DNA of 64,000 nt. Source: Holothuria scabra. Taxonomy: Eukaryota > Echinodermata > Holothuroidea > Aspidochirotida > Holothuriidae. The notes beneath the pieces are model-generated. The model did not search any database. It was not told the origin of the DNA and saw nothing but the letters and a program-made list of their open reading frames with translations. The stretch is from contig CM074179.1 of assembly GCA_037179385.1 (NCBI GenBank), positions 38,367,224-38,431,223 on the forward strand. The letters run 5' to 3'. The first letter of the stretch is position 1. Every line of letters starts with the position of its first letter. The translations under genes were made by a program, and so were the position numbers. Shown here in pieces: positions 1 to 64,000 of the stretch.

Positions 1-3000
1 ACAGTTCCACTGACTCCTTGTAGTACAAAGAAGTAGAGATCAGTTCAATTCACGGCAAAGTGGACCCGCCAGTATGTAGTGGTTCACGTGGTTTGGAGGA
101 TGAAGTTTAGGTTCGATGTCGTTTCAAGGCAAAGTTTCCATGGAACCCGATTGGATCAAGTCGAACCGGTCACAGTTTTTTTTCCAGTTGTGGCTCACTG
201 GCTTGTTTTCCCTACTCCATTCCTTATGCTGATCACCAAGCACAATAACGGTGACAGAAGGTTCCGTTTTTAAAGTTCCTGGTATGATCTGGCCAGGACC
301 CTAACTCGCCCGGGACAGTGGGCACGTACACCTGTGAAAACCTGGTGCTCCCCTAGTGCGTGCTCCCCAAAATGTGAACTTCATTTTCAAAAAAAAAAAA
401 AAAACCGGGAAAAATCACAAATTTCAGAGTATATAGCTACCAGATTTCATAAGATTCAATATATTTTAAATAAATAGGACACAAAAAGGCAGCAGTCTTC
501 CTCAAATTGTTCATTGATAAAATGATCGAAAACATCTGGGAAATGAAATTTCTGACTGTCTATACGCCCAGTCTGCGCCAACTCAAGGTGGTGCTCAGCT
601 CAGGCAACCGTTCTGGCGCGATTCATGAGAAATTTTGCACCATGAAAAATCGGCACTCAAACTGGGCGATAGAGCTTTAAACTGATAGATTCTTTGACGT
701 CATCCGACCGCAAGAAACTAAATGACCTTGGCTGGTGTAAAGTCGTAAACTCTAGTAGAAACAGACCGGAAGTCCACCGAATCAACACATTCGGTCTGAA
801 AACATTACTTTTTAGTCATTTACTATTCAAATATGAAATCTCTGGAATTTGTAGTACAATTTTGATCTGTTTCCTGTCTTGATATGTACAAAAACCACAA
901 AATGAGGAATTAAAATAAAAAGAATAAATCTCATCGAGACCTGTTGGCTTGCAAAATCTGGCAGATTTTGCTTTGAAATGTGATCGTTATTTTCACTTAA
1001 TGTTGACCGATTTTTCCGTTTCAAGGTTTAAATTGGTGTCAAATTGTTACGAGATTTTCGTTTTCATGATTAAAAATGCAAAAGAAAGAAATTTTAGGTC
1101 AACTCTATCAAGCGCAGTAACATGCACTCCGACTATGTAAACCGTATGAATTCACCAAGATCAGGCTTTCATGTCGGTCTCTGAACTAAGGTGCTTGTCC
1201 AGATTTCATGCCAGCGTTATTTCTAATGTACAATTTCTCTTGAAAGAGTTTCATTTTCCTGTCCATCGACTGCTTTCAACTGTCTCCCACCCAACCCCAC
1301 CCCCCCCCCCAACTGTTCAAAATGACAGCCGGTTCCGCTATTAACATCCTACTTGAATAAAATCTTTCTTCTTTCTTAAAATTAGCCAAGTAATCTGGGG
1401 ACCAGATCAAGTCAATAGAATTACCATAAAATAATAATTTTAATAACCCAAGCATACCCTTAAACTAAAAAGCGTCTGGGGGATCGCTCTCTGGATCCCC
1501 TACAGGGGACTTGCTTCAGGACCCCCCCCCCCCCCCGCACCTTGGAACACATCCGACAGGGCCTGGTCCTTCGCGTTCGCTCTCCGGTGACATGAGTAGT
1601 CTATTGCAGTGCCTCCTTGCAAAACCGTTGTAGCCCCAGTTCGCCTTAAATGGCGCCACTGGGGGACCCCTTTACAATTCAAAACCGAACCATGTATTCC
1701 AATGTTCCATCACAACAGACACAAAACAGTTCTGGTAAAAACACGAGGTTATTACCGAGCTCCCCAGGATGCCATTACTCCGAATATCTCTGAAATACAA
1801 AATGAAAGCACCTGTATGTTTGTTTCCTTGTGCATGGTGTAAAAGCAGAAGGACTTTGATGTGGGGCGAGGAGCATCCTAAACCTACTCCCTTCCGAAAG
1901 ACAGGGTCTAGTACCTTGACCATCCATTAACTTGACCATATTACTCTAGTATCTCCTGGTGGTCATATGCAAAGTTATATTAAGAGGTATAGTTCACCAT
2001 TCAGGAATCTACTTAGTGCAGATACGCAGCAGCATATCAGTAGCGTATTTACCATGCATGGGGAGTAAAGGACCACCTAAAGGTTTGCGCCAAGGTCAGC
2101 TGTACCCACCCTTTTGAAAAAAAAAATTAGAGAAAGAATTAAGATGATGAAAGGGTAGAAACAGGAGAAGATGATTGAAAAGGAAGAAAATTCAGGGCCG
2201 TAACCAGCTTTTTTTTTCAAAAGGAGGGGGGAGGGTGCATTTTGGAATTCAAGCATGTGAGTGAGGAAATTGTTGTGGACGAGGCTACGAAGTAGCAGAA
2301 GGGGTTGGGTATGGTAGGGAGGGACCCATCCCATGGTGGGAGCTTTGCAATTTTTCATCTTAAAATGGCGCAATCTGGTGCATACCAAGAGAGGAAATTC
2401 AGGCGTATGATTAACTATATCTCGAAGGGATAGATATAATCATTATATTCTCCTTGAGAACACATAGCCTATGAATGATGGACTCACAAATAAATTTGAC
2501 CCCTAACACAATTGCAACTGTATTAAGTATCAAACACTCAAAGTTCAAAATTTAGTCGGTTTCTAATTTGGTTCACTTCTCCAATAATGAGTCTGGCCAC
2601 GATTATGAACCAATGTCCTGACGGAGACTGTTTTACACTAAAACACAACTTGGATGAAATGACTGATTCCTGTTAGAAATACTGGCACCTGAGCTAGACT
2701 TTATCTAGGCCACAGTGTTGTACTGCTAAATTCACGAAGGATTCGGTAGCATAAACGCCAACCCGTACTGCTAGGAACTGAATATAACTGAGGCGAGCTA
2801 ATACTGTGCCAAATGCTAGTGTCACTGTGGTCTGCGATGCTTCGAACTCGAAGCCTATGCTGGAAGGAAGGTTGAGCGGAAATGACTGATGGAAATGCAG
2901 CCCTGGATTGACAGACGCGAATAGTGATAGATTGTGCAGCCCTAAATTAGTCTAGTTAAAATATAGTAAACCCCTATATGTAACCAAGATTTCATGCAAG

Positions 3001-3486
3001 CGCCTAGCTCTAGGTAAGGTCTACTCTAGCCCTGGGCTAGGGTAGGGCACACCTCTAGCCCTTAGTCTACAATGGGTATTGTGAGGTATTTTTCACATTT
3101 TCTCAAAATTCACCTCACAGAACGACAGAGAATTTTGTTATTTACACTAAAATTAACTCCAGCAACCTTCAAAATATCTAATTCGGTGTGAAAACACGGT
3201 AAATTCAACAAAATCCGATCCCCATATGTGGCCTACATTATTCGTCTACTGCAGATAGGAATAGGCAATGTGTTCAGTTCGACGAATCACATTCAGAAAT
3301 GACCGAACTCGCCGAATCCCGGAATTCGCCATATATCATATGAAATGGGGATTCAGATATGAATGAATACTGACCTACTTTGCCCTTCGATGATCACGTA
3401 ACTGTGCCACAATGGAATGTCGATATAATTGTATTGGAAAAGGTTCCACGATTTTAAAACAAATTCGGTATAACTAGTGTTGTATC
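1..3486. other. Upstream region without a recognisable gene
   Basis: No reading frame here has coding character or a plausible exon structure. Apart from a SINE relative near 155-300, it holds an A run at 391-404, C-rich runs near 1301-1312 and 1520-1536, and degenerate G/C-rich patches (about 1470-1690 and 2190-2340) that resemble the 'ggggg...taaccag' ends of old DNA transposons. Nothing identifies a promoter. Confidence 0.6.
155..300 (-). repeat. Old SINE-like repeat, relative of 27080-27292
   Basis: The segment shares its order of words with 27080-27292: a ttttcca block, then tttccctactccatt, then an aggttcc block, then a gatctgg block. The tRNA-derived head is visible only in the other copy; here the corresponding part (about 280-340) is too diverged to show a clean B box. 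It is called on the minus strand because the tRNA head of the better copy reads that way. Confidence 0.45.
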
Positions 3487-4835
3487 CAGGGGCGGGCCTC
3501 TGAAAGTCGGGGAGCAAACTCGGGCAGGCTACCAAACTGCGCCGAAGGCGCCGAGGGAACGCGAAGAGCTCCCCCTAACGGCCTGGGGTCCAGGAGGCCG
3601 CATTAGGGCCCGTGGTGGGTCCAGGGGCAAATCCCCGATGGCGGTCCAGGGAGCGAAGCCACCCGGAAGCTCCTGGGTATTAACGAAATTGTAGGCATTA
3701 AAATGATGCATTTTATCTTCAACTGTAAATTACATGAGACAGGCACTTAACAGAACAAAAATATCACAATTTGACTTTTTCCAATTATATCCTTACTCCG
3801 AATGATTAAAGTCGGCCGGAATAGATAATGCAGAGGGTGGGGGAGGGAGAATGGATTACTTAGAATTAAGGTCCCTCAGGGGCTCTCTCCTTGATGCCCC
3901 AGATCGTCTTTCAGAAAACTAGGAGGCTTTTCATGTGATGTGAATTCAGCCCTTGTCTGTCATGGGGCGCCCAAATCGCACCGAAAAAATTACGTTTAAG
4001 ACATTTCAGTAATGAAAGTGAATTAAAATCGGAGAAAGGATGGGCCACTTTAGCTGAATAAAGGTGGCCCCTAATGACATTCTTACTGATGCACAAACAT
4101 ATATAGTCTTTTTCAGGTGACTTTCACAGAGCCGTTACCTGTAAAGAGGCGCACGAAGCGTGCCGAAAAAAATGAATCTTTACTTTATCTCAGTGATGGA
4201 ATTGAAATATAATTAGACAAAGGGTGGTATCTTTTCAGTACAACTGAATAAGGGTGACCCCTGACTTTTATAAAGTCCTTATATTTGATGGGAGGCGCAG
4301 AACACTCCGAAAATGGATTTTGGAGACATCTCAATAGATAAACTAATGGAAATTAGAGAAAGGATGGGCCCCTTTTCACTTCAGCCCTCAAATAGTGGAG
4401 CCCCAGATTAGGCGGGGGTCAAATAAGATGATTGTCCTTTCAGAAAGTTTAGGGGAGCTTGGTCAGAGGACGGGACTAGAAAACGAACGCCTCACTGTCT
4501 CCCTCTTTCACTAATTACGCTATAGTTTCAGCTGTGTACGGCCCGGGATCTGGTGATAAATTTCAGTGACAATGGAAGAGGTGTTCTACAAGAAGTAACC
4601 CCGAATCATGAAATATTTAAAACGGGTGCGCGCGAAGCGTGTCAAAAAACAGCGTTAAGACACTTATCGGAAGAATATTCTTTTATATTTAGTTTTCAAT
4701 GCAGAATATGACCAGCCTATTTTAACATTATACAACTTAATTAAGTATCACTCGTGTAGCTCTGTCGGTTCCAGTTTGTATTTCTGTAGCAAAAGCAACC
4801 AAACTAATAAGTAAAAAAGCTAAGTTTTGGGAAAG
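3487..4835. repeat. 1.35-kb interspersed element, copy 1
   Basis: The whole stretch aligns collinearly with 50012-51420, from the 'ctctgaaagt' block through 'ggaagctcctgggtatt' and 'taaaatgatgcatttt' to the 'aagtatcactcg' block near the right end. Inside, short G/C-rich units with the word cgaagcg followed by an A run recur near 3965, 4150, 4285 and 4630, so the element has an internal repeat of roughly 140-300 bp. It begins with CAGGGGCGGG, a hAT-like end, but I could not find a matching right end or target duplication. No transposase frame is seen, so it is probably non-autonomous. Confidence 0.7.
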
Positions 4836-6300
4836 GTGTGTGGGGGCCTATGGCATCTTTCTGAATCCCAGATAGGCTTTCGAATGAGGGGTCGGGTAAG
4901 GTTTTTGGTCATTGTTTGGGGAAGCTAGGATTTTTTTATTGAGAGGCGGAAAATAGGTAAGCTTTTTTAACCGAATATATCCATGAAATAGTCATTGATC
5001 GACGACGAGGTGAAACTTCGCCACATGATAGTCTAGAAGTAGTGAAAAAGTAGGAATTGATTGCCGTTCGGCCGTTCCATACACAATTAAAAAATTCTCC
5101 ACACCCGGCGGTGACCCCCCCCCCCATTTTTAGGGGGTTGGGTGGGTGTGAAGGGGGATGCGTTCGCACCCTCCGAACCCCCCCCCCCTCCGGTGACGAT
5201 AATTCAATCATGTAGATTCAGTCTATAGAGATCGGGGAAGGGGGTTCTGCTCACTTTTTAGAGAGCGATGAAGTTACAAGTGAATTTCTATCTCGATGAA
5301 TGTCCGTCTGATTGGTGCAGAGAAACGTTGTTTAGAGTTGTATTCATCAATTCCTATTCCTTTGTAAGGAATATAATATAACGATACTGTAGTATTATTA
5401 CAGCAATGATGTAAATTGACACGGAATGAATTATCATTGACATCACAGTGCACATGTTCATCATATTTTATTTACCATTACAGTCGTTAATACAAGGCTT
5501 GAATTTTACCAACAGGTAAAAATACTTAGAGAAAGTCGGGGAAAATGAGAGGACTTCGTCATAATACATTCGCTGTATGATTACACTGAATTACTCTGAA
5601 CACCCATCTAACGACGATCTAACTGCATCATTGAGGATTACTCATCTAAGGAAAGTCAGACTCTGTTTTTCACTTCTAAAAGAAATCGTGGAATGTTTTT
5701 GAGGCACATACCACAGAAGTCTGCTGCTACCAAACATTTACTTAGAAGTACTGCATTGGAACAGCGTCCTGGTTTACTGAAGTGTACAGATCAGGATTTC
5801 TAGATCCGGGCTTTAAACTACTAGCTCGTCCGTACTAGTAACCTGCATTAATGGTTTATGTGACTAGGAAGTCAATGAGCAAGTGCAGTATCACTAATTA
5901 ATTGTATGCGGTGATGTATCCTACCCTTTTTGGTTCCTTGCGTTAGCAAAAGGAACCTATGTAGTCAGGTTGGCGTGTGTGTGTGTGTGCACTTGTATTT
6001 ATTACCAACAGAGGACCATCGTCAGAATACACACCCATCAACCGAGGTCTTTTTGGCAACAGAGGACCAAACACACGGTCCTCTGAAGAAAAGTTGTGCA
6101 TTCCCTGTAGCAGACATAATTTGACAGTTCTAGCCATTAAAAGTGCTGGACCTCTGTCTGATATGAAATTTAAAAAAATAAGTGTGTAGGTATGATGACT
6201 GTATACTACTGATCCACATGGAGTCAGTTCTTTTAGAAATCACGCCCTCTAACACACTTTTATGCAAATGACATAAAGGCACCAGCAGAGACAGTGACAA
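4836..6300. other. Gene-free 5' flank
   Basis: No coding exon is recognised. The stretch includes G/C-rich inverted tracts at 5102-5195 and an octamer-like word atgcaaat at 6262-6269, shortly before the proposed first exon. The transcription start cannot be placed from sequence alone. Confidence 0.5.
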
Positions 6301-6317
6301 GGTTGCAAGCACCAGCC

Positions 6318-6344
6318 ATGGCAGCTTTGTTGAATATTAGCTGA
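6318..6344 (+). other. Possible 8-codon upstream ORF
   Basis: An ATG in an ideal Kozak context (gccATGg) opens eight codons and ends with TGA at 6342-6344, five bases before the proposed main start at 6350. If exon 1 is correctly placed, most scanning ribosomes would meet this ATG first, which would lower translation of the main frame. It depends entirely on exon 1 being real and on transcription starting upstream of 6318. Confidence 0.35.
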
Positions 6345-6349
6345 ACAAT

Positions 6350-6352
6350 ATG
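6350..6352 (+). CDS. Proposed start codon at the 3' end of exon 1
   Basis: The bases aacaATG are followed directly by a good donor (gtgagt at 6353). Splicing to 8127 is phase 0, so Met would be followed by Ala-Ser-Arg-Arg. An A at -3 and the G that follows after splicing make a good start context. The related fish proteins I recall also begin only a few residues before the 'PEEA' segment, which fits. Exon 2 has no ATG of its own. The 5' limit of exon 1 is not visible. Transcript data would settle this; an earlier exon cannot be excluded. Confidence 0.5.
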
Positions 6353-8126
6353 GTGAGTTAAGGCTCTCTTTTTAAGTCTTAAGGGCAAAATTTTAGTCCA
6401 TTTTTGGTCAGGCAATTATCTTTGCCATATGCTACTGAACATTCAGCACTGCATTTTTGTATGCACTGTAGACTTCCTTTAGGCTTAAGTACTGAAGCCT
6501 AGTGTTATGTTGGGTACATTAGTGTGTACATGTACAGCCTAAGCTGAAGTTATAGATACTGTATGATAGACTACAGCCTGCACATGCTAAACCTTCAAGT
6601 TAATTGCTACGTACTGTATTGTATTGCAGGCATGTATAGGCTTCTAAAAGTGCACATTATAAAAATTTTAGCATTCAGGAACAAATAAGTGATCTATAGG
6701 CCTACATGTGTCCTATCATATAGACCATGACTAGGATTCAGATGGGGTGACTAGGATTCAGATTGGGTAAGGGCCGGGGAAGGGGAGGGAGGGAGAGGGA
6801 GGGTATATGCTGCACCATCATGGACCTGGAACCTTTTCCCCACAAAAACTGACCATTGCTTATAAACTACTGTATAATTGGCACAATTGCAAAACACCCC
6901 ACCAAATTGAAGCTCTGTTTTTTTTCATTAACAGACTACGGGACTATGCAGTCACTTGATTTGACTCTGTGTCCTTTTAGCCGGGCTCCTGTGATGTCCT
7001 GACTATAAATTAACTGCGTATCCTCATAGCCTCTTATAATTATATCCCAAAATTCCGACTGTGTATTCTTGTAGCCTTTTAAAAGGAAATAGTTGAGCTA
7101 CACTAATTGTAAGCAGGTTACTTAAAAAAAAAAAAAACAGTGATTCTCTTTGTGTACCCTTGAAGCCTTCTAAAAAGATAGTTTGACTGAGTGCATATCA
7201 TCGTAGCCCTAAGCTTGCCCATGCGATTGACTGTGTATCCTTGTAGCTTTTTAATATAACACACTCCTTTTTAAATTTTATTTAAGAAAAAAAGAAACTG
7301 TGATTCCCACTCAGTGCATAACCTATTAGCCTTCTTATTGAGTATATAGTTTCAAGACTACGTATCATCATAGCCCCTAATGTCCCGTGATTCTAGCTGG
7401 GTATCTGACTAACTTCTTACATTATATCTGCATAATTGTGACTATATATCCTTGTAGCCTCATGATTCTTGTATACGACTGCATATCTGCATAGCCTCTT
7501 TCTGTACATCTCAATAACATTGATGATGAGTCAATCTCAAATAAGAAATACTTAACAGATAAAGTCTCAACTATTTCTTCCAACATCTTACTACATATCC
7601 CTTGCCTTTTCATGGGTTGGTAAATACTTCTCTTTTGAACCTAGAATTAAATTGCCTTTTATAGGCTAAAACAAATTTTTGAACTTATAATTATTTTCAC
7701 TCAAACAGCAAAACGAAGATCCTCCTTGTAAAAGGATCGATTCAGGTTAAATGCAGAATATATGGTTTAGGATATTGGGCATAGGATTCTGTAGCCATGA
7801 TAGAGCTTGGTTTAGGGATACAATAAATTTTAGTCAGAATCTTTGGTCTAACTTTCAATCTTGTGAACCATATACAGCATACTGTGTACTTTATAGCTCA
7901 AGGTAAAACCTGCAACTGCAGCAATGCTTTAATAACACTTTGGTAGCATAGATAGCTTTGGCAATTCTCAAACTTCAACATGCACTCAGTGGTAAACTAC
8001 CAATAATTCTATCTATAGTTAAAAATATTTTCAGCATACATGACTTTTGCTAATCAAAAAGTTTATCTTGTTACAAAGAGATTTCAAATTATCATGCACT
8101 GCACCAATGTTCTTTAAAATTTATAG
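6353..8126 (+). other. Intron 1, largely a degenerate tandem repeat
   Basis: Begins gtgagt and ends with atttatag. The middle (about 6935-7510) is a decayed tandem repeat described separately. A G/A-rich patch lies at 6770-6800 and an A run at 7124-7137. No exon-like frame is seen inside. Confidence 0.5.
6935..7510 (+). repeat. Degenerate tandem repeat with unit like 'gactgtgtatccttgtagcc'
   Basis: The phrase 'gactgtgtat(c/t)cttgtagcc' and variants recur at irregular steps of about 45-75 bp, for example near 6965, 7011, 7057, 7145, 7190, 7229, 7310, 7350, 7438 and 7478. Copies vary in the middle and between units, so this is an old minisatellite-like array. No protein frame is conserved across units. 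Confidence 0.6.
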
Positions 8127-8243
8127 GCTTCAAGACGATTGAGACCAAGAAATGTTAACAGTCCCATTGAAGAAGCAAGGCAATACTGTGCAGAAGGGAA
8201 AGATAAAGCTGGTCTTGAAAAAGGTTCATAAATGAATACATTG
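8127..8243 (+). CDS. Exon 2: N-terminal part of KMT5A-type SET domain (one-base frame break)
   Basis: Acceptor atttatag precedes it. In frame it gives ASRRLRPRN, then SPIEEARQYCAEGKDKAGLEK, a KMT5A-like lead-in ('PEEA...GKDK'). As written, the frame then hits TAA at 8226-8228. If one A is added to the A5 run at 8218-8222, the exon continues RFINEYI and ends at an excellent donor (gtgagt, 8244) in phase 1, exactly what exon 3 needs to form GWGVF. The expected family pattern at this spot is a hydrophobic-rich segment before G-x-G-V-F, so the lesion is real relative to the family. A weak donor (gttcat) at 8224 would also join in frame but would drop about seven residues. Confidence 0.8.
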
Positions 8244-8490
8244 GTGAGTTAATGAAGTTTAAATTCCGATAATACTGATGGATGCATGCATACAATGTAT
8301 ATATGTGTAAGCCTACAAAATCTGCCCCTTCATTCCAATAAATACTAAGTTTTCAACAGAGATGGGCATATGCCTTATAGTAACCAATGAAATGAAAAAA
8401 TATTCCAGTAAAGTTTCTTCAGATTTCAGAGTAGATACAGATTTGAGTACAAATTTCAGAGACATATCCCTGATATAGGATGAACATGGC

Positions 8491-8789
8491 TTAAAGGCCC
8501 AGATCTCTCACCCAAATTAATACCAAAACCTTCTTACTGAAGCCCCTCCCACAATTGTCTGAAATTCATCCCCATCCAGATGCAATCTCAGTTTATTGCT
8601 TCAAGGTGACTATAGAAAAACTCAATTACTATAATCAAAACACTCCCAGTACCGTTCATGCTGTGTAATATAAGCTTTGGTACTCTGCATTGTTTGAATA
8701 AGCTGTCAATCAAAGAGCTGAGCCAATTGAGAATTTTGGTACCCCCCTACCAAAATTGTAGTTTGGGGTGAGAGGTTTGGCCCTTTAAA
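8491..8789. repeat. TTAA-flanked inverted-repeat element (about 300 bp)
   Basis: The left end reads TTAAAGGCCCAGATCTCTCA and the right end is its approximate reverse complement, gtgagaggtttggccctttaa. TTAA lies at both edges, as for piggyBac or Kolobok type insertions. The body (ctcccac..., tttattgcttca, 'caatcaaagagctg') matches segments at about 17870-18145, 23388-23668 and more weakly 42845-43030, so it is a small multi-copy family. It encodes nothing. Confidence 0.7.
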
Positions 8790-10009
8790 GGGAAAATGCA
8801 GTCATCCCATTTCGAATTAGTGTGTAGAAGTCTATTCTATTTTATGAATGTTAATAAGGATTAGGCTAAGGTGAGTTTAGGGCATGTGACAGCTACAGTA
8901 GCTGAGTAATTGCAGTTGGTCAATACGATAATGTTATGGTTGCAATAAGATTTGATGTGAGTTTTACGCCTCAACGTTTAGGGTTGCTGTAAGAACATGT
9001 AGAGATACAGGATAAGTGACCATGACTTGTAGCTGTTAATCTTTTTATTAGCTCAGTAATATGTAGGCCTACCAATTGTTGAGTTGTTTTGGGCCAATCA
9101 CATTGTGAAGGCTAGGGGCGGTACGTGAAGTAAAGGAGATTCAAGAAAGAAGACTCGAACCAAGTTTTACTGTCCACTAAATTTTATTCAGAGAGAAATC
9201 CTTTTCTCTGATTGATCAAAGAGCTGCAAGGATAGACTTGATTAAACAGTGTCACATGTTGAATACGAATTGATTCTAATCTACATGAAGAGTAACAAAC
9301 TTCTACTCGGTGAGAAACGAACTCCTGTCTCAAAACATTAGGTTCCTTCCTTTTAATGCAAAAACTGGTTCCTATAAACTACTCCACGGTTAAAGAAAAT
9401 TCGAAGAAGAAAGTGAGAAGAGCTGGCGGTGTCCAGCAGGCTTGGCCCAGCGGCAAAAGCCGCGGAGATGTGCAAGTTTCTTAAGTTGATCCTTTCTGTC
9501 TGGCTGTCTATTTCTAACTCTCTCCAGGAAGGGAGTTATCTAAAGTGCTAAGGTGGTTTCCAGACAGAGTTGTCTGCCAACTATGGGATGGGGAATCCTA
9601 ATTGGACTAATTAGTCATGTACATGCCCAACAAATGACCAATGAGAAAAGTTTGCAAGAAGTAGGATGCCGACTGGCGACCTATATTTCTGTATTTGGGG
9701 AAGACACTGACTAGGTCACTGGATGGGCTTTATCAAAACCATAAGTGTCAAGAATCGGACAGGACATCGAATTTATTGTGTGGTAACGTCCACATAATGG
9801 GACTGAGCTGTCAGCACCTGTCTGCTTGAATTCCCAAAGTAAACTCCCTAAAGTAGAATGTGAAAGTGCATGGCAATTAACCTTATTATTTGACACTATC
9901 TCCCCCTCCCCCAACCCCCTTCCTGTCCTGTGGCCCTTCTCACATGATTGCAGGGGTGGGTGTATGGCAAAATCCAGATTTATGAAGTGCATCTACAATT
10001 TCCTAAAAC

Positions 10010-10560
10010 ACTTGTCTAGTAAGGTCAGTAGCCAATCACTTGTCCATATTGGGTTTGCCAAGAATATCAGTATCTAGCCAGCATAAATTAACATCAGTGC
10101 CATATATTAATCATCATTAGTGCCTTAAACAACAAACAAAAAAAGAAACTTGATACCTTCCATCAATTCCACAGAAATTGATGTGGTTTCTCTAGTAACA
10201 CTGTTTACATTTCTAGAGTCAGATCATTATTCCGAAGGGTTGAAATTTCAAAGGCCTCCTATATCAAATAGAGAATACTAGTCCAGATTTAGGTGCATTG
10301 ACTAAACTTTCCTGAAATACTGCAGCAAAGTTGTGGCCAATCACCTCTTCATGTATGAATGATTGGTTACCAAGCATGGCCTAAACATCAGTGTCATATT
10401 AGTTGCTACACCTGTATCTTCAAAAAACAAAAAAAAAAACCTCAAACCCTCCATCAGTTCCACAAAATTAGGTCTATGTAACTATCTGTACCTGTGTTGA
10501 AATCATTATCTGAAAGGTTGTAATTCTGATGGGCCTGTTTTCTGTATAATAAGAACCATT
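10010..10560 (+). repeat. Degenerate direct duplication, period about 300 bp
   Basis: Words at 10030-10290 (ggccaatcac-like, 'acatcagtg(c/t)cat', an A-rich run, 'ccatca(a/g)ttccaca', 'atcattat(t/c)...aggttg') recur in the same order at 10330-10560. Divergence is considerable. No coding frame is shared. Confidence 0.5.
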
Positions 10561-11139
10561 ATTCTGAAGAGTCATTTCTCTGAAAATTGTTATTCTGAAT
10601 ATTAGGCCAACAAGAGGGCGCCATTATGTTGGTAAATTGTGTTACTTTCATGACAGATGCTGGTATAGGGTGCTGAACTCATTTTGATGTTAATGTATTC
10701 AAGGAAACTTGGAAAATGGATTTAAGTGCACGTATGAGAAGATTATTCACTATTTGGAATAAGCACCCTTTGGAATGCACTTTAGCTTTCCTATGGAATA
10801 AAATTCCTTTGGGGTATGTGCAGCATTTGTGTGTGACATTCAGAATAGTGACCCGAAGGAAAAAAAAACAAATTAAACAATGAGTTTTTTTTTTTTTAGT
10901 CATGTTCAGACAGCTAACAGTACAGTACCTTTCTCCTTGCTTTTAATACAAGCTGTAATTTTGTTGGGTCTTACGGCTTTTGACACATAACAGCAGCTTC
11001 CTCAAAGAAGTTTTGTCACCTTACAAAAAAACGTGTGTCAATTGGTTCCAAAAACACGTTTTCACATTTTTATGCTTCTTGTATGCTTTATGTTTATAAC
11101 CTTACTTTAAATATCAATTTTGTGTCAATTATTTTACAG

Positions 11140-11293
11140 GATGGGGTGTCTTTACCACCAAAGTAAGAAGGAAGGGAGAGTTTCTTTTGGAATATGCAGG
11201 AGAAGTAATTAGCCACAAAGATGCGGATTCTAGGGAAGCAATTTACAAGGAGATAGGGCTTGGAAGTTTTCTGTTTTACTTCGGAAAGTTCTG
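11140..11293 (+). CDS. Exon 3: SET domain core, cofactor-binding half
   Basis: Phase 1 in, phase 2 out (donor gtaagt at 11294). The translation starts GWGVFTTKVRRKGEFLLEYA and continues GEVISHKDADSREAIYKEIG, ending in FLFYFGKF. GWG corresponds to the G-x-G of the S-adenosylmethionine site and EYAGE to the conserved Y-x-G-E strand of SET enzymes; the spacing matches KMT5A-type proteins. The frame is open across the whole exon and both junctions are strong, so this part is intact. The role assumed is histone or protein lysine methylation; the substrate cannot be read from sequence. Confidence 0.9.
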
Positions 11294-13669
11294 GTAAGTC
11301 AAATTTGTATGTGTGTAATACATGTTCCTACGCTATGGCATGTTACCCTGAGGGTGGAGATCCACCCTCATCCTCTTCTTAGCTGGATCACTCACACCCA
11401 GAACTAGAATTGTGTTCATTTAAAGTAGGTTGCAGGATACAGATTAATTGACTTCAGCTTACAAAATTTGAAAATAATCAAAAGTTCCTGAGGGTTTTGC
11501 CTCAGATGAGACCTTACCTCTACTTAGAGCCATTTAGTCTCCCTTACAGGTGCCTTGTGCTAGAGTATCAGTCAACCATTAGCGTGCATGCCTATACAAG
11601 GAGGGAGGCAACAAGAAGAACCTGCATGGGTGATATTTCCATTCAGGTTCTATTGCTGCCTTAATTCCTAATTATCCCCACTTATCCACTGTATTCACTT
11701 ACAAATTTGGTACCATTGCAGCCTGAAGTAAAGGGATCAAGAACACACATGAAGCAAGCCAATGTGCTGAGTCATTTTGTTCGTGCTATGGCAATTTACA
11801 AATTGAATCCATTGGGTTAATATTTTTTCATGTATATGTTAAGTTGGTTTGCTGGAGTGCAAACTCAAGCCACATCCTTGCCAAACATGGGCAAAAAGAA
11901 GTACTTACAGTGCTTTATACTGTCTCTGCTTGCATTGTTAGTGACATAATATTTAGCAAATTATGGGCCATAATAGATACAGGACAAAAATTAGCCAAGC
12001 TTTTAAATATTCTTCTTATCTTTAAAGTTGGCAGTGACTGCCTAATGCCTTTAAGAGGCTTGCATTGGTCTCATCTCTTTTCTCCCCCAATACTTAAGTG
12101 TTTCTGGTGCAGGCTATTATGCTTACCAGAACTGCAGTTTAATGCCACTATTTTCTTCTTGAGATTTCAAGTATTCTAAGATAATGTTTTTGGTCAATTC
12201 AAACATACCAGGAATTGACAGTACTTTAGGAGGTCAAATGCTTTGTAGCAGTTTTGGGAGGTTTGATATTATCAAGTGTTTGAATGATTCACTGTGTTGT
12301 ATAAAATACAGAAATACAAATACAGAAAATACAAATACTGAAATCTGTATCGCCCCTCATTACCTCCTATATACATATGTATAATCCCTGCTTACCCGCA
12401 GTTAGTCCCTGGCAAGCTTCTACTAGCACAGTGGCACCAGGTGACCTTCTAACAAGGTCACATGATAATGTCAACTTTCCTGCTTGCCTGTCAAAGACTT
12501 CACACAGTTTTGGACCTGGCTTTTCCCTTCAGGATTTTCAAGCTTTGCTTTTTACCTTCAAGGTTTTTTGGTCTCCCTTTGGTGGATTTTGACATTCAGA
12601 GTTGAGTTTCTGCCGATCACGATGAGTATCCTTTTCCCTTGGGAGGTTTTTGGAGTATTGTTTTGGGATGAAGTCGTAGGTCACTTTTACTGCTTTATAG
12701 CCTATCGCTTTTGTATTGTGTTCTATAGCTTGGGTTTATCCTAGCCTTATGTAATTTTTTGCATTGCTTTTTATTGTGTTTCGAGTGGCCGTATCCCGTG
12801 TTTCGGGTCAGCCTTTGGTTGGCTTATCTTATTGTTTTATGCATGGCTTGTGTTTTCTTTTCAGGCTTTCTGTATTATCGCTGTTAGTTTTGAAGCTGTT
12901 GCTCCCGTGCTTGCTCTTGATCGTATTGTTTTGCTTTCTTTCCTTTAGGTCAGGTTTATATTGTGTTGGAGCTATTTGCTTCTTTGTTGTGTTTTTAGCT
13001 CATACATGTACACATGTGTGAGGTTATCAAATGGGGCAGATGGCATCAAATTTTTAACAAAAGTCTTCTTCTTCCTCATTTTTGGAGATTTGGAGCTAAA
13101 ATTTGTCTATGATTGCTTTGGAGGAGAGAATTGTTACCTACCTGCTTGCATTAACATGTTTTAAAAGCTGTTTTTTTAGGGCTGAGTTCATTTTGCTTGC
13201 AGAACGGTTAGTTGTTTATTTATTGCACTAATAGCAGTGGGCTTGGTTGTGTGTTCAGTTCTTAGCTTGCACATATATGCAGGCTACCGAATTCCTTATG
13301 TTACAGCTGGTTGAACAAAGCATTCACAGTACTGTCACTGTGTACTTGTGTAGGTGGTCTCATAGTCAGCTGTGGTTAGCTTATGTGGAGAGAATAAGCT
13401 GTAACCAGGGAGTTGCAATAGACCTTGTTGTAACTTATCCTATTGTGGAGATACCTTTCATTCTGTTCTATTCAATTTATCATGCATTGGCCAAGCCAAG
13501 CAATACCAACATAACTGTTTGAGCTCAATACTTACAGTACAGAAAGAAATTCTTGAGTCTCTGTGTTTTATTTTGATCAGTACAGAGCTATGCAGTGTTT
13601 ACTTGTGGATTTGTAGGTAAAAATGAATGTACTTTGCAATACCTGAGCAGTTTACAAGTACAACATACA

Positions 13670-14017
13670 CAGGGGCGCAAAATCCTGGGGGGGGGGGGGG
13701 GGGCAAGGGGGGCCTTTGCCCCCTCAAGTGAAAAAGTGGGGGGCCAAATCATAATTTGCCCCCCCCCCCAAATTTGAGTAGACTTAAAAATAGGGTCACC
13801 TTTTTTCGTTTTTTTTTTCGTTCGAAACAGTTTTTCTGAAGCTTCGGAAATGCTAGAACACAAGAGCTTCTGGGGGCTTCGCCCCTGGATTCCACCAGGA
13901 GCCCTTTGGGGCTTCGCGCTCGTGGTGCTCGCCACTTGTGCACAGTGTAATACTCAAGGGCACATCATAAGCATTTTCGCCCCCCCACCCACTCTCAAAC
14001 AGGGATCTGCGCCCCTG
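13670..14017. mobile_element. hAT-type non-autonomous element, 348 bp
   Basis: Terminal inverted repeats CAGGGGCGCA (left) and TGCGCCCCTG (right) are flanked by perfect 8-bp direct repeats aacataca at 13662-13669 and 14018-14025. End sequence and 8-bp duplication fit the hAT superfamily. The interior has a long G run (13689-13702) and the phrase ggcttcgcccctgga, shared with other repeats in this window. There is no transposase frame, so it would need an enzyme supplied elsewhere. It sits in intron 3 of the SET-recombinase gene. Confidence 0.88.
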
Positions 14018-14549
14018 AACATACATAATGTATTAATTTTATCTTACTGCCTATAATGCCTTTAGGAATACACAGTCCAGGCTTTCACGATTTGAGAAAA
14101 TACACAGTGATATTTAGATCTAAAACTATATCAGATGTAGATCTACATGCAAAGTCACAAATGTTTTGTCTTGAGAATTTTTGGTTGAACTTCCTGTTTG
14201 AGTTCCTGTTTTTAACAGACAAAACAGGTTGTGTGAGCTTTACAACAGCATTGCTGTTCTAGTTCTTTGTTTGTTTTCCTCTTTTACCATGATCAGCTTG
14301 GAGGTGCCTTACCTGTAAGCCACTGTTCCAGAGTGGGACTATCATGTTCTTTGCTGTAACTGTAGTTCCTGCTCAGACCAAGCCACAATTGTGCTTTTGT
14401 CGAAATTGGTCTGTGGATTGGACATGGATGTCCGCAAAGGCTGGTAAAACCTCAAGAATGCCCTTAGTGGTGCCATACTTTAGCCCCTAGTAGCTCCAAT
14501 TTAGCCCTTAGTGGCTCACACTTATAGCCCTTAGTGGCTCTGTTCCTGA

Positions 14550-15700
14550 TTCCATGCTTGTTGTCATGAAGGAGAGGTGTGGCTCTAAGCAAACTAATTC
14601 ATCTCAACCGACAAAACCAACCAGGGCTACAAAATTTCTCAAATCTCGGCCTGTGAAACAAGTCCCACCCATTGTTTGCACGACCAGACCAGCGGGATTT
14701 GAGGAACCTAGCTTGCCTCCCAAACCTTTCAGATCTCGGCCCTCAAAGCAGATTCAGGTCCGGTTGCTCAGCCCATTTTTAGCTCATCCATTCGAGCAGG
14801 TTTTGTGGAACCAAGCATGCCTTCCAAACTCCTCAAATCTCGGCCGATAAAGTAGAGATCTTTGGGTCCGGTTGCTCTGCCCTTTGTTTGCACAACCAGT
14901 TCGGCAGAGTTTGAGGAACTGCTGCCTACTATGTTCATGGCCGAGGCTTCTATGAAATCTGCTTTGGCTTCTGCTGGAGCTCTGCCTACTGCTTTTTCTA
15001 CAGTTGCTCAGAAGCACATTTTCTCCTACTGTACTGTGGATCCTGCAGCCTTAAGCCCTCGGACTTTTAGCGTTTTGTTGTGTCGTCTAGACATGGTCTG
15101 ATTCTCCAGATGTGAGGTAGTGTACTATTGGCCGGGGATGTGAACAATGTTTCTACCATTTTCTCCAGGCTGCTCCCACATTCCCTTGTCTGGAAGTTAT
15201 TATTCTTTCTACCAGTCCACCTGATGCTCAGGCTCAATCAACTGTATCGTCCTTAGTGGGGAGTGCTCTCTCTACTGCCATCTCTAATCCGATTTTCACG
15301 GTCGGCCTACAATAAGCCTTACAGAGTTTAGTGCTTTGTTTCGGTACTCGTGCCAGTTTGCAGTCTCTTGCTGGATTACTGCACAAATCCAGTTTTCAAT
15401 CAGATTAGACAGTTTATGAATCCTGCAGATTCTCAGAGGTTTTGTGTTACTATTATCACAGGCTTCTGTTTCCGTGTCGCAGTGTCTGGCTATTGTCATG
15501 CAGGTTCAGTCTGAGTCACCTTCCATCTTTTGCAACAGTGTTGGCTTGGCCTCCTGTGAATGCTCCATCATCTTCTCAACATCTTCCCTAGGCCCCTCCT
15601 CCTGCATCCTGTTTCTGCTTCCTTGGAGAGAGGCTGTTCTGAGAAGAGAGGTAAGCTAGCAGGCATAGGCGATCATCTGATTATTCTAGCAGGGCTCCCT
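14550..15700 (+). pseudogene. Decayed coding-like repeat region, possible retroelement remnant
   Basis: Three tandem units of about 90-105 bp, each carrying tctcggcc (14644, 14734, 14838), translate in part as similar peptides (SRPVKQ..., SRPSKQ..., then VCTT(R/S)(P/S)A(G/E)FEE...LP). The frame shifts between units and stops interrupt it. Downstream, up to about 15700, Ser/Pro/Ala-rich coding-like sequence continues in broken frames. The composition recalls gag-like proteins of retroelements, but no protease, reverse transcriptase or integrase motif is seen, so the assignment is weak. Confidence 0.35.
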
Positions 15701-15996
15701 GATGTCTCCTCAGAAGAGGAAAGCTGATGGGGTTCTGTCAGATACGTAATTGTTATCACAAATTTTAGGAGTGCTGCCTAGCAAAACCCTCCGTCAGAGT
15801 AAGATTGTAAGTTTCACATGCACTGACAATGTATAAGCTATGGTTTAGGTCGGTGACACTCAAGATTACATTGTTACCAGGCTTGAACCCATGGCATGTG
15901 AGATCAGAATATCTGGCTGGAAAATGTACCCAGAAAACTAGATTTGAAATGCCATGTCAATAATGCAATCTTTTTTTGTCTTTTAATTTTTCCTAG

Positions 15997-16195
15997 TATT
16001 GATGCAACAGAAGACACTGGAAGGCTGGGAAGGCTTGTAAATGATGGGCAAGGAGAAGAAGAAAACTGTGTGATGAAAACTGTAAAAGTTGATGGTTCGA
16101 CATCCCCAAAATTATGCTTATTTGCCAGAAGGGACATAAGAGAAAATGAAGAGCTGAGATATGATTATGGTGTTGATGATCTGCCATGGAGACAG
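15997..16195 (+). CDS. Exon 4: SET domain C-terminal half (post-NHS region)
   Basis: Phase 2 in, phase 0 out; donor gtaaga at 16196. The translation runs CIDATEDTGRLGRLVNDGQG, then NCVMKTVKVDG, then KLCLFARRDIRENEELRYDYG, ending DDLPWRQ. This matches the KMT5A pattern 'C-x-DAT...RLGRLINHS...RDI...GEEL-YDYG'. The aromatic YDYG near the active site is kept. The usual NHS triplet reads NDG, so the His that helps hold the cofactor pocket is absent; I recall ND at the same place in related fish KMT5A-like proteins, so this may be a subfamily trait rather than decay. Confidence 0.9.
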
Positions 16196-18139
16196 GTAAG
16201 ACCCTAAGTTAAAAGTGTTAAAATTTGATTACCTTTTTAAGACAAATAATTTTGAAGATTGGTCAAATGCGTGTTCAAGTTTAGATTGTGATGTGTAACT
16301 TCCATTATGAAATATAACTGTGAGAGTGCTTAATTTTAATTGACTGACATATAGTCCCTCATCATTGGATAAAAATATTAATGTATTGAAGATGTGTACA
16401 CATTTTTAATATAGGGCTATCTTTGTAGATTGGGTGTAAAATTACAAAGCAAATAGTATGTATGCTTCCTGTAACATAAAGTTTTAAGATTGTGTATGAG
16501 TTCTTACCAGTCATAACTCTGATTTAACCTACCATACATAATTCAGATGGACGGTTAGCTGTGCATGCCCTCTATAGGGTGTAGAAAAGCAGTAACTATA
16601 CAAATTCAATGATCTCGCATAAATGGTTACAATGTTTTCCACATGAAAGCATACTAATATGGTAGTATTATGCTGCTATTGTAGAGTACATTGTAGTATC
16701 TAAAATTAATGTAAATTAGGCAATGTGTCTTGGTCCTCAGAAAGGCTATGGATAACCTTAAAAGCATGTTCTGGTGGATTTTGCCTCTGTCTTGTATGAA
16801 AAACAAAAATATTCCACACCATGCATGTCCTCCAAACCATATCACACTACTATTTTCCTAACTCAAGATATCTCACTTTAAAGATTAAAGTAATTTTTGT
16901 TAAAATAACCTCTGCTTTTCAACAAAGCCACAAAAAGTTATCCTTGAAATTTGATACTGTTGGAATCTTTGAATATCTTTTTCTGTAGATCTAGCATTAT
17001 CCTTCACCCTACATAGCCTACAACCAACAATATTGCTTAATATTGCCTGCAGCAGCATCATAATTATAAATAAATTGAATGCACTGTAAAACAAATGTGC
17101 CACGATGACATCACAGATTTCCCATGATGCACCAAATCCCAAGAAAATTTTGCAATACTTCAAAAATTTGTGTCTTCCGAACGCTATAAGCTATGGAGAT
17201 GCCGTTTTCACCTTCTGAAAGAGGAAAATTTTCTGTTTATTTTGAAGGTAATGAATTTTGTCTCCAGAATATGCCTTTAATCCTGTGTGCAGTTTTTCAC
17301 GAAAACCAATAGCTTACCAGTACCTATAGTAGCTAGGTTCATTCAAGTGGCACAGTATATCCATTCATGAAGATCAAGAAAAAATTTCTGTGTGTGAACA
17401 CAGTTCAAGTCTTAATGTCATGTCAGTTACAATTGCTGACAGATACATGCTAAGTATAAAATGCACTTCAATTGAAGTTGTGCAGTATGCCCCATGTAAA
17501 ATATGAAATTATTAAAATTATGCCAAAAGGCCTCTGTAAAATATTGTATGGAAAACAGTTGTTTGTTTCTCTCATTAGCAGAAAGTTAATTAAAATGCCT
17601 GGCCCATATTGCTTATAAGAAAATGTTAACAGTGGGGTATCTAGGCATTAACTGTGTATATTGTATCATATCATAGAAAATCCATAAAACATGAGGAGGT
17701 TGCTGTACCTCCTGGGCTTACCTTGATCCTTGTAAAATTCAAATTGGTACCCAGCCCCAATATGGAAAAGTTTGATCAATGGTCTCGGAAAATGTGCTGT
17801 ACAAATCAAAGCTGTGTGGTATTGTTGTGTTAAATATAAAAAAGAAAGGCATGTATTCATCACCCCAGACAGTTCTTAATTCTCCCAGCCTACCTATTTC
17901 TAGCCCCTCCCACATCTATCTAAAACTCATCTTCCAGACAAAATCCTAGTTTATTGCTTCAGGGAATATCCTAGTGGGCATACAAGTCCTTGTTGTGTAA
18001 TCAGAACACTGTCAGTCCATGTTGTGTAGTATTAACTACTCTGCATGTTTTGAATTTGATACCAATCAAAGAGCTGTACGTGTTGAGACTTTTGATACAT
18101 AGGGTATGTGAAAGTGTAGTGTGGGGTGATCAGTAACTG

Positions 18140-19440
18140 CCTTTAAGCATGGTATTTATGCCCTCTGTTGAATATGACAGTGAGAGACATAAACAAGGCA
18201 ATGCAGGGACCAAAGTTCTGGTTAAAATCATTGTTTGTAATATATTACAACAGTATGTTACTTTACATGTACAGGACAGTATGCCCTCAGTACAATATGA
18301 AAACATGTAGATTAAACAATATTGGTCCTCAGTATGATATGATCAAAAACAAGCCTGTGTGTGAATAGTTTCTCATGATACATACAGTTTAGTACACATA
18401 GTTACAGTAGTTCCTGTAAATTATTTCAATTTGCACAATACAGTACAGTATGCCCTCTGTAATATATGTCTGGACTGGTATGTTGTGTAAAAATATTTTA
18501 AGCATGGTACTGTATTTATGCCCTCTGTCGAATATAACAGTAAAAGACATTTAAACATGACAATGCAGGGAACAGACTTCTAAATTAAATGTTAAAGTAT
18601 AATGTTACTTTAAGTGTACAGTATGCCCTCAGTACAATATGAAAACATGTATACAGTATTGGTCCTCAGTATCATATGATCAAAAACAAGCCTGTGTGTG
18701 AATAGAATTCTCATGGTACGTACAGTTTAGTATACATAGTAACAGTAGTTCCTGTAAATTATTTCAATTTGCGCAAAGCAGTATACCCTGTGTCATATAT
18801 GTCTGGTCTGGTATCTTGTGTAAAAATATTTTAAGCATGGTACTATTTATACCCTCTGTCAAATATGACAGAAAAAAAACATTTAAACATGACAATGCAG
18901 GGAACAGACTTCTAAATTGAAATGTACAGTATGCCCTCAGTACAATATGAAAACATGTAGATTAGACAATATTGGTCCTCAGTATGTTATGATCAAAAAC
19001 AAGCCTGTGTGTGAAGTTTCTCATGGTATATACGTACAGTATAATACACATAGTTACTGTACAGTAGTTCCTGCAAATTATTTCAATTTGCACAATACAG
19101 TATACCCTTTGTAATATATGTCGTCTGGTCTGGTATCTTGTGTAAAAATATTTTAAGCATGGTACTGTATCTATGCCCTCTGTCAAATATGACAGTAAAA
19201 TAAATTTAAAAATGACAATGCAGGGAACAGACTTCTAATTTAAAATATTAAAGTATAATGTTACTTTAAATGTACAGTATGCCCTCAGTACAATATGAAA
19301 ACATGTAGATTAGACAATATTGGTCCTCAGTATGATATGATCAAAAGCAAGCCTGTGTGTGCAATAGTTTGTCATGGTACGTACAGTATAGTACACATAG
19401 TTACAGTAAAATTCCTGTAATTTAAATTTCCCTGCAAGCA
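18140..19440 (+). repeat. Four tandem monomers of about 325-350 bp in copy A
   Basis: Each unit contains, in order, ttttaagcatggtact, a 'ccctctgt(c/t)(a/g)aatat(a/g)acag' block, gacaatgcagggaa, cagtatgccctcagtacaat, 'attggtcctcagtat', and 'cctgtgtgtg'. Units start near 18145, 18500, 18830 and 19153. Similarity between units is moderate. No frame is conserved; the unit is a non-coding satellite-like monomer. Confidence 0.75.
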
Positions 19441-20513
19441 CATAATTAAGTTTACAAGTTGTCCAAATATTGAATTGGGTATATACTTGTACCTGTGCTA
19501 CACATAGTACATACAGTTGCGCAACACATGCTCTCTCTAAGATATGGATTATTAACCAATTGGTTACATTCAAAAACATCTGTATTTTGTCATGCATGCA
19601 CTTTTAATTGCAAAAGGTTTATCCTGTGCCAACATTTTATACAGTTTTATACAGTTTATGCAGTTAGTTTATAGTATAAAACAGTAACATGAACATTAGA
19701 TGAGTAATCAAATACTGAACAAACATTGTGTCAATATTTACACTGTTCATTGTTCAATTTTGAAGATTCCCCCCTTTCCCCCACCCCCCCCCCACATCTT
19801 TGTTGTGAAACTAATAAGGAATTGTGCTAGACACTTGTGCTTCTACGATGTTGGAACATAATGAAGGGTAGTTACACTATTAGAAAGTGTTCCCATTCAC
19901 TGCTACCATTTTAGAAACAAAACTTGAACTTAAACCTTAATTGAAACTTTATTTTAAACTTGATTTTTTTGGTCTAGATGACACTCTGGTGACATATTCA
20001 TGTTGGTTTGTTCATTCATGTGTGTTGTTAGATATCATCTAAACTGTAGTAAACGGGGTAATAAAAAACATGGTAGTTGGGGTATAAAGATCAACCCCCT
20101 ACAAGCCCCAATCAATATAGTCCTAAACTTTTGTAAACTGCATACTTTAGCCCTATAAATTTATTTAATTTTAACACACTTTGTAGACTCATGACTGACT
20201 CTTCAACTGAACAACAGATTGTCCAAAATAAAAATCAGGGCTGATCTTGAAGTTTGCACCCCTTGGCCTAAACTTTTTACAACATAAACTACCTAAATGA
20301 TAGAGAGTTAATTTTTATTTTGTTCATTTTTTTCTTAAAGGCCTGTCTACAGTATGTGATCCAATTATCCCCACTTTTTCCCTTTCTCTATGAACCATCT
20401 TGTTTCTTTTTAACCCCAAAACTGGTTATGGGAATGGGTACAAAAAGCAGGGCCTAAAATGTGATAATTATATACAGTATGTGTCAACATTGTTCAGTAA
20501 CTAAAACTCGCCA

Positions 20514-20592
20514 AACACACTGTAGGCTTACAACAAAGTACCACGCCATCATTAATGACATATGGTATTTTGTTGTAAGCCTACAGTGTGTT
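20514..20592. repeat. Foldback element with 30-bp arms
   Basis: Arms 20514-20543 and 20563-20592 are reverse complements with one mismatch (29 of 30), around a 19-base spacer containing attaat. The arm begins aacacactgtaggcttacaa. It lies in the part of copy A absent from copy B. It could be a tiny inverted-repeat transposon remnant or encode a hairpin RNA; sequence alone does not decide. Confidence 0.75.
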
Positions 20593-21110
20593 AGGCTAGC
20601 CACTACTACTGTGATCATATTTTCATTCTTAGTACTGGCTTCTGAAGGGGCAACAATACTTCATAAATTTGCGATGTTGTAAAAGGCATGAGCAAAGTAG
20701 CCTAGCAAATAACTGCATGAAAAGGTATATAGAATTTGTAAATTTTTTAAAATGCTACAAAATTGACACTGATTTTTTTACCCCCAAAATGGTCACAAAT
20801 TTTTTTGGGAAAAAAACAACCATTTTTCAAATTCTTTGCCATAATCTTTTATGAAAGTCAGATTTTTTTATTATGTTAAAAGATGTTTATTGGGCTTGCG
20901 CTTTTAAAGGATGTTTACAAAAACATGGACAAGATTTACAGGCAGTATGAACTGCTGTAATTGTGTCTGTAGTAAAACGAACGTGTATGGTACAGTGCAG
21001 TATGTATACATCACCCTCTGTGGTATGAATCACACTCCACTGCATTTGCAGAGTACTGTACCAAGCCCACTGTATTTGACTTTGACCATTGCAAAATGCA
21101 GTCAGAGGGA

Positions 21111-21661
21111 TAGCCTGCGGAGCAGACTCTGTAGTAGCCGAAAGATGGCGCTCTCTCAAAATTATCACCTCTCTAAACAGTATAATACACAGAGTCTGCA
21201 AACCTTCGTCCAGTTTCCATTTACAGGAATCCCGCATTTTGAGGGACGAATTAGTAAACATGAGATGGTCACGTGGTGCACGAAATAAGTATGACTAATG
21301 TATTTTGGTACATACAACTGATACAACGAACGGCGAACAACCTAATTAGCTTTTTTAGGTGGAAAATGTATACCAGGACATACGTTCGATGCATAAATAT
21401 TACATATTACGTGAGATATAATTTAGTATTTTAATTTTTGTCGTGACGTCATATTTGGTAGTCGTAAGTGAGATTCGCTAGAAAGTTGGCAGGCTATTGT
21501 ATACCGTAGGTATGCCATGTAACTTAGTTGGAAACGTCGACTGTTCAACAGTGAAGCCATTGAAAGACTCGTAGTATTATTTATAGTAGCGAAAGTTAGA
21601 TTTTAGATATTTGAATGTAATAGTTGAAACGCAAACACAATAGCCTGCTTACAGCAGGCTA
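21111..21661. mobile_element. 551-bp inverted-repeat insertion with 9-bp target duplication
   Basis: Ends are TAGCCTGCgGAGCAG on the left and, reverse-complemented, TAGCCTGCTGTAAGCAG on the right. Direct repeats tcagaggga flank it at 21102-21110 and 21662-21670. The sister copy has an uninterrupted site (agagggatcatg near 25449-25460), which shows that this is an insertion. A 9-bp duplication suits a Mutator-like or similar family, but 8 bp cannot be excluded. No transposase frame of useful length is present. Confidence 0.78.
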
Positions 21662-22258
21662 TCAGAGGGATCATGAGAACTGGGAGTAAACAGTAGCGCT
21701 CTCTGCTCTCTTCTCTGTTTTAACTTGCACTTCCCCAGACTCCTTAGGTGCTTATAATACCTGTGGTTAAAATCTGCAATTCAAATTGCTCAAGAGTGTG
21801 CCCTCTGTAGAATATGGGATTGGAAAACATAAACTCCACAGATTACATTATAGAGAACATCTAATTCAAACCAATTTGTTTCAGAAAGCTTTCTGTTGTA
21901 CTGTACCATACTTGCTGTTGTCCTCTATACAATATGAAAATGTAGAATTGGACAATATGTACTGGTTCTCTGTAATATATGTGAAACTCTTCCTGTGTGT
22001 ACAATGTAAATAGTTTTTCATAAAAAGTAACAACAATTCTCTAGCAATTTTCAGTTGATTAGTATGCTGTCTTTTAAGTATGGTTCATATTGAATGTTAG
22101 ACATCTCATTTGATGTACAGTAATATTGTACATGTAGCACAACAAATGTTAATGGTGGAGTAAAGACATTTTACTGTGTAGAGTACTTACTGTATATACT
22201 GTCAACAAAAATGCAAACAACATGAGGAGGTTGCTGTCCCTCCTGGGCTTAACTTGAT

Positions 22259-22605
22259 CACGCCTCAACTTTCAGAAGAGTTTGTGGTTGTCCTTCGGTC
22301 AATCATTTCACTAATTTTAGTTGTCCACAAGTAAATTTGGTTGCATATGTCCAACCTTTTGCCCAATTACAAAACAGTAACTGTGTCCATGTACAATATT
22401 GTGCTCTTGATAATTACAAAGATGTGATGTTTGAGAGACAAACACACGTAAAGTCGATTGTATGATAGAAAAGTTGAAAAAATTGTTCACTCAGCAGTAT
22501 ACATTTTTTAATTGGAGAGAAAAGTGAGTTGTCCATCGCACATTGGTTGTCCGCATGGAATTTGAGTTTTCCCGGACAATCAGACAACCACAAAATCGAG
22601 CCCTG
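22259..22605. mobile_element. 347-bp insertion inside a duplicated unit
   Basis: The paralogous segments at about 17720-17740 and 23240-23260 read continuously through 'cttgatccttgtaaaat', but here that phrase is split and ttgat is repeated on both sides (22254-22258 and 22606-22610). The ends, cacgcctcaacttt and (reverse complement of the right end) cagggctcgatttt, are imperfect inverted repeats of hAT-like style. The target duplication may be 5-8 bp with decay. No coding capacity. Confidence 0.65.
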
Positions 22606-22789
22606 TTGATCCTTGTAAAATCCAAATTGGTACCCAGCCCTAATATGGAAAAGTTTGATTGATCTGGGCCTCTTATTGCATGTGGTTCAAGCAATCTAAA
22701 GTGTCAGTTAGCATGGGTGTGCCAGGCATGTATAAAATAAGAATATATATGGGTACATACTGTACAAATCAAAGCTGTCTGGTATGTTG

Positions 22790-22906
22790 TGTAAAAATAT
22801 TTTAAGCATGGTACTGCATCTATGCCCTCTGTCGAATATGACAGTAAAAGACATTTAAACATGACAATGCAGGGAACAAACTTCTAATTAAAATGTACAG
22901 TATGCG
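22790..22906 (+). repeat. Truncated monomer at the duplication junction
   Basis: This stretch is the left part of the 340-bp monomer (ttttaagcatgg... to aatgtacagtatg) cut at 22905 and joined directly to the start of copy B (cgtgtgtgaacacag). The join falls where the monomer has 'gtatgccctc' and its later 'gtgtgtg' word, so an exchange between short GT-rich words inside monomers probably produced the second copy. Confidence 0.6.
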
Positions 22907-25900
22907 TGTGTGAACACAGTTCAAGTCTTAATGTCATGTCAGTTACAATTGCTGACAGATACATGCTAAGTATAAAATGCACTTCAATTGAAGTTGTGCA
23001 CTATGCCCCATGTAAAATATGAAATTATTAAAATTATGCCAAAAGGCCTCTGTAAAATATTGTATGGAAAACTGTTGTTTGTTTCTCTCATTAGCAAAAA
23101 GTTAATTAAAATGCCTAGCCCATATTGCTTATAAGAAAATGTTAACAGTGGGGTATCTAGGCATTAACTGTGTATATTGTATCATATCATATAGAAAATG
23201 CATAAAACATGAGGAGGTTGCTGCACCTCCTGGGCATACCTTGATCCTTGTAAAATTCAAATTGGTACCCAGCCCCAATATGGAAAAGTTTGATCAATGG
23301 TCTCGGAAAATGTGCTGTACAAATCAAAGCTGTGTGGTATTGTTGTGTTAAATATAAAAAAGAAAGGCATGTATTCATCACCCCAGACAGTTCTTAATTC
23401 TCCCAGCCTACCTATTTCTAGCCCCTCCCACATCTATCTAAAACTCATCTTCCAGACAAAATCCTAGTTTATTGCTTCAGGGAATATCCTAGTGGGCATA
23501 CAAGTCCTTATTGTGTAATCAGAACACTGTCAGTCCATGTTGTGTAGTATTAACTACTGTACTCTGCATGTTTTGAATTTGATACCAATCAAAGAGCTGT
23601 ACGTGTTGAGACTTTTGATACATAGGGTATGTGAAAGTGTAGTGTGGGGTGATCAGTAACTGCCTTTAAGCATGGTATTTATGCCCTCTGTTGAATATGA
23701 CAGTGAGAGACATAAACAAGGCAGTGCAGGGACCAAAGTTCTGGTTAAAATCATTGTTTGTAATATATTACAACAGTATGTTACTTTACATGTACAGGAC
23801 AGTATGCCCTCAGTACAATATGAAAACATGTAGATTAAACAATATTGGTCCTCAGTATGATATGATCAAAAACAAGCCTGTGTGTGAATAGTTTCTCATG
23901 ATACATACAGTTTAGTACACATAGTTACAGTAGTTCCTGTAAATTATTTCAATTTGCACAATACAGTACAGTATGCCCTCTGTAATATATGTCTGGTCTG
24001 GTATGTTGTGTAAAAATATTTTAAGCATGGTACTGTATTTATGCCCTCTGGCGAATATAACAGTAAAAGACATTTAAACATGACAATGCAGGGAACAGAC
24101 TTCTAAATTAAATGTTAAAGTATAATGTTACTTTAAGTGTACAGTATGCCCTCAGTACAATATGAAAACATGTATACAGTATTGGTCCTCAGTATCATAT
24201 GATCAAAAACAAGCCTGTGTGTGAATAGTTTCTCATGGTACGTACAGTTTAGTATACATAGTAACAGTAGTTCCTGTAAATTATTTCAATTTGCGCAAAG
24301 CAGTATACCTTGTGTCATATGTGTCTGGTCTGGTATCTTGTGTAAAAATATTTTAAGCATGCATATGGTACTATTTATACCCTCTGTCAAATATGACAGA
24401 AAAAAAACATTTAAACATGACAATGCAGGGAACAGACTTCTAAATTGAAATGTACAGTATGCCCTCAGTACAATATGAAAACATGTAGATTAGACAATAT
24501 TGGTCCTCAGTATGATATGATCAAGAACAAGCGTGTGTGTGATTGTTTCTCATGGTATGTACAGTATAGTACACATACAGTAGTTACAGTAGAATTCCTG
24601 TAATTTAAATTTCCCTACAAGCACATTTAAGTTTACAAGTTGTCCAAATATTGAGTTGGGTAGTATACTTGCTACACGACATAGTACATACAGTTATGTA
24701 ACACATGCATGCCCTCTCTAAGATATTGATTCTTAACCAATTGGTTACATTCAAAACAGCTGTATTTTGTCATGCATGCTTTTTTAATTGCAAAAGGTTT
24801 ATCCTGTGCCAACATTTTATACAGTTTTTTACAGTTCATGCATTTAGTTTTTAGTACAAAACATGAACATTGGATAAGTAATCAAATATTGAGCAAGCAT
24901 TGTGTCAATATTTACACTGTTTATTGTTCAACTTTGAAGAATATCCCCCCTTTCCCCCACCGCCATATATGTTGTGAAACAAATAAGGAATTGTCCTGAC
25001 ACTGTAGTGCTTCTAGGATGTTGGAACATAATGTAGGGTTGTTACACTATTAGAAAGTGTTCCCTTTCACTCGTACTTTTGTTTGAAACCATGCAAACTT
25101 GATCGTGAACCCTAATTGAACCGTATTTTAAACTTTGGGCCTACCTTTTTATGTAGTTGACACTATGTGACACATCCTTGTTACTGTGTCATTAAATATC
25201 TAACTACATGACTAACTTCACTGGTACTGTAGATAATTACATATTTGAAGTGTTGTACAGTACAGTTATATAGCTGTAAGACATATTTACAAGAATGTGG
25301 ATGTGTTTTGAAGCAGTATACTGCTTTAGTTGTGCCTAGAGTTAAGTGAACGTGTATGGTACAGCTGCAGCATATACAGTATATACACAAATTACACACC
25401 ATTGCTTTTGCTGAGCACCAAACCCACTCTATGACTTTGACCATTACAAAATGCTCCAGAGGGATCATGACAACTGGGAGTAAATAGTAGCACATGCACT
25501 CTCTTAACTGTTTTTACTCACAGTTCCCTTGACTCCCTGGGTGCTTATATACTTGTGGTTAAAATCTGCAGTTCAAATTGCTTAAAGGCCAACAGCAGTC
25601 CCCCCAAACTTACTTTGAAGCAACAGCTAAATATCACAAATCTCATACTATTTCTGTTAAAAGAATCTTTCATAATATTTTATTACTTTGATATAAAATA
25701 TGAAAGGTAAACCAAGTAGTTATTTTTTAGTAAATTTCACATTGAAAATTTCACATGACTCTCAACAGCCGATCATGAAACTGGACAGTCTACTACACTA
25801 CCTCAAGTTGGGGTGACTGCTCCTGCCCTTTCAAAGTGTGTCTTCTGTAGGCAGGGACTTGAAAACAAACTCCACAGAGTACAGTACATGGAGAACATCT

Positions 25901-26340
25901 AATTCAAACCAGTTTGTTTAAGAAAGCTTTCTTTTGTACCATACTTGCTGTACAGTATGTTATGTCCTCTGTACAATATGAAAATGCAGAATTGGACAAT
26001 ATTTGGTCCTCTGTAATATATGGGAAACTCTTCCTGTGTGTACAATGTAAATAGTTTTTGATAAAAAGTAACAACTTTCTCTAGTATTAACATATATTTC
26101 AATTAATTAGTATGCTGTCTGCAAAATATGGTTCTAAAACATGCCATACTTAAGATTACACATCTTGCATACAAATCTTTTGTTGTGTCTGTTGTGTCTG
26201 TTGTAGATCAGAGTTTACTGACTGTTGTAGATCAGAGTTTACTGATTTTTACTGCACATGTTCATTTGTGCACCATGTCCTTTGTAAGATATGAAATTTT
26301 GACCGTACTGTTCTATGTATGAGCCTAGCTCACACAGGAG
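22907..26340 (+). repeat. Large direct duplication, copy B
   Basis: Collinear with copy A but about 1.3 kb shorter, mainly because it lacks one monomer and the insertions found in copy A. The first 1.6 kb is nearly identical to copy A. It carries its own inverted-repeat element at 25582-25838 and a short 24-bp tandem duplication (ctgttgtagatcagagttta...) at about 26197-26246. Confidence 0.85.
25582..25838. repeat. Inverted-repeat element of the 'aaagggcaggagcagtca' family
   Basis: Left end ttaaaggccaacagcagtcc; right end reads, reverse-complemented, ctttgaaagggcaggagcag. TTAA (left) and a mutated TTAA-like word (right) flank it. Its right half matches 53191-53280 in inverted orientation (tagtagactgtccagtttca is common to both). 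A short TTAA-type element without coding capacity. Confidence 0.65.
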
Positions 26341-27079
26341 TTATTTCCAAGAGACCTGTATTCTGATAACTTTTGATTGATCGTGTGCCAGCATTTTGTG
26401 TCTTATTGTAGTTACAAAACATGAACATGATGAGTTAGCATTTTAAATACTGAACAAGCATTATATAATATTGGTATTCACATGTACTGTTTAACTTAAA
26501 AAGAATTTTCCCCCTTCCTTGTACTGCAAAGCAATGAATGGAACAAGGCTATAATTATGTTGTTTCTTCTGCAGCTCTGCAAGTAGAGTCTCCATGCAGA
26601 GGTCAATAGTTGGCTAGTTTGGGGTGGGACCATGTAGCTGCCATAAGGCCCTTGTGTTTTCCAATATAATTTTCTTGGTATTCAGAGTGAATATCCCCCA
26701 AATTTCTGAGTAAATTACAGTACTGTAACATAATGAGAATGCTAGCGGGATCTTTTACAGTAACTGACCTTCAAATGACACTGAGAGTACACCAAGCTCT
26801 TCACAGTGCACAATTATGGTATTTTCACATTGAGCAAAATTTTCAATGCACAGCTCACTTAGTACAACGGATGAAATGTGCAATGACCATGCCATGGATG
26901 ACTTAAGTACAGTAACTTTGTAATAAATTTGTTGTACAAATGAAAACTATGTATGGTTGCCACAGGCATGTTACAAGTGTTACTCCCAAGGTTTGTTTGT
27001 TACAGGAAACCTTTCTGATGCCTCTCTTCTAATGTTAGTGAGTGTACAGCTGTTTTGGCTAGGTTTTGTTTGGTTCGTT

Positions 27080-27292
27080 GGAGTTAAACCTTCTGATTTA
27101 ATCTAGTGGTGCCCACTGCCTTTTCCATTTGTGGGGCACTTAATAGGTTTCCCTACTCCATTGCTCATGAATGTGGAACACCACACAAAACAGCAGTAGG
27201 TTCCTTTTTAAAAGTCTTTGATATGACTTGATCTGGGAATTGAACTGAGACCCCCTGAGTGACTGGCAGATGCTCTATTTTGGCTGGGATAG
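27080..27292 (-). repeat. tRNA-derived SINE
   Basis: On the minus strand the head reads tagagcatctgcc, then ggtctcagttcaattccc, which is the D-arm end and the B box of a tRNA promoter; the A box is mostly deleted. The body (aaaggaacctactg, then aatggagtagggaaacc) matches the repeat at 155-300. The tRNA cloverleaf is broken, so it is a SINE and not a tRNA gene. Confidence 0.65.
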
Positions 27293-27772
27293 TTACTGTT
27301 ATTTGTTTCATAAGTGATACAAAGTTAGTTTGATAGATCGCACATTAAAGCATGTCAAAATCTTCAGGGAAAATCATTGACCATCGTTAAACCTGCATAC
27401 AGACAGGGGTGGTGCCAGCATTTGCCGAACAGGGGGCCAACAACCCTAAGCACTTGAAATTTTCAGCATGCAGAGTGCTGAGGATGCTAAAAATTTAAGG
27501 TTCTAAATTTGCAAAACAATTTTTTTATTTCATTTAGAGTAAGTTTGAACATTTTGGGTTCTTATTAAGAATCCCCCTTCAGGATCAGTGCATCGATCAG
27601 CAACAACATACTTTATCTAAAACCCACTAAGGCTACTGTGCTTTCTATTTGAAAAGGATTTCGTGTGCTCGCTACTAGCTAAAACTGCTACCCATTTTAG
27701 TAATGGGTGTCTTATATCTTTGTGCTACTGTATGCACTATTAATTTTACATAAATTTTTAATTTTCACACAG

Positions 27773-27994
27773 ACTGAAGCTCAGAACAAAGCTGCAGAAC
27801 AGACTCAAAGTACAGATGAAGGGGATAAGCTCACAGAGGTTTCAGAGTGCATGGAAGGCAGCGTCACTTCTGAAACATTGGACCCACAGTTACATCACAT
27901 AAGCAGTACTTTGCACAAAGGTGATGAGTTTAAGCTCCCGATGCTTGTTACAGAAAGGCCCAACCTAGTAATAATTCCAGTATGTTTAGTATAA
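27773..27994 (+). CDS. Exon 5 / linker frame after the SET domain
   Basis: Acceptor ttttcacacag; phase 0 matches exon 4. Reads TEAQNKAAEQTQSTDEGDK..., an acidic, low-complexity linker, then MLVTERPNLVIIP and ends with VCLV and TAA at 27992-27994. The recombinase frame (shifted by -1) is open from 27931 and its first Met is at 27982, so the two frames overlap. One extra base anywhere in 27931-27993 (for example in the T run at 27985-27987) would make a continuous exon. A donor-like gtatgt at 27980 could instead end this exon and send the SET half elsewhere. Confidence 0.65.
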   Translation, partial: TEAQNKAAEQTQSTDEGDKLTEVSECMEGSVTSETLDPQLHHISSTLHKGDEFKLPMLVTERPNLVIIPVCLV

Positions 27995-30970
27995 CAAGTG
28001 AAGCTGGGTTTGATGCTTACTTCAACAGTTATGAACCTCCAAGTAGGGAGGGTCTGCCAAACAATCCATCTTGCTCCCAACAACAAACTTCCAACACAGT
28101 AAGCCAGGATGAAGCTGCGTTTGATTCTGATTTCAACATGTGTGAATCATCAAGTACAGAACATGTGTCAAACAACTCATCCAGATCCCAACAACGTGAG
28201 TCCAACAAACAAAGCCAGGATAAAGATGCTGGCAATTCTGATCCCAACCCATGTGAATCTGCAAATGAAAAAGATGTGCCAAACAATCCATCTGTAAGAC
28301 TAGCTTCTGACGTGAGTAGCCAGGAGGATGAAGCTGTTGATTCCGATTTCAACCTTTGTGATTCTTCAAATGAAGAAGATATGTCACATAACCCTATAAG
28401 CTCCCAGAAAGTAACATCCACTGGAACAAGACAAAGCAAATATGCCTATGATTCTGATTTCAACCCATTTGAGTCTTCAAATGAAGATGAGTCAAAAGAA
28501 CCATTAAGCCCTAAGATTTCAAGACCAATTAAAAGGAAGAACAGTAGGAAATGTTCATTTGAATCCTGTGAGTCATATGCCAAACTCTCTGGTTCATCAG
28601 ATGATGAAAGTATTGCTGAAGATATTTTTGCTATCCAACGTGAACAATTTATTGAGCAGTCACAAGATTCAGATATTGTGCCACCTTCAGATTGTTCAAA
28701 TGATGATGCAGATGGCTGTAACTCTCGATTTGACTTTCGTAACATGACATTGTCTGCTCCTAGTGCCTCTTGTGTTCCAGTTCAAGTCGCTGATGTTAAT
28801 TCAAACCACATGTCATTTTCAGATGATGATCCTGATGATCCAGATTATTCTTTTGATAATGATGTTCATTCCAACGATTATCAAGATGATGAAAGTAGCA
28901 GTGGAAACTTCAAAGAGAGTACTTGCTCTGAGGAAAGTGATCATGAGCAGATGAAGAGATCAAAAGTTAAGAAGGGAAAGAAGGTGCCTAGTGCAGAACA
29001 ATCTTCCTTGCCTGCAGTTGTTTCCTCTTCTTCACAGGTTCTGAAAGTCACAAGCAGAAGAAAATCAGATATTTCTGACACTGTGGATAATTCTTCTGAC
29101 CATAATTTTGAACCTGACTATAATGAGGATAGTGACAGTAGGAGCAAGCAGGATTCTGAAGAGAACTCTTCAGGGGAAGGTAAAATCAAACAAAAGAATC
29201 AGACATCAAACATTAAGAAGAAAAAGGGAATGCCTGTTCCAGATTCATCAGTGGTATCTTCTAAAATGAGTGTGCTTACAACAGCTAACAAAAAGAAGAG
29301 AATTTGGGATAGACACAATATTTGTGTTTTTTGTGAAGAAGGATTTTCCAAGTTGCCTCGTCACTTTGAAAGAAATCATTCCAGTGAAAAGGAAGTTGCC
29401 TACATTCTCAGTAAGGATAAGAACTCAAAAGAGAGGAAGTTCTTATGGCAACTATTAACAAATAAGGGGAATCATGCACATAATGTGATGGTTATTAGCA
29501 AAGGTGAAGGCACATTAATCCCTGCGAAGCGACAGTCATACATCACTGACGTGGGGGATTACCTCCCGTGTGAACATTGTTTAGGATTTTACATAAGGTC
29601 AGACTTATGGAAACACCACAAAAATTGTGCAGCTGTGAAGTTATCAGGACTTCCACTAGCAAAAGGGAGAGTTCAAGGGAGGTCAGCAATGCTACTTCCA
29701 ACACCCCAAACTTCAAATGAGGCTTTTCGTGAACAAGTTCTTTCAAAAATGAACAATGACAACATTGGACTGACTGTCAGAACAGATGGTCTCATTTGTA
29801 AGTTTGGTCTTAAACTTTTCATGAAATTTGCTGAACCTCATCAGTTCCAGTATTGTGCTCAGAAAATGAGGCAACTTGGAAGGCTACTGGTGACCATGAA
29901 AGGCCTGTTCCCTGGAAAAATCAGTTCTCTAAAGGATGCTATACACCCGAAAAACTTTGGTGATGTAGTTGAAGCAGTACGACAAACAGCTGGGTTTGAT
30001 CCTGTCAGTAAGCAGTACAAGACTCCATCACTTGCCTTACAGATTGGGTTTTCACTCAGAGCAGTTGCAGGTATACTGAAAGCTGATGCTTTGAAAACTG
30101 GAGACAGTAATGAGCAGGAGGCAGCTGAGCGCTTTGATAAACTTTGTGGTCTGGAATGGAGTCAGGAAGTGTCTCATAATGCCATCAAGACTCTTGAGAA
30201 GAGAAAATTTAATAAACCACAAATGCTGCCCTTAGGTGAGGATGTAGCGAAACTAAGTCGCCATTTGAGAGAAGTCTCTAAGAAACATTCAGAGCTTTTA
30301 CATGCTAATGCATCAGATAATGAGTCTTGGTATATTCTTGCAAAAGCTACATTGGCTCAACTCATATTGTTTAACCGAAGGCGGAGTGGAGAAGTCGAAA
30401 GACTTTTATTAGAGGAGTGTAACAACATTACTTCTGAACTGAATGAAGATGTCCTCAACAGCCTCAGCAAGTGGGAACAAAGTCTGTGTAAGAAACTTAA
30501 GAGACTAGAAATCAGAGGGAAGTGTGGGCGCAAGGTACCCATTCTAATGAATGAAGCCCTCCATTCCAATGTGCAGAAGCTGATTTTGACCAGAAAAGAT
30601 GTTGATATCAGTGATACAAATATTTACTTATTTGCTAGGCCATTCCCATCGCAACATCCAATACGAGGCCATGACTGCATACGTCAGTTTTCTGTAGAAT
30701 GCGGGGTATCCCATCCTGAGAACATAACTTCTACCAGACTGAGAAAACAAATAGGGACAATGTCCCAAGTTTTCAACTTACAAGACAATGAGATGGATAT
30801 ATTGGCCACATTTATGGGCCATGATATAGCTGTGCACAGAAACTACTACAGACTGCCAGAACAAACTCTCCAGCTAGTTAAAGTTTCTAGGATCCTGTTG
30901 GCAATGGACAGTGGCAAAACACTGGACTTCAATGGAAAATCTTTAGATGAGATAGAGATTGATATTGATG
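27982..30970 (+). CDS. Large exon: acidic repeats, two zinc-finger-like motifs, tyrosine recombinase domain
   Basis: A 996-codon open stretch ends at a strong donor (g|gtaagt, 30971). Numbering from Met 27982: five repeats of about 37 residues start near 10, 47, 84, 119 and 156 (core DSDFN-x-CESSNE). Residues about 170-430 are Ser/Asp/Glu-rich with Lys patches (KVKKGKK). Fingers: C448-x2-C451...H461-x4-H466 and C530-x2-C533...H545/H546...C549. Recombinase part about 600-970: FNRRRSGEVE (R801 as the first catalytic Arg), GKCGRKVPIL (K847/K851 hairpin), TRLRK (R921; the usual His is T918), MGHD (H947), HRNYYRLPE (Y956, nine after H947, as in XerD-type enzymes). Such proteins cut and rejoin DNA through a 3'-phosphotyrosine. 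Lack of introns and its fold suggest descent from a Crypton-like or other recombinase transposon. Confidence 0.88.
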
Positions 30971-31018
30971 GTAAGTTAGGTTTTTCTTGTTTTCCACTGG
31001 ATTGGTGTAGGCTTTAGA

Positions 31019-31110
31019 CCAGGGGCGGGATTCACTATGAACAGGAGAACCGAGGTTCATATCCAGTTAATCACCGGTGAATTTATAGAACAGCAAAAGA
31101 ACCGCCGTTA
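31019..31110. repeat. Repeat fragment starting 14 bp... after the exon-6 donor region
   Basis: CAGGGGCGGGATTCACTATG opens right after the in-frame stop that follows the donor. The part 'ttcactatgaaca(a/g)gagaaccg' recurs inverted at about 49985-50010, at the edge of the element copied there. It looks like one terminus of a short DNA transposon. A second end was not found. Confidence 0.4.
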
Positions 31111-33558
31111 AAAGACGGTTCCTTCTCTCTAAAGTCCTTGATTTCTTTAACCAAACCTTAAGATCAAACTTGGTGCATTGAACAGCTATTTCACCGATTT
31201 TCAACCCATTGTGGTTTTACACTTCATTTCCATTTGATGACCCCAAAGGGGCAATTGTGGTGACTTGCTTGAAAAATATGGGTCTGCAGGGACTAGCCTC
31301 CTGGAATGAGTGAAACCATTGACCCATTTTCTGAGCTGCAGCAGTTGTTTATAAACGTGTCTAGTTACATTTCTCACAGGTTACTGCCTTGAAGGTAGTA
31401 ATCCATGGTCAAATTTACAGCAATAAATTCCATGGTTGCTGTCTCTGTGATTCGTGCAGTGGTTCCACATGTAAAGGAGTGTTATAACAATGACAAAATT
31501 TGAGCACTGGCAATTGACTGTAAAAAAATCTAGCAAAATACAAAAAGGCAGCATATAGGGGCCTACAAGATTAAGTTTAAAGTTTCAGTTCAGTACTATC
31601 TTTGAAGCTGTGATTTGAGAAGGGCCAGATTGGATACTTTTATGGGAGCAATTTTTTCGGGTTTGCATCGCAGTTTGCGATGAAAAAAGAGGAAAAATTG
31701 ACAATTGCGATACATCATTCGATCTTGAATAGCAGCGACTTGCTATGCAAAATTTCAGCAGGTATTGTGTCATTTTGAATATTCACAGAACGAAATAATG
31801 TTAGGGGAAAATAAAATCAGAAATTGAAAGTCATGAAAACTGATCATGCAAAAAAAAAAAAAAAAAATGGCCCCGCACTATGTTTGTTTCCAAATAAAAC
31901 CACCGTAATTTTCCGCAGGAGATGCACTGTTTACTACTACGTACACACCCTGATCGCTGTAATAGTGTGCAGGGGAAATAATAACCCTCGGCATCGAAGG
32001 CAAAATCTGCGGAGCCGGAAAGCAACTGGTTTTGCCCTTGATTATTCTGGTAATGACAGGAGACTTTGCAGCCGATCAATCTTTACAGTATTGTCAGTCA
32101 AACATGCTCTACATTCTCAAATCACTGTTTAAATTCCTAAAAAGGGTGAATATCTAAGGTTGTAAACATGGTTTTAAATACCGTTCTGTGCGGTTCTACT
32201 GGAAGCAAAGAAACTTTGCGCCAAGCCATGCTGCACTCCAAATCGGCAACTTGCGATGAATGCAAGTTTGCCCTTGAGACTAGGCTAGGCTCAGAAATCT
32301 TAATGTAAAACCTTGTTAGGATAGCACAGGCGCCAAAAGAAGAACTCTGAAGGAAAACATATCGTACAAGGAAATTGCTGAAGTAAAGTTTTTAAAAATA
32401 TTTGGCAGGGCTTAGTTCGAGTATTTTTCACATGAAACAATTTAATGAAGTGAATGTCATCTAGATTTTGTATACCATCAGCTTTTACGTTTTGGGCTGG
32501 TTACATTGAGAAGGGAATACCTGCGCAGTAGTATATAATAGTGCACAATCTTTAAGTCAGATTTTATAGGACACTGAGGAGATCATAGGTTCACGTTTTC
32601 AGCAACTTATGCAAGGATTTAAAAAGCCTCAAAACTTTCTCAGTTTATTTTAAAAGTTACTTACTAAATTAATTAAGCTGATGACGTCTTTTTTCATTTG
32701 TATGAGGTTAAAGTGGGTGAAATGGTTTGGACATTTTGGGGTGAATCTCTGTCTTATAGGATGAGCTTGATTCTTCAAATCGGCAGTTACTCTGCTTGGT
32801 TGTACAACTTGTACGAGATGGAGCTTTGATCCATAAAATATAATGGGTATGGGTGGACTAATTGGTAGTTTGTATGTCGTTACAAGTAAGTGGTGGCCAA
32901 ATTTTAGGTAAGGGAAATCCGCGAAAAAGGAAGAACCCCTAGTGACTATTTGGACTGTGATGATGAAGAGGATTAAGGATGGTTGCATCTGATGAATGTC
33001 AATAAAAGATGGCACTGTTCTCTGATTGGTTGCTTTGATGTCAGTATGTCATACCACTGCTCCTGTTCTAAAATGATGCTTAGCAGCTTAGGGCTATGAA
33101 TGGGATAAAGAGGATGCATTTTGTTAGGCTTTCTGAGATTGGGTACAAACCATTTCAATGAGGGAATTACATTGCTATTAATGAAGTTTCATGGACAGTT
33201 TATTTTCATAGCTTTATTTTGGTCATTAAATTGACAAACAAACATCAAATGAAAGGTAGCAAAGCAAAAAGTTTAGAAAAATTCTGAGGAGATCCCATAA
33301 AATCGTCTAGAGCTTTTTACAGATATTGCCTTGGAGACATGAGTGTAGTTATACTGCATATGTGATAAGGGTCATATGGAGGCACTATGCATGATGTTTT
33401 ACTACCTGTATTATCATATCTACCATTCAGTCTTGGATTCTGTAGTTTTTTACAAGCTGCTGTAAAAATACATACAGCTAGGAAATGTCAGTATAAAAAA
33501 TTGTTAATCATTTTGGGGCGGGGGGGGGGGGGATTGCTAATCAATTTTGAATAATGAG

Positions 33559-35504
33559 CAGGAGTGGCGCCAGCGGGGGGAGGGCGGGGCCATCCCCCCA
33601 TTTAAATCGGGGGAGGTCTTAAAATAAAAAATTAAAAAAAGAAAAAAAAAGGGAAAAGAAACCTACAAGGACCGAAATTAATGGATGGGTGAGCATACTT
33701 TTTGTTTTGAAATACTATTTTAGTACATATCGGAATCGATTTTCAATCATTTCTTCTTTCCTCGGTTAAACCTCATTTCATGTACCTTGTCCTATCTCCG
33801 CCACTGTCGTGGAAGGACGGCAATTTCGTTCGGGGAGGCCTAACAAGGAACGTAAAGGACTGAAGTTACTGGATGGATGATCATTAATTTTTTTTTCTTT
33901 TTGAACTATTTTATTCTTTTGTAACGGTATTTTAATGCCTATCTGAATCTGTTTTAATCACTTCTCACTAGCTCTGTTATCCCTCATCCCCTCCCCCCCC
34001 CCCCTGCCCCCCCTGTTGTTGAGCAAACCCAATTTCGTCGGGGAGCCTTCATCTGCATACCCACGTTAAACTGATAAAAGGTGCGGGTCTTATAAACTTC
34101 AGTCATCCGGACGGTCTTCTTGATTTTGCTCACTAGAAGACAATATTCTTCATGGAAACTCATAATTCCGAAGTTTCCTGACAAAAACAGACAAGAGGTT
34201 GTTCAGGTGCATGCGGTACCAATGTTCTGCCACCTGGCCTGCCCCGACAGCCGAATTCTAATAACAGTAATGAAAATCAGACAGGCCGTTTCAGCTACAC
34301 ATAGGCTGATGATAAACAGTAGTGTGAAAATGTCTCCCAATAAGTCTGATTGAAAATTCATTTGAAGCCACCTTGTAACATGACATATTTTCAAAAATTC
34401 AAATACATAGAAAGAAAAATCATTTATAGTCTGGAGTTCGGGAAGTCACGAAGAAAATCTCATCTTTTTAGCGGACCTTGCAATGGACTACAACGACGAT
34501 TCCTAATGAAGGCAAAAACACTAGTATGTTTTCAATTCTGTTGCAGAGTTTTCCCCGAAAAGAGACAAGAACATTACATCTAATTAATTGCAGCAGTACC
34601 CTTTTACCTGGTAATTTTCCGATCACTTAGCAAGCTGGGTTTTTTCTATTGAAGTGAAACTTTCCACTTAATGGAAAGCTTAAAATAACGACTGCTTCAT
34701 TACTAGTTACAAGTCTGGGAAATGCCTGTTCTGGCTGTCTGAGGGGTTTGAATTTTTAACAATTTTCTGTACGCTCCTCGCCAACTGATGGTGGCGCTCC
34801 ACTTAGATAGAGTGTTTTGAACAGATTACTTAACAGAACATTGCAAGCTTGCAAATTGTTCCTCGTTTTGGGAAAATATTATGAAGTTGAAAATTTCATT
34901 GTGAAAGTAAGTTCAAAATAATGACTGATTTGTTTTTAGGCACGAGCCCGGGAAATGCCATTTCCTGCTGTCTGGAGGTTCTCAATTTTTTTTTAAAAAA
35001 AATCTGTGTTTTTTCTGGAAAAATAATAAATAACCCAAATATTTCATAATGACTGTACCCCCAAACCAAATCTTCTTCCATTAAATTCCAAAATTTAGCT
35101 CTAAATTTTTAAATCCTCGTTCAAAAAAGGAAAAAAATGGGGCAACCTAGTTTCATGTTGAAGCCTTAGTACGTAGGCCTAGTACGATTAAATGCGTAAC
35201 CACAAAATATTTACAGCTGTCACCTATATAACGTTTTTAATTTTTCCCATATGGAGAACAGATCCTTCAATAAACACCCCAACTTTTTAATGCTGGTCAC
35301 CAAAATTTCTTTAAAAATTTTTAAACTTTGTCTTCAAAATAAACTCCAGATTTTTAAGTATTTGTTAAAAAGAAGGCCAAAAATTTCGCGCGCTGCGCGC
35401 GCCTCAAAATCTGTTAATTCACGTCCCGCCGGGACTAACTCAAAGCCTTTGTCGGGACCTTAAAATGCTGGCCCCCTGTCGGGGAAATCCTGGCGCCACC
35501 CCTG
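33559..35504. mobile_element. hAT-type element, 1,946 bp
   Basis: Ends CAGGAGTGGCGCCAG (left) and, reverse-complemented, CAGGGGTGGCGCCAG (right): 14 of 15 match. Perfect 8-bp duplications ataatgag lie at 33551-33558 and 35505-35512. End type and duplication length fit hAT. Interior segments near 34720-34810 ('ctg(t/a)ctgagggg...gccaactgatggtggcgctc') match segments inside the element at 53625-54614, so they belong to one related family. No transposase frame survives. Confidence 0.9.
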
Positions 35505-36284
35505 ATAATGAGTAGCAAAACTGCTATTAAATCAAAATTTCAAAAACAAATTGCTCCCTGAGTGATTCCTATTCCAAAGGCAAACTGCAGCAAGTTAAAC
35601 AATGATTGGAACTGAGTGAAAATTATGTCACCAGTAAAGTGAGGGATGATTTAGCCCTGACTGGGGCTCACATCACACTTATACCTACACCTATGGTAGT
35701 ATTTACTTCAAGAGGATGAAAGACCAGTACTTTGTACTATGTGCAGGGAGCTGCCATTGCTATGTGTGTGACTGTCGCACTTGATGACTCTTATGAATAT
35801 TCACATATTTGCAAGAAATACTACGCACTGACCAACCTAACAACCTAACTTGGACGGACACATTTCCCCTTATAATGGGCTTTCTCAAGAGAACTCGAGA
35901 GTAAACATAAGTTTAGTGGCATGACTCCTGCACTTGCCTTGATATTTTAGTGGAAATTGACCCTGCAATTTTTACTCTTTTTAGGTAATTTTACACCAAA
36001 ATTGTACCCATTTTCTAGATGACACTAAATAACACATTTACTGTATGTTGGTGTGTGGGTCGTTAAGTATATATCCCATCAAAATGAAGTGTTCTACATA
36101 ATTTCAAGCACGGGCGGCGTTCATGGGGGGGGGGGGGGTGATGGGGGGATTTACATATTCCCAGGTCGAGTCATAAAAATGAAACCTTCTTCCATTGTGC
36201 GTGATGCTCGGCATAAGCAATGGAGTAGAGAAAACAAGTCTTGAACCCAACAGGTTGGAAACTACGCCGTAAAACATTATCTAA

Positions 36285-37265
36285 AGGTACGTTCAGACGT
36301 GTCCGGCAGCGGCAACGACAACGGTAACGGCAAAAATATACCACACAATAGAAAGTGAAAGACTTTTCACACTAGCACGGCAACGGCAATGCGGCAATCG
36401 GGTAAAAATGCGTCCGGCAAAAAAGTAATCGCACATGGAGCGATTCAACGCCATTTGCCGTACGGCAAAAAATTCTGCCAACTTCAATATGCGCAAGCAG
36501 AAGCCTGTCTGACGGGCGGGAGGCAACGTTAAGGGATAGGGACGTTCTGTGATATCCCGCCAAAACAGTGCACAAATTTGAATGCGTGCAACTACAAGAT
36601 GCCTCGAGGATCTGACTTATCTGCCCAGTTTATGGAAAAACGGGTCATTTTATTTGGCTGACCCGACCTGACTTCTAAGACTTCGACTAGCCTAATGCAG
36701 TAGCGTAGGAAGCAATATGAAAGTGGGGGCGGAACAATTTTTGACCATGCACCTCACCTTATGAAATGCTAACCCCATTTTTCTTTCAAATGAAACTGCG
36801 CACTGAAAAGGTTGAATTATTCGTTTTTGCCAGCCATGCTAAAATGGACAAGTATTCCAGTATATATATGCCCTCTGCAACAGTGCGACGGTGGCTTAGC
36901 TAGACTTTTTTCCGTAAGGGAGGGGGGGGGGGCAAGCACCCACATTTTCTGATAACACTGTCACAAAAGTATTTGGCTCAAGTTCTGTTCAGATCTTCAT
37001 TGTCAAATTTAATTAAACTGCTGTAACCATCTTCTCCTCTTCCGCCTGTTCTTCCGATCTATTTGGTACGCTACTGCCATTACCCGCCATTGTTCGATAA
37101 TCAGATAATGGAACAAATTTGTCAGCATCAAATTCCGGTCAGTATCATCCGGTAAAATTTTTACCGTATGCGACAATAATTTTTGTTGTCATATGTGAAC
37201 AACTAAGCCGGATTGTCATTGCCGTTGCCGTTGCCGTTGCCGCTGCCGTATATGTGAACGCACCT
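36285..37265. mobile_element. PIF/Harbinger-like inverted-repeat element, 981 bp
   Basis: Left end aggtacgttcagacgtgtcc and right end, reverse-complemented, aggtgcgttcacatatacgg, followed on both sides by a long inverted stretch of cggcaacgg-type hexamers (about 60 bp arms in total). A 3-bp TAA lies at 36282-36284 and 37266-37268, the target type of PIF/Harbinger elements. Inside the right arm, ttgccg is repeated four to five times (about 37218-37246). No transposase frame. Confidence 0.7.
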
Positions 37266-40200
37266 TAACTAACTTACTAATCTGCCATACAAATGCTCTG
37301 TTTAACCCCCAATATTATCCTTTGCCTTTAGTCCTCCCCTCCCTCCTCCCCACCACTTTTGCAACATTGACATTCTGGCACCGCCATTGGCCGTGAACAT
37401 ATAATCGTAGCCCCCGAACTATATTTGAAAATGCTAAAATGAAAGGAAACTTCCGAAAAGACAGTAACAAAATCTTGGGTTAGCGCGGAAATGTGCAATT
37501 GTTTTGTGGTAAAGAATTTAGAAAACAACAGACATCATGAATAATACATGCATGGCCCCTTATTTCATCCCTTTTTTCCGACAGTTCCGGCCTCCTATGG
37601 TAAGTTCCGACACTCTTTTACATCGGTTTAATGCATCATTGAGTTGTCGAAACATAGGATAGTCAAACATAGGTGTGTCAGAGTAGGGCAAGTAATCCAT
37701 TTCATCGGTCTCTCAATGTAAACTGAGGAAAAATGAGTTTGAAAAATTAATTCACCAGCAGTCGTAAATTTATATCGCGCCAGTGCCGACGAACCTGGGG
37801 AAGAGTCTTCGGGGGATCAACACCACCAATGAAAAAATGGATGCATATCAACCCCCACCTCAATTTCATATATATATATATACCTAAAATGTATATCAGA
37901 TTGGGGGATGTGCTTTATTTTGGACGTTTTCTTGTAACTTCGACAGGAGGAGACTCAAACGTGAAATAACTATGCTGTGTTCTCCATGAACACATACCAA
38001 CAACTTAACTGACGTTCATGTAGCAGAAAAGCATTTAAATCGTTGAAGAAATTTAGAAAAATTACACAAGGCTAGGCTGTAAATTCGCCATTTTAATACG
38101 ACTCGTCCACGTCGACCCTTGCACTGGGAAATCGAAACAGACTTTAACAGTCGACGTACCATAGCAGTGGACGCGTTCCGAGGCAAGCTGGTTGACTAGG
38201 ACGAAGCCCATGTTCACTCAATCGAATGCTCGGTAATATCTCCAGTCGACGTGCTATCTTAGATCAGAAACGCATATTCTTTAATAGTCCCCCAACTTTT
38301 TAAATTTTCTTACATGAATCCCAGAATATAAATTATTTTTGCATCACAAGCTCCGTATTAACAATTTTTTTTTAAGAGCAACCTAAGCGCGCCTCATTCA
38401 ACGTTCCACGTCGTATACAGTCGTGTTAACACCTTAGAAAAAATTGGAAAATTTGGGTGCTTGTCCCCCCCCCCCCCTGCAGTGGTGTCACCAGACTTTT
38501 CATTTTAGGGGGCATTGGTGGCATAACAATTTTGCAGGGGGTACTGCTGGACTCCACTCATGGCCCACCGAGATCGTTTTTTCTTTTCAAACTTTTCCAC
38601 ACTCTACCGACTACAACAACTGAGTGAGGGTGACGTACACCTCAGGTAGCAGTTCAGGCAGGCTTAATCCTACATCTTTCCTTAAGAGAATCGCACATTT
38701 AACTGCACATCAACTGCTTTGTATTTCTCTCTCTAGTTCAGATCCCCTTCTTCAAAATGTCAGCCGGATCCGCTCGTGGGAGTATGTTTCACTAGATTTG
38801 TTATCAACAAAACCTTAATTGAAGTTGCCCTAGGCTGGAAGTAATTTTTAGACCAGTGTAAAGACAATAATATTACTTTTAAAATACCACGTTAATACGT
38901 CGCAAAACTTTAAAAACTCAGGAGCTTCCAGTACTTCGCCCTCTGGACCCCACCAAGACACTCCCATTGAACTGCCCATCAAGTTCTTTCTCTATAGTTC
39001 ATCTCCCCTTTTCACAATGTTAGCCGGATCCAATCTTGGTAGTAGTTCCACTTGATGTTTTACCAAATATCTTACTTGAAGTTACCCCGGAGGCAATTTT
39101 AGACCAGTGCTAAGTCAATAGAATTACCCTTTAATGACGACTTTAACCTCACAAAAACCTTAAAAATCCAGAAGTTCATGGGGGATTTCTCCCTGCCCCC
39201 CCCCCGGGGCTTTGCAGCTGGTCCCCACCAGGGGCCTTAAGACTGACTCCTGGAATCCACCTGATGAGCCTCGCACTTTACGTGCCCCTCCCCCGGCGAC
39301 GCAACTGTCCTCTAGAAAGAGTCTAATTAGGTCACTGCTTTCATTGTTAAATGTATTCATATATTTCTGCACTATGTGACAGATAAATTATCTACTCTAG
39401 TTATGGATTCTACTCTAATTACCGCAATTATGATTGCGATCGTCACAATTATTTTTTAACTTCTCACTATCATACTGCTCAAATTGTAAAGAGAGTTGCT
39501 ACAAAAGACAAAGTACATCTCCATTTCTTCATCGCTAAACGAATATATTAAACTTATAAGAGCCAAGCAGTTAACCGTTCTCAGATGTAACTGAAACAGC
39601 TCTGTCTTCAACGTTTGATTAATCATTCACCCTCCTGGGAGCTGTCAATTCAAATGGTAACTCTTTGATTTGTCGACATATTCCGTGAACACACGGTACT
39701 TACGAAGTCGCATAGAGCGAGAGAGCGAGAGATGCTTATGTGAACATATCCGGTAGCACGCATCGAATATCCGGTAGCTCAGTTGAAATACCCGGTAGCA
39801 CAAGCGGACGATGCGGTAGCACGTCTTGTTAATGCTAAAGCTTGTGCTAGAGGTGCCATGGATCTTTGTGGAAAAGGTGCGATAAGTGCGCTTCTGAGGA
39901 GTTTAGATCACTTCTTCTCTTTGGATGGGAATGCACTTGTTAGGAATTCAGCAACCTACCGATTGAGATGTACCTAGTTTGAACAAATCATGGGTAGTGG
40001 AGGCAACGTACGAATTGGGCCGTTGCCGCCAGTCAGATGTCCCCAATAAAGAACCATATACCTATCCTGAAATATATTTTTCACAAAGGTTTACTAAAAC
40101 TCCAGAACTTCTGGGTAACCCCCTAGATCCCCCATGAGGCTTTCTCCCCATGGAATCCAACAGAATATCTTAGCAAGCCCTGAACCCCATTTGCTAAAGG

Positions 40201-42699
40201 CACTAAATGTAGCTGTCCCGAGACTCAAAGTTGCCATCAAGAGATATGTTAAAACGTCAGAGCTTCGCCCCATGGACATCTACCAGGTTTTTTGTCCATA
40301 GACCCCACCAGACTGGAAGTAGCACCCACTGTACCTACATGATACTCTAACAATGCAGCATGCAGGGGCATTGGGCATCCCCCCCCCACCTCACAACAAC
40401 AATTATTTATCCTAAAAATAAATAGGCACTTAACCAGTTAACCAACACAAATTTTACTTCTTTAGGTAGCGTAGCCTATGTGGTACCAGATTGCATGTAA
40501 GACTACCCAATTTCTCAAAAATTTTCAAATGGGATGAATGGCCTTACTGACCCCCATCGGGCCCTCCTCTTGTGGTGCCATTTCCTTAACTCCTAAAACT
40601 ACGCAAATTTGTCGAATTCCAAATTTTTCTTCAATAGGTTACATCTAAGCCTGGTACCGAGTTGTAGGCTATGTAAAGGCATCTGTTCAAAACATTCAAA
40701 GGGAGGCCCGTCTCATAGACTCGTTTCCTGGCTGGCATAGACGTAGCCTACTGTACGAGACAGGGGCAGGAGCGAAGGCCAGGTGCGGTGAGCAATAATT
40801 TGCTATTTATCATGCAAAAGATCAAGAGTTAGAGCAGTCATATAGAAAAATTCGTTGATTTAGCGGAGCTTGAATTAAGCCATGAGTCACAGTAGAGAAA
40901 CAGCATATTTTCAATTCCGTTGTGGTTTTCCGGAAAGATTGACGACTTTTTCATCTAATGGTAGTAGTACATTTGATGTGGTTATTGGGATACATTTCCG
41001 ATCACATAATTCAGTCAAATAACCATGGATTTACACCCCTGAGTAAAGAGAGGACATCAGCATGGTTCAACTCTTACCATGACGATACTATACTTCACTT
41101 TGTTCAATATTATATAAGAATGATACATTTGCCCTGCTATTAACTGGAATGCTTGGAATGTGTGACAACGCTTATCCTCCGAATAACTTCAGTAGAACAA
41201 GTGATGGAATTCCCAGTTCAGTGACGCACACCACCCATATTTTGGGATGAGGTCATGAACTGACAGATTTAGACCGTAAGAGAGGTTGTGTATTTAGCTC
41301 TTGGAATTAGTAAAGATAAAGGTAATTGCTAAATTGGGGAAAATTGATGACAGAAGAAGCCTTGTCTTCACAGGTTTTTATGTAGGTGTTGCCCTTAATA
41401 TGTATCAGTGGTTTTGCAAATCAGACCACTGATTGACATACATGTTTGGTAGGTATACCAGGGAGGTGTTCCGACCTGACTTTAAGCAGTTAGGTGAGTT
41501 AACGTGAAGGTCAAATTGTGTGCTGCCCAGAGTTCTGCCGCTCATTTATCATGAGAGTACTTAACAGCAAAAGATAACATATGTGACATAGACTGTCTGC
41601 ACTAGTAAACGAAGTTGTACTGCCAAGAGATACGGCAGAAATCTATTAGGGCTGTTATACGACGTTTTGCATTTGAGAATGCCTGCGCATTGAAACGTTT
41701 TCCGGTGTTTTAAAAATTCTTCGCACATGCTGATTTTCCATGTAATCTATACATGCATCTTCTCACCCAAAATGCTGAAGTAGCACCATCTCAGAGGTCA
41801 CTGATTTTTAGAAATTAAGTCCACATAACTTTTGAATATTCGCACATCAATGCGGTCAACAAGATCAAGACTTGTTGCATTAAAACCTGTTTTAAGCGGC
41901 CACAATGTGTAAAAAGAACAACGATCAAAGTTCTTATGCACGAGGTCAGTCCCGTTTTATAATGTGAGTTGCACATACTATGATACTCTAGTGAAATAGC
42001 CTGCAGTGAAACGTAGCATACATGCGCACTACCCCCAGCCAAATCATTTGTATACTTCGTTGAAAACTAGTGATTATTGTATTCACTGTACTGCACACCA
42101 TACCCAACGGCCCACTAACGTAACCTGCCGACAACTTCACACATTTTACTGTGTTCTTTTCAGTGCATTGAAACGGCACATGAAAACAAAAACAAAACTC
42201 AAACCAGATCAGGCGGAAACATACACAAACATCTTCACACATTTTACTTCTGTCTGCAAAACTGGAAGAAAATAAAATTAATGTGTTCAAACATGCATTT
42301 CAGTCACAATAAGGCTGCACATTGAGTGCCTCAGACCTAGGCAAAGTTCGGCTAAACAACAAAAACAGAGTCAAGCCGCGTGACAGTCTCAATGGTCAGA
42401 TGATCAGATCTCTGAACGGACCCTCGGCACGAAGTTTAACTCGTTGACGGGTTAAATTATTACCCTGCGTTGGCAGGATAGGTCATTCTTTACATTGCTA
42501 TAAATTTTCGGCAAAAACTGAACATATGTCCTTTTTGTGGAAGAAGAATCGTCTGTCAGTAAAGGGACGTAATTGAGATGTAGAGGATGTATTACAAATG
42601 AGTTTTAGGTCTAGGCCTTTAGGCTAGGAGGTAGAGAAATTAGGTCATGGACTGGGAACAAAGAACGACGCTGTGGAATTTAATTGGATTATTATCATT

Positions 42700-42721
42700 G
42701 GTTTTTTTTTTTTTTTTTTTT
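42700..42721. repeat. Poly-T tract
   Basis: A T run of about 20 bases followed by catttt. There is no adjacent retroelement body or target duplication that I can support, so it is listed only as a homopolymer. A short GAAA microsatellite occurs nearby at about 43168-43192. Confidence 0.6.
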
Positions 42722-44367
42722 CATTTTGAAAACAGAAAGAATGGTAGGACTTACTGTTGAATTTTAAAATTAAGTATTTGTAAAATGTCTGACGTTAGGA
42801 CTGCACATTTCATAAAAGTGTTCTCCCAAAAAGTATTATAACAGGCCTAAAAGTTATTCAGCACTCCAAACAGTTCCAGTTCTCCCAACCCTCTCACCTC
42901 TAGTCCCGCCCTCAACTGCATGTATTGCTTTAACCTCAACTGCTGCAGCAGTTTGTTGCCCCGCCCAAATGTAAGTGTAATCTGCAGTTTTGGAATTTTA
43001 TCATGTCGATCAAAGAGGTGTACCTTTCATCTAGGTTTGGGCTAGACCTTAGTTCGGAAAATAAATTCTCTAGGTTTTATATTCGATGGACGGGGACAAT
43101 TAGGTTTACAGCTCGAGTTCGTTAAGAATATCGACGGAGACCCAGGAATATATGCTTGGTACATGAAAGAAAGAAAGAAAAAAAAGAAAGATATCCTCTT
43201 AAACTACGTAGGCTAAAAAGTTTGCCCATACCAAAGACCACGGTGTTCCTCGGAACTTCGTGGCTCAGTTGCTTTCATTTCAAAGCATAGCTGCCTGGGA
43301 TAGATTTTCATATGTTGTTCGATCGCCATGCAGTTTACAATTTTTCGACATTTCACGTTCAAACAGTTTAACAACCTGTTCTCCTAATTTATAGCACATA
43401 TGCGCATAATGAACCTAACCTCACCTAGAAACGTAATATCCTCAATAATCCGTCTCCTTACTGGATGAGCCGTACAAAAATAGAAACAGATTTCGTTGTT
43501 TATTTTTGCGATTTAAGCACTTTGCATCAGACGGTTAGCAGAGTTTTTAGAAGTTGACGAAATATTTGCACCTATTAATTAGGCTAGCACGTAGGCCCTA
43601 ATATGACACTTCAAGTAGGCCTATGTGAATTTGCTTTTTAATGGACATGACAGCATGTCCATTACTATGGTCAGTCGCATTGTCTGATGATCACGTGAAT
43701 ACATTTCTTTCGTTCAATTTATCCATGGGCGTCACCAAAGGGGGGATCGGGGTGCTACCCCCTTTGAGTTTTTTTTTTTTTTATTTTTCAGTTACAGAAA
43801 CGTTTAAGGGATGTACAAAAAATCGAAAAAGGACTCTCTTCTGCCGTTGCAAAGTATATATTTCTTCTAAGACTGTAAGATATTGAATGCCTAATCTCGC
43901 TGCAATTACAGATCGAGTCCACCAAATTACTATTACTAAGTGCCGTCCCCCAGCAAGTTCTACTGGCTATATGTAGATTCACCTTTCCATAGTATTATAA
44001 TCAGATATCTAATTATGAAATACCTCTAAATGATATTTTTGAATGGAACAATCATTTTTATTGAAACTATATTAGAATTTTGTTCATTTGGGTGGGTAAA
44101 CTGTGTCATGTCAGTATAGCCTCAGTATGCCTTAATTTTAAAACGGAAGTGCATCTGCGGGATAGGCCTATTCCAAATTAACTTAAAATCTCAGTGAAAA
44201 AATAGTTCAAAGGATGTTGATATTGTTGTAGTAGTCTACTGTTCTGAGGTTTTTAACATAACTAAACATAGACCATATGCTTGTCTGTGTTACAAATATC
44301 CACCTTTGACTTAACGGTGCTATATGTCAGTAATAAGTTGTTTTTTCTTGATCGGATAGTATCTTGA

Positions 44368-44392
44368 AAGTACTACCTCGGAGGTAGTACTT
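44368..44392. repeat. Near-perfect palindrome with 12-bp arms
   Basis: aagtactacctc and gaggtagtactt, separated by one G, form a perfect 12-bp inverted repeat. A further partial arm (tagtactataaagaggtag) follows at about 44399-44417. It may be a relic of a short inverted-repeat element. Confidence 0.7.
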
Positions 44393-45920
44393 CCATGATA
44401 GTACTATAAAGAGGTAGTTATCACACCAAAAGCTGTCGAGTAAAAGGCCTTTCAACTTTAGGAAATGATGATACGGATATTTAAGGAATAGGCTAAATCG
44501 CATTTGGCTGACTGTTAAGTATTATGATGAATATACTGTGGAGGCTCTAAATCGGCGAAGTCGAGTCCGTTATGTTGCTAATTTGGAGTCGAGACGGCTT
44601 ATGAGACGGTAATGGTCAGACAAATGTGGTTTATTCCTATTATACCACCGAAAATATGTGAACAACTTCATCTAAATAACTGTTTTTTGTGTTTTTACGT
44701 TTATTGACCGTGTGTAGTGAAATAACAGGCCAGTTCAATCAATCAGAATGCAGGATTCTCAGTCAAAAACGGAGGGTAGAGGTGGTAGAATTGAAAATGA
44801 ACTTCCTTTTATCTTTGCATACGTCTCAAACTGAGTGAAGGGTCACTCATTATTCTAAAATTCAACTAACTTCTTCTGTTCTCCATCCGATTTTTGCTCT
44901 GCGTTTTAAACTTTAATCTTCCCGTTACTTTTTGATAGAATAAATTTAACTATTTTCTAGCTCTTGAAGGAGAAAAGTTGAAAGTAAAAATCAAAGTACA
45001 TTGGAAAAATCCCATTGTGCACAAATTACTGTTTTGTGGTATAGAGCCTGATATCTTGAAAGAATAGTCCAGAGTCAAATTTATTTTTGATATGTTAAAG
45101 AGGAACATATTCTAAGCATTCAAGTGAAAGTTGCATTCATTTCCCATGTTGGGTTTTCGAGATAGGCCTATTAGCAATTGAAGTTGGCACATTTTCCAGA
45201 GAAAGTGAACTTGAAGCAAACAGGTGTGATGTCATGTTTGAGGTTCATTGTTTCTACCTCCTAAGAATACTTCATTACATTCCGTGGTTTTTAGAGTATT
45301 TTTGTTCTAGGAACCATTTTCCACAATAGCCCCGGACTTTATAAGAAAAACGTTCTGGTTCTATTTTCATTTCAAGATTTAAAGCATTCATTTCACCGCA
45401 CTATAGGCATTTGAAATGTTCAACTCCTCAGAAGTTCCGGAGGCTTTGCCCCCTGGACCCCCACCGGGGCTTCGCCAATGGACCCCACCATGCGACAATA
45501 ACTTCCTTCTTTGCGCAAAATACAACCCCCTTTAAAAATGTCTGGTGACACCCAATGGATGCTATCGGACGACTCCCATCAAGAAACAAACCAATCTTTT
45601 TTGAAAAGTTTTGCACAGCAAAGTAGACGGGTATATGACAAGATTGTGAGAAAAATGTCGCTAATTACGAAATGTGGGACATTTTTCCTCAAATGCTCTA
45701 CATTTAAATATTAAGTGGGCTAATTACAATATTAAGTAGGCCAATACGCCTGGTACTTTGCATATGACGCAGTCATAAACGTGGGGTGCTGTCCTACTTC
45801 GGTCTGTATTTTTACTGATCAATTTATTCAGAACTCTTTGGTGGCCAAATTTATTTTACATTTGATTTACAGAGTGATTTTAAAGACAGCTGTATAAATT
45901 TGAAAGTCGGGCCTGGGGCC

Positions 45921-46018
45921 CGTTCCACAAAGAGTTACGCACGATCTTAAGTATGATTTACTGTTGGCTTAAGTATGGTGAATCAAACTTAAGATTGTGC
46001 GTAACTCTTTGTGGAACG
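45921..46018. repeat. 98-bp foldback element
   Basis: Arms 45921-45961 and 45978-46018 (41 bases) match as reverse complements with three mismatches; they begin cgttccacaaagagttacgc. The spacer is 16 bases. G/C-rich words (ggggcc, ggcctcc) lie just outside. A transcript would fold into a long hairpin. No protein coding. Confidence 0.8.
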
Positions 46019-46160
46019 GCCTCCTGTTCATATAATTTTCTTCTGGTAGTTTCCTGGAATTTTGGCGGCGCGGTATGACGCGATGTCTCCGTTTGAACTG
46101 AATACAGTTATAAGGAATGTACAAAATGTGTACATAGCAGTAGCATATATATAATACAAG

Positions 46161-47295
46161 CAGTGGCGTAGCCAGGTCTTTTTCACCAGGGGGCACTGGG
46201 GGCCACAGACTTTTTATAGGGTGGCACAACATATAACTCAGGGATAATTATGGTGAGACTGTCAGAACAACATTTTGTTGAGTCTGACTGACAGCCAGTG
46301 GCGGCTCGTGGTCTAAATACATAGGGCAAATTTGTATTGGTGGGAATAAACCAACGGCGCCCAAGGCCCCGTGGGAGCGCTTCGCGCTCCCCCCTACGGC
46401 GTGAGGTCCAGGGGCCCACCATAGGGCCCCTGGTGGGGGTCCAGGGGCGAAGCCCCCGGCAGCTCCGCGATATTTACAAAATTGGGGTTATAGAACCAAG
46501 CATTTCTCTGCCTTTACATAGCATTTAATGAGCATTAAATTGACTGCAAACGTCACCATTATTTCATTGAATTTAGTCTTACAACTGGCTCGAGGTTCCC
46601 GTGGCTATGACAATGCATTCGTCTTTCTTTGAGATGAGCAAACATTTTAATTACACGTTGATTAAAATTTGAATTTTCTCTTATGAACTTCTTTTCAATT
46701 GATAGCATAGCTAAAGCGTTTAACCTATCATCATTCGTACTTAGTGTACCAGCTGGGTGAAAACCTACGTGAAGACGATACAGACAGTATTTGCGGCCTA
46801 TGTGGTCCTAATCGTTTGCTTTCCAATTTTTCTCCAAGACTCCTCTTTGAGAACAGACAAGTTTGTTAACTTTTGACAGTATTCATGTTGCATTCATGTC
46901 TCACATTGAGAGGGTTTTGGGAGCTAGATGAGACTTAACACATGAAGAGCCCCCAAGCATGGACAATTGAGTGCACATGTATACCCAAGCTGCATTAGCC
47001 TTTAAACCGCAGCATAGTTTCCTACAAAGGATACACAAGTGACTGATTAATGCGTTCTTAGTAACCGGAGTATGCATACAGTGCAACGAAGCGAGACCAG
47101 GCAGGGAGGGCAAGTGAAAGACTGCTCGTAGTTCGAAGGAATTGGCCACTCACCTTTCATCATTTCAGCCGATAAAATCTAAGTGCGCATGTTCACAACA
47201 TGTTGAGCGGGGCAGATTGCAATGGGATGGGGGGCACACCTGGGGGCACAACTTTGCTGTGGGGGGGGGGACGTCCCCCAGTGGCTATGCCACTG
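46161..47295. mobile_element. hAT-type element, 1,135 bp, older
   Basis: Ends CAGTGGCGTAGCCA (left) and, reverse-complemented, CAGTGGCATAGCCA (right). The flanking octamers aatacaag (46153-46160) and agtaccag (47296-47303) agree at six of eight positions, as expected for an old insertion. A nested fragment beginning cagtggcggctcgtgg (46299) and the 'gggagcgcttcgcgctccccc' region continue to about 46490 and match the core of the element at 3487 and 50012. No transposase frame. Confidence 0.7.
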
Positions 47296-47515
47296 AGTAC
47301 CAGTGCCGGGTTTGGCGCAGCGTTCAGCAGTAAAAAGTGTCCTTTGCGCTCGTGTAAAAGCAATGTGATGGATTGAACGAAGTTTTCTAACGTGTTTTTC
47401 AGAATGTTTTACAAATGTTGCTCGTGTATACAACAAGCCTAAAGGCCTGTATATACAAGCAACATTTTCAAAACATTCCAGAAACATCCACCTGCAACAA
47501 ATCCAAAACATGCTT

Positions 47516-47686
47516 GTTTTCGGTTTGTTGCACAGTGTAGACAGGGTGTACAGCATGTTTTGAAAATGTTTTGAAAATGTTTCAAAAGAAATGTCCTGTC
47601 AATTCTTTTCAAAACATTCTCAAAACACTTTCAAAATGTTTTCCGATTGTTTTTACTCTGTCTACACTGTACAACAATCCGAAAAC
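47516..47686. repeat. 171-bp foldback with 29-bp arms
   Basis: Arms 47516-47544 and 47658-47686 (gttttcgg-t/a-ttgttg...) match inverted at 27 of 29 positions. The interior has recurring aaaacattt / aaatgtttt words in both orientations, so much of it can also pair. It lies outside the hAT-type element that ends at 47295. Confidence 0.75.
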
Positions 47687-50011
47687 AAGGATACATATTT
47701 ACGTAGAGGTAACTTAAAATAAGTGCAATGGAACTTTAATGTGTATGATGTCATAGAACTCTTGTTTTCCCAACATGTTTTCCTAAAAAGATCGGTATGC
47801 ACACAATTGTGATTGCTTGCAGTCATGTGCTTCATTGCTTTTATAAATTCTGCCATTCAACCGATCATTACCACCGATTATTTGCAAACTGAAATAGGGG
47901 CTAAAATATACTTGAAACTTGCCCACTTTTGTAAAATTCTCGTAAACTCAATCCTTTAACTTTCCGCCAAAACGGGATCCATTGTTAATCACAAACGTAA
48001 AATTTTATCCCTGCCATGGAAGTGATCGTTAGATATTTTCCGCTATAACGCTGTAGAATTACATGGAATTAGATTTAGAATTGCATTCAATGTGTTTTCC
48101 TTGCTTTCTCGCAGAAAGCGCCACGAAAATTGCTGTACAAACTGTTCCGCACAAAACACATGGTACAGACTATCGAGCTGAAGTGTTTCGCCTTTTTTCC
48201 AAATCCCCAAGCTTAGCATACACGTCTGTAAGTCTGTGCACGTTTTTTGCACGTAGCTCCTAGAATCTTGTGAAGTTCGCGATCGGCAGTTATTATCTGG
48301 AATAAATTATTTCTAGCATTCCTTCCGTAGTGTTATTTACAGTTGGACTTATGCAATGTTGTCATGCGACGTCATTGCAAACAAAAACAGTGATGCACGT
48401 GGTCTCATTCAGCGAAATTCTTGGCCCAAGCATGCAGTAGACTTTCGTGAGTGTCCGTTTTCCGCCAAACAAGGCATCATGTTTTGCTTGGTGACATCAT
48501 ATGCATATAATCCATTTCAAAATTTAAACTGGTCCCTGCATCGCGATTGGTTCAATTGCGTTGATTCTAACCAGCCAATCACAACTCGCGCCTTCCCCTA
48601 TGTGATTTAGTGTGTGAAAATACTCGATCAAGACAAGTTTTCCCGTTGAGTATGTGTTACGACGATCGCACTTCCCATGCTTATATAGCCGGCTAGCGAA
48701 GCAGGGTGAGCCCCGTGCCAAATTCACCGGGAAACGGCATCACAAATCTCTGAATGCGTACATCGATTTTTGGGGGACCTGACTTACGTGCATTTCAGTT
48801 GCAGGTTCTTTTTAAACAAGACGTAAGTTTTGGACAAGAACTGCAAATATACGGGGATATTTATATCCGAAAGAAACCATAAGATACGTTAATCAGTGCG
48901 ATTGTTATGCTGCCCAGAACTGCTAGAATATCATGAATGATTGCTCTACATGGGGTTCGTTCCGACATGATTGGGGGATAAAAAATAGCCTGAATATGAT
49001 GTTGGCCTAAGAACTAAATTATTAAAGGACATGTGACATCAACTGCAAACAAATCTACTGTATGAACAGTTGATTTGTATCTCCACTTTTGAAGTGAAAA
49101 TATTACGCCTACAAAAATGATGTCCCGTTTGTGAAACAAACGGAAATATTCTCAGTATTTTCTAAATATTGCAAGCCGACCCAATCATGTCAATTTTGGT
49201 GAGCAACAGGCACGAAATAATGGCCGACCGGGGGACACCCCTCTCCCTATACCCCTCCCTTAGGCCGGCGATCCACCTAGTATGGACGCATCATATGCAC
49301 GACTTTCAATTCTAAACCCAGGCAAAACCCTGTTGCTCCTTTTTCGGAAGGAGCTAGACTTGTCACCATTACCTTTATTTTCTTTTGTGTGTTTTTTCAT
49401 TGAAAGCATTTTCCCCCAACCTGTTCACAGCTTTTACACACACATAAATATTTGTCCATGATTTACCAACAAGCAGTGCAATATTATGGCAATATTATTA
49501 GCTTGCTACTGAAATAAAAAATACCCTGCAAGTGCTCTAAGACAAGTGACAATTTATAGTGCTATTTTCACATTACCATAGCTTCCTTTACTTCACAGCA
49601 AACATGTGAAACCAAATTCTTTCCAAATTCTAAAAACAGTACACGAAAATGAACTTGTAGACCACACAAGACATCTGTGTAAATATTGGGTCAAACCACT
49701 TGAGCAAGAAGCCATTAGTGTCTGCCAGCAGGCCTGGTAGAGAGGTGGTGGGTAAGATTGATTGCATGACAATCCTTGGGGATTGAAACCACAAAATCTT
49801 GGCCCTGCTTGTGACGGCAATCAACTGGGAATTCACTGACGGTTAAAGAATGGTAAATCATCGGTTCCTCCAGGTTAATCTGACCCTGGAATTTTGGAGG
49901 TTTACCAGTAGAACCGATTTTGTGTAGGTGGATTTTATGGAGACAAGGAGAAGAACAGACCTTTTACCGATTTTGTGCAAATTTATCGGTTCTCTTGTTC
50001 ATAGTGATTAG

Positions 50012-51420
50012 ATCTCTGAAAGTGGGGGGGGGGGGCAAATTCGGGCTGATGACCAAACGGGGGTGCCGGAGCGTGAAGCGCTCCCCCTACCGGCGTGGGG
50101 TCCAGGGGCCCGCCTTAGGGCCCTGTTGGGGTCCAGGGACAAAGCCCCGGTGGAGGCCCAGGGGGCGAAGCCCCCGGAAGCTCCTGGGTATTTACGAAAT
50201 TGTAGGCCTTAAAATGATGCATTTCATCTTAAACTTTAAATTACATAAGATGGGCACTTAACAGAACACAAATATCACAATTTAACTTTCAGTCTTCAAT
50301 CATATCCTTACGCCGTATGATTAAAGTCGGCTGGAATCGATAATGCAGAGGGTGCGGGGAGGGAGAATGGATTACTTAAAATTGAGGTTCTTCAGGGGCT
50401 CCCTGCTTGGTGCCCCAGATCTCCTTTTCAGAAAGCTAGGGGAGCTTTTTATGTGATGTGAATTCAGCCTCTGACTACGATGGGGCGCGCGAAGCGCGCT
50501 GAAAAATTTAACGTTTTAAACATCTCAGTAATGAAACTGAAAGAAAATTAGAGAAAGGATGGGCCACTTTTAACCTTAGCTGAATAACAGTGGCCCCCTA
50601 AAGACATTCTTACTGAAGCACAAAGATACTCTGGTTTCCTACAAGTCCTTTTCAGGTGACTTTCACAGAGCAGTTACCTGTTAATGGGCGTGCGGAGTGC
50701 GCCGAAAAAATGAGTTTATACTTCATCTCAATTGTGAAATTGAAAAATAAATAGACAAAGAGTGGTCCCTTTTCACTACAGCTGAATAAGGGTGACCCCT
50801 AAGGATATTTGTACTAAGCAAAAACGTACCGCTGGTTTCCTATAGAGTCCTTTTCATGAGATTTTTATAGAGTCCTTATCTGTGATGGGACGCGCAGAAC
50901 ACACCGAAAAATGGACTTTTGAGATATCTCAATACAGAAATTGATGGAAATTAGAGAAAGGGTGGGCCCCTTTTCACTTCCGCCAAAAAACGAGTGGAGC
51001 TCCAGATTAGGGTCAAATAAGATCATCGTCCTTTCAGAAAGCTTGGGGACACTTGGTCAGAGAAGGGGACCAGAAGACGACCACCTACCTGCCTCCCCCT
51101 TTCACTAGTAACGGTAGACCCGTGCACGGCCCGGGCACTGGTGATAAGTTTCAGTGACAACGGGAGAGGTGTTCAACAAGAAGTAACCCTGAATCCTGAC
51201 ATAATTAAATGCGTGCACGCGAAGCGTGTCAGAAGCGTTGAGACATTTATTGGAAGAATATTGTTTTTATTTAGTTTTCAATGCAGTATATGACCTGTTA
51301 AAACATTAAACAACTTAAGTATCACTCGCGTAGCTCTGTCAGGTCCAGTTTGTATTTTTGTAGCACAAGCAACAGACTTAAGGCGTAAAAAACTAGGTAC
51401 TGGAAAAAAGTGGGGGGCAA
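50012..51420. repeat. 1.4-kb interspersed element, copy 2
   Basis: Collinear with 3487-4835, including the G/C-rich head, ggaagctcctgggtattt, taaaatgatgcattt, the repeated 'cgaagcg(c/t)' A-rich units, and the tail ending near aagtatcactcg. Copies differ by many substitutions, so they are not recent. Its left edge abuts an inverted 'ttcactatgaac' end (about 49985-50010) of another repeat. No transposase. Confidence 0.7.
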
Positions 51421-52040
51421 GTGCCCCCTTGCCCCATAGTCCCGCCTATGCTTTAGACTGTCTTGTGGGGCCAAGAGATGTAAAACAATACAACCAGAAG
51501 AGGACAAGTCGTGCAAGAATTTGGGTGGCTGTTATGTAACTGGCAGCTGATACTTCCTTCATATGTATCTTGAAAACTATCACATTGCCTTTAAGGGTTA
51601 CTCCTGATAAACACTTGAATAATGTCCAAATTAGATGTCATTAGAAGGCCATAATTTCCTTATTAATTACAGTAAACAAAATTGTTGTGTAGGATTAGTC
51701 AGGCCTTAAAGTTGCCATAATTTCAAATACCCATCTCAGATTTGTGCAGTTCTTCATGGAGATAGCTTGGTGATATGATTCTCATACATTGAATTTAAAT
51801 TAAGAAACTCGATCAACATATAGTCTAGATAAATAGTTGAGGGTGGTGTAAACAAGTAAATCCTACTAAAACTGATGCTGTCATCATATACTAGTTGTAG
51901 AATCAACAAAAGAGTCTGCACAACATGCATTTTCTAACTCAATTTAATGCTTGAAATGCTGGTACCCTGTGAAACGGCAAAACGGAATTATATCAGCCTT
52001 TGTGAGGTTTACCACTATGAAATTATACATTATTTTTCAG

Positions 52041-52100
52041 ATCCTTGGGAAGAAGAATCCGAAAATCATACCGCTGAGGAAGAGGAGACTGATGATGAAG
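52041..52100 (+). CDS. Exon 7: acidic spacer, 60 nt
   Basis: Acceptor ttatttttcag, donor gtaagt; phase 1 at both ends. Adds PWEEESENHTAEEEETDDE after a shared Asp. The length is a multiple of three, so skipping it keeps the frame. Rich in Glu/Asp like the N-terminal repeats. No known domain. Confidence 0.85.
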
Positions 52101-52507
52101 GTAAGTAAATCAAGAAAAGGCATTGCATGTCCCACTACATAATCTTAAACATTGTAAACTGATTTTTCGATTACATGATAAATTGGTCACAGTAAAAATA
52201 TGCACTTGATTTCCTTCCTTGCCTAGTACACGATTTGATGATTGACAGACAATAATACCCCATTCAAAGACATTTCACCCAGCTCTAGAAGCCTTAGCCA
52301 CAGCATGCAGTGCATGCTGAGGGAGTTTTAATTACAGTCATTCCTGCCCAAACTGAGTACCATTATTTCTTTTGCTACCTAAGTGGAATAGAAGCTTGGT
52401 GGAGTGATAACAATAAACCTCCAGCAGTGGGTTTGAAAACTTGATACACCTCACTTGAACAATAGATAACTGAAGTTAGAAAATCAAGTTTTTACAGTGA
52501 TCAAATC

Positions 52508-54854
52508 CAGTGGCGTAGCCACTGGGGGGCATGGGGGACAAGTTACCATCCCCAGGAAAATAATTTGGGGAAATTTGATGAAATTGGGGAAATTTGATGA
52601 ATTTCCTTATTCTAACAAAAATTTCTCAAATTTTTTGTTAGAATAAAAAATTGTGCAACATTTCTCTTATGTAATTCGTATTTTCATGCAACAAATTAAT
52701 CCAGATTTTGTCGTTGTCACATGAACCGACCCTACTCGCCTTCCACAGAAACGTCCTCGCCGTGTAGCAGATTAAATGTTCTCTTATATGCGCGGGTGTT
52801 ATGATCAGTGCATTTCAGTGCACCGGAAGCTGTTATTCAGAAATTTAACAACAGCTGATACAGTACAACCCGGGAGTTGTTAGGAATTACTATTTTTGAA
52901 GTACCTATTGTGTGACAGATAGGGCTGTTGTGTCTCCTTCCTAACACCTCCCTGGTACAACTAACACTGAAAGGCTGTTAACCTGAACTTATCCCCTTGT
53001 ACACAGTCTCTGCGTTGTACACAGTTTTGGGAATTCAGTAAAAGGATGTGAAAACTGACAAGTCACTAACGTAGACCCCCGAGGTTATATTGTCCTACAA
53101 GCTAGTAGCTGGAAGGGTTTAAACTATACTGATTTTACTCTTTGTACATAACGATGGATGGGGCTGAAACAATCCATGGTCAACGATGAATTTAAAGGGC
53201 AGGAGCAGTCATCCCAAATTGAAGTAGTGTAGTAGACTGTCCAGTTTCATGATTGGCTGTTGGAAGTCATGTGACAATGTTTTTTCTCTTCAAATGTGAA
53301 ATTTACTAGAAATAACTGCTTGGTTTACCTTGAATATGCAAAAGCTAAATCATAAAATGTAATGAAAGATACTTTGAAGAGAAATAAGACAAAAATTGTG
53401 CTATTTAGCTTTTTCTTCGTTAGTCTAGAAATTAGAATGACTTAGATTTCGTTACTTAGCCTTATCCTTGGAGGCTTACAGACTAGTTCAGGAAAATAGC
53501 TTTCTGCTTACTTGAGGTGTAACAATAAGCTGGTCCACGAGTACCTTGCAGCCTTCTACACTTCTAACAGACTGCTGTTCTAATGGGATATCCTGTGTGA
53601 TCGAGCCACTATTAGGCCTCCTTTCAGTGGCGTACGAAGGAAGACCATTATTTCTTTGTTCTTAAAATTAAATACCGTCGTAGTCAAACTTTAGTAACAC
53701 AGACTTTACTACAAAAGATAGCATATGTGGAACCAGATTGCATATAAGGACACCCAATTTTTCAAAAATTTTCAAAGGGGTAGGATTGCCTCTGCAAGGT
53801 CCCTTAGTGATGCCAATTTTTTTAATTCCTACAAATAGGCAAATTCTGTCAAATTCCAAGTTTTACTTAAAAAGGTAGACTCTGTATCCCACTGGTGGAA
53901 TCGATTAAAATAAAGACTACATGTTTAGATTCTCTTTACAAGCATGAATACGCTATTTTTGGCCATCTGAGGGGTCTGATTTTTCGAAATTTTCTTTATG
54001 CGCCGCGCCAACCAATGGTGGCACTTTGCTCAGTCTTTTGGGCAAAATTACATTTTGGGGGTCAAATTAGCACTTGACTCTCTGAACACTTTGCAGTTTG
54101 CGAACATATTTTGAAGTGAGCATTTTATTGCAAACGACAAAAGAAGATAGCGACTGGTAACATTCTTCGTATAAGTCTGGAAAATGTTATTTCTGGCCAT
54201 TTGAGGGGTCTGAATTTTCGAAATTTTCTCTGCGCTCCGCGCCAACTAATGGTGGCGCTCTGCTTAGATAATCTTTGTGATAAAATAATGTTTCGTGGCC
54301 AAGAAAAACCACAAATCCTATACTGATCAATGCTCTTTTATTTTGACTCCTAAAAGTATGCAAATTTAATGACAAGTTTTACTTGGTAAGGTAGCATAAA
54401 TGGCATAAGAATGCAAGGAAAGAAACAAAAGTTTCTGTTTTATCCTCATGAATCACCACGGTTCAACTTTTAACACTGTTCCTGTCAAAGTCGAAAATCT
54501 TGCACCATTTTGCACCTAGGCTCCTTGAAAACATCAAAAAAATTCCGGCCACCCCTCCCCTTCGACCATACTGCATCCCCCCCCTCCTTCGGGGAAATCC
54601 TGCATACGCCACTGCGTTAGTACATAAAAATAAACCAGATATTGTTGACCAAAATAGTATACTTTGTTATTTCGGATTGCTCTATGTCATACTTTAAGAT
54701 TGAAATGCAGGTAATATTACCTAATGATATGGTAATGTTGTTATACTTGTAAATTTGCATATTTTACATGAAATACATACACATTGACCGGGAAAAGTTT
54801 TGGGGAAATTTCGTACCTTTGCCTCCTTTGGAAAAAATCCTAGCTACGCCACTG
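52508..54854. mobile_element. hAT-type element, 2,347 bp
   Basis: Ends CAGTGGCGTAGCCA (left) and, reverse-complemented, CAGTGGCGTAGCTA (right): 13 of 14. Perfect 8-bp duplications atcaaatc at 52500-52507 and 54855-54862. A 17-bp tandem word (ggggaaatttgatgaaa...) and an inverted pair (ttctaacaaaaa / tttttgttagaa) sit near the left end. It contains a TTAA-type fragment (53191-53415, related to 25582) and a nested element. No intact transposase frame. Confidence 0.9.
53625..54614. mobile_element. Nested hAT-like element, 990 bp
   Basis: Ends CAGTGGCGTACGAAGG and, reverse-complemented, CAGTGGCGTATGCAGG. No matching 8-bp duplication is seen (cctccttt against cgttagta), so the ends may be wrong by a short shift or the duplication has decayed. 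Two internal units, about 53945-54050 and 54180-54265, share 'ggccat(c/t)tgaggggtctga' and 'cgcgccaac(c/t)aatggtgg', and match the hAT element at 33559-35504. Confidence 0.5.
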
Positions 54855-55922
54855 ATCAAATCAGCATGTATATCGGGATGAAATTGCACTTTGATGTAAA
54901 GGTACCATTGCGATGTATTCTCAAAACTTACTGTTTATAATCAACCACACTTGCATTCACTTTAGAATAATTTACATGGTCTGAAGAACATAAAGTAGTG
55001 ACTTAACCATATTCCCCAACTACTGAGGAAGAGTTAAGTTACAGTAAGGTTTGGGAAAGGGTATTAGAAAATATGTGGTACCAGTATCTTGAACACTGAT
55101 TTTGTTGAAAAGTCCTGAACTTTGAAAAACGTGTAATTAGTAGCAGGGGTAGTATATGATACTATACCAGTAGGGTGTGTTTATGCCTTATGTACTAACT
55201 AGCACAAAACACTCAAAAAACACTTTCCCAAAGTGGAGACTGGAAATGCTATATCATACTTATGAATCAAACCTCAAAATGCTAAATGCAATTTGATGCC
55301 AATATAGTAGTACATTGATACTGTTGCGGTACCATGCATCAAGTCAGCTCAGTGTATAATCAGACCTTGTAGAGTGAAGACTAGTGGCCTATGCTGTACA
55401 TGGCAGTCTCTTCAGTGACTCTGTGAGTGCACTCATGCTTCCACAGATCTAATTTCTAATGCCCTCTAAATTATAGACAGGTATTGTTAATGAAAAAAAA
55501 AAAAAAGATGGAGAGGTTGTTAATGAATGTTATTTCAGAAGCTGCGCAGCACTGCCATTTCACCTCTGAACCCATTCAGGCTCCTGAATAGAGGTTTAAA
55601 TATGTTTAGATAACCTTGAGCTTGATGCCATCGCACCTTCAAGGTAACATATGCTGCAAACTATATTAAAGCAATAAAGTATGACAAACTTTAGGACACA
55701 GGTATTTATGCTCACAGGTATTTATGCAAATCCATGTAAAATCACATGCACTGTATAATTATATTGTACCAATAATGATACATTGCATGATGCATGGAAA
55801 ATTTTTTCATTTTTTCAGCATGTTATACTTAAAACAGTACTTCTTAATTTGAAAAAATAAGCACAACTCCATGCCTTTATCATGTGGTAAAAAATTAACC
55901 AACCAACCAATTTTATGTGCAG

Positions 55923-55997
55923 ATACTGAGGCTAATTCAATTGGCAGTGCGGATGACCCAGAGAAGTATTCACCGGAGGAGGCAGAAGCAAATGATG
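55923..55997 (+). CDS. Exon 8: acidic spacer, 75 nt
   Basis: Acceptor ttttatgtgcag, donor gtaagc; phase 1 at both ends. Translates TEANSIGSADDPEKYSPEE plus AEAND. Multiple of three, so it can be skipped without a frame change. No recognised domain; continues the acidic linker of exon 7. Confidence 0.85.
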
Positions 55998-56861
55998 GTA
56001 AGCAAAGTCAAAGAAAATGTACCCTTTTATAGCAACAAATCTCTGCCCAGCATCATTCCTTCTGCTGTCATTAAGTAAGCATTTTGTGAAGACCTCCCCC
56101 CTTCCTCTCTGTAAGAACCACATCATTTACTCATAAACTCTTATACCCAGCTCTGCTATGTTAATGGTTGTTTATTAATTATTGATATTTCTTAAAAAGA
56201 AAGCAAAATAAATTATTTTTGTCTTTCTAAATTTGCTTTCAGTTTATTTTATTTGCCATTTAAATAATACCTTAACCTCCCTGCACTTTAGGAAAATCTG
56301 CCATTATTCATCTACTAGAGTACTAGACAGACCATACACATAGTCCTTTATCAGTCAGTAATCCCCTTTTGTTTAAAAATGAATGCTCTCCCACTACCCA
56401 CTTCTATAAATTGTTTTGAGAGTGTAGAAGAGCAGCATCAAAATGATTTGTTGTTATAGCTCTCAAGTACCTAATGGCAGAGAACAATGGAATGAGTGAC
56501 AATGTTCAAAACCTGTAAGGGATCATTCACTTTGTCATTTCAGTAACATTTGCTTCCCCCCTCCTCCACCAAAAAAAAAAAGAAAAAAGAAAACCATTTT
56601 AGCTTTGCTTTGCTTTAACAAACGTATGCTCTGCGAGGGTTGAGGGACTCCAAAGAAAGTGTATGTTTCTCATTCTAATGAAAATGATGGATAAAAAAAG
56701 TCATGATTCCAAAAACACACTCACCTGTCAAGTCTTCATCTATAGCCATTCTGGAAGGCAAGGTGTACAGTAAGCTCCTTGGAAAGGCACTGGTTTATAT
56801 TTACTCTAAAACAGTTAAATCCTGTAGTCAATTTTTTTTCTTTTTACTTTTCTTATGATAG
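55998..56861 (+). other. Intron 7
   Basis: Starts gtaagc, ends tcttatgatag after a T-rich tract (56831-56853). AT-rich, with an A run at 56571-56580. No feature beyond splice signals. Confidence 0.6.
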
Positions 56862-57077
56862 GCAGGTGTGCAGAAGTCACCAAAAAAATTCCACAAACTA
56901 GAGATTCCAGAAGTGAAGGGACAGAATGTTCCAGAACTGTAGCCAAACCTTCCAGTAAAACTGCACCTGCTAATTGTTCCAGCAGAGTATTATGTCAGTG
57001 TCCCAGAAGGGATTCATTGGATGAACATTGCAGTGGAGGTTCATTGACTGCAAGTACCAGCAAAGATCCCAGGAATG
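56862..57077 (+). CDS. Exon 9: basic, Ser/Cys-rich spacer, 216 nt
   Basis: Acceptor after a pyrimidine-rich tract; donor gtcagt at 57078 (weaker than the others). Phase 1 in and out. The translation opens RCAEVTKKIPQTRDSRSEG and later has CSSRVLCQCPRRDSLDEHCS, with Ser, Arg and Cys dominating. Length is a multiple of three. It has no known motif apart from clustered Cys, and it is less acidic than exons 7 and 8. Confidence 0.8.
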
Positions 57078-59675
57078 GTCAGTAATTGGAGTAGTCTTGC
57101 TCATGATGCCTTTATAAGATGTATTCATGGAACTCAAAACTAGTGTTGATCCCATTATCAGTTGCTGTTATTGGTATGGGCTAATAATGGCGTTATTGGT
57201 TGGATATTGGTATCTGTAAAATGAACAGTTGCTGCCGATAACACTAACTGATATTTCACATGACATAAGAATGCTCAGACTTTTCAAGTGCATGCAGAAT
57301 TCTTTACGTATTCATGTGATTGCTGTCACTCATATTGGCCCTGTTGTATAGTAATTACAGAGGACATGAGCTTAGCATGCCGCGCCACCTGCAGTGAATT
57401 CAGCCATAACGTGGAGTGCACATGTCTGCCAAAACAGGACCAAAACTGAGCTGTATTCCCGCATGAACAGTATATGCGAATGTCCTAACAATGTGCCTTA
57501 ATTCTGCTCGTAAGACATGCCTTTCCCAAGTTCCCCCCTGAAAAAACCCCTTAATTAATGGTTAATCGCATCACTATACTCAGTCGTGCCAAATCAACAT
57601 TGCGCCATGTGTGAAGTGCTTAAAAAAGACCATTAACTCTGTAAATATTTCTTTCAGTTTTCACCAAAACTGCGCTCATACGAAGTCTTTTTGATGGCAG
57701 AACAAAAGGTGCCTGCATGGAATTAGCAAGAAGCTAGCTAACTCAAAAGAATGCATGAATAAATAGTATAAGATTGTGTGAGTGATAGTTCCGTGCCATA
57801 CGGATACTAGCAAAAATAAAATTGTGCAATGACATAATTTTCCGACGTTCATGAGAATACCCTGTCAGATTGGCAGAAATTGGGCTTGTATTAGAGCACC
57901 GAATGTTTACAGTAGCTTTCTTTTTGCATCACAAAACACCCAAAAATTCAATCTAATGAGATATGGGCCTTTATGAGTACTCACTGTTGTTTTTAATCAC
58001 ATTTCTTATAAGTTTATCCGATTTGAAATGAAACAAAACGATTTCGTTGAGACAACATGAGGGCCAACACTCGTCTAGCAAACTTGGCTTGTGCTATTTC
58101 AGCTTAGCGTTCTCTGATGATTTGTGATCCTTGTATTTATGCAACTTTTAAGAGTATACTGCATGCTAAAACAAGCCCATACTTGTATGAAGGAGATTCA
58201 GTAGCGAACACAGCACAAGGTCATTGCTATTTTCAGCAGGCCGTAAACATTCACAGCGAAATGCATTGTTATGGCGCATGTGCACTTCATCGGAAATTGG
58301 GAGTTTATAAGCAGTGATGGCCGGTACAGCCATAGCATGAGATATGCCAATTTGAGTTGTAACGGTACTGCACATTTTGGCTGGGATTGAAATAAGTGTG
58401 TTAGGCCTACAGTACAGTAGAAAAGTAGAACCTCTGCAAGTAAATACACCTTTATATTTTCAACTTGAATGAATTAGGGTATTGGCAGCTTTTGCAGATA
58501 TGCAAGTCTGAGCTTCACTAAGTTAGGTATACCGTTAGTGCATGCCCTTGGCAATGAACACACATGGTCTTGTAGCCTACTGTACTAAATGTAGCTTGAC
58601 TTTCTTTACATGTTTTACTTTGTTATTGGTATTGGGCCGATACTAAGTTTGACATACCAGTTATCGGCAAGTTCTGATATCACTGTTATCGGCTCAATTC
58701 TACTCAAAACTAGCTGTTACGAACTTGAGAAAAAATGCCTAAATGATTAGAGGCAGTAGACTCCACCACCAGATTGCTTATGGACAATCAACACACTCTT
58801 TCAAATCTCATATTTGCCTTGCAAGTACCTCTGAACATGTGGTGTCTTGAGCAACTGCAGGTTTTTACACCTCTAGTCATGTTAGAGAGGATTTTGCATA
58901 TCAGGAAAACAGCTTCTTGCTGTAAAATTTTGAATGGAAGTATCTAGACATGTTTGAAAGAGGGAGGAAATAGCAGTAACAACAAACAATATGATGGGAA
59001 ATGTAGAAGAAGACCATTTTATGTTCAATTTGCATCTTAATGTCTGTTTTGTTGAAATATGATATTTTCAAAGTGGAAAACGGTTTTTTACATAATCACT
59101 GAGACACAATATTAGTTGTATACTGCAGTAAAATCCTCTGTTTCCTTTCACTATTGAATGGATTTTGACATGTATAATCCTTTTAGATTTCTGTCTTAAC
59201 TTCATACCAGGGTAGTCCCTCAGATCTTTAATGTACTGTAACAAATTCTACATTTCAGCTTTATTGAGAATTCTTCAGGATTTTAACTATCACAATTTTA
59301 TGTGGATACTAGTGTGATGATACCCTTGAAGGAATGAGCATAACATTTTACTACCCAGTAATTAGAAAAAATAGGAGGTGAACCAGAAATGCCCTCTGTA
59401 ATTATTCACCATGTATTTCTTAAAGCAGGGAGATGCATGTGCATGTAACCTCCTTAATATGTTTGAACTTACCTACTAAGCATAGGACTGGTACCTGTAA
59501 CAAAAGCTAATACCAGTATTTGAAATTCAGAAGTTTAAATATCCACTTTGCAGACACATACTGTACTTAGCCCTTGCTATATCTATTTTACATTAATTTT
59601 CACTTCGCTAATTGAGTCGCAGTATGCTGGGTTTTGAGTTTAATGAAATCTACGAAACAATTTTCTTTCTTACAG
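57078..59675 (+). other. Intron 8
   Basis: Starts gtcagt, ends ttctttcttacag. Contains the hAT-like element 57141-58702; the remaining 1 kb has no gene signal. Confidence 0.6.
57141..58702. mobile_element. hAT-like element, 1,562 bp
   Basis: Flanked by perfect 8-bp repeats ctcaaaac (57133-57140 and 58703-58710), inside a longer shared context actcaaaactag. Ends TAGTGTTGATCCCATTATCAG-like on the left and, reverse-complemented, TAGAATTGAGCCGATAACAG on the right, with gaps, so the inverted repeat is imperfect. Both ends carry 'ttggtat(t/c)gg' words in opposite orientation. No transposase frame. Confidence 0.72.
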
Positions 59676-59905
59676 GGTTAAAGAAAGGCACAAAGAAGAT
59701 TACAAAGAAGAGATCATGGAGTGATAAGGAAACAAAAGCTGTTTTGAGACACTTTCAGAAATATGTTCACCTGCATAGGGTACCAGGAAAAAGAGAATGT
59801 GAAACATGCCTGGAGAAAGAACCAGTGCTCTGTGACAGAGATTGGAAAGGAATCAAGTATAAGGTTTATAATCTTATTCAAGAGCAGAAAAGGAAAGGAA
59901 AGTAG
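59676..59905 (+). CDS. Exon 10: conserved Trp/Cys C-terminal tail
   Basis: Strong acceptor (ttctttcttacag); phase 1 in; stop TAG at 59903-59905. 76 residues after the junction: a basic lead-in (KKGTKKITKK), SWSDKETKAVLRHFQKYVHL, then RVPGKRECETCLEKEPVL and DWKGIKYKVYNLIQEQKRK. The pattern W-S...E...V...VPGK-x-x-C-x-x-C...EP...W-K-x-I-K-x-x-V is one I recall at the end of uncharacterised recombinase-like fish proteins; the spaced Trp residues suggest a Myb/SANT-like DNA-binding fold. It is basic and would suit nucleic-acid binding. The upstream ATG at 59612 belongs to intron, not to this exon. Confidence 0.85.
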
Positions 59906-60829
59906 GTTTGACTACTAAATACCCTTTATCAAAGGACAATACTTGTTTGTCAAGAAAGGACAATCCATGAAAAACAGTGAAAGGCAGTCACTTTTCAAGG
60001 ACAGGATGGCCCTGTACTCTGTATGTACTTTCATGCATCCTCCAAAATGTTCTTATCTTGGTGGAAAAGTGAGCAAAATGTCTGGATGGGGAGTTTTGAT
60101 AGTTCACATGACCTGAGTGAGCACAGCAGCAATGGAGTGCCATGCATTAAGCTGGTTCCCTTTCTTTGCTTGTAATTACTCTCAGTACCATGTACTTAAC
60201 TAACTTGAAAACTTAATTGTACTAGCAGTGAAGTATTAAAATAAAAACTGGGAGCAGCACTTCTTCAAGTAACATCTCTCTGTGGTAATATTGCTGTAGA
60301 AAATTATAAATACTTCAGCTGATTTCTGAAATAGTTTGTTCCAATGCCTTGAAGGTTTTAAAGTGTTTGAAGCAAGTGTCATCAATACTGGGTTGTTATG
60401 TTGTCTTTATTTAGGACTGTAAGCAGATAGCACAAAGAACATGTTCATAAGAAGTGTGAATAATATTTGTCTTTAAGTTGTGCCTTGATCAGTAGTATGT
60501 TTTATTTGTTTTCAGAGTACGGTAACTATTTTTATATGCCAGCAGATTTGGGTTGTGCTCATATTGCTGAGGCTAAAAGCGATTACACATTCATTTTCTG
60601 TGCTAAGTATGGTAGTGGGTTCACAGATTCTATGTAGTGTACTGTGCAGGGAAGTGTTAGGTCTATATTTTACCAGTAATGGTCATTGGGTGTGTTGAGA
60701 GACATTTTTGAAGGATTTGTAATTGGTGACTTTTTGTCGTTTAAAGCTAGCTCAATCAGCTTTTACCCGAGGGAAGGGAGATGTGTCTCTACTCTGAGAC
60801 AACCACAAGTTTGGTACAAATGTAATTAA

Positions 60830-60835
60830 AATAAA
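60830..60835 (+). terminator. Candidate polyadenylation signal AATAAA (proximal)
   Basis: AATAAA 925 bases after the stop, followed within 10-30 bases by T/G-rich sequence (tgatgtttctgcg, tgagtttttgttg). Confidence 0.35.
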
Positions 60836-61573
60836 AGTGATGTTTCTGCGTGAGTTTTTGTTGAAAAGCTGCAGCCCCATACCCCTTTGCTTCACATGCC
60901 AATGTCACCATGCAATCAATGAGTGTTGTTCAATTTGTGAATACAGTTGTGAGTACAACATTATACTCCCAAATAGGATTAGAGGTACAGATATGAGTTA
61001 AAGTGTGGGTATCATTTGCATTTACTGTAAGTATGGAACTTCAGTAGTTTATGTACCTGTCTTATCTATTGAAGTATTGAATGAAGTTACTGAGTTAAAT
61101 TTATCAATGTCAGCATACGTATCATCTTGTTGGATGGAGTTTTCATTAGAGTTGGATCTTGCCAGAATAATTCTGTTACCATCCATATGAGTTAAAATAA
61201 GAGATTTGGCAAAAGTTTAGTTCAGTATTCACCCACACATTTTAATTGTGCTACAGTTAGTTGATGGAGTTTAGGAAGATGCAGACTTAGAGGTCTATTA
61301 GATATGCATCCACTGAGATTCCCAAGGTATTCTAAGGTATGAGTTAAGAGGGGATAAAAAGTGGGCGGCACCTCAGCTTTAACATTCACATTTTAGTTGA
61401 TATGTTTACTTAACCAGCATATGGCCATGGAGTCTTGCTGAATAATAACTTTCATCCATCCATCAAGGATATTGAAGGGGAGGGGGGGGGAGAGGATCTT
61501 CATTTCCCAATGTTGGGTGTAAAGTAGTTGCATTTTTGGACTGTTGAAGCACTATGCAGATTTCTTCCCAGTA

Positions 61574-61579
61574 AATAAA
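61574..61579 (+). terminator. Candidate polyadenylation signal AATAAA (distal)
   Basis: AATAAA followed at once by gtttgtgatgtgtatt, a typical G/T-rich downstream element. It would give a 3' UTR of about 1.7 kb. Which signal is used cannot be told. Confidence 0.35.
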
Positions 61580-62099
61580 GTTTGTGATGTGTATTACTGT
61601 ACTTAAAAACCTTTTTAATGTTTTATATCTTTTCTTTTAGTTAATGTTTATATATTAATTCTGCAAACAAACTACATAGTTGCCTATTCACATGAAATAA
61701 AAACAAAACAACAAGAATTTCCACAAGTCAAGGTGAAATAGAGCAGTTTAGTTTTTCCAACAATCATAATGTTAGAAAGAACAAAAAGTAGAAACCATGT
61801 GATACTTTATTATTCCATGATAACATACACACCAAAACACTCCATCACTTGTGTTTGTAGTTATCAGTGTCAAAATGTTTGTGCTGTTTATTTACTGAAG
61901 AAAGTTCAGAAACTTCTGTTCTTTTATGGGATATGTCTCTTTCACCTTCAAATAATGGAAGTTTTGAGAATCATGAAAGGGGCATAAGATGCACTGTTCT
62001 ACCACCAGAAAAAAATACCTGGAACAGTGGTCTTGAATAAGAGTTACACAGTTCATGGCATTGGAAACAAAGTTCAGTAGCCAATGAGTAGGTTGTGTT

Positions 62100-62400
62100 T
62101 GACATAGGTCCCACCTGTTGAAAGGTCCTGGGTAATGACGTTAAACTGCATCCAGTTGAGCTGAGGAGGTCGTGTGTGGCGATAAGTTTGTCCCCGACTA
62201 TCGCTTACAAAATGCGCACATAAGACCGTTATTTCTCATCCCATGACTGGCCGGTTTTCAGCATCAAAAAACTGAGCAAGTCCCTCAATGGTTGTCACCC
62301 TGTAGGCTAGGGGTTGTAGAATAAGCCCACAGTATTTCCGTCGTAAGAGGCGACTAAACGGGAGGACTTGAACAGTATTCAAACATTATAACACTGGGGA
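62100..62400 (+). repeat. SINE-like segment with gtcgtaagaggcgac hairpin
   Basis: The word gtcgtaagaggcgactaaac at about 62340 is one I recall from a widespread animal SINE core, and the stretch before it ('ggggttgtagaataagccc', 'gcatccagttgagc') has short tRNA-like words. The right end is a G run at 62397-62410. Ends and duplications are not visible. Confidence 0.4.
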
Positions 62401-63300
62401 GGGGGGGGGTAGGGAGTCTAATTTTTAATGCCTTAATTTGCAAAAATGTCATAGATATGTTAGACACCCATGTGAGGTCTGGAGTATGCCAGTTTCACTT
62501 GACATTCATGGTTTAACTGTGCTTCATGAAAAAAAAAAACTTGAAGGCCTTTCTAAGGAATACTTCATTACAATGCATATCCTACTGTATGACTTATAAC
62601 CATTAACCCTACGTGTATTTGTTATAAAGTGATTTTTTTCAAATACAATTTCGTTGATATGATTTTATATATTTGTTACAGCCCTGCAGGAATTCATTAG
62701 GTGCTAAATTTTGACAGGTCTTCCATGTCATCTGTGGTCTTATATTGTTAAGTGTGGAATAGAGTTCCTGAAATACTGCTTTCAGTGTCTGTTTAGACTA
62801 CATACCTGTTATATAAGTGTAGTTTGCATCATTGGTGAGATTTGCTGATATATTAGTTGCCCGAGTACAAGATCAGTAAGCAAAGGGCAGGGGCATATCT
62901 GCTTGAACATTATTTTGGTTGATATCTGCACTTAACCAATGAAGGATTTTGAATTCTCCCTGAGCTGAGCTTTTCATAACTCTCTCTCGAGTTTATGGAG
63001 GTGGGGGGGGGGGGGGGGGGGAAGGCGGGATGTAGTTTATTTCATTTTCCATGTTATGATTTTAGTAATTGCAGTCTTGGTGCTAATGAAGCATTATGCA
63101 ATGCTCTCTTCAAATAAAAGTGAAAAGTCCATGAAATATACCAAAAAACTAAATGTGGACACTGGTCAATAGGCTGGCATTTGATTGTTTGTAAATGGTA
63201 AAATGCCTTTGGAGGGAAAGTGAAAACATGAATTATTTGGGGGTTCCTGTGTCTTGGGTTGACACATCTATGTTATGAGCAACTGGTTGACAGGATGTTT

Positions 63301-63326
63301 TTGTTGTTGTTGTTGTTGTTGTTGTT
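63301..63326. repeat. TTG trinucleotide microsatellite
   Basis: Eight uninterrupted ttg units followed by tttttg. Confidence 0.9.
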
Positions 63327-64000
63327 TTTGTTTGGTCTCCTTTCTGTTTTTACTTTAAACACAAGTTACATTAAGGCTCATGCATGATGTTATTCTGACA
63401 AATTATTAAAGATACACCTCTACCCTGTATCTTGTCATTGTCATACATTCTTCTCTTCATGTGATATTCAGCAAATGTTGTGCTTTTAGTACCTCTGAAA
63501 AAGATAGAAGATAACTTACCATGCCAGGTACACAGTTTTACATTTTATACCTTTTAGGCTTCCCTTCATTGCTGTGATAAAACCAATTCCATGCTGCACT
63601 CAACTGACTAATCAAAACAAAACCTACTCTCAGTTTCTTGTGGCCTCTTAAAATATTTTATTTTATTTCATTTTACTTTATTTTAATTCCTTTGCCTTAG
63701 TTGTTTTTCTTTTCCTTGATTTCCATTCTGTTTACGTTATTAAAGTTGAAAAAGAAGAGCTGAAAAAAAAAAAAAAATTGTTAGCTTCATTTTTGTGTAC
63801 TTTTGTATTACAATTCTGTGTGACATCATTTGCAGACTCCCAGCCACAAATATAAAAGGCAAACATTAAAATACACCCCCTTGACAAGTAGCATTGTGGT
63901 TCTTGACACAGTATGTTACCAACAGATTAAAGCATTAAGCCAGATTCCAGGATACACAAAGAGAACAACAGACATACTAATCTCCCTACAGCATGACAGT

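Follow-up and report, generated by a model that had tools for sequence, protein, structure and literature searches.

A SET domain and a tyrosine recombinase in one gene of Holothuria scabra that looks like part of a giant mobile element

The window, i.e. the whole stretch of 64,000 nucleotides of the Holothuria scabra genome that was analysed (contig CM074179.1, positions 38,367,224 to 38,431,223), harbours at 6350–59905 a gene of seven exons for a protein of 1,372 residues (with X at two one-base breaks). The encoded domains follow the order KMT5A-type SET domain, acidic linker, two Cys/His zinc sites, tyrosine recombinase (YR) and homeodomain/Myb-like tail:

6350..6352, + strand, coding part of exon 1 (start codon), by reading and splice fit
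8127..8243, + strand, exon 2, where the SET region begins; the window copy has a one-base break near 8218
11140..11293, + strand, exon 3, SET domain (Pfam PF00856, E 5.6e-5)
15997..16195, + strand, exon 4, C-terminal half of the SET domain (Pfam PF00856, E 4.9e-7)
27773..30970, + strand, exon 5, acidic linker, zinc sites and YR; one-base break near 27940 in the window copy
29323..29628, + strand, two Cys/His zinc-site motifs, with conserved residues in aligned relatives
29773..30912, + strand, YR with core-binding and catalytic domains
56862..57077, + strand, exon 6, by phase and GT-AG fit in the window and the C1:52.5M copy
59676..59905, + strand, exon 7, encoding the homeodomain/Myb-like tail up to the stop codon

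The first-pass annotation had placed a SET domain and a tyrosine recombinase in one exon chain. This is confirmed by another copy of the gene elsewhere in the genome (C1:52.5M), which is open without internal stop, has GT-AG at six of six introns and joins all exons in phase. The PF00856 matches on exons 3 and 4, as well as a YR/topoisomerase IB fold with core-binding and catalytic domains in the 3-kb exon, agree with the domains it had named. Since the C1:52.5M copy is open as it stands, the two one-base breaks that it had noticed are a property of the window copy or its assembly. Coding-exon indels occur in the window copy and in the C10:42.5M copies, and C1:52.5M is the only copy demonstrated to be open. 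Exon 4 has three genome copies at 99–100%, the window copy included. Eight further ORFs in the window gave no match to Pfam families above the cut-off. The fused gene is the only one recognised within the element described below.

In an alignment of 63 proteins, which takes in near-identical loci, the zinc-site residues C676, C679, H689, H694, C758, C761, H773 and C777 are each present in 63 of 63. The Arg, Lys, Arg, His and Tyr of the YR, which by motif we take to be catalytic, are kept in 62–63. Three residues of the R-H-R-Y tetrad are in place, and the HxxR position holds Thr in 63 of 63 proteins, not His (or Lys); therefore, strand transfer is not assured. The SET domain of a fish relative (P0003) has its best solved-structure match in KMT5A/SET8 (E 5.9e-28), followed by the KMT2A/HRX family (7.5e-16). 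This comparison was made for P0003, the window exons being matched to SET generally. The conserved Asn of the SET domain is followed by Asp in all 55 domains with residues there (two more are gapped). A second element family (family 2, see below) retains Asn-His, the motif of KMT5A itself.

About 40 kb, introns included, is present at three loci with 97–99.5% identity and differing outer flanks. In window numbering, positions 5975–31032 and 50006–65161 are contiguous at C1:52.55–52.59M (99.5% and 98.9%) and at C10:42.5M (99.3% and 97.2%). The latter locus is messy, containing a gap of 100 N as well as a partial tandem copy (95.2% identity), and its two ends therefore derive from two partial copies. 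In the window, the two segments are separated by a nested insertion with CACTATGAACA inverted repeats and a 3-bp target duplication, ATT, at 31030–31032 and 50006–50008. The following features define the element in the window:

5975..5989, no strand, TG tract at the left end (target), one of the (GT)n runs at element ends
5995..6018, + strand, left inverted-repeat arm, with its partner at 65104–65127 (window numbering), beyond the window
6024..6042, + strand, subterminal motif common to both element families, by genome motif search
31033..50005, no strand, 19-kb insertion nested within intron 5 and foreign to the element, missing at both other loci

The arms of this family (family 1) are inverted repeats with 21 of 24 identical bases, and the right arm, with up to two mismatches, occurs three times in the genome, once per family 1 copy. 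Family 2 has the same order of SET, YR and tail, likewise with arms (17 of 24 bases identical) and TG tracts. Its element measures 20.6 kb, is 99.3% identical between C7 and C10, and has eight left ends on six contigs; its YR is 39% identical to that of the window. With up to one mismatch, the subterminal motif was found at 11 places in 1.19 Gb (control, 0), three belonging to family 1 and eight to family 2. Seven of these lie at left ends that were read and four at the YR distance expected for family 2 left ends. A (GT)n run of 9–29 bases lies no more than 75 bases outside the arm at 14 of 14 ends (seven copies, two families); the background, 506 of 200,000 random 30-base stretches, refers to a shorter span than the 75-base test, so the two measures are not equivalent. 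It is important to note that TG tracts on both sides would mask any short terminal direct-repeat overlap. An empty site was found for the C10:42.5M copy: when its two flanks are joined, they align with uninterrupted host repeats elsewhere in the genome, at 82.9% over 292 columns in one place and at 77.0% over 244 in another (gaps counted). These sites are paralogous, not allelic. Because one host repeat family holds four of the seven copies, repeat duplication could explain part of this likeness.

As the whole gene with its introns occurs at three places and the arms lie beside TG tracts, it has the appearance of a gene carried by a giant mobile element, not of one for a host chromatin protein. 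The assembly itself shows copies that are dispersed, near-identical and intron-bearing, with fixed ends, arms and flanking TG tracts; one of these copies is open, host repeats without the element exist, and the YR fold retains conserved catalytic residues. The window very probably contains one copy of a giant DNA transposon of the tyrosine-recombinase type, ~40 kb long not counting the nested insertion, with a fused SET/zinc-site/YR/DNA-binding-tail gene.

Relatives were found well beyond the sea cucumber. Predicted proteins of sea urchin, sea stars, oyster, frog and many fishes contain SET and YR together, so that several phyla, rather than no species, are predicted to have both domains in one protein. 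Among these predictions, those for echinoderms, fish and a mollusc place SET before YR as well, which bears out the shared order that the first-pass annotation had proposed to look for. Judged from predicted proteins only, Alosa has five loci on five contigs of unequal length (YR 99.7–100%, SET 99.4–100%) and Misgurnus nine loci (YR 98.4–100%, SET 98.8–100% except for one locus with 89–90%). In a comparison at the level of Pfam family profiles (E ≤ 0.01), 23 members gave no match to Crypton YR/DUF3504.

Alternatively, the mobile unit could be a YR element that has captured its SET exons from the host and in which these are joined to the YR exon by splicing only in some cases; the fusion would then not be the working form. 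We regard this as unlikely. It would account for the 44 of 141 relatives without a SET match and for FHA, kinase, BRCT or chromo domains N-terminal to the same YR in some predictions. It would also fit the 34 of 60 genomic YR loci without a SET match within the 60-kb reach, which are candidates for fragments, divergence or SET-less relatives. Yet 97 of the 141 relatives match both domains, the C1:52.5M copy is open and in phase across all exons, residues of the SET domain are conserved, and divergence in SET parallels divergence in YR (Mantel r 0.87, 21 divergent proteins, 0 of 999 permutations). The transposon reading is further supported by the genome-wide arrangement, in which 26 of the 60 YR loci have a SET match no more than 60 kb upstream, on the strand of the YR (two of the 26 share one match). 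Conversely, 27 of 53 Pfam-detected SET matches sit at most 60 kb upstream of a YR locus, with a chance of ~0.0015 per match if matches are independent.

Even less probable is a host chromatin gene, i.e. an ancient SET-YR fusion with a domesticated recombinase, copied by segmental duplication. Large introns and a multi-exon structure, the co-evolution of SET and YR over deep time, the ordinary locus names given to many predicted gene models and the partial tandem copy at C10:42.5M would be in line with such a gene. However, one would not expect duplications to end in the same way in two families whose YRs are 39% identical; against such a gene stand the 14 of 14 ends near TG tracts, the inverted arms, the empty site and the 11 left ends. 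Moreover, the catalytic Tyr and the second Arg are kept in the aligned relatives, whereas domesticated Crypton genes have lost both, according to PMC3212892. Of the first-pass interpretation, one gene for one protein with SET and YR has stood, while the reading as a chromatin protein of the host is not supported. An artefact of prediction or assembly, with two neighbouring genes joined by eye and by pipelines, is hardly credible despite the one-base breaks, given the open C1:52.5M copy, the same order in family 2 (spacing 6.27–6.39 kb at six loci) and the separate annotations in several phyla.

For the giant transposon, movement and enzyme activities can be proposed from the sequence features. 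The YR would bind the two arms and draw the element ends together, and the element would be excised as a circle with a joint of right arm, TG core and left arm. This circle could integrate through crossover with a genomic TG tract. Least certain is the part of the KMT5A-type SET domain, which might methylate nucleosomes at the donor or the target, H4K20-type mono-methylation being a first guess. Methylation might render chromatin permissive for synapsis, delay silencing, or couple excision to replication and thereby increase copy number.

It seems reasonable to propose, with some reservation, a hitherto unnamed superfamily of giant YR transposons with introns, distributed in deuterostomes and molluscs, recently active in several lineages and targeting TG microsatellites, in which the recombinase itself is a histone methyltransferase. 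A literature search found no description of such a SET-YR element. If the proposal is correct, many SET proteins now predicted as 'uncharacterized' in fishes, echinoderms and molluscs would turn out to be encoded by genes of one mobile-element superfamily, and a mobile element would supply its own chromatin writer at the site of cutting and pasting. With a histone-methyltransferase-type domain on the recombinase itself, a link between chromatin marks and transposition would become directly testable, and a YR inserting into TG microsatellites might serve as a tool to place large DNA into animal genomes.

To our knowledge, this would be the first case of a DNA transposon's own recombinase with a histone-methyltransferase-type domain. 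SETMAR/Metnase, a primate host gene, likewise fuses a SET methyltransferase to a DNA recombination enzyme, in that case a mariner (DDE) transposase, whereas the present fusion belongs to a multi-copy element and uses a YR. Unlike KMT5A/SET8, the SET domain is fused to a YR, has Asn-Asp for Asn-His and is dispersed in many copies. Starship elements are also giant and YR-based, being classified by their YR and carrying many cargo genes, but they are fungal, and we know of no SET-YR fusion among them. DIRS/Ngaro elements are retrotransposons with reverse transcriptase, from which the lack of Pfam matches above cut-off in the eight further window ORFs sets the element apart; what they have in common with it is the use of a YR in animals. 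Cryptons, as described by Kojima and Jurka (2011, PMC3212892), are YR DNA transposons for which a circular intermediate has been proposed. They are reported there from sea urchin, acorn worm, medaka and a limpet, and carry short (4- to 6-bp) terminal direct repeats but no terminal inverted repeats. The element described here resembles them as a DNA element that would be moved by a YR. Measured against that description, it differs in its size of 20–40 kb, its multiple exons, SET domain, zinc sites and tail, its inverted-repeat arms in both families, its TG-tract target and the Thr in place of the tetrad His.

The gene predicted to join a KMT5A-type SET methyltransferase domain, a tyrosine recombinase (YR) and a homeodomain/Myb-like tail looks, from its sequence context, like a mobile element. 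In the H. scabra genome (1.19 Gb, 31 contigs searched), exon 4 has three copies, namely in the window, at C10:42.558M (100%) and at C1:52.581M (99%). Similarity among these three loci, here termed family 1, covers the introns and stops abruptly: window stretches 5975-31032 and 50006-65161 are contiguous at both other loci (99.3-99.5% and 97.2-98.9%), and a further partial piece is present at C10 (95.2%). The outer flanks are unlike except for TG tracts, i.e. (GT)n runs that we propose as the insertion target, and those of the window and C10 copies also belong to the same host repeat family. Because the C10:42.5M locus comprises partial copies in tandem with a 100-N gap, its ends are less certain. 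Further features in or beside the window copy are as follows (window numbering).

17390-19080 and 22906-24607: two 1.7-kb direct repeats in intron 4, 97.2% identical, also found in the other copies; they contain one-mismatch variants of ACAGAGGACCA, a motif belonging to the terminal arms
31033-50005: nested 19-kb insertion with inverted repeats CACTATGAACA[G/A]GAGAACCGA and a 3-bp target duplication (ATT), found at neither of the other family-1 loci and reminiscent of CACTA/EnSpm elements
about 65183-68235: 145-bp satellite array of 20.8 units directly after the right end of the element; satellite-like sequence also occurs on the right flank of other copies

The left and right ends of family 1 form inverted arms that agree at 21 of 24 bases, with TG tracts outside the arms in all three copies. 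Tracing YR matches of equal score led to a second, 20.6-kb element family (family 2), of which the copies at C7:11.1M and C10:13.3M are 99.3% identical over 20.6 kb, terminate in TG tracts and match family 1 in the order of SET, YR and tail. Two more copies (C7:0.47M and C12) were read at both ends. Altogether, a GT run of 9-29 bases lies no more than 75 bases outside the arm at 14/14 ends of seven copies; as a background, (GT)4G or its complement occurs in 506 of 200,000 random 30-base stretches, which are shorter than the 75-base end span. When the arms are compared between the families, only 11-13 of 24 bases agree. A subterminal motif common to both families is found at 11 places in the genome (control, 0), three of family 1 and eight of family 2, spread over six contigs. 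Seven of these are left ends that were read directly, and the other four lie where the YR position predicts family-2 left ends. (GT)4G is located within 30 bases at 7/8 family-2 left ends; at the remaining one, C10:13.3M, the GT run is further out. The family-1 right arm occurs three times in the genome. The family-2 right end adjoining a TG tract gave 184 matches, register shifts counted, which represent at least 56 distinct places among the matches listed (contigs C1-C11), as opposed to eight left-end motifs. Family 2 thus probably includes many internally deleted, non-autonomous copies.

In 4/7 copies the flanks resemble one host repeat split at its TG tract:

window, family 1
C10:42.5M, family 1
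C10:13.3M, family 2
C12, family 2

When the flanks of the C10:42.5M copy are joined, they align with two uninterrupted sequences elsewhere in the genome, at 82.9% over 292 columns and at 77.0% over 244 columns (gaps counted). We read both as empty insertion sites; they belong to further members of the repeat and do not represent the other allele.

A genome-wide YR search yielded at least 85 matches, merged to at least 60 loci on 20 contigs; these counts are lower bounds, as 78 of 333 first-look candidates were scored. At 26 of the 60 loci a SET match precedes the YR in the same orientation by no more than 60 kb (two loci share one match), one SET match lies downstream of a YR and one on the opposite strand, and at 34 loci the 60-kb search found no SET match in reach. 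The SET-YR spacing is recurrent (6.27-6.39 kb, n=6; 13.1 kb, n=3; about 14.6 kb, n=2; 35.4 kb, n=2), as would be expected of putative whole-gene copies.

The two one-base breaks reported in the first-pass annotation are present in the window copy (near 8218 and near 27940) and absent from the C10:42.5M and C1:52.5M copies; they are either mutations or assembly errors. Different indels occur in the coding exons of the C10 copies, many in one copy. The C1:52.5M copy, read as it stands, comprises 1,373 codons including the stop, without internal stops, and its introns are GT-AG in 6/6 cases. Therefore, an intact copy exists.

With the joined window model as query, 23 proteins were matched, ten of them with a SET domain (Pfam). 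Profile searches retrieved 307 proteins (E <= 1e-5; 120 listed) and, separately, 71 (E <= 1e-10); the two lists overlap, and both searches scored only the ~8,000 candidates with most words in common. The proposed union of SET and YR in one protein holds for predictions beyond H. scabra: among the first 141 relatives, a count including isoforms and near-identical loci, 97 match both window domains, and 93 of these also match the tail. Hosts of SET-bearing relatives include Strongylocentrotus, Patiria, Acanthaster, Crassostrea, many fishes and a frog, Ranitomeya. Distances between SET domains are correlated with those between YRs (Mantel r 0.96, 53 proteins; r 0.87 for the 21 proteins more than 30% apart in YR; 0/999 permutations each), which indicates that the fusion is ancient and inherited as a single unit. 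In PubMed Central open-access full texts we found no recognisable description of a SET-YR protein or element; it may be catalogued under another name, for instance in Repbase or in subscription papers.

Some predictions pair the same zinc-site/YR module with a kinase, a BRCT or an FHA domain (the last together with SET) or, among salmonids, with a chromo domain. These combinations could come from fused gene models, or chromatin and repair domains may have been captured repeatedly:

P0006, P0008, P0016, P0159, P0194-P0198: predicted proteins with other domains beside the module

Alosa sapidissima has five near-identical loci, each on a contig of a different length (YR 99.7-100%, SET 99.4-100%), and Misgurnus has nine (YR 98.4-100%; SET 98.8-100%, with one locus at 89-90%); a second family at about 48-50% is present in Misgurnus and Brienomyrus. 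In these protein records, the pattern is the one that recent amplification of several families would give. In the YR tree, grass carp and other cyprinid YRs are placed within percomorph fishes (79-84% identity), possibly through horizontal transfer or old paralogy.

The closest solved relative of the SET domain, for one fish member, is KMT5A, whose Asn-His motif is replaced by Asn-Asp in 55/55 SET domains; this domain may have a role in the element. The YR residues Arg, Lys, Arg, His and Tyr are kept in 62-63 of 63 proteins, near-identical loci counted, and argue for a functional recombinase. The His of the HxxR position is Thr in 63/63 proteins, which speaks against a canonical active site. 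The recombination site of known YRs, as described in PMC3212892, comprises a short core with an inverted arm on either side; by analogy, in a circular form of the element, the two arms would flank a TG core. In domesticated Crypton genes, according to the same account, the Tyr and the second Arg are gone, whereas 62-63 of 63 SET-YR proteins retain them.
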